The notes under the pieces: model-generated
What the model saw: only the letters and a program-made list of their open reading frames with translations
Told to the model about the DNA's origin: nothing
Databases searched by the model: none
Part shown: in pieces, positions 1-64,000 of the stretch
Layout: the number at the start of each line of letters is the position of its first letter
Position numbering within the stretch: position 1 is the first letter of the stretch
Assembly (NCBI GenBank): GCA_003117195.1
Contig: BDSI01000089.1
Location: forward strand, 466,142 to 530,141
Origin: Eudorina sp. 2006-703-Eu-15
Lineage: Eukaryota > Chlorophyta > Chlorophyceae > Chlamydomonadales > Volvocaceae
Direction: 5' to 3'
DNA: 64,000 nucleotides
Made by a program: the position numbers and the translations under genes

Positions 1-2145
1 TCCCCTTCCCCTTCCCCTCACCTCCACAGTCGCCTCCGTCTCCCCGCGTACGACAGTGGACCCCATCTTGGCGCTGTCCCCGGGGTTCGTGGTGACCGGC
101 AGCGACTCCCCCGTCAGCGCGGACTGGTCCACGTCCACCGTGCCGTGGTTGATGACGCAGTCGGCGGGCACACTGGCGCCACTGCCCAGCAGCACCAGGT
201 CCCCGGGCACCAGCAGGGCGGCGTCCAGGGTCTGCCACTTGCCGTCGCGCTTGGCGGTGGCTTGCGGTTTGAGGGAGGCCTTGAGCGCGGCCACGGCGTT
301 ACCGGCCTTGGTGGTCTCGTACCTGGGGCGTACGGCACCGGCAGCGTGCCGCGGCGGGGGTGGGGGCGCCAGGGAGGACACTCGGCGGGCTGGGAGATGC
401 GAGGTTCAGTCGTTCAGGGTTGAGGGGCTTACAAGTGCGGCACAGGTAGGGATATAAACAGCTCGCGGGCGCGCACACGCACCCGTACTGCATGGCATTC
501 CACAAAGCAGTACTGGCTGACCCATGGGTCGGGTACTGCACCTCGCTGATGATCGGGTTCCCGGCCTGGCGCCCGCCAGCTCCGGCCTGGCTTCCCCGCC
601 TTACCGGTACGCGGTATCGCTTACAGCTGCCCACACACATCAAGTCGCACCCCCAATCCGTAGCGGCCCTGGTCCCCGCCCCTCACCCACCACCCACCTC
701 CCCTCACCCACCATCCCTCACCCACCATCCCTCACCCACCACCCCAGTGTCGCGTTGACGAACTGGATGCCCAGCAGGATGCCCATGTCCGCCCAGTTCT
801 CGATGGCGGCCTCAATGATGGCGGCGATCCAGATCATGATGGGCATGGGGGCGCTCAGCTGCGGGCCGGGGGGGGCGCGGGTGCGGTGGGTGGCGGGTGC
901 GGTGGGTGGCGGGTGCGGTGGGTGGCGGGTGCGGTGGGTGGCGGGTGCGGTGGGTGGCGGGTGCGGTGGGTGGCGGGTGCGGTGGGTGGCGGGTGCGGGG
1001 TGAGGGGTGGGTAAGTAGGGGACAGCAACACGCATGCGCCCGGATGGTTGGTTCCGTCCATTCCACGATGACACACACATGGCAGCATCCGGGTGTCCTG
1101 GCAATACGGTACGGCAATCTCCATGGCAATCTCCATGGCAATCTCCGCAAGAGGCAGCCCGGTTCGCATGCACTGCAACGCCGGGACAGACCGGTCTCCC
1201 CGGGTCACATCCGGTCAACCGGTCGGAAGTGCAACGTTACACACACACACACCCTCGCAGCTCGCCATTCACCCTCAGCCTCACTAAGCGTCCAGCCATT
1301 TGTGTTTAACGGGATGGGGCAGGGGCCGTTGTGAGGCACACGGACATTTCCGGTCTGTCAATGCCCACTGCATATCACGCACCCCTGCCTTGCCCCCCGA
1401 ATGAAACACATACACACCCTCCTCGCCCTCCTCGCCCTCCTCGCCCCTTCATACATTGACCCGCCCGCCTGCGGCCCCCCGGCTGAGGGCTGAGGGCCGC
1501 GGGCTGGCCCCACCTGTCGCAGGTAGATGAGCCAGGAGGGAGTCACCTTCTCCTCCAGCTCGTTGCGGCCGTACTGGTGCAAACGGGCGGCGGCCTCTGC
1601 AGCGGCGGGGTGGTGCAGCCGGGGCGCGGTATTGCGGTGTTGATGCGGGGCCCACATCCCCCACACCCCCCACATCCCCCACATCCCCCACACCCCGCAC
1701 ATCCCCTTGTCCGAGAGACTGCGCGCCGGTCATCTCACGGCGAACATAATCAAACCCGTCAAGAGGCACACGCCCAAAACAAAAATCATCCCCGAATCAA
1801 GATCGCGGTGGCGTTGCTTCTCTCCGCAAGGATTCCTTCCCCAAACCAGTCTGCGCGCCTTGCTGGCCCACCTTGAGAGGTGAGGCCGGTGGAGGGCACG
1901 AAGCCCGTGCGCTCTCCGGATTCGCGATCCAGGTCGAGATTCTCCTCCGCGCCGCCGCCCTGCGGGCCTTCGTGCTCTCTGATACCCGCGGGCGCGGCCA
2001 CGCCGGGCCGCGGCTTTCCATCGTCCACGGGGCGGGAGGACTGACCCGCGCCGTGCGGTCGCCCGTCCGCGGCGGCACCGTCGCCGCTCTCGACATCCTG
2101 CGCGGTCTGCGCCGCGGCGCCCGCAGCCGGATTGCCCGATCGCAT
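1..2145 (-). CDS. PMA: Plasma-membrane H+-ATPase (P3A P-type ATPase), N-terminal part
   Basis: Proton-pumping ATPase that energises the plasma membrane. Four exons on the minus strand: 2145-1872, 1596-1514, 858-740 and 322-22. They splice in phase to 259 residues, and a GTGAGG donor at 21-16 carries the gene off the left edge. The start ATG has an in-frame TGA 9 nt upstream. The N-terminal cytosolic stretch has an acidic segment and the family signature GFVPSTGLTSQEAAARLHQY, followed by NELEEKVTPSWLIYLR. Exon 3 holds the first transmembrane hairpin (PMPIMIWIAAIIEA, then MGILLGIQFVNAT). Exon 4 holds the start of the actuator domain with YETTKAGNAVAALKASLKP and the dephosphorylation loop LTGESLPVT. 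The phosphorylation site (DKTGT) and the remaining helices would lie outside the window. Family assignment is firm; which paralogue it is cannot be told. Introns: 1597-1871 (275 bp), 859-1513 (655 bp) and 323-739 (417 bp), the last two with simple repeats. Confidence 0.93.
881..998. repeat. 16-bp minisatellite in an H+-ATPase intron
   Basis: Seven tandem copies of GTGCGGTGGGTGGCGG starting at 881, 897, 913, 929, 945, 961 and 977, plus a partial copy. The array lies just upstream (in gene orientation) of the acceptor of exon 3, so it forms the C-rich end of that intron in the transcript. Confidence 0.95.
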
Positions 2146-4499
2146 TCGGATTCACGAGGCTTTGCCTTGCCAAGCTGCTGATGTGTAGGCGCGGTGGCGG
2201 CGGGGTCGCGGCTGAGGTCAGCGCGACCTGGATTGTCGATGCTGGTTGAAAAATGACGGCTTCGGGTGGGCCCGCCAGCCGCTGTGACCGGAAATGAAGG
2301 CCAGGGGCCTCGGTCAGGCTTCTGTGCGGGCGAGAAAGTTTGGTATATATCTCAGATTTGGCGTAAAAACTGCCGAGGCGGCGTGTTCAGTGGGATGGAC
2401 AGCGCTGGTGCCGAGGGCTAGCAGGCCCGGAAGGAGCCCCACTTCCGGAACGCTGATCAACCCAGCGTCAAGCAGAGAACCATATCGCAATGATTGCTGA
2501 AAGCCTGTGTGATAACGGCGCGCTGAACATAATGGAGAAGGGAGATTTGTGCACAGTTTACCGGAAGGAATCTTGCTCACGTGATTTGTACGGCAGGGAC
2601 TGTCTTGAAAGGCTCATTCTGCACGCGGTAAGCATGCGATGCAAAGATTGTTGGGGTTGAACTTTTAGAGAAATGTTGGTGGTGAGGTGCAGGGGCGAAT
2701 GTGCGACCATGGGGCCGCAGGCAGCGCGACAGGGTCGCCCAGTATTTGGGGATGTGCTCTGACCCATGGGTCGCGACAACGTCACATTTCATGTCCTCGC
2801 CACTGAAAGAAGCATCGGAATATACCGCCCATCCGACGAGGCTCAAGGTATCACCCGGTAGCATCATCTGTCCTTGGCGCCCGATCCGCTTGTCGACTTT
2901 GCAGCCCTCGGCAAGGAATTTAGGCGACCGGTGCAGCAGAAGCATGCCCTCGCTCCGATCGGAAAGGCGGTCTCGGAAGGATCCTTCCTACACACATTAT
3001 CAAGGCACTTTTTGTCCATGCAAATATCATTCGGTGCGTGTTGTCGGTGATTGAGAAGCGAATCGGAATCGGTTGGCGCTGGCTTCTGAACGTGAATGTA
3101 TGGGCCAGCCAAGATGATTACCTGATGTGGTTCATGTGTATCGCTGGCCGTCTTGAATGAACAATATACTGCACGAGCCTCGCTAAAGCCATTTCGCTAC
3201 CGTATCCAATAACTGTGCGCACAGTGCCGGCGTGTCCAGCTCTTCAGATCTTTTGCTGCACGATTGGCGCTGCTTTGCCTGCGCGCCCCGAGAGCGATGC
3301 AGGCCCACACACACCCCCTGCAACCGCCGTTGCAGACCCTCCCCTTCCCCGGCACCGGGTTTCGGAGCCGGTCTCCCATGCAGACTTCGCTCTCAAGGCA
3401 GTGCTGCACTGCTGCTCCCGGGGATCCTCACCTACCCGCGGCACTCGGCGGAATCCAATGAAGACACAGGTGTCAATGCAGCTCCTGGTCAGCGTGCAAG
3501 TGATCGCGATAAATGAATTACGACGTTACAGGGGAACCCTCGGGTCATTGGTGACAGCCCAAAGAATCGCCCCCTTGCGCACCGCACATTGCGACTTGGA
3601 AGACCGCCGGCCCCCAGGCGCACCGACCCAGAACCACGAGCACACCGAAGACCATTCACCGAGCCTTAGCATGGGGCCACGCTCTCGCCCCCTCCCGACC
3701 CCTCGCCCTCCACGGATAGCTCACACCCCCGGTTGGCGCACGGGGACTCGACAGCTGTGGGTGCCATTCCGCTCCCCCGCCTCCGCCCCCGGCTGCTCAC
3801 CACGTCACCATGCTTGCCGTCCCCCGGGACGTCCTCTCCGCGGCCCTGCCATGGGCCCGCCGTCCCGCTCTCAACGCTTCGCTCCGTTGCGCTCTCCGTC
3901 CTTCGTTACAGCCCACACCCCACAGTCACAGCGACAGCTATCGGCTTGTGACCCATTTCTCCCTTGCTCATCTCCCCCTTGTTCTCGGCTAACATGCAAA
4001 ACCCCCGACCAGGCACGAGCCATTGGGGTTGTAGACCCGGCCCCGCTGCATCCCCCGCTGACTACCACCGCAGCCTTGGCCCCCACATGAACACTCACCG
4101 CAGCTTACCTACCCGCCTAGCACCACCTCCTCTCCCCCGCCACCATTGACACCGTCTCTTGACATCTATCCCGACTCACTGCCCCACCAGCTCCCCGATG
4201 ATACCTCTCATTCTCTTTCGACACACATACACACATACACACATACACACATACACACACGCCGCTGCCCCCTTGCCCTGTCCCCCACATCTCACTGCTC
4301 ACCGCGCACGTCTCACCCCTACGGCCGCAGCACGCGGCCCCGCCACCTCAGATCCCCGCCTCCCGGGCGGATGCCCTCCCTGCCTCAACCCCCACCCTCG
4401 TCCCCAGGCCCCGTCCCCAGGCCCCGTCCCCAGGCCCCGTCCCCAGGCCCCGTCCTCAAGACCCCTCCCTAGGTCCCGTCCCGAGTTCCGTGCAGTGCA
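2146..4499. other. Intergenic region between H+-ATPase and LEPA
   Basis: About 2.35 kb with no gene I can support. It must hold the H+-ATPase promoter and 5' leader (minus strand; a TATATAT run lies at 2344-2350, about 200 bp upstream of the ATG) and the LEPA 3' UTR. Two minus-strand TGTAA motifs, 3906-3910 and 3526-3530, could end the LEPA message. CA-rich (about 4222-4260) and 13-bp repeats lie next to LEPA. Confidence 0.6.
4399..4456. repeat. 13-bp tandem repeat downstream of LEPA
   Basis: Four-plus copies of TCCCCAGGCCCCG in direct tandem just beyond the LEPA stop codon, inside its presumed 3' UTR. Confidence 0.9.
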
Positions 4500-7400
4500 C
4501 TAGTCGTCCTTGGCCTCCCTGTCGATCTTGAGGATGGCCATGAAGGCCTCCTGGGGCACCTCCACCTTGCCCAGCGCCTTCATGCGCTTCTTGCCCTCCG
4601 CCTGGAGGGGGGGAGGGGGAGGAGGAGGGAGCGGGGTGGAGAGGGAGGGAGGCGGGTGGAGAGGGTTTTAGAGAGGGAGGGAGGGAGGGTAGGTATAGGA
4701 AATTGATGGACATGTTCAAACTGCGCTGCTGCTGCCAGTGCAAAGGTCCGGAGAGAGGGAGGGGAAGGCGCAGGCGGGACGTCTAAGGGGGGGTGGCGGG
4801 CTGGGAATCGCAACTTGGCCTGCGAAAGAGGCAGGCTGAGAGCGACACTGTCAAGGTGGTCGCCTGCGAACGAACACACGCACACACACAGGTACACACA
4901 CACACACGCCTGCATATGGTAAGTTTTTCCTCGCAGGTTCTATTGTAAGTATATTGCCACCTGGGATCGGGCGGGCGGGCGGGTTGCAATTCTAAACACA
5001 CACACACCCATACGGGCAAACTATTGGGCGCCACTGGGCCCCTCGCATGTCACGCACTCCTGTTCTGCCTGCTTAAATAGCGCGCACACACACAGTGCCC
5101 CTGTCGTCCTCCCTCCCGACCGCCCCGGCCGCACCTGCTTCTGCAGCAGCTTCTTCTTGCGGCTGATGTCGCCTCCGTAGCACTTGGCGAGCACGTCCTT
5201 GCGGTACGGCGCGATGGCCTCACTGGCGACCACCTTGGTGCCGATGCAGGCTTGGATGGGGACCCTGGGAGTAGGCGGCAGGGAGGAGGGAGGAGGGAGG
5301 GACGGGAAGAGTCAGAGAACATGAAAGTCAGGGAGGCATGGGAGGTCGGCGAGACGGCACCCGGAGGAGAAGGCGGCAGGGACACTCGGCAAGCGGCAGA
5401 AGGGAGGGGGCGATGCGCCGCGGGCCTGACTGCACGGGCCACCCGTTCACGCAAGGGTGGACGAGTAGAATGCACAGTTGGCTGTGGGGCGGGGCGACGT
5501 GGCGACATGCGGTAGCCTCCCGCGGCGAGGCAACGCGTGCTGCGCGCCAGCCGGGGATCCAGCGCGGCCCGAATGCCACCACAGTTCCCCCGGGCCGCAA
5601 CACAGCCCTGCCTCTGCCCTGCCCTGTCCCGTGCAGGGCTGCACAGTACCGCCCCTGGCCTGCACTCTGCCACCCTGGCCCGGCCTGGCCCGGCCTGTCC
5701 TGACCTCTGTCCTGACCTCTGTCCTGTCCTCTGGCCCGCCGCCCCGCCCGCGTTTCGTCTCTCCCTGCACCAACCCGCCCACCCACCTAAACATCTGGCG
5801 GGGGATGAGCTCCTTGAGTTTGGAGGTGAGCTGGCGGCCCGTGCGGTAGGCGTTGTCGCGGTGGCAGATGACGGACAGCGGGTCGGCGGGCTCGCCGTTG
5901 ATCTTCACCTCCAGCTTCACCAGGTCGTTCTCGCTGAGGGGGTGGGGTGGTAAGGTGGTTGCAAGGGCGGGGCGGGGTGGGGTGGGGTGGGAGCGAGGGG
6001 GATAGGGCCGACGCTGGGAGACACATGCGCTGCGCGGTATCGACCAAGAGGTGCTTGTAACAACCTCCAAAGCAACACCAGGTAATAACCCAGCGCCGCA
6101 CAAAGGCACCGCAACCCTAATCGTAATCATGATCACGGAACAATGCAGCACACAGATGCATCCACACCACACTCACTTCGTCTGTATTGCTGTACACACA
6201 TCGTGCACACACACACACGGGCGGGCGGGTTGCAATTCTAAACACACACACACACGCCGGGTTTCTCGCTCAACACACACACACACACACACACACACGC
6301 CGGTCCCCGTCATAACCGTCACGGGCTTCCCGTCTCGCGGCTCAGTTCTCCCATAGCAGGCTACAACACGACAGGTACACAGCTCCCTCCCTCCCTCCCC
6401 GCCCTCAGCTCACCGGTAGCCAGTGATCTTGTACTCCATGCTGGCGTACCCCTTGGACCGGCTCTTGAGCTGGTCGAAGTAGTCGGTGACAACCTCCGCC
6501 AGCGGGATGTTGAACACCAGGGTGGTGCGGCTGTCGGTCAGGTAGCGCATCTCCACGAACTCGCCTGTCGGCACACGAGGAGGGGAAGGGGTCGGGTGAG
6601 CACACAAACAGAAATACAGACACACCCGGCCCGAGGAGGCGGTGGGGTGCGGAGGAGGGTGCGGGGGGTGCGGAGGGTCAGGCGGCTGGAAGAAGAGCCG
6701 GCAGCAGCAGGGTGTTTGCGTACAGGGCAAACCGGTCGCTGGCGGACGTAAAGCGGACTGCGCACTACACGTAACGCTGTGGAGCCCGCATACTGCGCAA
6801 CCGCCGTGCACCCCTTCCCCCCTTGACCCCCGCAACCGCCGTGCAACCCTTCCCCCCCCTGCACCCCCGCACCGCCCCGGCCCGGCCCGGCCCCGCCCCG
6901 AATCCCCCCCGCCCCGCACCTCTCCGGTTGTTGGCGAGCTCCATCAGGTTGCCCACGTAGTCGGTCGGGGTCACCATCTCCAGCCGCACGTACGGCTCGG
7001 AGATCCACTCGCGGCGGGAGGCGTCCGGCAGGTCGGCCGGGCTGTTGACGGTGAACTCCTGGCCGTCGGTGGTGCGGCAGCGGTACACCACCGTGGGGGC
7101 GGTGGTGATGAGGTCCAGGTTGTACTCGCGCTCCAGGCGCTCCTGCGGGTGGACCCGGCCCGACCCGATTGGACCCGACCCGGGAGGAGCGATGACGTCA
7201 ATGAGGAGGGGGAGGAGGAGGGGAGGGAGGAGGAGGAGGGGGAGGAGGAGGAGGGGGAGGAGGAGGAAGAGGGAGTCGTTCAATGATGGGTCGACATTAC
7301 CAACCCGGGGTGAACCCAAGGAGAGAAAAAAGTGGTGGAGACCGATGCGAACAGCAAGGGGACGGGGACGGGGCAGGGCAGGACAGGATCAGAGGATGGC

Positions 7401-10400
7401 GGGCAAAGAAGTACGCGGCGGTCGGGTACTACCGCGGGGCTCATGAGGACATCAAAGACACCTGCGGGGACGTGCGCGTGTCGGGGGAGAGGGTGACGCC
7501 GGGCCCCACACCCCCCCACCCGCGCCAGAGGCCCCAGACGCCACAGCCACCCGACTCCCACCCCAACCCGAATTTCACAATCATCCCCACAGGCCCCCTC
7601 CCCAGCCCCTTCCTCCCGCCCCTTCCCCTCGCCCCTCCCCCCCTCCCCGCCCCCTCACCCTCGCGCCCCCTCGCCCCGCCCCACCTGCACGATCTCCATG
7701 TGCAGCAGCCCCAGGAAGCCGCACCGGAACCCAAAGCCCATGGCGTTGTTGACCTCCGGCTCGAACTTGAGCGCCGCATCGTTCAGCTGCAGCTTCTCCA
7801 GCGCCTCGCGCAGGTCCTGGTAGTCGTCCGTGTCGGTGGGGAACAGCCCGCAGTACACCATGGGCTGGATGTCCTGGTAGCCGGGCAGGGGCACCGACGC
7901 CGGCTCCTTCCGCTGCGTCACCGTGTCACCCACGCGGGCGTCCTGCACCGACTTGATCTGCGCGGCGAGGTAGCCGACCTCACCGCAGTACAGCGTGTCC
8001 ACCTGGGGGGGGAAGGGCGGGGTGGGGCGGGGGACCGCGGGGGTTAAAACGAAACAGGGGAGGGGCGGGGGACGGCGGGGGAGAGCGGGGTCGGTGGGGT
8101 GGGTGGGTTCGGTAATTGAGTTGGTACTTGGGTTGGTAGGTGTTTAGGGAAAGAGCCCGCCCAGCCCAGCCCAGGTGCGGATTTGGGTTGGTAGGTGGGA
8201 GCGTTGCCGCGTGGCGCCGAATGCATGTGCGGCCGTGCAGGGTCCGCATATGCGAAACCGCCATCGAACCTGCTCCAGGAAACGTACCTCCAACAAGACC
8301 ACCAACCCCCCGCCCACAGCGGGGCAAGGCCTGTTTCCGCTGGAAACCCCTCATCACCCCTCTTGGGTCCTGAGTAGTAGGCTTCCCTCCCTTGACCTCC
8401 CCCCCCCCTCCGTAACCCCCCTCCCGCCGCAGCGTGCTGCCCCCCCCCGTGCTGCCTCACCTGCACCTTGCTGGGCGCCAGCACCCCGATCTCGTCCAGC
8501 TGGTACTCCTTGCCCGTGTTCATCATCTGCACCACATCGCCCCGGGAGACCTTGCCGTCCATCACCTGATTGGGGGCAGCAGGGCGGCAGCGGCGGATGG
8601 GGAGGGACCCGCCGGAACAGGGCCAGGTTGAGTGGCATGTGTTGGTGGCGCTGGTCGAGGATGCGCTGACGGACGGCCAACACGCGCCCCAGCCCTCCTA
8701 GGCCCATGCGAGGCGGCCCGGGGGTCACCCCGGGACAGCGGCCGGTCTGTCCGGTCTTCGGGCTCGGTCTGGGCTGAACTTCCGATTCACTTCCCCCCAT
8801 GTTCCCCCCTCCCACACACACAAGCACTTGGCTTCTCGCGGCTCAGTTTTTTTTTACACACACACACACACACACACACGCAGGCCCTCGCAGGTTCTAT
8901 GGTAAGTATATTGCCACATGGGATCGGGCGGGCGGGCGGGTTGCAATTCTAAACACACACACGCAGGCCCGGAGTGTGGTTTGCTTAGCTCACCCGGAAC
9001 TGGCAGACGACGCCCCGGTAGGGGTCGTAGTAGGAGTCGAAGATGAGCGCCCTGAGCGGGTTGGCGGTGGTGTTGCGGGGCGGGGGGACGCGGTCCACGA
9101 TGGCCTCCAGGGTCTCCTCGATGCCGATGCCCACCTTGGCGGACACCTTGAGGATGTTGCTGCAGTCCAGGCCGATGATCTCCTCGATCTCGCGGATCAC
9201 CCGCTCCGGGTCGGCGCCTTTCCGGAGGGGGAGGGGGAGGGGGAGCGGGGGAGGGGGAAGGGGGAAATTGGTCGACATTTTCAAACTGGCATGGGATGGG
9301 GAAAATGAAGCGGGAGTTGGGGATGCGTGGGATGCCCCCCTTAGCCAGCACTCCAGAGCTGCGCGCACAGCCCGGGCGTTTTCCCAATCACCCCGTGCCT
9401 CCCCACCTTGCTCCCGGCCCCGGTAAGGGTAACCCCCACATCCCCGCCGGCCCGTGTGCGGGCTCCATCGCACTCGGGCCGGCGGGGGGAGAGGGGGAAG
9501 TTCCCTTACTGCGCCCCGCCCTCCCGCCCGATGGCCCCACCCACCGGGCAGGTCGATCTTGTTGAGCACCGGAATGACCTCCAGGTCGTTCTCGAGGGCC
9601 AGCCACACGTTGGCGAGGGTCTGAGCCTCCACACCCTGGCTCGCGTCCACCACCAGCAGAGCGCCCTCGCAGGCCGCCAGAGAGCGGGACACCTGCAGCG
9701 GCGGACCGGGGTGGGGGGTGGGGGGCGGGGCGGGCCAGGGGGAGAGGTGTCTTGATTGACACGCGGGAGGGGGCGGGAGAGGGGTCTGAGGGGACCGGGG
9801 CGAAGGGTGGCAGGGGACGGACCCGACCTCCTCGCCTCGCCCCCGGCAGCACTTGACTCCAGAGCGGTGATTCTTCTGATGCGCGCGAGGCAGCGCTGAA
9901 GGTCCGGTGGCGGGACCACCCCACCCCACCCCACCCCACGTCGCTCTGGCAGCAGCGCAGTTTAAAATTGTCCACCAATTCCCTATACCCCACCCCACCC
10001 CACCCCGGGTTCCCTTCCGTCCCGTCCATCCCGCCCCAGCCCATCCCGCCCCAGCCCAGCCCCTGCCCGAGCCGCCACATCCGGCCGCAGAGCCCCCCCG
10101 GGAGCCCCCTGCGGCCGGCCAAGGACCGAGACCAGTCGTTGTGCCCGTCATCCTCGTCGAGACGCAGTGGTCAACACAGCCCCGGAGGACTGACCCTCCG
10201 GCCATCGTGATCATGGCAGCCTCCGGCCCCCCGGGGGCCCCTTAAGTGCCCAGAGACCCGGAGTATGCCCCGCTAATCACTGGCCTGCCGCTGCGCTGTC
10301 CTCCTCTGGCGCCTCGCCCCTTCCCGAGCCCGCCGCGGCCCCCCCCAAACAAGAGGGAGCCCTACCCGTCCCCACGGGCTCTGGAGCACTTCCCGACCGC

Positions 10401-12133
10401 CTTCTTCACTCCGTGTTTCTGCCCTTGGGGTTCCCCCCTGGAGTTCCAGGTCAGTCGACCTCCACTCCGCTCGGCTACAGCCCCCGTACGTTTGTGCGTG
10501 TGCGCTACGTCCTCCCTTCCCCCCCACCCCAGCTTCACAGCCCGCCCCCATCATGACTGTGCGTCCCATGACGGCACGCGTCCGCGCGCACGGCATGCCG
10601 TACCTCGTACGTGAAATCCACGTGTCCGGGCGTGTCGATGAGGTTGAGCGCGTACAGCTCGCCGTCCCGCTTGCTGCGGTACTTCATGCGGGCGGTGTTC
10701 AGCTTGATGGTGATGCCGCGCTCGCGCTCAATCTCGTTGCTGTCCATAAATTGCTCCTGTCCAGGGAAAAAGGCAGGAGGAGGAGGAGGAAGAAGGCAAA
10801 AGGAAAACGTGAAGCTGGGCGCGCGTGCGCGCGCGTGGCTTGCATGGTCCGGCACCCCGGCCCAGTAGTAGACCGGCCGCTCTCAGTGATCGAAGGTTGT
10901 CACGCAGCCGCGTTCCCCCCCCCCCCGGACGCCTCTACAGCCTGAAAGCCGCATCACTTTTGCTCCGGGCCCCTGCCATTTTTGTTTTCGGGCCCCGGCT
11001 TCCCCGTAGCTATTGCAAGCCCGCCGCTGTCGCTGTTGCGGTCGTCGCCGGCTCCCAGCCCGCCCAGGAGCCACGGCACAGGTCCACGGGCCCGGCTCAG
11101 AAGGACCCACGGCAGGGTCTGAGATCTGAGATCTGAGAGGCTCCAGGGGGGCCAAGGGCGTCTCATACCCCGAGCGATGGCACCCCGCTGCCAAACCAGA
11201 TATGCGTCCTGGAGGGCTTGCGCGGGTCCGCAAGCCGGGAGCGGTCGGCTGTAGGCGGGTGGGTGGCGATCAACCCGACTGCGTGCCAACGCCTATCATT
11301 ATGGGCAGTGGCCATGCTTTGCTGCGCTTCTGCCAGCCCGCTGCGCCCTCCCCTCCGATGGGTTGGGACGTTGCGCCTGGCGGCTGATGCTGCTGTTGCT
11401 CCCGACGCCGCGGCGATAGTGCTGCCGCCGGGGACACAGTGCGGGTCAACACCGCTGGATGGCTCCTGTCAAGCTGTTTGCATACCGAGCTTGCTGCGCG
11501 TCGGCGCATATGCCCCCCCACAATACACAGCATGCACGGTCCGTTCCCCTTTGGAGTCACGCGCATCTACAGTTCAAGGAGCCCTCCCGCCCTTGGCTTG
11601 AAGCCGCAGCCACCCCCTCTCAGTCGTCCTTACCACCATGTCACGGGCGGCCACCGTCCCCGTCTTCAGCAACAGTTGGTCTGCCAACGTCGACTTCCCG
11701 TGGTCAATGTGTGCAATGATGGAAAAATTACGAATGCGTTCGACGGGAACCTGTTGCGTGAATAAGTGCACGAGCGTAAAAACAAATGGCAGCATATCTT
11801 GGCTTGCACTAAAACACTAGACCCAAATCGCGATTCCTCATTTTTACCCATCAGTTTACAGAGAACAGTCCTTGCCTTTGCGACTGCGCCATTTGCATAT
11901 GTGCTTCCCGGTCCGCCTTTCTCTAGCTCCAGCTCTGGCGCCGTCACCGCGCTTGCACAGGGAACAATCCGCTGCTGCTGCTGACGCTCAGCTAAATTGG
12001 CAGTTGTGGCGCATCGAACCGATTGTTGGCAGGGGCGAGAAACAGGGTGCACGCTTACAGGAACGACAGGTGCCCTAAAGCTGCGGCCCAGCGGGGCGCA
12101 GCGGCCTTGTAGCTGGGCCAGAGGACAGGCCAT
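4500..12133 (-). CDS. LEPA: Chloroplast elongation factor 4 (LepA GTPase), complete
   Basis: Ribosome-dependent GTPase of plastid translation (EF4/LepA), which back-translocates or remodels stalled ribosomes. Twelve exons: 12133-11876, 11750-11634, 10756-10604, 9692-9545, 9217-8994, 8565-8461, 8002-7685, 7142-6920, 6564-6414, 5933-5787, 5264-5135, 4601-4500. They add to 691 residues with every phase consistent. Exon 1 is a Ser/Arg/Ala-rich transit peptide starting [10 protein letters not shown]. The GTPase motifs follow: G1 HIDHGKST, G2 region [10 protein letters not shown]3 DTPGH, G4 NKID, G5 SAK. The EF4 core includes QMVYC-like [14 protein letters not shown] and [16 protein letters not shown]. 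The C-terminal domain typical of LepA contains [16 protein letters not shown] and [15 protein letters not shown], ending AKDD-stop. Introns 2 and 3 are about 0.9 kb each and hold no other gene; others carry repeats. Intron 1 appears to use a GC-AG donor (AAG/GCAAGG at 11876), which gives the only phase-0 join to [10 protein letters not shown]; that junction is the least certain part. Confidence 0.96.
4698..4739 (+). repeat. LEPA intronic repeat family 2, copy a
   Basis: Contains GGAAATTGATGGACATGTTC followed by AAACTGCGCTGCTGCTGCCAG, preceded by a G/A-rich tract at 4608-4690. Related copies lie at 9263-9290 (same orientation) and 9945-9986 (opposite orientation). Confidence 0.8.
4931..5007 (+). 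repeat. LEPA intronic repeat family 1, copy a
   Basis: Copy of a roughly 75-bp sequence also found at 8888-8962 and, in part, at 6219-6255. It runs TCGCAGGTTCTAT, GTAAGTATATTGCCAC, then a GGGCGGGCGGGC tract, TTGCAATTCTAAACACACAC and a CA-rich tail. Copies a and c are nearly identical although they lie in different introns of one gene. Confidence 0.9.
6219..6255 (+). repeat. LEPA intronic repeat family 1, copy b (partial)
   Basis: Only the right half is present: the GGGCGGGCGGG tract and TTGCAATTCTAAACACACAC. It is followed by GGGTTTCTCGCT and a (CA)n tract at 6272-6299. GGGTTTCTCGCT also occurs near 35109 downstream of the matrix gene. Confidence 0.85.
7202..7272 (+). repeat. Purine (GGA/GGGGA) tract in a LEPA intron
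   Basis: About 70 bp of almost pure G and A on the plus strand, in the intron between the exons at 8002-7685 and 7142-6920. In the transcript it is a long polypyrimidine tract near the acceptor. Confidence 0.85.
8888..8962 (+). repeat. LEPA intronic repeat family 1, copy c
   Basis: Nearly identical to 4931-5007. It is preceded by a pure (AC)n tract and by TCTCGCGGCTCAGTT, which also occurs near copy b (about 6334), so the ancestral repeat was probably longer than 75 bp. Confidence 0.9.
9263..9290 (+). repeat. LEPA intronic repeat family 2, copy b
   Basis: GGAAATTGGTCGACATTTTC then AAACTGGC, preceded by a GGGGGA-type purine tract just as in copy a. It sits directly upstream of exon 5 in gene orientation. 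Confidence 0.8.
9945..9986 (-). repeat. LEPA intronic repeat family 2, copy c (inverted)
   Basis: Read on the minus strand it gives GGGAATTGGTGGACAATTTT, AAACTGCGCTGCTGCCAG. It shares the CTGCGCTGCTGC end with copy a. CCCCACCC tracts lie on both sides. Confidence 0.8.
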
Positions 12134-12407
12134 TTCGTGGTTAGATCAGCTATGAAAATAAACGCTGGAGACACGGATATCTTAGGGTCCGTTCAAGGAC
12201 ACCTGCCGTGCCGTTCCAACCACCACATTTTGCTTGTTCCGCATGCGTGGCCTCATTCACCACTCCACCCGTTCCAAGAACCACAGTCGCATACAAAGTG
12301 TAAAATGAACATCAGAACACCATCCGTATTAATTTGCAAAGTCAAGTTTGCAACGGCTTGGGGCAACCAAGCAACCGAACCGAACATCCAAGGAACGCTT
12401 ATCACGC

Positions 12408-15099
12408 TTATCGCGAACCCGACGAGGTCGATGATCCGCTTGACGAGGACGAAGTGGACGACGAGCTCCGGCTTGGGCTGCTGCTGAACCGATCCGACGA
12501 GCTGCTCCGTCCCCGCCCTTGCCGCCGGGCAGGCGACTGTGCCCGCCCACCCTGCGTGCACAACGCGGCAAAGGAAGCATTTAGGCATCGCACACAAACA
12601 GCATAACCCTTCGGACAACATACTGTCCTTTCCAGTCCAAGATACAACTGCCGCCTCACCCTGGGTGCCACTGCCGGTGACCGCGAGCGAGAACGCGACT
12701 GCGGTCGCCGCCGTCCCCCACCAGGAGGCGACCTGCGCGGCGGGCTGCGGCGCGCCGGTGACCGCCGCCGCACAGGCGACGCGGCTCGCCGCTGCGGCGG
12801 CGACAGCGGGCGGCGGCCCCCTTGGTAGCCACGCGGGGGGCTGCGGCTGCGCGGCCTGCACAAACACGCGGACGGGTGGCAGACCGTTTGAAACTGCGGC
12901 CGATAGGCACCAGGTATTTCATGAAAGCAAACCAGCCATGGCCAAAGCTGAGCGTGTTTAGCAGTCGATAGCAGGAAACGGAGTGCAGGTTTGCCAGAAC
13001 AGCAGGGCAAAGGCACGCCATGGGAGCGGAATAACAAAGCCACGAAATGAACCGCACTAGTACGAATACAAAATGAAAAGTCGCATTGCCTACAATAATA
13101 AGTCGCATTGCCTACAATAATATGCCATAATATGTACGGGCTTCCGGGCTTCGTTGCCTGCCCGGATGAGGCGCGCTTCCGGGCTCAGCTGCAGGTCAGT
13201 GCGCTGTGAGCGCAGACCCTGGCGACCTTACGGGCTGTACTGTTATACCTCGCAGGCCCCCAATGGTAACTCAGTCGCTGCTTACATCGTTGGCTCGCGC
13301 CGAAGCCCTTCCGCGTATCACCGTCAATGCATTGCCATACGGCCATTGCCATTTCATTTTCAGGTTCCTACGGTAAATGTACTGGTAACCGGTTTAGGTC
13401 GGGCGGGTTTCCTGCTAAACATCGCACGAGCGAATTCCCACGCTGAAGCGCCACGGCGTTACCCCATGTACCTCCACCTCCCAAGCCAGTCAGTCGAAAG
13501 GCAAATGATGAATGCGTCTGAAAGTCACTCACCGTGGCGGAGAGCGAGACCTGCCGCCACCAGGCCGACTTGGAGGCGAGCGCCGCCTCACGGGGCTGAC
13601 CCCCCTGCGCGGCGGGCTGACCCCGCCGCGACGAGGCGGGCTGCCGCCGCCCCTGCGCGGCGGGCTGGGCCCTCGCCGCGGCGGGCTGGGCCCTCGCCGC
13701 GGCGGGCTGACTCCGCGACGTGGTGGGCTGCCGCCACCCCGGCGCGGAGGGCTCCCCGGGCCCCTGCGGGGCGGACTACCTCCCCGGCGTGGCGGGCTCA
13801 TACCCCGGCGTGGAGGACTGGCGCCGCCCCGGCGTGGAGGGCTGAGGCCCCGACGAGGCGGGCTGCCGCCCCGGCGGGGTGGGCTCAAACCGGCGCGTCG
13901 TGGCGGGCTGCCACCCCGCCGCGGCGGCGATGGGCCTCGTCCAGGAGGCGGCGGCAGCGGCAATGGCGGTGGCGGCGGCGGTGACCGTTTCTTGGGAAGG
14001 ATGACGAAGTTTACCCTGGGGACAAGATCACGGCCCGGTAAACCCATTCAGTTCAGGCACTGCGGGGCACTTCTGGCTTGTCCATGCGTGTGGTACGCTT
14101 ATCCCGGACTTCATGGCAGCACAAACCAACACGTGGTCCTCACTCCGCCATACATATACAGCAAATGGTATACAAGCCCCCAAATGACTGGCCGGCTCAA
14201 AAGGTCGCCCAGGTACTTGTGTTGCAATTGCGCTCGGGAACAGCAGCACCTCACAGACATTTCGTGTATCTGCATTCCTTGTATACGCCCACTCGTCAGT
14301 TGCCAGTCACTGTCACACACCTGACGACATTCCCATCGATTTGTCCGTTATTCATGTAGTCCAGCGCTCGCTCTGCATCCTCATGGTTGTCAAACTCAAC
14401 GTGTGCAAAGCCCCGCGGAAGATTCACAGCGCGGTCCATCGCAAGCTCCACAGATTTCAGGGCGCCGTAGCTGCTGAAGATCTCCCGGATGTGATCCTCG
14501 GTCACGTTGCGGGTGAGGTTTCCCACGACGAGCCGCGTGGCACCTCCATCGGCCCCCGTGTCCTGCCCGGCACAGGCGCCATGCGCACGACTATGAGATG
14601 GCTTGGCAACATATCAAGGCGCACCACCTACGCGTGCTAGTGCATGGGGTCGTGCCGGGGCATGCGTGCTCGCATAAACGCACAACGGCACCCCGAAGTA
14701 GTCACTGGATACCCGCAAGCACAAACAAGGAGACAAAGCCGAGTGAGGATTCTCATGCTAATGTCACGTACCCTCGCCGGTTTTGGGCTCTGCGGGCCAT
14801 CCCCGTTCGCGTGCGCGTCCTTGCCCTCCCGTTCGGGGGCCCGCCCTCGTGGTGACGGCGACCGGCTCGGGCTGCACGGGCAGGTGTGACCGATATCAAT
14901 ACATGTCCCATGTCTGAAAGTACTTGTCGTTAATGTAGTAAGCAGGTGTCAGCTGCTGGCTTCAAGATCACCTGGACCCGGAGCTTTGCGACCCGCTTGA
15001 TCGACTACTGCTTCCGCTGCTGCGACTTCCACTGGTACCACTGGAGCCTGAACTACCGGAGGTCGATGAGCTTCCACGAGACCGTGAAGGGCTGGCCAT
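12408..15099 (-). CDS. SR45: SR45/RNPS1-type RS-domain splicing factor, complete
   Basis: Serine/arginine-rich RNA-binding protein of the SR45 (plant) / RNPS1 (animal) type, a splicing activator and exon-junction-complex-associated factor in the nucleus. Six exons: 15099-14972, 14871-14772, 14562-14321, 14015-13533, 12855-12660, 12551-12408, giving 430 residues. Order: an N-terminal Ser-rich RS1 region beginning MASPSRSRGSSSTSGSSGSS; one RRM with RNP2 LVVGNL and RNP1 RGFAHVEF around the SR45 hallmark AMDRAVNLPRG; then an RS2 region of repeated SPPRRG motifs, RRSPARRSPPRRSPP and a Ser-only tail ending TSSGSR. SR45 has the same RS1-RRM-RS2 order. An in-frame ATG at 15180 could add 27 residues; I prefer 15099 because MASPSRSR resembles SR45 N-termini. 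The stop is 275 bp from the LEPA start. The gene shares a 432-bp divergent promoter region with the kinase gene. Confidence 0.92.
13078..13122. repeat. 22-bp tandem duplication in an SR45 intron
   Basis: AAGTCGCATTGCCTACAATA-type sequence occurs twice in direct tandem in the 677-bp intron between exons 4 and 5. The intron holds nothing else I recognise. Confidence 0.85.
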
Positions 15100-15531
15100 G
15101 CGACACCCGTCTGCGCCGACCCGTGTTGAGGCGGCTGTATGAAAATGTCCTAACAAAATAAATTGAACGGGATTTTGCAAGATTCCGACAAAGCCAAGTT
15201 AATGCGACAGTCGTTTCACGGCGGCACGTCCTCTTCTTACTCCGCTGCGTGAGGAAGACTTCCAATCATGGCTTTCGTTAACTGCAAGACTGTGCGTTTT
15301 GTAAGCTTATAGAGTTTCGTCAACTTTCCCATTTTCAGGTACGACGGTTTGGGAAACTGCAAGCTGGTTTGGCGCACGTTTGGCAATCCGCTGCCAGCGC
15401 AGGCGCCCCTGAAAGGTTTGACAGATGGATAGGCTCTATATTACAGGGAACTCCCACAGTCTCCGACACGGCCTGGTGTGAGTTTACGGGTGCCGTCCCT
15501 GTGGCAAGAAGGCAAGCCAATCTGAAAAAAG
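15100..15531. promoter_or_regulatory. Divergent promoter region of SR45 and the STE20-like kinase
   Basis: 432 bp separate the two start codons, which face away from each other. Both promoters and 5' leaders must be here (or in upstream untranslated exons). I see no clear TATA box pair. Confidence 0.6.
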
Positions 15532-18500
15532 ATGGAGCGTGCCTTGACTGGCCTCACCGCCAAGCTGACTTCCAGGAAAAGCACGAAGGATTTCGCCACC
15601 CTTGCCGGTGGAAAGTAAGCGTCTCTCCGACCCGCTTCTTGCTTAACTAGCGATAGAAGATTGACGTGGGATTTCGTTTTTACCCTAGAGATTGGCCGAC
15701 CGAAGCAAGCTCTTATGAAATCCTGGACGACTGCGGTCGCGGCGTCAGTGCCACGGTGAGCGTCGAGGGCATAGCGGGGTTGCAGTCAACAGCGCGTTCC
15801 CCTAATTGACAATGCAAACTGTTACTGTCATGCAGGTCCATCGTGCGAAATGCGTGACCAACGGCGCCGAAGTGGCGGTGAAATTGATGAACCTGGAGAG
15901 CATGAACTGCGACCTGGTACGGGCCGGCCGCGGTGCTGAAATACATAAATGATATCTGACCCCCGTTTGTGACTCGATTGCGTGCAGGATGAGATTATCC
16001 ACGAGGCGCAGACGATGCGGATGTATAACCACCCCAACATTCTTCCGCTATACTGCTCGTTTGTACATGAGCAGGAGCTCTGGATGGTTATGCCTTTTGT
16101 CTCGGGGGGGTCCGTGCTGCATATCATGAAGTATGCTCACCCCGAGGTGCGCAGGGGTTGCTGGGGTGTGTACGTGTGTGTTTCGGGGCCGTGGCCAATC
16201 GACGAGGGCATGACCACCACTTCCTCGTGGTATTCTGCCTCTTCAGGGACTTCATGAGACGATTATCGCGACTATTGGTCGGGAGGTGCTGAAGGGCCTG
16301 GACTACGTGCATAAGAATGGCAGTATCCACCGTGATGTCAAGGTGAGAGAGCAAAATGGTGTTGGCCATCGCGGTCCTTCGCGCCGCGTCGTGATCTCAG
16401 CATGGGGTCCCGGCGATCGCTGCAGGCGGGAAACATTTTGGTTGATGGTGAGGGTAACGTAAAGCTGGGCGATTTCGGCGTCGCTGCCAGCCTGGAACGC
16501 GGTGGCTCGTGGGGCCATGACAAGCAGGCGCGCATGACTTTCGTGGGCACGCCCTGCTGGATGGCGCCCGAGGTGATGGAGCAGACGTCCGGGTGAGGAA
16601 GCCGGCGGCAGGCGCGCGTTGGGCATGGGCAAGCGGAATGATGTAGGCCGCTCTCAGGGTGATCCAGGCGACGTTGCACTTGCACGGCGGCTGACAGCAT
16701 GTCTGACAGCTATCGGGGTGGGGAGACATGAGGGCTCTACCTCTCTCAGTTCTCCCGTCAGTTCTCTGGCATTTGGACGCTGGGTGAAGGCCGCGATGGG
16801 TGCCGCCGTGGAACCCTCGTAGGTACGATTTCTCTGCCGACATCTGGTCCTTTGGCATCACGCTGCTGGAGATGTGCCACGGTCACGCGCCGTTCGCGAA
16901 GTTCCCGCCCATGAAGGTGCTCCTCATGACCTTGCAAAACCCTGCGCCCACGCTGGAGGATAAGGGGCAGAAGCATTTCTCAAAGGTTGGTCACACGGTG
17001 CCGTATTGCCCTGCGTTCTTCCCGTTGACAGCGTTTGTTTGGGTGCACCCGGGTCCATTATGAATGCGCCGTTCCGCGCCGCGAGAGCACTGCCCGTGTC
17101 GCTTGTGAGTCGATCAACAATGCTTGGCCGTGCAACTTGGAGAGAACGCTCTGGTACCGGCCCCGTGTCTGCTGCTTGCAGGCACTGAAGGACCTCGTGA
17201 CGCGGTGCTTGCAAAAGGAGAGGGATAGACGCCCCACAGCCGCGCAGCTCCTGGAGCACAAATTCTTCAGGGTGGGCAGGGTGGGCGGGATCACCATCGA
17301 GAGCGACGATGCAGCTGGGGTCGTCCTGCGAAGCATGTTGATGCGCACGGATGCACGGGGAGGTGGAAGGGATACAGAGCAAAGGCAAGCGGGGCGACGG
17401 GGGTCTGGCTCGACCTCATACACAACTTGGATGCACGCCGACCTCCCTTGAACCACGTTCCTTCCCGGCCACCTTTCTGCCCATAACCCAGATCGCCAAG
17501 GACGCGAAGTACTTGAAAGACAACCTGGTGGGCGGCCTGCCGCCGCTGAGTGATCGGGTGAACCGGATTCGGACGGGCATGGCAGCCACCAACAAGCAGG
17601 ACAATGACCGCAACCTGGAGAAGTCCCAGGTGTGTGGTAGTGGGCCTCCCGTGAACACGCACGGGGTCAGCTCGCCAAGAGTGCGCAGTGCGAACAGCGT
17701 CCCAGCGGCTGCTTCACACCGACTATTAATGGCGAGCAGGAGCCGGCAAAGCGGGCGGCGAGCGTCAGCTGGAGGGTTCGCGGGGTCGGATGGAAATGTA
17801 ATTTGTTGGTAAATGGCGAGGAGGTGATGGTGGCCGCTTGGTGGCGATGGGTGTTGGATTGCAGGAGGAGTACCGGAAGGGTGTCAGCTCCTGGAACTTC
17901 GACTTGGCAGCACTCAAGGCGCAGGCCGCTCTGGAGCCAGACGATGACACCACGCATGGCGCCGCGAACCTGCTGCCCACCATCACCGAAAGCGACGAGC
18001 GGGAGGAGACGTTGTCGGGCGCCACCGCAGCTGCAGCGGCGCAGTTCGTGGCGGCGCTGGGGCCGCCCGGCGCCTTGGAAGCGGCCTCGACGCGGCCGAC
18101 GTCAGCGTTCGGTAAGCCATCAGCGCGGGAGACGGGGGCAATGCGGCAGGGAGCCTCCGGTGGATCAGGGAGCCTCCGGTGGATCAGGGAGCCTCCGGTG
18201 GATCAGGGAGCCTCCGGTGGATCAGTGGGGTTGCTTGGAGATCCCACTTGCGGGAGACGGGACACGCGGGAGTGCTGCAGACCCTTGCATGGCCGCGCGG
18301 CAGGAGGGGCGGAAGTTGGGGCGGCTGCTGTTCGTTCCAATCAAGCATGGGTGCGGCTGTGGTTGCCGCAGGGCAATGCAGGGGGCACGGCACGCGGCCC
18401 CGGGCGCCGCGCGTTGTGGGTCGGGCTGTACCCGCACGGCCTCTGCCTAGCCACGGACCTTCACCCGCTGTCGACCCTCGCGCCGCAGCGTTACCTCACC

Positions 18501-21202
18501 AGAGGATGATCCCCATGCTTGCCTGTGTGGATGCGCAGCCACGATAAGCGGGCAAGACCCCACGATAAAGACCAACGCGGTGCTGCCGGTGCTCCCATCG
18601 CCCACATCGGACGGTATGTGTGTCGGGCGCTGCTGTACGCGTTTGCCAAAAAAAGCGTTTCTCGCTCTAATACGCAAGACGTGGAGTTTGTGATGTGCAC
18701 TGAGCGTCGTCTGTTGTTTAGATCGTCATCAGCATAGGCTTGGCGCATACCTGATGTAAACACATGCTGCTCCGGCGATCATGCAGCTGATGTGCTTTGT
18801 AGCTCTGCAATCGCTCGAACATGCACCCTGCTGTCGCGGTTCTGGTCGCATCCCAACAGGGGTCGCGGCTGGGGACAGCGGGGTAGCCGGTGCTGGGGAG
18901 CAGCGGAGCAACCCGCCCGGGGAAATGCCTCCCCAGTCCCCGGGCGGCGCCGTCAGTCCAGCGGCGGGCCTTAGTCGTGAGGGCAGCTTGGGCGGAAACC
19001 TTGGCGGGCTGGCCACGACGCCCACTGCGATCACGAAGCAGAAAAAGGTGAGGGGCCTGAGCCTGAGCGGGTGGGAGCACACCGGGTCACCGCAGCTGTG
19101 CTGGCATGCCTGCTATTGGCAAGTCGCATTCGTCGTGTCGCACCCGTAGGGTAACCGGAATCTTCCAATGGGCCACGACGTGCACGGCTGCATATAGCGC
19201 TCCAGGTTGAGATTGTGCCATGCTCTTGTCCGGGGTCTCAATGCACCACAGGGTCGGTTTGAGGTCAGCGAGCACCCCATGGTGCCCACGGCAACCTCAA
19301 CAGCGCCAGTACCCGCGCCAGCGTCAGCGCCGGCACTGGCCGGACCGGCGCCGGCGCAGCCCATGGCGACGCAGCTATCTCTTCCGCAGCCTGCGCCCAC
19401 GATCAGCGGCAGCACGGTTTCATCGATGCCTACCAACAGCGGGCCATCCATCTCTGGCGGCACCGTTCCCGACCTGAGAGAACTGCGGGCCTCGACCCCC
19501 GGACTGGAGGGGGCCGAGGCGGCCATGGAAGGGCCGCTGGTGCCGATCAAGACGGAAGTGGAGGAGTCAGTGACGAGCGTGGAGCCGAAGCAGCGCGGCA
19601 GGTTCAAAATCGTTGCGGAACAGGGGACCGTGGAAGTAAGTTTAGGGTTGGGAAGGTAGCCGGGGATTGTCTAGTCACTTCGAATCGCGGGGAATTCAAA
19701 GAAGGCACGCCACATAATGGGTCGTTTGTGCCCGTCATAGACTCGGTGCAGGTGTCACACTGTGAGGGTTGTTGAGCGGTGACCGGGTCTATGAGATGGG
19801 CATCACGCATTTGGCGTCAGGAGGCGGGACTGCGATCTCGGGGTACGACTGTGGGCCGTTTGGGGTTGAGGAAAGGCACGTCCAGCCGAACTGTTTAGCA
19901 GTGTCGATCCGCCACTGCTCCAACCCTCCCGCCCGCCGTCCCGGCCCCTCCTCCTCGCCCCTTTGTGCCGGTCGCGCAGTCACGGCCCCTGTCCAAAGCT
20001 TCCTCGATGGCCAACCTTAGCGACAGCAGCAAGGACGCCTCCAAGCCTCGCAGCGACGGTGGCAGCCTTCTGGGCAAGCCCCCGCAGGCGCCAAGCTCCA
20101 TGGTGACTTCGGTGTCGGTGGTGCTGCCCAAGCTGCAGGAGCTGTTGGACCACGCGGCCGCACACCAGGCGGCCATACAGGTGCGAGATAGGGTGCCGGT
20201 TGGGTTGGGTCCAGGGCCAGCTGGAGATGGCGCGGGCATGCGGCGGCATGAGCCGGACAGTACAGTGCGGAGAAGAAGCGGGTGCTGCGTTTTGAAGATA
20301 GCCCCACCCGGCGACGATGTGGGGAAGAAGCGAATGTTGGGACATGCAGGTCGCATCCATGTGGGTGACGGTATGTCGACAAAGCGGTCGCAAGCCGTGT
20401 ATCGTTTGTACTTTGCCCGTCGATCGTTGCACGCACGACCTAGTCGCCAGACAGCAGCTGGGCCATTTTACCGTGCGGGTCGGTGAACGCCCTGGATGGA
20501 CGTGTCCTGCGCTGTGTTCGGCCGTGGTTGTGTCCCGCAGAAGCTGGTCAGTGCGGTGCAGGACTGCGAGAAGGGGCGGGTGCCGCTGCTGCTCTCTCGC
20601 TCGCAATCCACAAAATCGCTCTTCGACACGGCAACGGGGGAGGGCGCAGACGACTTGCGGCTACAGGTTTCGGAGCTGCGGTCCAGGGTGAGTCGAAGTC
20701 GGGGCAGTGACCCGGGCAAGCGACCTAGGCGTCCGTCACCCTCGCATGCACAGGGCAGGGAGATGGTGCACAGGGTTGCCATACGTTGCATCGTGGCCAC
20801 GTCTTTCTGCTCGTCATACTCTTGGCTGCGTTGGCCAGTGAGGGCAAAGCCTGCAGGGGCGATGTTGATGGTACGTCATTACAGTGACAAGTAACCCTGA
20901 GGCCCCCATCACGCTGGCTTGCTTTTCTTCCGCCTGTGCATTCGCAGCTCGTTGCGTTGGAGGAGGAGAACTCCCGGTTGCGGGAACGGAACAAGGTGCT
21001 GGAGACGCTGCACAGCGCAGCGCACACGGTGCGGTTCAACCTGCCCGAATCGACCGGTGGGCCTACCCCCTCGTCGGTCATCAGCACGAAGCCGGACGGT
21101 ATAGTCGTGCCCCAGCTGCCTTCTCAGCAGCAGGCGGCGCCGCAGCCCTCGCCGACAGGACAGCAGCAGCAGGCGACGTCCTTGTCACCACAGCAGACGT
21201 GA
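15532..21202 (+). CDS. STE20-group (Fray/SPAK/OSR1-like) serine/threonine kinase, complete
   Basis: Fifteen exons: 15532-15614, 15689-15755, 15836-15916, 15988-16146, 16247-16342, 16426-16592, 16823-16985, 17182-17271, 17492-17629, 17865-18111, 18860-19047, 19252-19635, 19980-20180, 20541-20687, 20948-21202. They give 821 residues with consistent phases. The kinase domain starts at about residue 30: [14 protein letters not shown] (Gly loop), [11 protein letters not shown] (catalytic Lys), HRDVKAGNILVD (catalytic loop), LGDFGVAAS (DFG), [13 protein letters not shown] (activation segment and APE), [17 protein letters not shown], then [14 protein letters not shown]. The next segment, [20 protein letters not shown] and [20 protein letters not shown], is the extension typical of Fray-like kinases, including plant BLUS1 relatives. 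Residues after about 380 are low complexity (Pro/Ala/Ser/Gln). A late coiled coil, [11 protein letters not shown] then [21 protein letters not shown], could dimerise. I see no clear OSR1-type CCT domain. The target pathway is unknown; ion transport or stomata-like signalling in relatives is only suggestive. Confidence 0.92.
18149..18224 (+). repeat. 19-bp x 4 perfect tandem repeat in a kinase intron
   Basis: Four identical copies of GGGAGCCTCCGGTGGATCA at 18149, 18168, 18187 and 18206, in the 748-bp intron 18112-18859. The identity of the copies indicates recent expansion. Confidence 0.97.
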
Positions 21203-22402
21203 CTGCCACAGCCGCAGCTGCCGCCACCAGCGTCATGAGCCTGGGGCGGTCTGGCGTCGCGATCCTGTCCTAGGACTTTTCGCACCGATTATGGGGTCGG
21301 GACCGCTGCGATCGTGACTCGCGTCGCGGAGGCGGGGTTCAGACTGTCACCACCGCACGCCGGGTGCTGAGCGCTGGATGATTGTGAGGGCAGCCGGGCG
21401 AAATCGAGGTCTCTGGGAGACTGTTCAAAAAACCTACTTGCTGTACACTAGTGCGCTTGCGCTTTGGACGAGCATCGTGTTGTGTATGCCTACCTTCACG
21501 CGTGTGGTGAACGTCACCGTGCTTGCTGCTCACTAGCAGCTGGGCTGGAAGTGGGGTGGGGTGATGCGTGGGGGCCGCGGCCGCGTGAGTGGCACGCGGT
21601 TTGGGATCAGGGAGGGGTGTGCAGTGACCGTGAGAGGTGTGTGATTCTTATGATGAACTGACGTGCTGGTTGCGTCCGATCGGGGTGCGTTGACACATGG
21701 CGGGTGATAGCGTGTTATTAGGTGACGGTGATGGTGGCAGCGATTAGGAACTGCAGCGGGCCACTTCCACTGCAGAGCAAAGCGTCCTCAAGGTGAGGGG
21801 ATGCGACCTCCGGCCGCTTTTGAGGCGGGGCGGGAGCCCATGCCTTGAGTTGTTGGGTCGCAGAGAAAGAGGCGTCTGTTGCCGACTGAGATGTATATTG
21901 GAGGTTGCTCTGTGATTCTGTCATGGCAGCATCTTGAATGTGGCAGCGAGATGCCTTCAATCTGTGGCCAGTGACGTTATCGAATCCCTTTCCAAGCTTA
22001 TGCGTCTTCCGAAGTTCTTGGACAACAGTTGTTTCACTCGTAGAGCCTTCAGTTCGTTCGTGGGAAGCCACCAGGTAGAGGTAAGCCATGTCACAAGTCC
22101 CCTTTGATACAACACACTGACCGCGTTGTCCATTCTCCACGATTATAAGCAACCAGCATCGCACTTCTACTGCACCGCTTGAGGAGACGCGATTCATAAC
22201 GACCTCCCCGGTACAGCATCGCCACAACGCGCAGCAGGCTTGGCCTACCAAGCAGTGCAGCAACCCAGCCGCCGCTCCGCCATGCATGATCAGGGACGAG
22301 GTGCTCACGCTTCTCAGCGCTCGCCCCTGTGACAACAACACATCCCCGTCGGCAACGGCAGAGGCCGGCACCCCGTCATCCGTATGTTCCTGTCCACGGG
22401 TG
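21203..22402. other. Convergent intergenic region
   Basis: 1.2 kb between the stop codons of the kinase (plus) and the glycine-rich protein gene (minus). It should hold both 3' UTRs. I see no TGTAA on either strand in a convincing position and no other gene. The long minus-strand open frame here runs on from the last exon's sequence and is not coding. Confidence 0.6.
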
Positions 22403-24112
22403 TCAGGCCGCGCGCGGCTGCCCCACAATCCTCTCGTACTCCGCCTGGCGGCCCGGCGCCGCCCAGTACTCGTCCAACTTGCCCTCGAGCTTGGCCCGGC
22501 GGTAGGCCCGGCGGTCCGCCTCCATGGGGTCCAGCCGGTCCTTAACTGCCTGCAGCTTGGCGGGGTCCACCTCGTCTGGTTTGCCGTCGGCGCGCTCAAA
22601 GTAGCGCAGCGCATAGGCCTTGTGGAACAGGTCCCTGTCGCTCTCCGACAGCTGCTTGGGGTACCTGCGGGCGCGCATAAGCGCGGTCGGGGCGGCGCCA
22701 GCCTTGCAGTCCTGACCTAGATGGACCCAACGATGCGTGCCAAGCAACGACCACCGCAGATGGCTCTTAAACAGGCCATCTCGACGCATGGGGAGTTGAG
22801 GGATCAACACGAGCTTTGTGAGTGCCGCTCCGCGCCGCGCCGTATCGTCCGTGCTTGAAGGTCTTAGGCTGCGATGTGTGGGTTCCTACTGCGTCTTCTG
22901 GCCGACCGGTACGGTCTCAAGTTCCTCACCCAGCAAGCAACAAGCTTGTTACTGGCCTTCTGACCGTGGCTCGTCCTGCCCGTCCGGCGGCCCGTTCACC
23001 CGGCGAACCCCGGCTCCAACACTACTGGTCACCTCAACGCGTCACACACTCACTTGAGTTCCGCGAACGCATACGCCGCCTCCTTGGGCGTGTAGTTTTG
23101 CAGCACCTCGTACACCTTGGAGGTGCTCTCCTCCGCCTCCTCGTCACCCGGCAGCTTCCAGCCCAGCACGTGGCGCTCAAACCACTCGATCAGCTCAAAG
23201 AACTTGCCGACGACCCGCTCGCCGGCCTGCTGAGGGGCGCCCACAGCTACCAGCAGCTCCGTTTGGACAAACCAGTTTAGAGACCTGCGACGCGCGGGGT
23301 GGTGCGGAAAAGAGCGGTTCGACAGCACCGAAAACAGAGCCGAGTCGACAGAAACTTTGTATTCAGATGTACAGATGTGGATCAGGTTAGGGCGGGGTGT
23401 ATGTTGTATGTGGTGTACAGCATCATCAGGGTTCAGGGACGTGAAAAAGACTCAGGTTCGTGGCCTTGGATACAGGTAATGACCGAGCGAGGGATCGAAC
23501 GACAGAAAGTTTGATCCAATCAAGTTTATACCTGTGAAGGAAGCTGGAGAAAGCGAGGAAGAGGCCAAGGTTGGTCAGCAGCACCCAAGAGCCCTTCAGG
23601 AGCTCCAAGAACTCCTCCTGGATGGGCTTCTCACCGCCCGGTTCCGCACCACCGCCCGAAAAGAAGCCCCCGCCTCCTCCGCCACCTCCGCCACCGCCTC
23701 CTGGCGGGCCACCTGCGCCTCCCCCACCGCCAAACATGCTCTGAAGCGGATTCTTGGGCTGCTGGCTGACCGGCTTGGGCGGCTCGACGGGCTTCGCTGC
23801 CTTTTTGCTCGCATCGGGAGCTGGTTTCTTTTTTCCAAAGGATTGCTGCAGGTCAATTGGGGATGGTCAGCGTGCAATTGCGACAGCCTGGTGTCTTACG
23901 AAAGTCCAATTCGGCAAGCAGCGCCCCACCTCTAAAGCTCGCCGCGCAGCATCCTCCTTGTCCTTGCCTCCACCGCCTTTACCACCCAAGGGATTCCAGT
24001 TGGCAACAGTTACGAGTTGCCGCCGGACAAGCGCAGAGCCTACTGCTGGCAAGCGTGCGCCTGCGCAGCCTCGGCAGCTCTTCGTGGGCTGCCTAAGCTG
24101 CCCAGTACGCAT
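22403..24112 (-). CDS. Predicted plastid glycine-rich membrane protein, function unknown
   Basis: Four exons, 24112-23930, 23845-23532, 23284-23054 and 22664-22403, join in phase to 329 residues. The ATG is preceded by an in-frame TAA. The N-terminus (MRTGQLRQPTKSCRGCAGAR...) is basic and Cys/Ser/Ala-rich without acidic residues, as in algal plastid transit peptides. Then come a Lys/Pro-rich linker (FGKKKPAPDASKKAAKP), a poly-Gly segment (about residues 105-130), one hydrophobic helix near 147-166 (WVLLTNLGLFLAFSSFLH), and a conserved-looking soluble C-terminus with LIEWFERHVLGWKLPGDEEA, NYTPKEAAYAFAELKYPKQL, and a charged helical end. I do not recognise the family. Splicing coherence and codon quality say it is a real gene. 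Plastid location is an inference from the N-terminus. It is head-to-head with the SET-domain gene. Confidence 0.8.
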
Positions 24113-24525
24113 GTTGATGATTTTAATCCAGATCTGCGTTAGAGCCTTCTAAAGGGACTTTCGGTTGTGGTAAAGACGCACCGTGGCGGCAGCACACCCT
24201 TCACTGCTTTGTTAGCGCATTTCTGTTTCCTGCGAAGTCACACTATGCAACTGAAGTTTGAATGCAACGAAATTCTGCACCGATCTGACCACGTCGTCCA
24301 GGTCGTTGTGGTAACGGCAACCGTTTCCAATAATGTCTGCGCGTCTACGGTTCTGTGTCCTGCGAACTCGTAGTATGATTCCGCAGTTAATTGAGAGGAA
24401 GTGCCATTTCATCGACAATTTCAAGTATTGCAATCTATTGAAACATCAATTATCGGAAACACGGAGTATCCAAATCCTTCGCTCCCTAAACTGTTGCGGT
24501 CAGTACAAGCTTGAGTGGAATCGAA
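24113..24525. promoter_or_regulatory. Divergent promoter region of the glycine-rich gene and the SET-domain gene
   Basis: 413 bp between two start codons pointing outward. The sequence is clearly more AT-rich than the flanking genes. No motif pair stands out. Confidence 0.6.
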
Positions 24526-27500
24526 ATGTCATTAGAATCTGCCAGAATGAAAACTAAGACGCTGTCGAGCGGGAAGTCAGCCGCCGACCCGGCCCCCTCA
24601 GCTGCTGCCGTGGCCTTCCGCAGCCCTGTCGGCTGCACTGCGCCCACATCCGGCGAAAAGGAGTTCCTTGCCTGGTGCAATGAGGAGCGGGTGCGCTTCC
24701 CCAGCTCCCACCTGGCGACACTGCCCGCCACTGGCCGCGCGCTGGTGGCCAGCCGCGGCATCAAAATGGGTGCGTGGGGCGCATTCGAGCGCCCACAAAA
24801 CTGCAGAACACCCCCCCCAAACAGTCGTCGAGGCCCGCTTATGCGGGTGCACGGCAATGGAAATCAGCACATAGCCTACGCTCGAACAGTGCCCCCAAGC
24901 TCCCCTCCCTAGGTGGTTTGCCGATGTTCATGCCGGATCTGCAACTGCGGAATCTTGCCATTCGGCTGTATCGTATCAGATATCACTCGTTCGACTGACG
25001 CTCTCCGTGATACCCACCCGGTCCACTCTGCCCGTGGCCCTGGTGTCAGGCGAGGTGGTGGTGGAGGTCCCGGACGACGCCGTACTGATGGCTGACAACT
25101 GCAGCATTCGGGACATCCTGGAGGGTGGGTCCCACGGATTACCAGGAATAAATTCCACCATTGCAGGTTCCCCTTGCGGCGGGGCTTGAGGGTTTGGCTG
25201 GGGTGGGGTGCGTGAGCCGCTCGGATGTGGTTTGGCGGCGTCGCTGACGTGGTGCACCTCTCGCCCTGTTTGCCTCGCATGTTGGCGGTCGGCGCAGAGG
25301 AGGGCATGTGCAAGCCCGCGGACGACGAAATCCTCGAGGTGAGGTGAGCTGGAATCAGATCTGGGTCTGGATCTGGACCTGGAGAGGTGTGGGCAGTGAC
25401 CGGATGCGGCCGTGGGGGATTCAGTCCAGCCTCGTCGTGCACTAAGCGACCGCCAATGCCACGGGGCGCCGCAAGTTCGTGCCAGCTGGCCTGCGCTGGC
25501 CCCCCACAAGCTCTTTTCTGGCTTTGGATTTTTCAGTTTAACCTCCAACAAGTGAAGTGCTCGACGGTCCCCTGCCGCGTCTCGTTGTTTCCGGCGCCGT
25601 GTCTTGCCTTGTCGGTGTGTCGCCCAGGTTCAAGGCCTGATTATCGCCGTGATGTACGAGAAGTCGCGCGGCAAGGAGTCACGCTGGGCGCCGTACCTGA
25701 ACGTGTTACCCGATGACATGACGCACATGCCGCTGTACTGGAAGGTACGACAAAGATCGGCACCATGCCACGCGGTGCGGTACGTGCAATGCGTGTCACA
25801 TGTTGAATTTTATTGTTACAAGGTGGACCCTTCCTCCCGACCGGGCGATCCAAAGGCCCAGGTAGCTGTGTCATTGCGCGATGTCCCATCGCGGTTACCA
25901 AGCGTGATTACCAGCGCGGTGTTACGGTTGCCAGCGCGCTTAACAAGCGACGGTGACCGGCCCTGTCCGATGGTTCCACTGCATGCTTACTTGACATCGG
26001 CCTGCGTATGCCTTGATCGGGTTCCCCCAGCGGTGTGAGTTTCAAGAGCTTCGTGGTACGGCGGCGTACGACAAGATGATGGGTCAGGTGCAGCACCCCG
26101 CGGACGCGCCCACCCAGGTACGGCCGTCGTACACCCGTCGGGGACTGTTGCGCCAACGTCAAAATGAAGCATGGGTCATTCGGACACCAGCTGTATGAAT
26201 GAGAACGTTTGGATAATTCTTTCCTGTTTCTGCCGGTCCACGTGTAGGTGCCACTGCTGTGGAGTGAAGTGGTGGAGCCATTCATCTCCGAGCATCCGGA
26301 GCTGGGTATCCCGGCAGGGCAGGCCGGGTACGACCTGTACCGCTGGGCCACGTGCGCCGTCGCGTCCTACAGCTTCATTTTAGGGGACGATAAATATCAG
26401 GTACGATACAGTACGATACGGTTGGATATGTACGGACCCGTCCGCCTCGTCTCCATAATCCAGTTTATCCTTCTCGCGCTGTTGAGCTCTGTACACCGGC
26501 CCCTGTTCTGCCTGCCTGCATCGGGCTCCTCTGATGTGCGGCCTCCCCGCCGTCTCAGGCGATGGTGCCCGTGTGGGACCTGCTCAACCACATCACGGGC
26601 CAGGTCAACGTCCGGCTGCACCACTGCGCCAAGCGGTGAGACGGAACTGCGGGCCGGGCCGCGCAGGATAATCGACTTATCGTAGTAGGACGACGACGCA
26701 AGGGTACTCACACCTTCAGCCGCACAACCATCAGCCTGGTTTGGCGTCGTCAGCCCAGAGTCACGCATGCCCGGCTGCCCATCCCACCATGAACCCACCT
26801 GCCCACCAGGCACGTGCTGCAGATGATCGCCACCCGGGACATCTCCCGAGGTGAGGAACTGGTCAACAACTATGGGGAGCTCTCCAACGCGGAGCTGCTC
26901 CGTGGGTACGGATTCGTGGAGCTGCGCAACAAGAACAACCACGTGCAGGTGCGGGCGGGCGGGCGGGAGGGCAGGCGCGCGGGATATGGGGCCTTGAAGT
27001 GGTTTGCGGTGTGAACACCCGCTTGAGAGGCGCCCAGCGCAACCCCGTGGCGTGGCTGTGTAACACGGCCTCCCCTGCGCTCCCCCTGTTTCCCCCGATC
27101 GCAACCCCCTGCGCCCACGGCCTCTCATGCGTGAGGCCGCGCGCGCCCGGCCGGGCTGGTGGGGAGCCGATCACCCCGGTCCGCCACCCGGCCCTCTTGC
27201 GTCACCCCCGCGGTCACCGATTGCTCCCTGATTGCGGAACTCCTGTTTCTGCGCCTGCCAACCCTACGCCCGTCTGCGATGTCGCCCTTCCGTACACCCG
27301 TACGCCCGTACATTCCTGCATTGCTATTTCCGTCTACCGTTTCCTGGACCCACCCTCTTTCGCCGCGTCGCCGCCGGGTTTGCGTGCTCTTTTCTTCTTT
27401 TTCTTTAATTTAACTTTTGCCTTTGCCTGCCGCTTGTCTGCCCTTTGTTGCAACTCACATCTTCCGTTCGCCTCGCCGTCCGTCCGCGTTTCGTCCCATT

Positions 27501-28674
27501 TGCGCAGGTGAGTACTACGTTCTCGATAATTTGTGCTGTCTGGGGTGTGGTCCGTCCTCGTGCTGTCGCGCGTTGGTTGGTCCGGGGTGGGTCCGGCGGC
27601 GACGCGGTCGCCCGAGGTAACAGTGAGCGCACAATTCAGGTATGTATGCTAAGTAACTTGGGTCGCGTATTGACTCCTGTGCCACGTATCGGTTCCCCAA
27701 TCCATATCCCCCTGTTTCCTTGGTGGGTGGGTCGGAACCCGCAGATCCCGCTCGGGTTCGTGGTCCGTGCTGCCGGGGAGGTCGCACAGGCGGAGGCGGC
27801 GGGAGAGCAAACCCGGGCGGCGGCGGCGTCCTCGGCGGAAGTGGGGACGGGCGCGGTAGGCCCCGGGCCGGGGAGCGCCGCGGCTGATGTGGCTGAGGCG
27901 ATGCGGCAGCGCATGTCAGCAAGGCTGCGGCTGGCAGGGCGGTGCGGCTTGCTGCCCTTGCACCACGTGTTCAAGGTGTTCCCGGGTCGAGGTCCGCCGG
28001 CCAATATGACCGCCCTCATACACCTGCTGCTGGCATCGGATGCGGAGGCAGCGGCCTTGCGGCGCAGCGCCCGCCGTGCCGCAGCCGCAGCCGAGGCTGG
28101 GGCAGCGGCCGCGGGCGACACTGCAGACCGCCGTGGCAAGAAGGCCAAGCCGAGGAAGCGCAGCAAAGCGGGGCAGCAGGCAGCGGAGAAGGCGGTAACC
28201 GAGGTGGCAGTGGTGGCGGCGCAGGACGGCGGCGAGCAAGCGCTGGGGCGTGTGGCGCTGGTGTACGACCGTGTCGTGCAGCGCATGCTCGGCCGGTACA
28301 GCAATGACCTGGAGGAGGACGAGCGACTGATGTCGCGCCGGGAGACGCTCCCAAGTCGTCTCGCGGCGGCCGTACTGGCCCGGAAGCCCGAGAAGGAGGT
28401 GCTGCTGGACTTGAAAGAAACCGTCGTGCGGACAGGGGCCCTGCTCAAGTCGCTGCTGCAGCCGCAGTCGACCGGTGCAGCGCAAGCGCGGGGAAAGTCC
28501 GTTGCGGCCCGGGGGTCTGGGGACGAGGACAAGGCGCCAGGGAGAGGTGACAAGGTGGGGGCGGGCGTGGCGGCCAACGGCCACGCCAAGGGGGCCGGTG
28601 GTGGGCGGTCTGCCAGTGACAGCGGGAATGATGCGGCGGCGGGCGCACAGTTTTCGTTTGGGTTCATGCTATGA
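24526..28674 (+). CDS. SET-domain protein-lysine methyltransferase (SETD6/Rubisco-LSMT type), complete
   Basis: Predicted S-adenosylmethionine-dependent protein lysine methyltransferase. Nine exons: 24526-24769, 25050-25124, 25298-25338, 25628-25744, 26031-26117, 26248-26400, 26559-26635, 26810-26948, 27745-28674. They add to 620 residues in consistent phase. The split SET domain shows FLAWCNEERVRFPSSHLA, GEVVVEVPDDAVL, ESRWAPYLNVLPDD, YRWATCAVASYSFIL, AMVPVWDLLNHITGQVNV (the NH of the SAM site) and RDISRGEELVNNYGELSNAE with LLRGYGFVE. NNHVQIPLGFVV then opens the C-terminal substrate-binding-like region. That region is interrupted by Ala-rich and Lys-rich inserts (GKKAKPRKRSKAG) and ends in a Gly/Ala tail, FSFGFML. 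An alternative first codon is the Met at residue 8. The 796-bp intron 8 holds no exon I can support. The substrate is unknown: relatives methylate Rubisco, aldolase, histone H2AZ or RelA. Confidence 0.93.
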
Positions 28675-28747
28675 CCCTTGGCCAATCTGGCGACGGGCAT
28701 GGTATGTGTTGTTCCCGACATGTGGCAGGTGCTGATCGCTGACGGTA

Positions 28748-28752
28748 TGTAA
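28748..28752 (+). terminator. TGTAA polyadenylation signal of the SET-domain gene
   Basis: TGTAA, the volvocine-algal polyadenylation signal, lies 74 nt after the stop codon, in GGTATGTAAGG. Confidence 0.65.
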
Positions 28753-29565
28753 GGTTGACGGCGGCTACTGCACGCGTGCGGCACAGAGAATGCAGGGATA
28801 CGGCTATTACATGCCCTGGTATACACCGTTGATCCCTTTGGGACCGCTGTAACGTCCATTCATTCATGCTGATATTGTTGATGCACTTCGACATCTCGTT
28901 CCTCGTTTTCGTCGCATCTTTCACTATAAAACTCGATCTCTTGACGCTTCAGGTAAATCGTTCCGATGTTTTCCATGGCACATCAGAATGCATGGTGCTT
29001 AGTCCGGGTGCCTAATCTGCAGAGAGTCGATTGCACACAGTGCTGCGGACGCACGGCGGGCGTGATCAGACAGCATGATCGTACCAGCTATCCCGTGTTG
29101 CATGGAACACAGGCGCATTCACGTGCCATTGAGTTGGAACAGGATGTTTCGGCACAACTGCAGGTTACAAGAACCCATGGGACTCATACCATTGAGACGA
29201 GATTTCTTCTCTGCCAGCGACATGCGACAGACCTCCCAAAACACCCTCGGAACGCAAAAACCCATCCAACAATATCCAACCCGCAATAGGACATAATGCG
29301 GGAAAGGCTGGGCGCCCTCACGCGCTCCCGACGCGCAGGGAAGAGGTTGCAGGATTGATGGGCTGCACACGAAGCTGGCCACGCACGAGGTGCGCAAGTT
29401 GGACGATGTCAGCTGACGACACACTGCTGCCCGTCAGCTTCCAAGCCGATACATGTACAGGACGGCATGCCAGGAGTTCGCAGCTGGGCGAGCCACCTTC
29501 ACGGTCGAAGAACGCCTCGCTGCGGAAGCACCCGTCATGGTTGACTGCGCCAGCAGTGTGCGCAC
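28753..29565. other. Convergent 3' region of the SET-domain gene and PSAI
   Basis: No gene seen. The minus-strand TGTAA at 29165-29169, about 400 nt after the PSAI stop, is the best candidate for PSAI message end. Confidence 0.55.
29165..29169 (-). terminator. Possible TGTAA polyadenylation signal of PSAI
   Basis: Reverse complement TTACA on the plus strand; the only such motif found in the convergent interval on this strand at a plausible 3' UTR length. Confidence 0.45.
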
Positions 29566-30384
29566 TTACGACGACGGGGCCTCCTTCTCGATGTACCTGC
29601 ATAGACAACAGCATAAAACGCATGTTGTGTGTCCGCCGAGTATTAAAATTTTCTGCTGTCCTGGGGATCACGTCGCGTGTGTATCAGATAACCAAGGTAA
29701 CCGGGGGAAAGCGCTGCAGTCCGATTCGGCTGCCAGACAAGGCAGTGCTTTGCCTAATGAATCCTATCAACCACACAGTAATGATCCCTCGTAACTACTT
29801 ACACGAAGAGGGTGGCCATGCCGATGGCCGGCAGGACCAGGCCAGTCAGGGGCACGAACAGAGCCGGGGCCCACGACGGCGGCACGAACGGGTAGCCCTC
29901 CGCAGCGCTGGCAACAGTGGCGATGACCTGCGAGGCCTCAGCCTGCAAGTATACGGAAGACGGGAGGATCGAGCAACTCTCAGACATAGCACAGAACAGT
30001 CACCAACACCACGAGGATTCTCATAATTCACATTGCGGTGTTTTCTATCTGCACACGGCCCGACAGATACTGTGGTCTAATCGCCTGTGCCTACTATACT
30101 TTAGCTGAGATTCACACAAACAGGAATGCGCAGGATTAACACAATCAGCGTTGAGGGATTTAAATCAAGCGAAATGATTTTCGCTAAAAGAAATAGCGAT
30201 TCACGAATCCCCCAAAGAACTCAATCAAACGCACCGAGTTGGACGACGCCAGCATAGCCAGCGACGCAACACCAGCCAGAGCCAGCTTAGCGTGAGCCGG
30301 CTTCAGGGCAGCCACCGGCTTGACGGAGGCACGCGCCGCGGTCGGGCGGACGGCCGGCTTAGCAAGGGTAGCGCGCAGGGCCAT
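29566..30384 (-). CDS. PSAI: Photosystem I reaction centre subunit VIII (PsaI), nuclear copy, complete
   Basis: Small one-helix subunit at the PSI periphery, which helps hold PsaL in the trimer/LHCII-binding face. Three exons: 30384-30235, 29942-29803 and 29596-29566, 106 residues. Exon 1 encodes a transit peptide (MALRATLAKPAVRPTAARAS) and a hydrophobic stretch LALAGVASLAMLASSNSAEA that looks like a thylakoid-transfer segment. Exon 2 carries FVPPSWAPALFVPLTGLVLP and AIGMATLF, matching the PsaI helix. Exon 3 is 31 nt: GTACATCGAGAAGG onward, adding VYIEKEAPSS and the stop. Without exon 3 the frame would stop at a TAA that is actually inside the strong donor GTAAGT at 29802-29797; the spliced end fits the usual PsaI C-terminus. 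In land plants and most algae psaI is in the plastid genome; nuclear location is known for Chlamydomonas. Confidence 0.92.
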
Positions 30385-31995
30385 TTCTGCAGCGACGTTG
30401 GGTAAAGAGGTCTGAAGACGATAAAGAACTTCAAGCCTACCAAACAACTCGAAGGCATGCGGACCTTTTCTTCATCTCGCCCATTGCGAGATCCAACCAG
30501 AAGGGCCCAACGCCGGGTGGCTGACCCCCCAAAATTGGGGGCAATCCTGAAACGTAATATTGCACATAGCTGGGACATAACGGCAATATAATTTGAATGC
30601 TTTGGTTTAACATCCAAGTGTGGGATGTGTGCGTCGCGAAAATTACCCACATTAATATATGGCCAGCAACTTTAATGCATCATTAATAAATGTAACATCA
30701 CCTTTTCTTGTGAAAGAGCGCAGCTTGGTTAGCTGGATGACTGCGCAAGCCTTCGTATCATTTGAGCCTGATGTCCCTCGGGTCACACGACGAGCGCATG
30801 CGTTCTGCTTACAAAATAATGCTTGTCTGACGCCGTATGATGGAAATAACCGTATGCCGTTCTTCTGCCGTTAGAGTGCGTTACAGGTCGGGGCATGAGT
30901 TCCGATGCGCACATGCGCAGTCTGGCACGCACGCGGCAACGACCTGCACGACCATGCTGAACACATGCTGATTTTCGGGAAAAAGGACAACTCGCAGGGT
31001 TTCTCAAAAGTTAGGATGACTCGCTGTCTGTCGACGTTACCATTCCTCAAGTGCGTGGTCGACCCTGAACCCCTCGGGAGCCTCGTACCTACAGCACCCA
31101 CCACAAGGACTGCACAACCACCTGCCTCCACCAATAGGGGGTTGGTTCGTGCGGCCATGCCAGCCAACGACACCAGGACCTCGGGAGGGTCAGTGATTGC
31201 CTCTCCTACCTGGAAGCGGCACCAGACGCACCTAACCAGCCGTCGGGGAGGGAGCCAGGAGGAGGTAGGGCATTGGAATTGCGTACGATTTGCACACCCA
31301 ATATTGCATGCGATTTGCACACCCAACATTGCGCGCAGTTTGCATACTCTTGGGTGTGCAAATAGCACGCAATGGCAACGCACATAGTTATCGGTCGTTC
31401 TGACTAAGCAATGCCTGCGTGCGATGCCTGTTCCTAGCCAGCTGCGAATTTCTCCCCACAACGCAGCCGTTCATCAGGTGTATGGGGCTCCAGGGGGAGG
31501 GGTACACGACATGGGCCCGTGGTCCCGCCTTAGTCACGCTTTTCGGGCTGTGTGGGGAAGGGGGAACCCGTCAGCGTTGCCGAGCAAACGAACCTTCCGC
31601 GGTGCGTGTATGCAGTAGGCAGACGTGATTTGGTTTTGGTCTCGGCGCGGGCTCGTGTATGTTGCTGATCTGCTGTAACGCCCTGCCCAGCCCCCCTACT
31701 AGATGCTAGAGTGCAGCCTTGCCCGCCGACACGACCCGCTAACCCTCGCCGCTGGCTAGGGACACACCCAAGACTCGTCGACGCCGTGCAGCCGAGGCTG
31801 CTGATTTCCACTGCCGTCCAACCTGAAGGGTTGCTGGGGGGCCTCCGCCCATGATGATCACGAACACACACGCTTTGCACTGTGGAGGAGATAGAGCGGG
31901 GCAGGGCCCACAGAAGCGGGCACATGGAAGTGCGTGCGCTTAAGAGAGGCCCGGCAGCACACGCCCCTAGCGTAGATCATGCATGCATGCACGTG
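30385..31995. other. PSAI upstream region and gene-poor sequence
   Basis: Contains the PSAI promoter and leader (minus strand; an ATATATTAAT box lies at about 30651-30660). Beyond that I see only repeats. A minus-strand open stretch near 30990-31260 has gene-like composition, but I cannot find exon boundaries or a known domain in it. Confidence 0.5.
31288..31363. repeat. 25-bp repeat with 13-bp inverted repeat
   Basis: ATTTGCACACCCA occurs at 31288-31300 and 31313-31325, and its exact reverse complement TGGGTGTGCAAAT at 31351-31363. The last two can pair as a perfect 13-bp stem with a 25-nt loop. Confidence 0.9.
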
Positions 31996-33225
31996 TGTCA
32001 CGCCGATTGACTGCACCCGTCAGTTTACTGCTCCAATTCGGTTATTTGCGGTTATTGTGAGTTGTTGTGTGATTCGGTTGTCCGTTTCCTTTGGTTTCGG
32101 GACCATCACTGATGGTAGAGTGTCGTACTTGTTTGTCTTGTGATTTAGGTCGAGGCTTTGCCTTGGTGCTTTGTCTCGATTTGCTCTTCGGCAATAGCCG
32201 ATGAGCAACTAGTAGGCCCCTTTCGTTAGGTTATGGACCTGGCCTAGCGGAAGAGACATGTAAGGTCGCTCATCACATCATTCATCTCCTGGACCGAGCC
32301 CTTGTTCCACTGTCATCATTTGCACGCATAGTGCTTACATCAGCGTTATGGACAGCTGCGCGGCGTCGATTCTGCAACGGACCAGCCAGCTGATCCTACC
32401 TTCGGCCTTGCCTCCGGTGTCGCGAACCTACAACAGCGTTTCTGCTGCCTCCACGATGGCACGTTATTTCTGATCTTGTGTTGATGCAGACTCCTTTGAA
32501 TGGAACAGCCAACGTGCGCGCATGCGCTGAGGAGTCTCTTTTCTTCTTCGCGCATGCTTTCCCAGCAAATCGAGACAAAGCGCTTGTATTGTCAAGCGTG
32601 ATCAAATGATGGTTGCTGAATGACAGTTGTCAATGGTGCCGAGCGATTTGGTATGTCGGCGACTTCTTAGCCGTTCCGTTCGGCAGTCGTCATTTTGGTG
32701 CTCCATCCAGTTGGAATCGCCCGACGTGAGAGTTCTGAGGTCATGCGTGTGCAGCCCAGGCCGCGTTCGGAGGTGATGCCCGCGTGTTTTGCTGTCTGTG
32801 GGAATGCCCGTGCCAAAGTCGCCAGCGCTAGATCCCGGGCCACGCCTTGTGCTTAGCCTTTCGTGTAGACCAGCTGGAGCATACACCATGCTTTGTGTTT
32901 GTGCCTTGTTTGCTGCTGGCCCATTTGATTGACTGCATCAGTAGCCGCGCCGTTGGTGTTCCCTGTTGCGAGTCTGTTGCCATCATGTCGGACACCGTCT
33001 GAGCATGCCGTACTTGTCGTACATTTCGGGTCTCGGTCGCCATGTACTTCATATTGCCAGCTACGCATGCTGGTCGCTTATTGCCGCATTTGGACGCAAT
33101 TACCTCACGCATCCACACCACGCCACCTGGAACCCATCTTTCCAGCTTTGCTACTGCGTTGCACGCTGGGGGGGGAGTCACGGGTAGGCACATGATACGT
33201 CAGAGAGCAGTCATACGGCCTGACA
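31996..33225. mobile_element. Non-autonomous DNA transposon with TGTCA...TGACA ends, longer copy
   Basis: 1230 bp. The left end is TGTCACGCCGATTGACTGC. The right end, reverse complemented, is TGTCAGGCCGTATGACTGC, so 16 of 19 terminal bases match as inverted repeats. Its first 568 bp (31996-32563) and last 50 bp (33176-33225) recur, apparently without mismatch, as the next element, from which the middle 612 bp is missing. No transposase or other long protein is encoded. An internal perfect 18-bp inverted repeat lies at 32168-32185 and 32564-32581. CGTG occurs directly left of this element (31992-31995) and directly right of the neighbouring copy (33847-33850), a possible 4-bp target-site duplication of the pair. 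Superfamily not assigned. Confidence 0.75.
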
Positions 33226-33227
33226 GC

Positions 33228-33846
33228 TGTCACGCCGATTGACTGCACCCGTCAGTTTACTGCTCCAATTCGGTTATTTGCGGTTATTGTGAGTTGTTGT
33301 GTGATTCGGTTGTCCGTTTCCTTTGGTTTCGGGACCATCACTGATGGTAGAGTGTCGTACTTGTTTGTCTTGTGATTTAGGTCGAGGCTTTGCCTTGGTG
33401 CTTTGTCTCGATTTGCTCTTCGGCAATAGCCGATGAGCAACTAGTAGGCCCCTTTCGTTAGGTTATGGACCTGGCCTAGCGGAAGAGACATGTAAGGTCG
33501 CTCATCACATCATTCATCTCCTGGACCGAGCCCTTGTTCCACTGTCATCATTTGCACGCATAGTGCTTACATCAGCGTTATGGACAGCTGCGCGGCGTCG
33601 ATTCTGCAACGGACCAGCCAGCTGATCCTACCTTCGGCCTTGCCTCCGGTGTCGCGAACCTACAACAGCGTTTCTGCTGCCTCCACGATGGCACGTTATT
33701 TCTGATCTTGTGTTGATGCAGACTCCTTTGAATGGAACAGCCAACGTGCGCGCATGCGCTGAGGAGTCTCTTTTCTTCTTCGCGCATGCTTTCCCTAGTC
33801 ACGGGTAGGCACATGATACGTCAGAGAGCAGTCATACGGCCTGACA
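33228..33846. mobile_element. Internally deleted copy of the same TIR element
   Basis: 619 bp: 33228-33795 repeats 31996-32563, and 33797-33846 repeats 33176-33225, joined by a single T at 33796. It is in the same orientation as the longer copy and only 2 bp (GC) away, so the junction reads TGACAGCTGTCA, a perfect palindrome. No coding capacity. The near-perfect identity of the two copies implies a recent origin. Confidence 0.75.
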
Positions 33847-34964
33847 CGTGCGCCAGAACCTGCCGCCCCTGCCACTCTCGTTCTGGCACATCCTCCTCCG
33901 TCCAGTTTGCAACCAACACAACTTCTTATCAATTATACGGGGTGTGCACCTGCCATTATGCTCAGTCCTACTTCTACGTGTCGTACATGACTTCAAGTCT
34001 GTTCGTACAAGATCGACCTGACGCCATGCACCAACCCGTGCCAACTGCCAAGCAAGTCAGACAGCAGGTTGAGGTTGTTCCTGCATGGCCAAAAGCCCTC
34101 GGAGACGCTTCTGTAATGCTTAGCACAGACTTAGCACAGACTATTATTCGAATTAATGCGCAAGACCTGCACGACATGACAAACAGAAAGCGACCCGCGG
34201 CACGTACGACAAGTAGACCTGCTGGACCGATGGACTCCCACTGATGACTCATCTATCTGTACTACTGACTGACAGTACATCCGCGGACATCGCATGTGCG
34301 TTTTACGTCTCGCTCGGTCAAGTCACCATCAGTACAAGCAACTGCATGACGCCGTACATCCCCACTGCAGGGCCCTATCTAGACGACCCCCTGGCTGGCT
34401 ACCCAGACAACGAAACGCACCAGTTCGTTATTAGAAATGTTGCTTGGAACCGCACAATTGATTGTCCCGGACAAACGTATGCAGTTTCTGAAGTTGAACG
34501 GAATACACGACCGCATCACAACCACGCGCAACAAAACTGAACGGTCACACGTCACACATCACCCGTCACTCGTACGCAAGTATGTACAGCATGCATCGGC
34601 AACAACAATACCCTTGTAATGTCGGGGTTTGTCAAGTGTCCCTAAAGTGACAAAAATCAACAAGCAGCTAGACGGTGACAAAAATCAAGGCATAACGAAT
34701 ATGAAATGCGAGGTAGTTTGTTTGTGAATGTGACAAGAATCAATGCTTGGGGTTGACAGTTGACGACTAAGGTTCGTTCGTTCGGCCCCGACCACACACC
34801 CGAAAATGCGCATCCCGAGCAATAATAATAGTACGAGCGACAGCACCAACCAAAATCTGTGCGCGCAGACTTACACGCCGCTACGCGCATGGGCGGCCCT
34901 ACCTGTATGTGCCGCAACGACTGCAGTACTACTTCCGTCCAAGTGCACAGACCATCTTACTCCA

Positions 34965-34966
<2 letters not shown>

Positions 34967-35003
<37 letters not shown>

Positions 35004-35010
35004 TCTCTCT
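34967..35010. repeat. (CT)n microsatellite
   Basis: Seventeen CT units without interruption, then TCCTCTCTCT. It lies within 300 bp of the matrix-gene stop codon. Confidence 0.97.
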
Positions 35011-35032
35011 CACACTGACACGCACAACAAAT

Positions 35033-35037
35033 TTACA
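35033..35037 (-). terminator. Possible TGTAA polyadenylation signal of the matrix-protein gene
   Basis: TGTAA on the minus strand, 255 nt beyond the stop codon at 35292. Confidence 0.5.
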
Positions 35038-35291
35038 CACACCGACACACGTACACACACAAAGGTGGTTCGGACAGGTTTATCGGTACACACACGTAAA
35101 CACACACATGGGTTTCTCGCTAAACACATGGGGCCGACAGGTTCCATTGTCAAACAAGCCCGCTGCCCCATCCACAACGCCCCACAAACTACGCGCATCC
35201 TGCTGAAGAGCCATCTTTTATTGCAGCCCGCTGTGTAGGGATCTGCAGCAGCGCAGCCATTGCTACTGCCACGCATTCCACTGCACTACTG

Positions 35292-38200
35292 CTACAGCCA
35301 CAACCAGCTGTGATCCGTTCGTGCCAGCACAGACCCGCCGGGCGCCGCCAGCGTCGCCGCCACCACTGGGACGCTGCCAGTACCGCTGCACTGCAGCACG
35401 ACCAGGTTGGGGCCGGGCCGCAGCGGGAACCTCAGCACTGTCAGCGCGGGGAAGCGCGCGGCCGTTCGGCCCGCCACTCGTCCGTTCACGACCACCGCCG
35501 CCGCATCGTCCACCGCGAGGGTGAGTGTGGCATTGCCGGCGGCGGCCAGGGACGCCGGCACCAGGATGGCCTTGTAGAAGGCCGTGTTGGACCAGGCGGA
35601 GGCGATGACGGGGTTGCCGCCCAGCGCGAAGGCGGTGGGGCGGGAGGCGAGCCAGCGGGCTGCGGGGTCGGCGGGCAGGCTGCCGTCCCCGGGGAAATCT
35701 GGGTGACGAATGTAGGTGCTGACACCTGCAAGACAAGACAGCACACACCCACACACGCACACACACGCGTTCCCGGGTCCGACATGCGCCGGGTTGCGCA
35801 TCCGTCATGAGGGTGGGTGGGGCGTTCAGAGGTCAAGACGGGGGGGGCGGTCCAGTACATGGATGGACGGGCAACGCATGCATGTGCTCAGTCGAGGGGC
35901 TCATTCATGACCGGGTGCATGGCAGGTGCGGGCAGGAGCGCAGGGCAGGGGATGGGGGTGTGAGGGGGGAGGGCTTCGCGATATCACGGATCGATGTGGG
36001 ACGGGGCGGGATGGGTGCGGTCGGTGGGTATCCGCGTCAAGCTGCGAGTCGGCACAGATATCGCTGCAGCTAGATGTATCTAGAACTATCTGCGGCCCCC
36101 CGCGCTTCCCGGTGCTAGACCTGTAGCAGTGAGCAGGCTGGCCGCCGCGGGCTGGCCGCCGCGAGTGCTCGTTCGGTCCTGTAGCGTTGCAGGCTGGCCG
36201 CCTCCGTGTCATCCCGTGTTGCGTCCGGACTTACCGTTACGGGAGCCAAGGGTTCTGTCGTCGTCCTGAAGCAGGAGGAGGCCGCTGGGGGAGGCGGATG
36301 ATGAAACCAGCGACCCGGTGGAGGTGGTGGGTGCGTCCCTCCGCAGGCGGCAGGTGCCGGTGCGGCGCGCGAAGTCCCAGTGCACGCAAGCGGCGGCGGA
36401 GAAGCAGGCCTGGCAGCACACGGCCTCGTTGACGGTGGTGATGGTGGAAAGTACGGCAGGCTCGTTGCTGAATCCGATGCCGTACTGCATCAGTGAGCAG
36501 TCTGCAGGCAGAGGCGAGGCGGCGTGCGGGTGGGGGCGTCCGGAGAGGCGAAGGGTTTGTTGGGGGCCTGCGGGGCTAGGTACCCGACGTGCGTGACGGT
36601 GGGAAATGGCACGGCCATACTAAGGGCAACAAGGGTTGAGGGAGCCCGGCCAATAGGCTTTTGGAAGTGCATGGGCACTGGCGAGGCCGGGAACATCTGC
36701 TAAAACGACAAGGAAGCGGGCAAACAAAGGCGACCATAAACGTGCAGTCGCCAAGCAGCCACACCACTAGGATGGGTATGTACCTAGCCCATAACTCTAC
36801 ATACCTGACCTTGCCGTGCGTCATGAGTACGGCAGACAGTACGTCAACAGTACGGCAAAGTGCAACCTGCCGTGCACGCACCTGGTGACGGCTCCGCCTC
36901 CAGGGTGGTCCCACTCGCGGCGCTGCTCCACCCCTGCCACAGGCTCGACGTGCCCCAGTTTGGCTGCGTGTACGTCGTCCGTACCATGCCCGCAGGGATG
37001 CCGTACACCTGCAGCTCCGAGACCTGCAGCGGGTCGGCCCCGAAGCTCTGCACACTGACGTAACGGCCCACTACGGGGCTGCTGCTCAGGTCAATCGTCA
37101 GAATTTCACCCGTGAAACCGGGGGCGTCTGTGGTGTACACCAGCTCGTTCAGGGTGATCTGGTCTTCGGTCAGTTTATTACTCACGAGAGCGCCCCCGAC
37201 ACGGAACTCCGTGCCGGGGGCGCGGTCACCGCAGCAGTCGCGCCGGTTGTAGAACACGATGCGGACGACGGCAAAGAGGCTGCCCAAGTCGATCGACAGC
37301 CAAGGGGCGACATCGCGCGGGTCGTTGCTGAAGAAGAAACCTTTCGCATCGCGGGAGGTGCTGGCCGGCGGGGTTACTGCGTCGTCGGTCGCAAGCTGAG
37401 GTCCGAACGCCTGAAACTCGGTACCAAGTACAGATGAGGCAAATGTCAACTTGCCGACTGAGACCGGGGTAGATGAAGGTGGAGGGCGAGGAGGGGCCCG
37501 CAGGCCAGAGCTAGGAGGTGGCAAGGGAGGCAGGGGCGGGGGCGGTGGCGGTGATGGAGATGGCGGACTAGGCGGCAGTGGAGACGGGGGCGGCGGGCTG
37601 GGGGCTGGTGACGGAGGTGCAGGGCTGGGCGGCGGCATGGGTGGTGGCGGCAGCGGGGGCGGTGAGGGCGGTGCAGGGCTGGGCGGAGGTGAGGGCGGAG
37701 CGGGGCTAGGTGGAGGAGATGGAGGTGCAGGGCTGGGAGGCGGCGATGGAGGCGGGGGGCTGGGAGGCGGAGACGGCGGCTGGGGACTGGGCGGAGGTGA
37801 CGGAGACGCAGGGCTGGGTGGCGGAGAAGGCTGTGGTGGTGGGCTCGGAGGTGGCGGGCCGGGCGGGCCTGGCGACGGCGGCACAGGGCTCGGCGGCGGC
37901 GATGGTGGAGACGGGCTGGGTGGGGGCAAGGGTGGAGTCGGGCTCGGCGGTGGAGGCGGCGACGGAGGATGAGGGCTGGGAGGCGGGGAAGGTGGCTGGG
38001 GCTGGGAGGCGGTGCTGGCAGGATGGGGCTGGGAGGTGGCAAGGGAGGCAGGGGCCGGGGCGGTGGCGGTGACGGAGGTGGCGGACTAGGCGGCAGGGGA
38101 GACGGGGGCGGCGGGCTGGGGGCTGGTGACGGAGGTGCAGGGCTGGGCGGCGGCATGGGTGGTGGCGGCAGCGGGGGCGGTGAGGGCGGTGCAGGGCTGG

Positions 38201-41200
38201 GCGGAGGTGAGGGCGGAGCGGGGCTAGGTGGAGGAGATGGAGGTGCAGGGCTGGGAGGCGGCGATGGAGGCGGGGGCTGGGAGGCGGAGACGGCGGCTGG
38301 GGACTGGGCGGAGGTGACGGAGGCGCAGGGCTGGGTGGCGGAGAAGGCTGTGGTGGTGGGCTCGGAGGTGGCGGGCCGGGCGGGCCTGGCGACGGCGGCA
38401 CAGGGCTCGGCGGCGGCGATGGTGGAGACGGGCTGGGTGGGGGCAAGGGTGGAGTCGGGCTCGGCGGTGGAGGCGGCGACGGAGGATGAGGGCTGGGAGG
38501 CGGGGAAGGTGGCTGGGGCTGGGAGGCGGTGCTGGCGGATGGGGCTGGGAGGTGGCAAGGGAGGCAGGGGCCGGGGCGGTGGCGGTGACGGAGGTGGCGG
38601 ACTAGGCGGCAGGGGAGACGGGGGCGGCGGGCTGGGGGCTGGTGACGGAGGTGCAGGGCTGGGCGGCGGCATGGGTGGTGGCGGCAGCGGGGGCGGTGAG
38701 GGCGGTGCAGGGCTGGGCGGAGGTGAGGGCGGAGCGGGGCTAGGTGGAGGAGATGGAGGTGCAGGGCTGGGAGGCGGCGATGGAGGCGGGGGGCTGGGAG
38801 GCGGAGACGGCGGCTGGGGACTGGGCGGAGGTGACGGAGGCGCAGGGCTGGGTGGCGGAGAAAGCTGTGGTGGTGGGCTCGGAGGTGGCGGGCCGGGCGG
38901 GCCTGGCGACGGCGGCACAGGGCTCGGCGGCGGCGATGGTGGAGACGGGCTGGGTGGGGGCAAGGGTGGAGTCGGGCTCGGCGGTGGAGGCGGCGACGGA
39001 GGATGAGGGCTGGGAGGCGGGGAAGGTGGCTGGGGGCTGGGAGGCGGTGCTGGCGGGATGGGGCTGGGAGGTGGCAAGGGAGGCAGGGGCCGGGGCGGTG
39101 GCGGTGACGGAGATGGCGGACTAGGCGGCAGGGGAGACGGGGGCGGCGGGCTGGGCGCTGGTGACGGAGGTGCAGGGCTGGGCGGCGGCATGGGTGGTGG
39201 CGGCAGCGGGGGCGGTGAGGGCGGTGCAGGGCTGGGCGGAGGTGAGGGCGGAGCGGGGCTAGGTGGAGGAGATGGAGGTGCAGGGCTGGGAGGCGGCGAT
39301 GGAGGCGGGGGGCTGGGAGGCGGAGACGGCGGCTGGGGACTGGGCGGAGGTGACGGAGGCGCAGGGCTGGGTGGCGGAGAAGGCTGTGGTGGTGGGCTCG
39401 GAGGTGGCGGGCCGGGCGGCGGCGACGGCGGCACAGGGCTCGGCGGCGGCGATGGTGGAGACGGGCTGGGTGGGGGCAAGGGTGGAGTCGGGCTCGGCGG
39501 TGGAGGCGGCGACGGAGGATGAGGGCTGGGAGGCGGGGAAGGTGGCTGGGGGCTGGGAGGCGGTGCTGGCGGGATGGGGCTGGGAGGTGGCAAGGGAGGC
39601 AGGGGCCGGGGCGGTGGCGGTGACGGAGGTGGCGGACTAGGCGGCAGGGAGACGGGGGCGGCGGGCTGGGGGCTGGTGACGGAGGTGCAGGGCTGGGCGG
39701 CGGCATGGGTGGTGGCGGCAGCGGGGGCGGTAAGGGCGGTGCAGGGCTGGGCGGAGGTGAGGGCGGAGCGGGGCTAGGTGGAGGAGATGGAGGTGCAGGG
39801 CTGGGAGGCGGCGATGGAGGCGGGGGGCTGGGAGGCGGAGACGGCGGCTGGGGACTGGGCGGAGGTGACGGAGGCGCAGGGCTGGGTGGCGGAGAAGGCT
39901 GTGGTGGTGGGCTCGGAGGTGGCGGGCCGGGCGGCGGCGACGGCGGCACAGGGCTCGGCGGCGGCGATGGTGGAGACGGGCTGGGTGGGGGCAAGGGTGG
40001 AGTCGGGCTCGGCGGTGGAGGCGGCGACGGAGGATGAGGGCTGGGAGGCGGGAAGGTGGTTGGGGCTGGGAGGCGGTGCTGGCGGGATGGGGCTGGGAGG
40101 TGGCAAGGGAGGCAGGGGCCGGGGCGGTGGCGGTGACGGAGGTGGCGGACTAGGCGGCAGGGGAGACGGGGGCGGCGGGCTGGGGCTGGTGACGGAGGTG
40201 CAGGGCTGGGCGGCGGCATGGGTGGTGGCGGCAGCGGGGGCGGTAAGGGCGGTGCAGGGCTGGGCGGAGGTGAGGGCGGAGCGGGGCTAGGTGGAGGAGA
40301 TGGAGGTGCAGGGCTGGGAGGCGGCGATGGAGGCGGGGGGCTGGGAGGCGGAGACGGCGGCTGGGGACTGGGCGGAGGTGACGGAGGCGCAGGGCTGGGT
40401 GGCGGAGAAGGCTGTGGTGGTGGGCTCGGAGGTGGCGGGCCGGGCGGGCCTGGCGACGGCGGCACAGGGCTCGGCGGCGGCGATGGTGGAGACGGGCTGG
40501 GTGGGGGCAAGGGTGGAGTCGGGCTCGGCGGTGGAGGCGGCGACGGAGGATGAGGGCTGGGAGGCGGGGAAGGTGGTTGGGGGCTGGGAGGCGGTGCTGG
40601 CGGGATGGGGCTGGGAGGTGGCAAGGGAGGCAGGGGCCGGGGCGGTGGCGGTGACGGAGGTGGCGGACTAGGCGGCAGTGGAGACGGGGGCGGCGGGCTG
40701 GGGGCTGGTGACGGAGGTGCAGGGCTGGGCGGCGGCATGGGTGGTGGCGGCAGCGGGGGCGGTGAGGGCGGTGCAGGGCTGGGCGGAGGTGAGGGCGGAG
40801 CGGGGCTAGGTGGAGGAGATGGAGGTGCAGGGCTGGGAGGCGGCGATGGAGGCGGGGGGCTGGGAGGCGGAGACGGCGGCTGGGGACTGGGCGGAGGTGA
40901 CGGAGGCGCAGGGCTGGGTGGCGGAGAAGGCTGTGGTGGTGGGCTCGGAGGTGGCGGGCCGGGCGGCGGCGACGGCGGCACAGGGCTCGGCGGCGGCGAT
41001 GGTGGAGACGGGCTGGGTGGGGCAAGGGTGGAGTCGGGCTCGGCGGTGGAGGCGGCGACGGAGGATGAGGGCTGGGAGGCGGGGAAGGTGGCTGGGGGCT
41101 GGGAGGCGGTGCTGGCGGGATGGGGCTGGGAGGTGGCAAGGGAGGCAGGGGCCGGGGCGGTGGCGGTGACGGAGGTGGCGGACTAGGCGGCAGGGGAGAC

Positions 41201-44200
41201 GGGGGCGGCGGGCTGGGGGCTGGTGACGGAGGTGCAGGGCTGGGCGGCGGCATGGGTGGTGGCGGCAGCGGGGGCGGTGAGGGCGGTGCAGGGCTGGGCG
41301 GAGGTGAGGGCGGAGCGGGGCTAGGTGGAGGAGATGGAGGTGCAGGGCTGGGAGGCGGCGATGGAGGCGGGGGCTGGGAGGCGGAGACGGCGGCTGGGGA
41401 CTGGGCGGAGGTGACGGAGGCGCAGGGCTGGGTGGCGGAGAAGGCTGTGGTGGTGGGCTCGGAGGTGGCGGGCCGGGCGGCGGCGACGGCGGCACAGGGC
41501 TCGGCGGCGGCGATGGTGGAGACGGGCTGGGTGGGGGCAAGGGTGGAGTCGGGCTCGGCGGTGGAGGCGGCGACGGAGGATGAGGGCTGGGAGGCGGGGA
41601 AGGTGGCTGGGGGCTGGGAGGCGGTGCTGGCGGGATGGGGCTGGGAGGTGGCAAGGGAGGCAGGGGCCGGGGCGGTGGCGGTGACGGAGGTGGCGGACTA
41701 GGCGGCAGGGGAGACGGGGGCGGCGGGCTGGGGCTGGTGACGGAGGTGCAGGGCTGGGCGGCGGCATGGGTGGTGGCGGCAGCGGGGGCGGTGAGGGCGG
41801 TGCAGGGCTGGGCGGAGGTGAGGGCGGAGCGGGGCTAGGTGGAGGAGATGGAGGTGCAGGGCTGGGAGGCGGCGATGGAGGCGGGGGCTGGGAGGCGGAG
41901 ACGGCGGCTGGGGACTGGGCGGAGGTGACGGAGGCGCAGGGCTGGGTGGCGGAGAAGGCTGTGGTGGTGGGCTCGGAGGTGGCGGGCCGGGCGGCGGCGA
42001 CGGCGGCACAGGGCTCGGCGGCGGCGATGGTGGAGACGGGCTGGGTGGGGGCAAGGGTGGAGTCGGGCTCGGCGGTGGAGGCGGCGACGGAGGATGAGGG
42101 CTGGGAGGCGGGGAAGGTGGCTGGGGCTGGGAGGCGGTGCTGGCGGGATGGGGCTGGGAGGTGGCAAGGGAGGCAGGGGCCGGGGCGGTGGCGGTGACGG
42201 AGGTGGCGGACTAGGCGGCAGGGAGACGGGGGCGGCGGGCTGGGGGCTGGTGACGGAGGTGCAGGGCTGGGCGGCGGCATGGGTGGTGGCGGCAGCGGGG
42301 GCGGTGAGGGCGGTGCAGGGCTGGGCGGAGGTGAGGGCGGAGCGGGGCTAGGTGGAGGAGATGGAGGTGCAGGGCTGGGAGGCAGCGATGGAGGCGGGGG
42401 GCTGGGAGGCGGAGACGGCGGCTGGGGACTGGGCGGAGGTGACGGAGGCGCAGGGCTGGGTGGCGGAGAAGGCTGTGGTGGTGGGCTCGGAGGTGGCGGG
42501 CCGGGCGGCGGCGACGGCGGCACAGGGCTCGGCGGCGGCGATGGTGGAGACGGGCTGGGTGGGGGCAAGGGTGGAGTCGGGCTCGGCGGTGGAGGCGGCG
42601 ACGGAGGATGAGGGCTGGGAGGCGGGGAAGGTGGCTGGGGCTGGGAGGCGGTGCTGGCGGGATGGGGCTGGGAGGTGGCAAGGGAGGCAGGGGCCGGGGC
42701 GGTGGCGGTGACGGAGGTGGCGGACTAGGCGGCAGTGGAGACGGGGGCGGCGGGCTGGGGCTGGTGACGGAGGTGCAGGGCTGGGCGGCGGCATGGGTGG
42801 TGGCGGCAGCGGGGGCGGTGAGGGCGGTGCAGGGCTGGGCGAAGGTGAGGGCGGAGCGGGGCTAGGTGGAGGAGATGGAGGTGCAGGGCTGGGAGGCGGC
42901 GATGGAGGCGGGGGACTGGGAGGCGGAGACGGCGGCTGGGGACTGGGCGGAGGTGACGGAGGCGCAGGGCTGGGTGGCGGAGAAGGCTGTGGTGGTGGGC
43001 TCGGAGGTGGCGGGCCGGGCGGGCGGCGACGGCGGCACAGGGCTCGGCGGCGGCGATGGTGGAGACGGGCTGGGTGGGGGCAAGGGTGGAGTCGGGCTCG
43101 GTGGTGGAGGCGGCGACGGAGGATGAGGGCTGGGAGGCGGGGAAGGTGGCTGGGGGCTGGGAGGCGGTGCTGGCGGGATGGGGCTGGGAGGTGGCAAGGG
43201 AGGCAGGGGCCGGGGCGGTGGCGGTGACGGAGGTGGCGGACTAGGCGGCAGTGGAGACGGGGGCGGCGGGCTGGGGGCTGGTGACGGAGGTGCAGGGCTG
43301 GGCGGCGGCATGGGTGGTGGCGGCAGCGGGGGCGGTGAGGGCGGTGCAGGGCTGGGCGAAGGTGAGGGCGGAGCGGGGCTAGGTGGAGGAGATGGAGGTG
43401 CAGGGCTGGGAGGCGGCGATGGAGGCGGGGGGCTGGGAGGCGGAGACGGCGGCTGGGGACTGGGCGGAGGTGACGGAGGCGCAGGGCTGGGTGGCGGAGA
43501 AGGCTGTGGTGGTGGGCTCGGAGGTGGCGGGCCGGGCGGCGGCGACGGCGGCACAGGGCTCGGCGGCGGCGATGGTGGAGACGGGCTGGGTGGGGGCAAG
43601 GGTGGAGTCGGGCTCGGCGGTGGAGGCGGCGACGGAGGATGAGGGCTGGGAGGCGGGGAAGGGGCTGGGGGCTGGGAGGCGGTGCTGGCGGGATGGGGCT
43701 GGGAGGTGGCAAGGGAGGCAGGGGCCGGGGCGGTGGCGGTGACGGAGATGGCGGACTAGGCGGCAGTGGAGACGGGGGCGGCGGGCTGGGGGCTGGTGAC
43801 GGAGGTGCAGGGCTGGGCGGCGGCATGGGTGGTGGCGGCAGCGGGGGCGGTGAGGGCGGTGCAGGGCTGGGCGAAGGTGAGGGCGGAGCGGGGCTAGGTG
43901 GAGGAGATGGAGGTGCAGGGCTGGGAGGCGGCGATGGAGGCGGGGGCTGGGAGGCGGAGACGGCGGCTGGGGACTGGGCGGAGGTGACGGAGGCGCAGGG
44001 CTGGGTGGCGGAGAAGGCTGTGGTGGTGGGCTCGGAGGTGGCGGGCCGGGCGGCGGCGACGGCGGCACAGGGCTCGGCGGCGGCGATGGTGGAGACGGGC
44101 TGGGTGGGGGCAAGGGTGGAGTCGGGCTCGGCGGTGGAGGCGGCGACGGAGGATGAGGGCTGGGAGGCGGGAAGGTGGCTGGGGCTGGGAGGCGGTGATG

Positions 44201-47200
44201 GCGGATGGGGCTGGGAGGTGGCAAGGGAGGCAGGGGCCGGGGCGGTGGCGGTGACGGAGATGGCGGACTAGGCGGCAGTGGAGACGGGGGCGGCGGGCTG
44301 GGGGCTGGTGACGGAGGTGCAGGGCTGGGCGGCGGCATGGGTGGTGGCGGCAGCGGGGGCGGTGAGGGCGGTGCAGGGCTGGGCGAAGGTGAGGGCGGAG
44401 CGGGGCTAGGTGGAGGAGATGGAGGTGCAGGGCTGGGAGGCGGCGATGGAGGCGGGGGGCTGGGAGGCGGAGACGGCGGCTGGGGACTGGGCGGAGGTGA
44501 CGGAGGCGCAGGGCTGGATGGCGGAGAAGGCTGTGGTGGTGGGCTCGGAGGTGGCGGGCCGGCGGCGGCGACGGCGGCACAGGGCTCGGCGGCGGCGATG
44601 GTGGAGACGGGCTGGGTGGGGGCAAGGGTGGAGTCGGGCTCGGCGGTGGAGGCGGCGACGGAGGATGAGGGCTGGGAGCGGGGAAGGCGGCTGGGGGCTG
44701 GGAGGCGGTGATGGCGGGATGGGGCTGGGAGGTGGCAAGGGAGGCAGGGGCCGGGGCGGTGGCGGTGACGGAGATGGCGGACTAGGCGGCAGTGGAGACG
44801 GGGGCGGCGGGCTGGGGGCTGGTGACGGAGGTGCAGGGCTGGGCGGCGGCATGGGTGGTGGCGGCAGCGGGGGCGGTGAGGGCGGTGCAGGGCTGGGCGA
44901 AGGTGAGGGCGGAGCGGGGCTAGGTGGAGGAGATGGAGGTGCAGGGCTGGGAGGCGGCGATGGAGGCGGGGGCTGGGAGGCGGAGACGGCGGCTGGGGAC
45001 TGGGCGGAGGTGACGGAGGCGCAGGGCTGGATGGCGGAGAAGGCTGTGGTGGTGGGCTCGGAGGTGGCGGGCCGGGCGGCGGCGACGGCGGCACAGGGCT
45101 CGGCGGCGGCGATGGTGGAGACGGGCTGGGTGGGGGCAAGGGTGGAGTCGGGCTCGGCGGTGGAGGCGGCGACGGAGGATGAGGGCTGGGAGGCGGGGAA
45201 GGCGGCTGGGGGCTGGGAGGCGGAGATGGCGGGATGGGGCTGGGAGGTGGCAAGGGAGGCAGGGGCCGGGGCGGTGGCGGTGACGGAGATGGCGGACTAG
45301 GCGGCAGTGGAGACGGGGGCGGCGGGCTGGGGGCTGGTGACGGAGGTGCAGGGCTGGGCGGCGGCATGGGTGGTGGCGGCAGCGGGGGCGGTGAGGGCGG
45401 TGCAGGGCTGGGCGAAGGTGAGGGCGGAGCGGGGCTAGGTGGAGGAGATGGAGGTGCAGGGCTGGGAGGCGGCGATGGAGGCGGGGGCTGGGAGGCGGAG
45501 ACGGCGGCTGGGGACTGGGCGGAGGTGACGGAGGCGCAGGGCTGGATGGCGGAGAAGGCTGTGGTGGTGGGCTCGGAGGTGGCGGGCCGGGCGGCGGCGA
45601 CGGCGGCACAGGGCTCGGCGGCGGCGATGGTGGAGACGGGCTGGGTGGGGGCAAGGGTGGAGTCGGGCTCGGCGGTGGAGGCGGCGACGGAGGATGAGGG
45701 CTGGGAGACGGGGAGGGTGCTGGGGGCTGGGAGGCGGAGATGGCGGGATGGGGCTGGAGGTGGCAAGGGAGGCAGGGGCCGGGGCGGTGGCGGTGACGGA
45801 GATGGCGGACTAGGCGGCAGTGGAGACGGGGGCGGCGGGCTGGGGGCTGGTGACGGAGGTGCAGGGCTGGGCGGCGGCATGGTGGTGGCGGCAGCGGGGG
45901 CGGTGAGGGGGTGCAGGGCTGGGCGAAGGTGAGGGCGGCGCGGGGCTAGGTGAGGAGATGGAGGTGCAGGGCTGGGAGGCGGCGATGGAGGCGGGGGCTG
46001 GGAGGCGGAGACGGCGGCTGGGGACTGGGCGGAGGTGACGGAGGCGCAGGGCTGGATGGCGGAGAAGGCTGTGGTGGTGGGCTCGGAGGTGGCGGGCCGG
46101 GCGGCGGCGACGGCGGCACAGGGCTCGGCGGCGGCGATGGTGGAGACGGCTGGGTGGGGGCAAGGGTGGAGTCGGGCTCGGCGGTGGAGGCGGCGACGGA
46201 GGATGCGGGCTGGGAGGCGGGGAAGGCGGCTGGGGCTGGGCGGCGGAGATGGCGGAATGGGGCTGGGAGGTGGCAAGGGAGGCAGGGGCCGGGGCGGTGG
46301 CGGTGACGGAGATGGCGGACTAGGCGGCAGTGGAGACGGGGGCGGCGGGCTGGGGGCTGGTGACGGAGGTGCAGGGCTGGGCGGCGGCATAGGTGGTGGC
46401 GGCAGCGGGGGCGGTGAGGCGGTGCAGGGCTGGGCGAAGTGAGGGCGGCGCGGGGCTAGGTGGAGGAGATGGAGGTGCAGGGCTGGGAGGCGGCGATGGT
46501 GGTGTTGGGCTGGGAGGCGGAGACAGCGGCTGGGGACTGGCGGCGGTGACGGGGGCGCAGGGCTGGGTGGCGGAGAAGGCTGTGGTGGTGGGCTCGGAGG
46601 TGGCGGGCCGGGCGGCGGCGACGGCGGCACAGGGCTCGGCGGCGGCGATGGTGGAGACGGGCTGGGTGGGGGCAAGGGTGGAGTCGGGCTCGGCGGTGGA
46701 GGCGGCGACGGAGGCTGCGGCTGGGAGGCGGGGAAGGCGGCTGGGGCTGGGCGGTGGAGATGGCGGAATGGGGCTGGGAGGTGGCAAGGGAGGCAGGGGC
46801 CGGGGCGGTGGCGGTGACGGAGGTGGCGGACTAGGCGGCAGTGGAGACGGGGGCGGCGGCTGGGGGCGGGTGACGGAGGTGCAGGGCTGGGGGGGCATAG
46901 GTGGTGGCGGCAGCGGGGGCGGTGACGGAGGTGCAGGGCTGGGCGGAAGTGAGGGCGGCGCGGGGCTAGGTGGGGGAGATGGAGGTGCAGGGCTGGGAGG
47001 CGGAGATGGTGGTGTTGGGGCTGGGAGGCGGAGACGGCGGCTGGGGACTGGGCGGCGGTGACGGGGGCGCAGGGCTGGGTGGCGGAGAAGGCTGTGGTGG
47101 TGGGCTCGGAGGTGGCGGGCCTGGCGGCGGCGACGGCGGCACAGGGCTCGGCGGCGGCGATGGTGGAGACGGGCTGGGTGGGGGCAAGGGTGGAGTCGGG

Positions 47201-50200
47201 CTCGGCGGTGGAGGCGGCGACGGAGGCTGCGGGCTGGGAGGCGGGGAAGGCGGCTGGGGGCTGGGCGGTGGAGATGGCGGAATGGGGCTGGGAGGTGGCC
47301 GGGGAGGCAGGGGCCGGGCGGTGGCGGTGACGGAGGTGGCGGACTAGGCGGCAGTGGAGACGGGGGCGGCGGCTGGGGGCGGGTGACGGAGGTGCAGGGC
47401 TGGGCGGCGGCATAGGTGGTGGCGGCAGCGGGGGCGGTGAGGGCGGTGCAGGGCTGGGCGGAGGTGAGGGCGGCGCGGGGCTAGGTGAGGGAGATGGAGG
47501 TGCAGGGCTGGGAGGCGGCGATGGAGGCGTGGGGCTGGGAGGCGGAGACGGCGGCTGGGGACTGGGCGGCGGTGACGGGGGCGCAGGGTTGGGTGGCGGA
47601 GAAGGCTGTGGTGGTGGGCTCGGGGTGGCGGCCGGGCGGCGGCGACGGCGGCACAGGGCTCGGCGGCGGCGATGGTGGAGACGGGCTGGGTGGGGCAAGG
47701 GTGGAGTCGGGCTCGGCGGTGGAGGCGGCGACGGAGGCTGCGGGCTGGGAGGCGGGGTAGGCGGCTGGGGGCTGGGCGGTGGAGATGGCGGAATGGGGCT
47801 GGGAGGTGGCCGGGGAGGCAGGGGCCGGGGCGGTGGCGGTGACGGAGGTGGCGGACTAGGCGGCAGTGGAGACGGGGGCGGCGGGCTGGGGGCGGGTGAC
47901 GGAGGTGCAGGGCTGGGCGGCGGCATAGGTGGTGGCGGCAGCGGGGGCGGTGACGGAGGTGCAGGGCTGGGCGGAAGTGAGGGCGGCGCGGGGCTAGGTG
48001 GGGGAGATGGAGGTGCAGGGCTGGGAGGCGGAGATGGTGGTGTTGGGCTGGGAGGCGGAGACAGCGGCTGGGGACTGGGCGGCGGTGACGGGGGCGCAGG
48101 GCTGGGTGGCGGAGAAGGCTGTGGTGGTGGGCTCGGAGGTGGCGGGCCTGGCGGCGGCGACGGCGGCACAGGGCTCGGCGGCGGCGATGGTGGAGACGGG
48201 CTGGGTGGGGGCAAGGGTGGAGTCGGGCTCGGCGGTGGAGGCGGCGACGGAGGCTGCGGGCTGGGAGGCGGGAAGGCGGCTGGGGGCTGGGCGGTGGAGA
48301 TGGCGGAATGGGGCTGGGAGGTGGCCGGGGAGGCAGGGGCCGGGGCGGTGGCGGTGACGGAGGTGGCGGACTAGGCGGCAGTGGAGACGGGGGCGGCGGG
48401 CTGGGGGCGGGTGACGGAGGTGCAGGGCTGGGCGGCGGCATAGGTGGTGGCGGCAGCGGGGGCGGTGAGGGCGGTGCAGGGCTGGGCGGAGGTGAGGGCG
48501 GCGCGGGGCTAGGTGAGGGAGATGGAGGTGCAGGGCTGGGAGGCGGCGATGGAGGCGTGGGGCTGGGAGGCGGAGACGGCGGCTGGGACTGGGCGGCGGT
48601 GACGGGGGCGCAGGTTGGGTGGCGGAGAAGGCCTGGCGGTGGGCTCGGGGGTGGCGGCCGGGCGGCGGCGACGGCGGCACAGGGCTCGGCGGCGGCGATG
48701 GTGGAGACGGGCTGGGTGGGGGCAAGGGTGGAGTCGGGCTCGGCGGTGGAGGCGGCGACGGAGGCTGCGGGCTGGGAGGCGGGGTAGGCGGCTGGGGGCT
48801 GGGCGGTGGAGATGGCGGAATGGGGCTGGGAGGTGGCCGGGGAGGCAGGGGCCGGGGCGGTGGCGGTGACGGAGGTGGCGGACTAGGCGGCAGTGGAGAC
48901 GGGGGCGGCGGGCTGGGGGCGGGTGACGGAGGTGCAGGGCTGGGCGGCGGCATAGGTGGTGGCGGCAGCGGGGGCGGTGACGGAGGTGCAGGGCTGGGCG
49001 GAAGTGAGGGCGGCGCGGGGCTAGGTGGGGGAGATGGAGGTGCAGGGCTGGGAGGCGGAGATGGTGGTGGGGCTGGGAGGCGGAGACAGCGCTGGGGACT
49101 GGGCGGCGGTGACGGGGGCGCAGGGCTGGGTGGCGGAGAAGGCTGTGGTGGTGGGCTCGGAGGTGGCGGGCCTGGCGGCGGCGACGGCGGCACAGGGCTC
49201 GGCGGCGGCGATGGTGGAGACGGGCTGGGTGGGGGCAAGGGTGGAGTCGGGCTCGCGGTGGAGGCGGCGACGGAGGCTGCGGGCTGGGAGGCGGGAAGGC
49301 GGCTGGGGCTGGGCGGTGGAGATGGCGGAATGGGGCTGGGAGGTGGCCGGGGAGGCAGGGGCCGGGGCGGTGGCGGTGACGGAGGTGGCGGACTAGGCGG
49401 CAGTGGAGACGGGGGCGGCGGGCTGGGGGCGGGTGACGGAGGTGCAGGGCTGGGCGGCGGCATAGGTGGTGGCGGCAGCGGGGGCGGTGAGGGCGGTGCA
49501 GGGCTGGGCGGAGGTGAGGGCGGCGCGGGCTGGGAGGCGGGCGATGGAGGGCGGGGGCTGGGAGGCGGAGACGGCTGCTGGGGACTGGGCGGCGGTGACG
49601 GGGCGCAGGGCTGGGTGGCGGAGAAGGCCGTGGCGGTGGCCCGGGGGTGGCGGGCCGGGCGGCGGGACGGCGGCACAGGGCTCGGCGGCGGCGATGGTGG
49701 AGACGGGCTGGGTGGGGGCAAGGGTGGAGTCGGGCTCGGCGGTGGAGGCGGAGACGGAGGCTGCGGGCTGGGAGGCGGGGAAGGCGCTGAGGGCTGGGCG
49801 GCGGAGATGGCGGAATGGGGCTGGGAGGTGGCAAGGGAGGCAGGGCCGGGGCGGTGGCGGTGACGGAGGTGGCGGACTAGGCGGCAGTGGAGACGGGGGC
49901 GGCGGGCTGGGGCGGGTGACGGAGGTGCAGGGCTGGGCGGCGGCATAGGTGGTGGCGGCAGCGGGGGCGGTGAGGGCGGTGCAGGGCTGGGCGGAGGTGA
50001 GGGCGGCGCGGGGCTAGGTGGGGGAGATGGAGGTGCAGGCTGGGAGGCGGAGACGGCGGCTGGGGACTGGGCGGCGGTGACGGGGGCGCAGGCTGGGTGG
50101 CGGAGAAGGCCGTGGCGGTGGGTTCGGGGTGGCGGGCCGGGCGGCGGCGACGGCGGCACAGGGCTCGGAGGCGGCGATGGTGGAGACGGGCTGGGTGGGG

Positions 50201-53200
50201 GCAAGGGTGGAGTCGGGCTCGGCGGTGGAAGGCGGAGACGGAGGCTGCGGGCTGGGAGGCGGGGAAGGCGGCTGGGGGCTAGGCGGCGGAGATGGCGGAA
50301 TGGGGCTGGGAGGTGGCCGGGAGGCAGGGGCCGGGGCGGTGGCGGTGACGGAGGTGGCGGACTAGGCGCAGTGGAGACGGGGGCGGCGGGCTGGCGGCGG
50401 TGACGGAGGTGCAGGGCTGGGCGGCGGCATAGGTGGTGGCGGCAGCGGGGGCGGTGAGGGCGGTGCAGGGCTGGGCGGAGGTGAGGGCGGCGCGGGGCTA
50501 GGTGGGGGAGATGGAGGTGCAGGGCTGGGAGGCGGAGACGGCTGCTGGGGACTGGGCGGCGGTGACGGGGGCGCAGGGCTGGGTGGCGGAGAAGGCCGTG
50601 GCGGTGGGCTCGGGGGTGGCGGGCCGGGCGGCGGCGACGGCGGCACAGGGTCGGCGGCGGCGATGGTGGAGACGGGCTGGGTGGGGCAAGGGTGGAGTCG
50701 GGCTCGGCGGTGGAGGCGGAGACGGAGGCTGCGGGCTGGGAGGCGGGGAAGGCGGCTGAGGGCTGGCGGCAGAGATGGCGGAATGGGGCTGGGAGGTGCA
50801 AGGGAGGCAGGGGCCGGGGCGGTGGCGGTGACGGAGGTGGCGGACTAGGCGGCAGTGGAGACGGGGGCGGCGGGCTGGGGCCGGGTGACGGAGGTGCAGG
50901 GCTGGGCGGCGGCATAGGTGGTGGCGGCAGCGGGGGCGGTGAGGGCGGTGCAGGGCTGGGCGGAGGTGAGGGCGGCGCGGGGCTAGGTGGGGGAGATGGT
51001 GGTGTTGGGCTGGGAGGCGGAGACGGCTGCTGGGACTGGGCGGCGGTGACGGGGGCGCAGGGCTGGTGGCGGAGAAGGCCGTGGCGGTGGGCCGGGGGTG
51101 GCGGGCCGGGCGCGGCGACGGCGGCACAGGGCTCGGCGGCGGCGATGGTGGAGACGGGCTGGGTGGGGGCAAGGGTGGAGTCGGGCTCGGCGGTGGAGGC
51201 GGAGACGGAGGCTGCGGGCTGGGAGGCGGGGAAGGCGGCTGAGGGCTGGGCGGCGGAGATGGCGGAATGGGGCTGGGAGGTGGCAAGGGAGGCAGGGGCC
51301 GGGGCGGTGGCGGTGACGGAGGTGGCGGACTAGGCGGCAGTGGAGACGGGGGCGGCGGGCTGGGGCCGGGTGACGGAGGTGCAGGGCTGGGCGGCGGCAT
51401 AGGTGGTGGCGGCAGCGGGGGCGGTGAGGGCGTGCAGGGCTGGGCGGAGGTGAGGGCGGCGCGGGCTAGGTGGGGGAGATGGAGGTGCAGGGCTGGAGGC
51501 GGAGACGGCTGCTGGGGACTGGGCGGCGGTGACGGGGGCGCAGGGCTGGGTGGCGGAGAAGGCCGTGGCGGTGGGTTCGGGGGTGGCGGGCCGGGCGGCG
51601 GCGACGGCGGCACAGGGCTCGAGGCGGCGATGGTGGAGACGGGCTGGGTGGGGGCAAGGGTGGAGTCGGGCTCGGCGGTGGAGGCGGAGACGGAGGCTGC
51701 GGGCTGGGAGCGGGGAAGGCGCTGGGGCTAGGCGGCGGAGATGGCGGAATGGGGCTGGGAGGTGGCCGGGGAGGCAGGGGCCGGGGCGGTGGCGGTGACG
51801 GAGGTGGCGACTAGGCGGCAGTGAGACGGGGGCGGCGGGCTGGGGGCGGGTGACGGAGGTGCAGGGCTGGGCGGCGGCATAGGTGGTGGCGGCAGCGGGG
51901 GCGGTGAGGGCGGTGCAGGGCTGGGCGAGGTGAGGGCGGCGCGGGGCTAGGTGGGGGAGATGGAGGTGCAGGCTGGAGGCGGAGACGGCGGCTGGGGACT
52001 GGGCGGCGGTGACGGGGGCGCAGGCTGGGTGGCGGAGAAGGCCGTGCGGTGGGCTCGGGGGTGGCGGGCCGGGCGGCGGCGACGGCGGCACAGGGCTCGG
52101 CGGCGGCGATGGTGGAGACGGGCTGGGTGGGGGCAAGGGTGGAGTCGGGCTCGGCGGTGGAGGCGGCGACGGAGGCTGCGGGCTGGGAGGCGGGGAAGGC
52201 GGCTGAGGCTGGGCGGCAGAGATGGCGGAATGGGCTGGAGGTGGCAAGGGAGGCAGGGGCCGGGGCGGTGGCGGTGACGGAGGTGGCGGACTAGGCGGCG
52301 GTGGAGACGGGGGCGGCGGCTGGGGCCGGGTGACGGAGGTGCAGGCTGGGCGGCGGCATAGGTGGTGGCGGCAGCGGGGGCGGTGAGGGCGGTGCAGGGC
52401 TGGGCGGAGGTGAGGGCGGCGCGGGGCTAGGTGGGGGAGATGGAGGTGCAGGGCTGGGAGGCGGAGACGGCGGCTGGGGACTGGGCGGCGGTGACGGGGG
52501 CGCAGGGCTGGGTGGCGGAGAAGGCCGTGGCGGTGGGCTCGGGGTGGCGGGCCGGGCGGCGGCGACGGCGGCACAGGGCTCGGCGGCGGCGATGGTGGAG
52601 ACGGGCTGGGTGGGGGCAAGGGTGGATTCGGGCTCGGCGGTGGAGGCGGAGACGGAGGCTGCGGGCTGGGAGGCGGGGAAGGCGGCTGAGGGCTGGGCGG
52701 CGGAGATGGCGGAACGGGGCTGGGAGGTGGCAAGGGAGGCAGGGGCCGGGGCGGTGGCGGTGACGGAGGTGGCGGACTAGGCGGCAGTGGAGACGGGGGC
52801 GGCGGGCTGGCGGCGGGTGACGGAGGTGCAGGGCTGGGCGGCGGCATAGGTGGTGGCGGCAGCGGGGCGGTGAGGGCGGTGCAGGGCTGGGCGGAGGTGA
52901 GGGCGGCGCGGGCTAGGTGGGGGAGATGGAGGTGCAGGGCTGGGAGGCGGAGACGGCTGCTGGGGACTGGGCGGCGGTGACGGGGGCGCAGGGCTGGGTG
53001 GCGGAGAAGGCCGTGGCGGTGGCTCGGGGGTGGCGGGCCGGGCGGCGGCGACGGCGGCACAGGGCTCGGCGGCGGCGATGGTGGAGACGGGCTGGGTGGG
53101 GGCAAGGGTGGAGTCGGGCTCGGCGGTGGAGGCGGAGACGGAGGCTGCGGGCTGGGAGGCGGGGAAGGCGGCTGAGGGCTGGGCGGCAGAGATGGCGGAA

Positions 53201-56200
53201 TGGGGCTGGGAGGTGGCAAGGGAGGCAGGGGCCGGGGCGGTGGCGGTGACGGAGGTGGCGGACTAGGCGGCGTGGAGACGGGGGCGGCGGGCTGGGGCCG
53301 GGTGACGGAGGTGCAGGGCTGGGCGGCGGCATAGGTGGTGGCGGCAGCGGGGGCGGTGAGGGCGGTGCAGGGCTGGGCGGAGGTGAGGGCGGCGCGGGCT
53401 AGGTGGGGGAGATGGAGGTGTGGGCTGGGAGGCGGAGACGGCTGCTGGGACTGGGCGGCGGTGACGGGGGCGCAGGGCTGGGTGGCGGAGAAGGCCGTGC
53501 GGTGGGCCGGGGGTGGCGGGCCGGGCGGCGGCGACGGCGGCACAGGCTCGGCGGCGGCGATGGTGGAGACGGGCTGGGTGGGGCAAGGGTGGAGTCGGCT
53601 CGGCGGTGGAGGCGGAGACGGAGGCTGCGGGCTGGGAGGCGGGGAAGGCGGCTGAGGGCTGGGCGGCGGAGATGGCGGAATGGGGCTGGGAGGTGGCAAG
53701 GGAGGCAGGGGCCGGGGCGGTGGCGGTGACGGAGGTGGCGGACTAGGCGGCAGTGGAGACGGGGGCGGCGGGCTGGGGCCGGGTGACGGAGGTGCAGGGC
53801 TGGGCGGCGGCATAGGTGGTGGCGGCAGCGGGGCGGTGAGGGCGGTGCAGGGCTGGGCGGAGGTGAGGGCGGCGCGGGGCTAGGTGGGGGAGATGGAGGT
53901 GCAGGGCTGGGAGGCGGAGACGGCTGCTGGGGACTGGGCGGCGGTGACGGGGGCGCAGGGCTGGGTGGCGGAGAAGGCCGTGGCGGTGGGTTCGGGGTGG
54001 CGGGCCGGGCGGCGGCGACGGCGGCACAGGGCTCGGAGGCGGCGATGGTGGAGACGGGCTGGGTGGGGGCAAGGGTGGAGTCGGCTCGGCGGTGGAGGCG
54101 GAGACGGAGGCTGCGGGCTGGGAGGCGGGGAAGGCGGCTGGGGCTGGGCGGCGGAGATGGCGGAATGGGGCTGGGAGGTGGCGGGGAGGCAGGGGCCGGG
54201 GCGGTGGCGGTGACGGAGGTGGCGGACTAGGCGGCAGTGGAGACGGGGGCGGCGGGCTGGGGCGGGTGACGGAGGTGCAGGGCTGGGCGGCGGCATAGGT
54301 GGTGGCGGCAGCGGGGGCGGTGAGGGCGGTGCAGGGCTGGGCGGAGGTGAGGGCGGCGCGGGCTAGGTGGGGAGATGGAGGTGCAGGGCTGGGAGGCGGA
54401 GACGGCGGCTGGGGACTGGGCGGCGGTGACGGGGGCGCAGGGCTGGGTGGCGGAGAAGGCCGTGGCGGTGGGCTCGGGGGTGGCGGGCCGGGCGGCGGCG
54501 ACGGCGGCACAGGGCTCGGCGGCGGCGATGGTGGAGACGGGCTGGGTGGGGGCAAGGGTGGAGTCGGGCTCGGCGGTGGAGGCGGCGACGGAGGCTGCGG
54601 GCTGGGAGGCGGGGAAGGCGGCTGAGGGCTGGGCGGCGGAGATGGCGGAATGGGGCTGGGAGGTGGCAAGGGAGGCAGGGGCCGGGGCGGTGGCGGTGAC
54701 GGAGGTGGCGGACTAGGCGGCAGTGGAGACGGGGGCGGCGGGCTGGGGCGGGTGACGGAGGTGCAGGGCTGGGCGGCGGCATAGGTGGTGGCGGCAGCGG
54801 GGGCGGTGAGGGCGGTGCAGGGCTGGGCGAGGTGAGGGCGGCGCGGGGCTAGGTGGGGGAGATGGAGGTGCAGGGCTGGGAGGCGGAGACGGCGGCTGGG
54901 ACTGGGCGGCGGTGACGGGGGCGCAGGGCTGGGTGGCGGAGAAGGCCGTGGCGGTGGGCTCGGGGTGGCGGGCCGGGCGGCGGCGACGGCGGCACAGGGC
55001 TCGGCGGCGGCGATGGTGGAGACGGGCTGGGTGGGGGCAAGGGTGGAGTCGGGCTCGGCGGTGGAGGCGGCGACGGAGGCTGCGGCTGGGAGGCGGGGAA
55101 GGCGGCTGAGGGCTGGGCGGCGGAGATGGCGGAATGGGGCTGGGAGGTGGCAAGGGAGGCAGGGGCCGGGCGGTGGCGGTGACGGAGGTGGCGGACTAGG
55201 CGGCAGTGGAGACGGGGGCGGCGCGGGCTGGCGGCGGGTGACGGAGGTGCAGGGCTGGGCGGCGGCATAGGTGGTGGCGGCAGCGGGGGCGTGAGGCGGT
55301 GCAGGCTGGGCGGAGGTGAGGGCGGCGCGGGCTAGGTGGGGGAGATGGAGGTGCAGGGCTGGGAGGCGGAGACGGCTGCTGGGGACTGGGCGGCGGTGAC
55401 GGGGGCGCAGGGCTGGGTGGCGGAGAAGGCCGTGGCGGTGGGCTCGGGGTGGCGGGCCGGGCGGCGGCGACGGCGGCACAGGGCTCGGCGGCGGCGATGG
55501 TGGAGACGGGCTGGGTGGGGCAAGGGTGGAGTCGGGCTCGGCGGTGGAGGCGGAGACGGAGGCTGCGGGCTGGGAGGCGGGGAAGGCGGCTGAGGGCTGG
55601 GCGGCGAGATGGCGGAATGGGGCTGGGAGGTGCAAGGGAGGCAGGGGCCGGGGCGGTGGCGGTGACGGAGGTGGCGACTAGGCGGCAGTGGAGACGGGGC
55701 GGCGGGCTGGCGGCGGGTGACGGAGGTGCAGGGCTGGGCGGCGGCATAGGTGGTGGCGGCAGCGGGGGCGGTGAGGGCGGTGCAGGGCTGGGCGGAGGTG
55801 AGGGCGGCGCGGGGCTAGGTGGGGGAGATGGAGGTGCAGGGCTGGGAGGGCGGAGACGGCTGCTGGGGACTGGGCGGCGGTGACGGGGGGCGCAGGGCTG
55901 GGTGGCGAGAAGGCCGTGGCGGTGGTTCCGGGGTGGCGGGCCGGGCGGCGGCGACGGCGGCACAGGGCTCGGCGGCGGCGATGGTGGAGACGGGCTGGGT
56001 GGGGGCAAGGGTGGAGTCGGGCTCGGCGGTGGAGGCGGAGACGGAGGCTGCGGGCTGGAGGCGGGGAAGGCGGCTGAGGGCTGGGCGGCGGAGATGGCGG
56101 AATGGGGCTGGGAGGTGCCAGGGAGGCAGGGGCCGGGGCGGTGGCGGTGACGGAGGTGGCGGACTAGGCGGCAGTGGAGACGGGGGCGGCGGCTGGCGGC

Positions 56201-59200
56201 GGGTGACGGAGGTGCAGGGCTGGGCGGCGGCATAGGTGGTGGCGGCAGCGGGGCGGTGAGGGCGGTGCAGGGCTGGGCGGAGGGTGAGGGCGGCGCGGGG
56301 CTAGGTGGGGGAGATGGAGGTGCAGGGCTGGGAGGCGGAGACGGCTGCTGGGGACTGGGCGGCGGTGACGGGGCGCAGGGCTGGGTGGCGGAGAAGGCCG
56401 TGGCGGTGGGTTCGGGGGTGGCGGCCGGGCGGCGGCGACGGCGGCACAGGGCTCGGCGGCGGCGAATGGTGGAGACGGGGCTGGGTGGGGGCAAGGGTGG
56501 AGTCGGGCTCGGCGGTGGAGGCGGAGACGGAGGCTGCGGGCTGGGAGGCGGGAAAGCGGCTGGGGGCTGGGCGGCGGAGATGGCGGAATGGGGCTGGGAG
56601 GTGGCAAGGGAGGCAGGGGCCGGGGCGGTGGCGGTGACGGAGGTGGCGGACTAGCGCAGTGGAGACGGGGGCGGCGGGCTGGCGGCGGGTGACGGAGGTG
56701 CAGGGCTGGGCGGCGGCATAGGTGGTGGCGGCAGCGGGGCGGTGAGGGCGGTGCAGGGCTGGGCGGAGGTGAGGGCGGCGCGGGGGCTAGGTGGGGAGAT
56801 GGAGGTGCAGGGCTGGGAGGCGGAGACGGCTGCTGGGGACTGGGCGGCGGTGACGGGGGGCGCAGGGCTGGGTGGCGGAGAAGGCCGTGGCGGTGGCTCG
56901 GGGGTGGCGGGCCGGGCGGCGGCGACGGCGGCACAGGGCTCGGCGGCGGGCGATGGTGGAGACGGGGCTGGGTGGGGGCAAGGGTGGAGTCGGGCTCGGC
57001 GTGGAGGCGGAGACGGAGGCTGCGGGCTGGGAGGCGGGAAGGCGGCTGGGGGCTGGCGGTCGGAGATGGCGGAATGGGCTGGGAGGTGGCCAGGGGAGGC
57101 AGGGGCCGGGGCGGTGGCGGTGACGGAGGTGGCGGACTAGGCGGCAGTGGAGACGGGGGCGGCGGGCTGGGGCGGGTGACGGAGGTGCAGGGCTGGGCGG
57201 CGGCATAGGTGGTGCGGCAGCGGGGGCGTGAGGGCGGTGCAGGGCTGGGCGAGGTGAGGGCGGCGCGGGGCTAGGTGGGGAGATGGAGGTGCAGGGCTGG
57301 GAGGCGGAGACGGCGCTGGGGACTGGCGGCGGTGACGGGGCGCAGGGCTGGGTGGCGGAGAAGGCCGTGGCGGTGGGCTCGGGGTGGCGGGCCGGGGCGG
57401 CGCGACGGGCGGCACAGGGCTCGCGGCGGCGATGGTGGAGACGGGCTGGGTGGGGCAAGGGTGGAGTCGGGCTCGGCGGTGGAGGCGGAGACGGAGGCTG
57501 CGGGCTGGGAGGCGGGGAAGGCGGCTGGGGCTGGGCGGCGGAGATGGCGGAATGGGGCTGGGAGGTGGCCGGGGAGGCAGGGGCCGGGGCGGTGGCGGTG
57601 ACGGAGGTGGCGGACTAGGCGGCAGTGGAGACGGGGGCGGCGGGCTGGGGCGGGTGACGGAGGTGCAGGGCTGGGCGGCGGCATAGGTGGTGGCGGCAGC
57701 GGGGGCGGTGAGGGCGGTGCAGGGCTGGGCGGAGGTGAGGGCGGCGCGGGGCTAGGTGGGGGAGATGGAGGTGCAGGGCTGGGAGGCGGAGACGGCGCTG
57801 GGGACTGGGCGGCGGTGACGGGGGCGCAGGGCTGGGTGGCGGAGAAGGCCGTGGCGGTGGGCTCGGGGGTGGCGGGCCGGGCGGCGGCGACGGCGGCACA
57901 GGGCTCGGCGGCGGCGATGGTGGAGACGGGCTGGGTGGGGCAAGGGTGGAGTCGGGCTCGGCGGTGGAGGCGGAGACGGAGGCTGCGGGCTGGGAGGCGG
58001 GAAGGCGGCTGAGGGCTGGGCGGCGGAGATGGCGGAATGGGGCTGGGAGGTGGCAAGGGAGGCAGGGGCCGGGGCGGTGGCGGTGACGGAGGTGGCGGAC
58101 TAGGCGGCAGTGGAGACGGGGGCGGCGGGCTGGGGCGGGTGACGGAGGTGCAGGGCTGGGCGGCGGCATAGGTGGTGGCGGCAGCGGGGGCGGTGAGGGC
58201 GGTGCAGGGCTGGGCGGAGGTGAGGGCGGCGCGGGCTAGGTGGGGGAGATGGAGGTGCAGGGCTGGGAGGCGGAGACGGCGGCTGGGGACTGGGCGGCGG
58301 TGACGGGGGCGCAGGGCTGGGTGGCGGAGAAGGCCGTGGCGGTGGGCTCGGGGTGGCGGGCCGGGCGGCGGCGACGGCGGCACAGGGCTCGGCGGCGGCG
58401 ATGGTGGAGACGGGCTGGGTGGGGGCAAGGGTGGAGTCGGGCTCGGCGGTGGAGGCGGAGACGGAGGCTGCGGCTGGGAGGCGGGGAAGGCGGCTGAGGG
58501 CTGGGCGGCGAGATGGCGGAATGGGGCTGGGAGGTGGCAAGGGAGGCAGGGGCCGGGGCGGTGGCGGTGACGGAGGTGGCGGACTAGGCGGCAGTGGAGA
58601 CGGGGCGGCGGGCTGGGGCGGTGACGGAGGTGCAGGGCTGGGCGGCGGCATAGGTGGTGGCGGCAGCGGGGGCGGTGAGGGCGGTGCAGGGCTGGGCGGA
58701 GGTGAGGGCGGCGCGGGCTAGGTGGGGGAGATGGAGGTGCAGGGCTGGGAGGCGGAGACGGCTGCTGGGGACTGGGCGGCGGTGACGGGGGCGCAGGGCT
58801 GGGTGGCGGAGAAGGCCGTGGCGGTGGGCTCGGGGTGGCGGGCCGGGCGGCGGCGACGGCGGCACAGGGCTCGGCGGCGGCGATGGTGGAGACGGGCTGG
58901 GTGGGGGCAAGGGTGGAGTCGGGCTCGGCGGTGGAGGCGGAGAGACGGAGGCTGCGGGCTGGGAGGCGGGGAAGGCGGCTGGGGCTGGGCGGCGAGATGG
59001 CGGAATGGGGCTGGGAGGTGGCAAGGGAGGCAGGGGCCGGGCGGTGGCGGTGACGGAGGTGGCGGACTAGGCGGCAGTGGAGACGGGGGCGGCGGGCTGG
59101 GGCGGTGACGGAGGTGCAGGGCTGGGCGGCGGCATAGGTGGTGGCGGCAGCGGGGGCGGTGAGGGCGGTGCAGGGCTGGGCGGAGGTGAGGGCGGCGCGG

Positions 59201-62200
59201 GGCTAGGTGGGGGAGATGGAGGTGCAGGGCTGGGAGGCGGAGACGGCGCTGGGGACTGGGCGGCGGTGACGGGGGCGCAGGGCTGGGTGGCGGAGAAGGC
59301 CGTGGCGGTGGGCTCGGGGGTGGCGGGCCGGGCGGCGGCGACGGCGGCACAGGGCTCGGCGGCGGCGATGGTGGAGACGGGCTGGGTGGGGGCAAGGGTG
59401 GAGTCGGGCTCGGCGGTGGAGGCGAGACGGAGGCTGCGGGCTGGGAGGCGGGGAAGGCGGCTGGGGCTGGGCGGCGGAGATGGCGGAATGGGGCTGGGAG
59501 GTGGCAAGGGAGGCAGGGGCCGGGGCGGTGGCGGTGACGGAGGTGGCGGACTAGGCGGCAGTGGAGACGGGGCGGCGGGCTGGGGCGGGGTGACGGAGGT
59601 GCAGGGCTGGGCGGCGGCATAGGTGGTGGCGGCAGCGGGGGCGGTGAGGGCGGTGCAGGGCTGGGCGGAGGTGAGGGCGGCGCGGGGCTAGGTGGGGGAG
59701 ATGGAGGTGCAGGGCTGGGAGGCGGAGACGGCTGCTGGGGACTGGGCGGCGGTGACGGGGGCGCAGGGCTGGGTGGCGGAGAAGGCCGTGGCGGTGGGCT
59801 CGGGGTGGCGGGCCGGGCGGCGGCGACGGCGGCACAGGGCTCGGCGGCGGCGATGGTGGAGACGGGCTGGGTGGGGGCAAGGGTGGAGTCGGGCTCGGCG
59901 GTGGAGGCGGCGACGGAGGCTGCGGGCTGGGAGGCGGGGAAGGCGGCTGGGGCTGGGCGGCGGAGATGGCGGAATGGGGCTGGGAGGTGGCAAGGGAGGC
60001 AGGGGCCGGGGCGGTGGCGGTGACGGAGGTGGCGGACTAGGCGGCAGTGGGAGACGGGGGCGGCGGGCTGGGCGGGTGACGGAGGTGCAGGGCTGGGCGG
60101 CGGCATAGGTGGTGGCGGCAGCGGGGGCGGTGAGGGCGGTGCAGGGCTGGGCGGAGGTGAGGGCGGCGCGGGCTAGGTGGGGAGATGGAGGTGCAGGGCT
60201 GGGAGGCGGAGACGGCTGCTGGGGACTGGGCGGCGGTGACGGGGCGCAGGGCTGGGTGGCGGAGAAGGCCGTGGCGGTGGGCTCGGGGGTGGCGGGCCGG
60301 GCGCGGCGACGGCGGCACAGGGCTCGGCGGCGGCGATGGTGGAGACGGGCTGGGTGGGGCAAGGGTGGAGTCGGGCTCGGCGGTGGAGGCGGGACGGAGG
60401 CTGCGGGCTGGAGGCGGGGAAGGCGGCTGGGGCTGGGCGGGAGATGGCGGAATGGGGCTGGGAGGTGGCAAGGGAGGCAGGGCCGGGGCGGTGGCGGTGA
60501 CGGAGGTGGCGGACTAGGCGGCAGTGGAGACGGGGGCGGCGGGCTGGGGGCGGGTGACGGAGGTGCAGGGCTGGGCGGCGGCATAGGTGGTGGCGGCAGC
60601 GGGGGCGGTGAGGGCGGTGCAGGGCTGGGCGAGGTGAGGGCGGCGCGGGGCTAGGTGGGGGAGATGGAGGTGCAGGGCTGGGAGGCGGAGACGGCGCTGG
60701 GGACTGGGCGGCGGTGACGGGGCGCAGGGCTGGGTGGCGGAGAAGGCCGTGGCGGTGGGCTCGGGGTGGCGGGCCGGGCGGCGGCGACGGCGGCACAGGG
60801 CTCGGCGGCGGCGATGGTGGAGACGGGCTGGGTGGGGGCAAGGGTGGAGTCGGCTCGGCGGTGGAGGCGGCGACGGAGGCTGCGGGCTGGGAGGCGGGAA
60901 AGAAGGCCGTGGCGGTGGCTCGGGGGGCGGGCCGGGCGGCGGCGACGGCGGCACAGGGCTCGGCGGCGGCGATGGTGGAGACGGGCTGGGTGGGGCAAGG
61001 GTGGAGTCGGGCTCGGCGGTGGAGGCGGAGACGGAGGCTGCGGGCTGGAGGCGGGAAAGGCGGCTGAGGGCTGGGCGGCGAGATGGCGGAATGGGGCTGG
61101 GAGGTGGCAAGGGAGGCAGGGGCCGGGGCGGTGGCGGTGACGGAGGTGGCGGACTAGGCGGCAGTGGAGACGGGGGGCGGGCTGGGGCGGTGACGGAGGT
61201 GCAGGGCTGGGCGGCGGCATAGGTGGTGGCGGCAGCGGGGGCGGTGAGGGCGGTGCAGGGCTGGGCGGAGGTGAGGGCGGCGCGGGGGCTAGGTGGGGAG
61301 ATGGAGGTGCAGGGCTGGGAGGCGGAGACGGCGGCTGGGGACTGGGCGGCGGTGACGGGGCGCAGGGCTGGGTGGCGGAGAAGGCCGTGGCGGTGGGGGG
61401 GGTGGCGGGCCGGGCGGCGGCGACGGCGGCACAGGGCTCGGCGGCGGCGATGGTGGAGACGGGCTGGGTGGGGGCAAGGGTGGAGTCGGGCTCGGCGGTG
61501 GAGGCGGAGACGGAGGCTGCGGGCTGGGAGGCGGGGAAGGCGGCTGGGGCTGGGCGGCGGAGATGGCGGAATGGGGCTGGGAGGTGGCAAGGGAGGCAGG
61601 GGCCGGGGCGGTGGCGGTGACGGAGGTGGCGGACTAGGCGGCAGTGGAGACGGGGGCGGCGGGCTGGGGCGGTGACGGAGGTGCAGGGCTGGGCGGCGGC
61701 ATAGGTGGTGGCGGCAGCGGGGGCGGTGAGGGCGGTGCAGGGCTGGGCGGAGGTGAGGGCGGCGCGGGGCTAGGTGGGGAGATGGAGGTGCAGGGCTGGG
61801 AGGCGGAGACGGCGGCTGGGGACTGGGCGGCGGTGACGGGGGCGCAGGGCTGGGTGGCGGAGAAGGCCGTGGCGGTGGGCTCGGGGTGGCGGGCCGGGCG
61901 GCGGCGACGGCGGCACAGGGCTCGGCGGCGGCGATGGTGGAGACGGGCTGGGTGGGGCAAGGGTGGAGTCGGGCTCGCGGTGGAGGCGGAGACGGAGGCT
62001 GCGGGCTGGGAGGCGGGGAAGGCGGCTGGGGCTGGGCGGCGGAGATGGCGGAATGGGGCTGGGAGGTGGCAAGGGAGGCAGGGGCCGGGGCGGTGGCGGT
62101 GACGGAGGTGGCGGACTAGGCGGCAGTGGAGACGGGGGCGGGCTGGCGGCGGGTGACGGAGGTGCAGGGCTGGGCGGCGGCATAGGTGGTGGCGGCAGCG

Positions 62201-64000
62201 GGGGCGGTGAGGGCGGTGCAGGGCTGGGCGGAGGTGAGGGCGGCGCGGGGCTAGGTGGGGAGATGGAGGTGCAGGGCTGGGAGGCGGAGACGGCTGCTGG
62301 GGACTGGGCGGCGGTGACGGGGCGCAGGGCTGGGTGGCGGAGAAGGCCGTGGCGGTGGCTCGGGGGTGGCGGGCCGGGCGGCGGCGACGGCGGCACAGGG
62401 CTCGGCGGCGGCGATGGTGGAGACGGGCTGGGTGGGGGCAAAGGGTGGAGTCGGGCTCGGCGGTGGAGGCGGAGACGGAGGCTGCGGGCTGGGAGGCGGG
62501 AAGCGGCTGGGGGCTGGGCGGCGGAGATGGCGGAATGGGGCTGGGAGGTGGCAAGGGAGGCAGGGGCCGGGGCGGTGGCGGTGACGGAGGTGGGGACTAG
62601 GCGGCAGTGGAGACGGGGGCGGCGGCTGGCGGCGGTGACGGAGGTGCAGGGCTGGGCGGCGGCATAGGTGGTGGCGGCAGCGGGGGCGGTGAGGGCGGTG
62701 CAGGGCTGGGCGGAGGTGAGGGCGGCGCGGGGCTAGGTGGGGGAGATGGAGGTGCAGGGCTGGGAGGCGGAGACGGCTGCTGGGGACTGGGCGGCGGTGA
62801 CGGGGCGCAGGGCTGGGTGGCGGAGAAGGCCGTGCGGTGGGTTCGGGTGGCGGGCCGGGCGGCGGCGACGGCGGCACAGGGCTCGGCGGCGGCGATGGTG
62901 GAGACGGGCTGGGGGCAAGGGTGGAGTCGGGCTCGGCGTGGGAGGCGGAGACGGAGGCTGCGGGGCTGGGAGGCGGGGAAGCGGCTGGGGCTGGGCGGCG
63001 GAGATGGCGGAATGGGGCTGGGAGGTGGCAAGGGAGGCAGGGGCCGGGGCGGTGGCGGTGACGGAGGTGGCGGACTAGGCGGCAGTGGAGACGGGGGGCG
63101 GGCTGGGGCGGGTGACGGTGCAGGGCTGGGCGGCGGCATAGGTGGTGGCGGCAGCGGGGCGGTGAGGGCGGTGCAGGGCTGGGCGGAGGTGAGGGCGGCG
63201 GCGGGCTAGGTGGGGGAGATGGAGGTGCAGGCTGGGAGGCGGAGACGGCTGCTGGGGACTGGGCGGCGGTGACGGGGCGCAGGGCTGGGTGGGGAGAAGG
63301 CCGTGGCGGTGGTCGGGGTGGCGGGCCGGGCGGCGGCGACGGCGGCACAGGGCTCGGCGGCGGCGATGGTGGAGACGGGCTGGGTGGGGGCAAGGGTGGA
63401 GTCGGCTCGGCGGTGAGGGAGACGGAGGCTGCGGGCTGGGAGGCGGGGAAGGCGGCTGGGGCTGGGCGGCAAGATGGCGGAATGGGGCTGGGAGGGCAAG
63501 GGAGGCAGGGGCCGGGGCGGTGGCGGTGACGGAGGTGGCGGACTAGGCGGCAGTGGAGACGGGGGCGGCGGCTGGGCGGGTGACGGAGTGCAGGGCTGGG
63601 CGGCGGCAGGGTGGTGGCGGCAGCGGGCGGTGAGGGCGGTGCAGGGCTGGGCGGAGGTGGAGGGCGGCGCGGGGCTAGGTGGGGAGATGGAGTGCAGGGC
63701 TGGGAGGCGGAGACGGCGGCTGGGGACTGGCGGCGGTGACGGGGGCGCAGGGCTGGGTGGCGGAGAAGGCCGTGGCGGTGGGCTCGGGGGGTGGCGGGGC
63801 CGGGCGGCGGCGACGGCGGCACAGGCTCGGCGGCGGCGATGGTGGAGACGGGCTGGGTGGGGGCAAGGGTGGAGTCGGGCTCGGCGGTGGAGGCGGCGAC
63901 GGGGCTGCGGGCTGGGAGGCGGGGAAGCGGCTGGGGCTGGGCGCGGAGATGGCGAATGGGGCTGGGAGGTGGCAAGGGAGGCAGGGGCCGGGGCGGTGGC
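35292..64000 (-). CDS. Giant hydroxyproline-rich extracellular matrix protein with F5/8 type C domain (3' part)
   Basis: Predicted secreted wall/matrix glycoprotein; the start lies off the right edge. The C-terminal exons are firm: 36882 upward through the discoidin domain into the shaft, 36501-36235, and 35725-35292 (stop TAG), joined in phase. The shaft has units of [20 protein letters not shown] type, the usual substrate of prolyl hydroxylation and arabinosylation in volvocine walls. Next is an F5/8 type C (discoidin, Gal-binding fold) domain: ANSVLG-like [52 protein letters not shown]. Exon 36501-36235 encodes a Cys-rich module ([27 protein letters not shown]) resembling PAN/apple-like folds. 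The last 144 residues ([37 protein letters not shown]) form a beta-rich module I do not name. The frame is open from the stop up to about 38085, where a one-base G-run difference (37998-38001) breaks it; beyond that the array carries many such breaks, so continuity over 38-64 kb is not shown. Confidence 0.82.
37515..64000. repeat. Megasatellite encoding the Pro/Ser-rich shaft (at least 53 units)
   Basis: I followed the marker GCGGCAT(G/A)GGTGGTGGCGG through the array: 37636, 38154, 38670, 39189, 39704, 40217 and so on to about 63604, 53 occurrences. Spacing is 508-519 bp up to 49461 and 474-488 bp afterwards, with one 626-bp exception at 60592-61218. The plus strand is strongly G-rich. Units before 46.4 kb read CATGGG at the marker, later ones CATAGG. 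The shorter class lacks about 30 bp (GGCGATGGAGGC...GGGAG) between the GGAGGTGCAGGGCTGGGAGG and GAGACGG blocks. The array continues past the right edge. Confidence 0.97.

What the first reader, a model, noticed from the sequence alone, without database searches (positions are those of the whole stretch)
35292..64000. Enormous Pro/Ser-rich shaft fused to a discoidin domain
At least 53 units of roughly 160-172 codons would make a shaft of over 8,500 residues within this window alone, capped by an F5/8 type C domain, a Cys-rich module and an unnamed beta-rich end. Pherophorin-type and other volvocine wall proteins usually have much shorter Hyp-rich rods. An F5/8 domain could bind glycans at the tip of a rod longer than a micrometre if extended. 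The domain calls are from motifs seen; the rod length and role are inference.
Basis: partly seen in the sequence, partly recalled or inferred. Interest (0 to 1): 0.75.

Follow-up and report, generated by a model that had tools for sequence, protein, structure and literature searches.

The report
Giant multi-headed algal matrix protein gene
The window holds the tail end of a gene in a colonial green alga that seems to encode one of the largest proteins known, sugar-binding-type heads strung along very long proline-rich rods and probably a cable of the extracellular matrix, although the DNA assembly is too error-prone there to fix its length.

Summary
On the minus strand, 52 complete Pro/Ser units (23 of about 516 bp, 29 of about 486 bp) run from 37.6 kb to the window end, which is the contig end. 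They lead into F5/8, PAN and lectin-like exons with GT-AG introns and a stop. The 516-bp consensus is one open frame; the assembled array is broken by 1-base indels, mostly deletions, which look like long-read error. Substitutions between units favour synonymous sites and make no stops.

The "cap" is only one end. Contig C27 begins in the same 486-bp units, then has seven near-identical F5/8-PAN-beta triplets joined by rods, and a likely signal-peptide exon. A paralogue (C4) and a Pleodorina protein show the basic plan: triplet, rod, triplet. C27 has the internal F5/8 type, the window the terminal type.

Best reading: C27 plus C89 are one gene of roughly 17,000-21,000 codons or more, encoding a secreted beads-on-cable matrix glycoprotein. 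Length is unresolved: contig C2580 shows the same tail with only about 16 units before an internal triplet, and three more contigs are unplaced. Expression was not testable.

The parts
35292..35725 (-). last exon: terminal lectin-like beta domain, ends RTDHSWLWL and stop (stop codon 35292-35294)
   Evidence: translation of joined exons; no Pfam hit; model pTM 0.63, mean pLDDT 64.5, nearest PDB folds Pleurotus lectin and PA14; homologues in Volvox and Pleodorina
35033..35037 (-). TGTAA, the volvocine polyadenylation signal (recalled), 254 nt after the stop
   Evidence: 0.43 expected in 400 nt of shuffles, so weak
35726..36234 (-). intron, 509 bp, GT-AG, phase 1
36235..36501 (-). PAN (apple-type) exon, 267 bp
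   Evidence: PF00024 25.4 bits over cut-off 21.4
36502..36881 (-). intron, 380 bp, GT-AG, phase 1
36988..37461 (-). terminal-type F5/8 (discoidin-like) domain; same exon as the rod (exon runs on down to 36882)
   Evidence: PF22633 over cut-off; outside the internal clade in a tree of 15 domains
37607..49431 (-). rod, 23 units of about 516 bp (172 codons, 69% Pro, 18% Ser); units away from the F5/8 exon gradually take on marks of the second unit type
49432..64000 (-). rod, 29 complete units of about 486 bp and a partial one, to the contig end; same unit length class at the left end of C27 and in C491

Best explanation
The window carries the 3' part of a single very large gene for a secreted Pro/Ser-rich (presumably hydroxyproline-rich) matrix glycoprotein of a colonial volvocine alga, probably Eudorina. 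Its 5' part lies at the left end of contig C27. The protein starts with a likely signal peptide, then has seven near-identical globular triplets (F5/8 - PAN - lectin-like beta domain) separated by Pro/Ser rods of about 250 to 2,300 residues, then a rod of probably more than 10,000 residues, then a different terminal triplet at the C-terminus (this window). It derives from a dumbbell plan (internal triplet - rod - terminal triplet) by amplification of the internal module and tandem growth of the rod. Proposed mechanism: the rods are hydroxylated and O-glycosylated into stiff polyproline-II cables, and the triplets act as repeated glycan- or protein-binding heads that cross-link the matrix along a contour of several micrometres. 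Shown here: domain and exon architecture, a coding-type substitution pattern, the family plan, the unit type shared by the contig ends. Inferred: contiguity of C27 and C89, total length, translation, signal peptide function, hydroxylation, glycan binding, matrix role.
For: Clean spliced C-terminal reading to a stop. Consensus 516-bp unit open in one frame. Among 48 units of C89, C27 and C349, 71 distinct substitutions: codon positions 1/2/3 = 14/16/41; of 70 that could be translated 39 synonymous, 31 not, 0 stops, against 31% synonymous expected. C89 1-base indels: 47 of 54 are deletions and 33 of the 47 lie in runs of 3 or more, which make up 27% of the unit. C27: 486-type units at its left end, seven triplets with introns of 316-317 and 254 bp, read-through from beta domain into rod, two exons that hold beta domain, rod and F5/8 in one open frame of 934 and 590 codons, leader exon in phase with the first F5/8 exon. 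C491: 24.8 kb with hits to the unit motif from its start to 18 kb and rod in the 5.8 kb read, no F5/8 or beta match listed. Internal and terminal F5/8 types separate with support 0.997; C27 has the internal type and the window the terminal one. C4 relative with leader, both triplets and rod; Pleodorina P0007 with two triplets and an eight-proline linker.
Against: No frame stays open through the array as assembled; units with length divisible by three are 9 of 21 in C89, 9 of 17 in C27, 5 of 10 in C349, and four of the six C27 exons between triplets are broken. C2580, the same tail with 0 substitutions, passes from about 16 units straight into an internal triplet. C349, and in match tables C783 and C1137, hold further rods and internal triplets that the model does not place. 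No read, clone or transcript joins C27 and C89. The substitution test treats related units as independent. No expression data.
Confidence: 0.55

Rival explanations
1. The array length is partly an assembly product: the real terminal rod is much shorter (about 16 units, some 2,700 residues) and joins an internal triplet directly, as contig C2580 shows. The protein would still be multi-headed and long, but the 8,850-residue rod would not exist.
For: C2580 overlaps the tail with 0 substitutions and 15 gaps in 1,433 columns and reaches an internal triplet after about 16 units. The likely source assembly used 20-kb libraries and HGAP3 (PMC6123790, passages), so few reads could span 26 kb.
Against: C89 units change stepwise from one type to the other, unlike an abrupt mis-join; 486-type units recur at the C27 end and in C491, so a long 486-type array exists somewhere. 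C2580 is very noisy (20.8 indels per kb) and may be a chimera.
Confidence: 0.3
2. C89 and C27 belong to different genes: the window's gene has its own 5' end with its own internal triplet, and C27 is the 5' part of a sister gene that shares recently homogenised units.
For: C349, C783, C1137 and C2580 hold further internal triplets and rods, so there is more of this material than C27 plus C89 need; the family is large and partly clustered.
Against: The exact terminal beta exon has one place in the assembly, and the 486-bp unit class was seen only at the C89 end, the C27 end and in C491 (C783 and C1137 were seen only as match tables).
Confidence: 0.2
3. The array is a decayed or non-coding minisatellite grown from a coding exon; the functional protein, if any, is short.
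For: Frame breaks throughout; a V. carteri gene model joins internal PAN-beta to terminal F5/8-beta without a rod (P0003).
Against: Excess of synonymous changes and no stops among 70 substitutions; two intact beta-rod-F5/8 exons in C27; indels of the kind seen in C2580, which is the same DNA.
Confidence: 0.1
4. It is a gamete adhesion protein of the sexual-agglutinin kind rather than a matrix cable.
For: Rod-plus-head plan with lectin-type heads; agglutinin SAD1 has a repetitive shaft and a head domain (PMC3757049, passages).
Against: Heads at both ends and along the chain, in a large gene family; agglutinin sequences were not at hand (paper not held), so homology was not tested.
Confidence: 0.1

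Closest known systems
Pherophorins (Volvox, Chlamydomonas)
   Same: Dumbbell plan of two globular parts and a Pro-rich rod of variable length in a volvocine matrix family (PMC9818292, passages)
   Different: Heads are F5/8-PAN-beta, no pherophorin family in the Pfam scans; rod thousands of residues against means of 89 and 181; extra internal heads in C27
F5/8-PAN-beta proteins of Volvox and Pleodorina (Vafri_18815, VOLCADRAFT_92832 and 99427, PLESTB_001769500, PLESTM_001568000)
   Same: Same domains in the same order; PLESTM_001568000 has two full triplets
   Different: Eight-proline linker in PLESTM_001568000; no giant rod or repeated internal triplets in the records found (length-limited searches, partial gene models)
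Mastigoneme proteins MST1/MST3
   Same: Long glycosylated PPII helices, e.g. a 429-residue helix, filaments with mean length 146 nm (PMC11015965, passages)
   Different: Other globular domains; rods about twenty times shorter than the rod assembled here
Chlamydomonas sexual agglutinins SAG1/SAD1
   Same: Repetitive shaft and a head (PMC3757049, passages)
   Different: Sequence not compared here; size and single head recalled
F-type lectins
   Same: F5/8-like jelly-roll; such domains are reported in Volvox (PMC5712786, passages); one V. carteri relative is named fucolectin-like by a source
   Different: Binding motif of F-type lectins not tested; no rods in that account as far as the passages showed

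Membership tests
F5/8 type C (discoidin-like) domain proteins | Profile match over the curated cut-off | tested here: met
   PF22633 29.3 bits against 27.8 for the exon alone; PF00754 24.4 against 28.2 is below, and with more rod attached PF22633 falls to 27.5, so marginal; relatives pass both (P0002, P0003; P0007)
PAN/apple domain proteins | Profile match over the curated cut-off | tested here: met
   PF00024 25.4 bits against 21.4
Pherophorins | Pherophorin globular domains | tested here: not met
   No pherophorin family at E up to 1 in the three terminal exons nor up to 10 in P0007 and the F5/8 exon
Pherophorins | Two globular parts joined by a Pro-rich rod | tested here: met
   C4 relative and P0007; works like, is not a member
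Volvocine hydroxyproline-rich glycoproteins | Pro-rich SPn-type repeats on a secreted chain | tested here: met
   Rod 69% Pro, 18% Ser, 31 SP pairs in 172 residues; leader exon by eye only, no signal-peptide program was run
Volvocine hydroxyproline-rich glycoproteins | Hydroxylated and glycosylated prolines | not testable with these tools
   Needs protein chemistry
Sexual agglutinins | Homology of the head domain | not tested
   Sequences not at hand; PMC548829 not held

The most novel reading that the evidence does not exclude
One gene spanning C27, C491 and C89 encodes a polypeptide of 20,000-30,000 residues, in the size class of titin: a single secreted molecule some 5-8 micrometres long with eight or more lectin-type triplet heads, grown from a dumbbell plan by module amplification, acting as a cross-linked cable or length ruler of the colonial matrix.
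Probability: 0.42. Interest if true: 0.85.

Novelty: new variant of a known kind. Interest (0 to 1): 0.66.

Why it matters
If true, a colonial alga makes one of the largest proteins known as matrix material, long enough to span much of the colony's matrix by itself. A family of F5/8-PAN-beta dumbbells whose rods range from eight prolines (Pleodorina) to thousands of residues allows a direct test of whether rod length sets matrix thickness or spacing in multicellular volvocines. It also shows how such a gene can be split over contigs and frame-broken in a long-read assembly, so that gene catalogues may miss it. Searches of the held library for volvocine + hydroxyproline-rich + discoidin (0 papers), volvocine + PAN domain (0 papers), Volvox + discoidin (5 papers, by listing not about such proteins except the F-type lectin review) and Chlamydomonas + giant/longest protein (2 unrelated papers by listing) showed no description of it; most subscription journals are not held.

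Tried and rejected
Rejected: that the repeat period itself breaks the frame (suspected from TRF's periods 485 and 482). The 516-bp consensus is in frame. For the 486-type the majority consensus is 486 long but still reads through in no single frame, as if carrying frame-shifting deletions, so its true length is not settled. Rejected: C2580 as a paralogue (0 substitutions). Rejected: pherophorin membership. Rejected: the triplet as a mere tip.

Led nowhere: PDB sequence search with the beta domain (best E 0.35). Protein searches listed no Chlamydomonas relative, but they are word-based and length-limited, so this absence is weak; one weak non-algal hit was a bacterial discoidin protein. Sexual-agglutinin comparison. 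The indel-versus-position test (C89 rho -0.69, p 1e-7, more indels toward the contig end; C27 rho 0.40, p 0.13) is not used as proof because the 486-type reference is itself noisy. In one search the first of seven F5/8 starts was missed, so the rod pairs it printed are shifted; I re-paired the printed coordinates by hand.

Rows dropped or not seen: one search's substitution test used units of 495-525 bp only (21 of C89, 17 of C27, 10 of C349; 9 of C2580 for indels). The tree has 15 F5/8 domains, while one search listed 92 matches; the place of the window's domain beside C4's terminal one has support 0.158 only. C349 was read at 8,400-22,600 in full plus loci up to 29.5 kb not analysed further; C491 at 19,001-24,770; C783 and C1137 only as match tables. 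Searches list 100 of 108 and 100 of 107 hits.
Full report
Setting. The window is contig C89:466,142-530,141 of an unnamed 181.2-Mb genome with 3,033 contigs, and the contig ends at the window's last base. The size is near that of the Eudorina sp. female assembly (184,032,255 bp, 3,180 contigs, PacBio HGAP3 with Illumina correction; PMC6123790, passages seen) but not equal to it, and the relatives found are Volvox and Pleodorina. Eudorina is therefore probable, by inference only.

The tail of the gene. On the minus strand the exon that carries the rod ends with an F5/8 domain, followed by a PAN exon of 267 bp and a last exon that ends RTDHSWLWL and a stop. The introns are 380 and 509 bp, GT-AG, phase 1, and the joined reading has no internal stop. 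Pfam calls F5/8 (PF22633 above cut-off, PF00754 below) and PAN_1 (above cut-off), and nothing for the last domain. The model of the last domain has pTM 0.63 and mean pLDDT 64.5, so it is only moderately reliable; its best PDB neighbours are a Pleurotus lectin (E 2.9e-4, TM 0.50) and a PA14 sugar-binding domain (E 4.2e-4). The three domains align to V. africanus Vafri_18815 (46% identity, whole query) and to parts of V. carteri and P. starrii proteins.

The array. Units are of two kinds: 23 of about 516 bp nearest the F5/8 exon, then 29 of about 486 bp (counted from the intervals). The 516-bp consensus is open in one frame and reads 69% Pro and 18% Ser. Units 1-10 are nearly alike, and units 11-22 take on the marks of the second kind step by step. 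As assembled, the frame is broken often: 37, 42 and 42 stops in the three minus-strand frames.

Why I read the breaks mainly as errors. In 21 C89 units, 47 of 54 single-base indels are deletions, and 33 of these 47 lie in runs of three or more, which make up 27% of the unit; in 17 C27 units the figures are 41 of 48 and 22 of 41. C2580 repeats the window's tail with 0 substitutions and 15 gaps in 1,433 columns and has 20.8 indels against 1.3 substitutions per kb in its units: the same DNA with raw-read noise. In C27, two of the six exons between triplets are intact, with open frames of 934 and 590 codons that hold a beta domain, the rod and the next F5/8 domain together; the other four are broken. 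Substitutions between units look coding: 41 of 71 at codon position 3, 39 synonymous and 31 non-synonymous, none to stop. Units are related and built of sub-repeats, so the p-value of 2e-5 overstates the independence of the changes.

The other half. A search with a 486-type stretch gave C27, C349, C783, C1137 and C2580 (15 of 570 candidates scored). C27 is a 1.2-Mb contig. Its first 11.7 kb are rod, with 486-type units at the very left end. Then come seven triplets of F5/8, PAN and beta, with introns of 316-317 and 254 bp and F5/8 domains 98-100% alike. In the two C27 triplets that I translated, the beta domain runs on without a stop, as DHTWLWAAETTPPPPPNPP. From coordinates the six rods between them are about 255, 599, 1,143, 426, 2,309 and 254 residues, and the one at the contig end at least 3,957. 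Upstream of the first triplet a leader exon (C27:40,562-40,934) ends in a hydrophobic stretch and joins in phase 1. A 25-base motif of the 486-type units, which C27's inner units also carry, gives 108 hits; the 100 listed lie in C27, C89 and C491. C491 is 24,770 bases; hits listed run from its start to 18 kb, the 5,770 bases that I read are rod, and no F5/8 or beta match is listed for it.

The family plan. At C4:1,064-1,073 kb a relative reads leader (by eye), F5/8, PAN, beta, rod, F5/8, PAN, beta, stop, with at least one frame change inside the rod. P. starrii P0007 has two triplets joined by eight prolines. In a tree of 15 F5/8 domains the seven of C27 and the first of the C4 gene group with support 0.997; the window's domain lies outside, 62-64% identical to C4's second one and three of C40, 32-36% to the internal ones. 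So C27 supplies what the window lacks (leader, internal triplets) and the window what C27 lacks in the part read (terminal triplet, stop). With the unit type shared by both contig ends, this is the case for one gene.

Size. If C89 and C27 simply abut, the coding length is about 9,272 + 11,714 codons, together 20,987. If their 486-type arrays overlap fully it is about 17,000; with C491 between and no overlap, about 29,000 (my arithmetic). The rod in the window alone is about 8,850 residues, 2.7 micrometres as a PPII helix (3.1 A per residue, PMC11015965, passages). The same paper shows glycosylated PPII filaments with a mean length of 146 nm for a 429-residue helix. Titin's size, about 35,000 residues, is recalled.

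What does not fit. C2580 goes from the window's tail through about 16 units into an internal triplet, which differs by 18-22 mismatches per about 1,225 bases from each of the five C27 triplets compared. C349 (31.8 kb) is rod and internal triplets where read, with rod lengths not seen in C27; C783 and C1137 look alike in the match tables. These may be further modules, a second allele or copy, or chimeras. The exact terminal beta exon has one place in the assembly, which speaks against a second full gene. I leave this open.

Function. A likely leader, Pro-rich rods and lectin-type domains argue for a secreted matrix protein; heads at both ends and along the chain argue for cross-linking. Pherophorins share the dumbbell idea but not the domains. 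Expression, hydroxylation and binding were not tested.

Noticed in passing
window 31996-33527: Two 300-bp stretches, 100% identical, at 31,996-32,295 and 33,228-33,527: looks like a young short element with long terminal repeats, about 1.8 kb beyond the gene's 3' end.
   Followed up: partly
window 33176-33225 and 33797-33846: A 50-bp perfect direct repeat, one copy just before the second 300-bp repeat.
   Followed up: no
G000 contigs C40 (477-533 kb), C4 (1,056-1,073 kb), C87, C123, C36, C60 and others: A large, partly clustered family of F5/8, PAN and beta exons (92 F5/8 and 38 beta matches), some beside open frames of 2,010 and 2,407 codons.
   Followed up: partly
L009/L010 (C2580): Small noisy contig that carries the window's tail unchanged in substitutions but with a shorter rod leading into an internal triplet: array length variant or chimera.
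   Followed up: partly
C27:11.9-38.6 kb: Seven triplets with F5/8 domains 98-100% alike and introns of 316-317 and 254 bp: recent amplification or strong gene conversion.
   Followed up: partly
L039 from about 6,190 to 7,000 (C27:43.2-44.0 kb): A non-coding-looking minisatellite (unit about CCTGCCCCCGCCTGGTCATGATTCCTAG) upstream of the leader exon.
   Followed up: no
C27, C89, C491, C349, C783, C1137, C2580: The array lies in the same orientation in every listed contig (108 and 107 forward hits, 0 reverse), which chance would seldom give for seven independent contigs.
   Followed up: no
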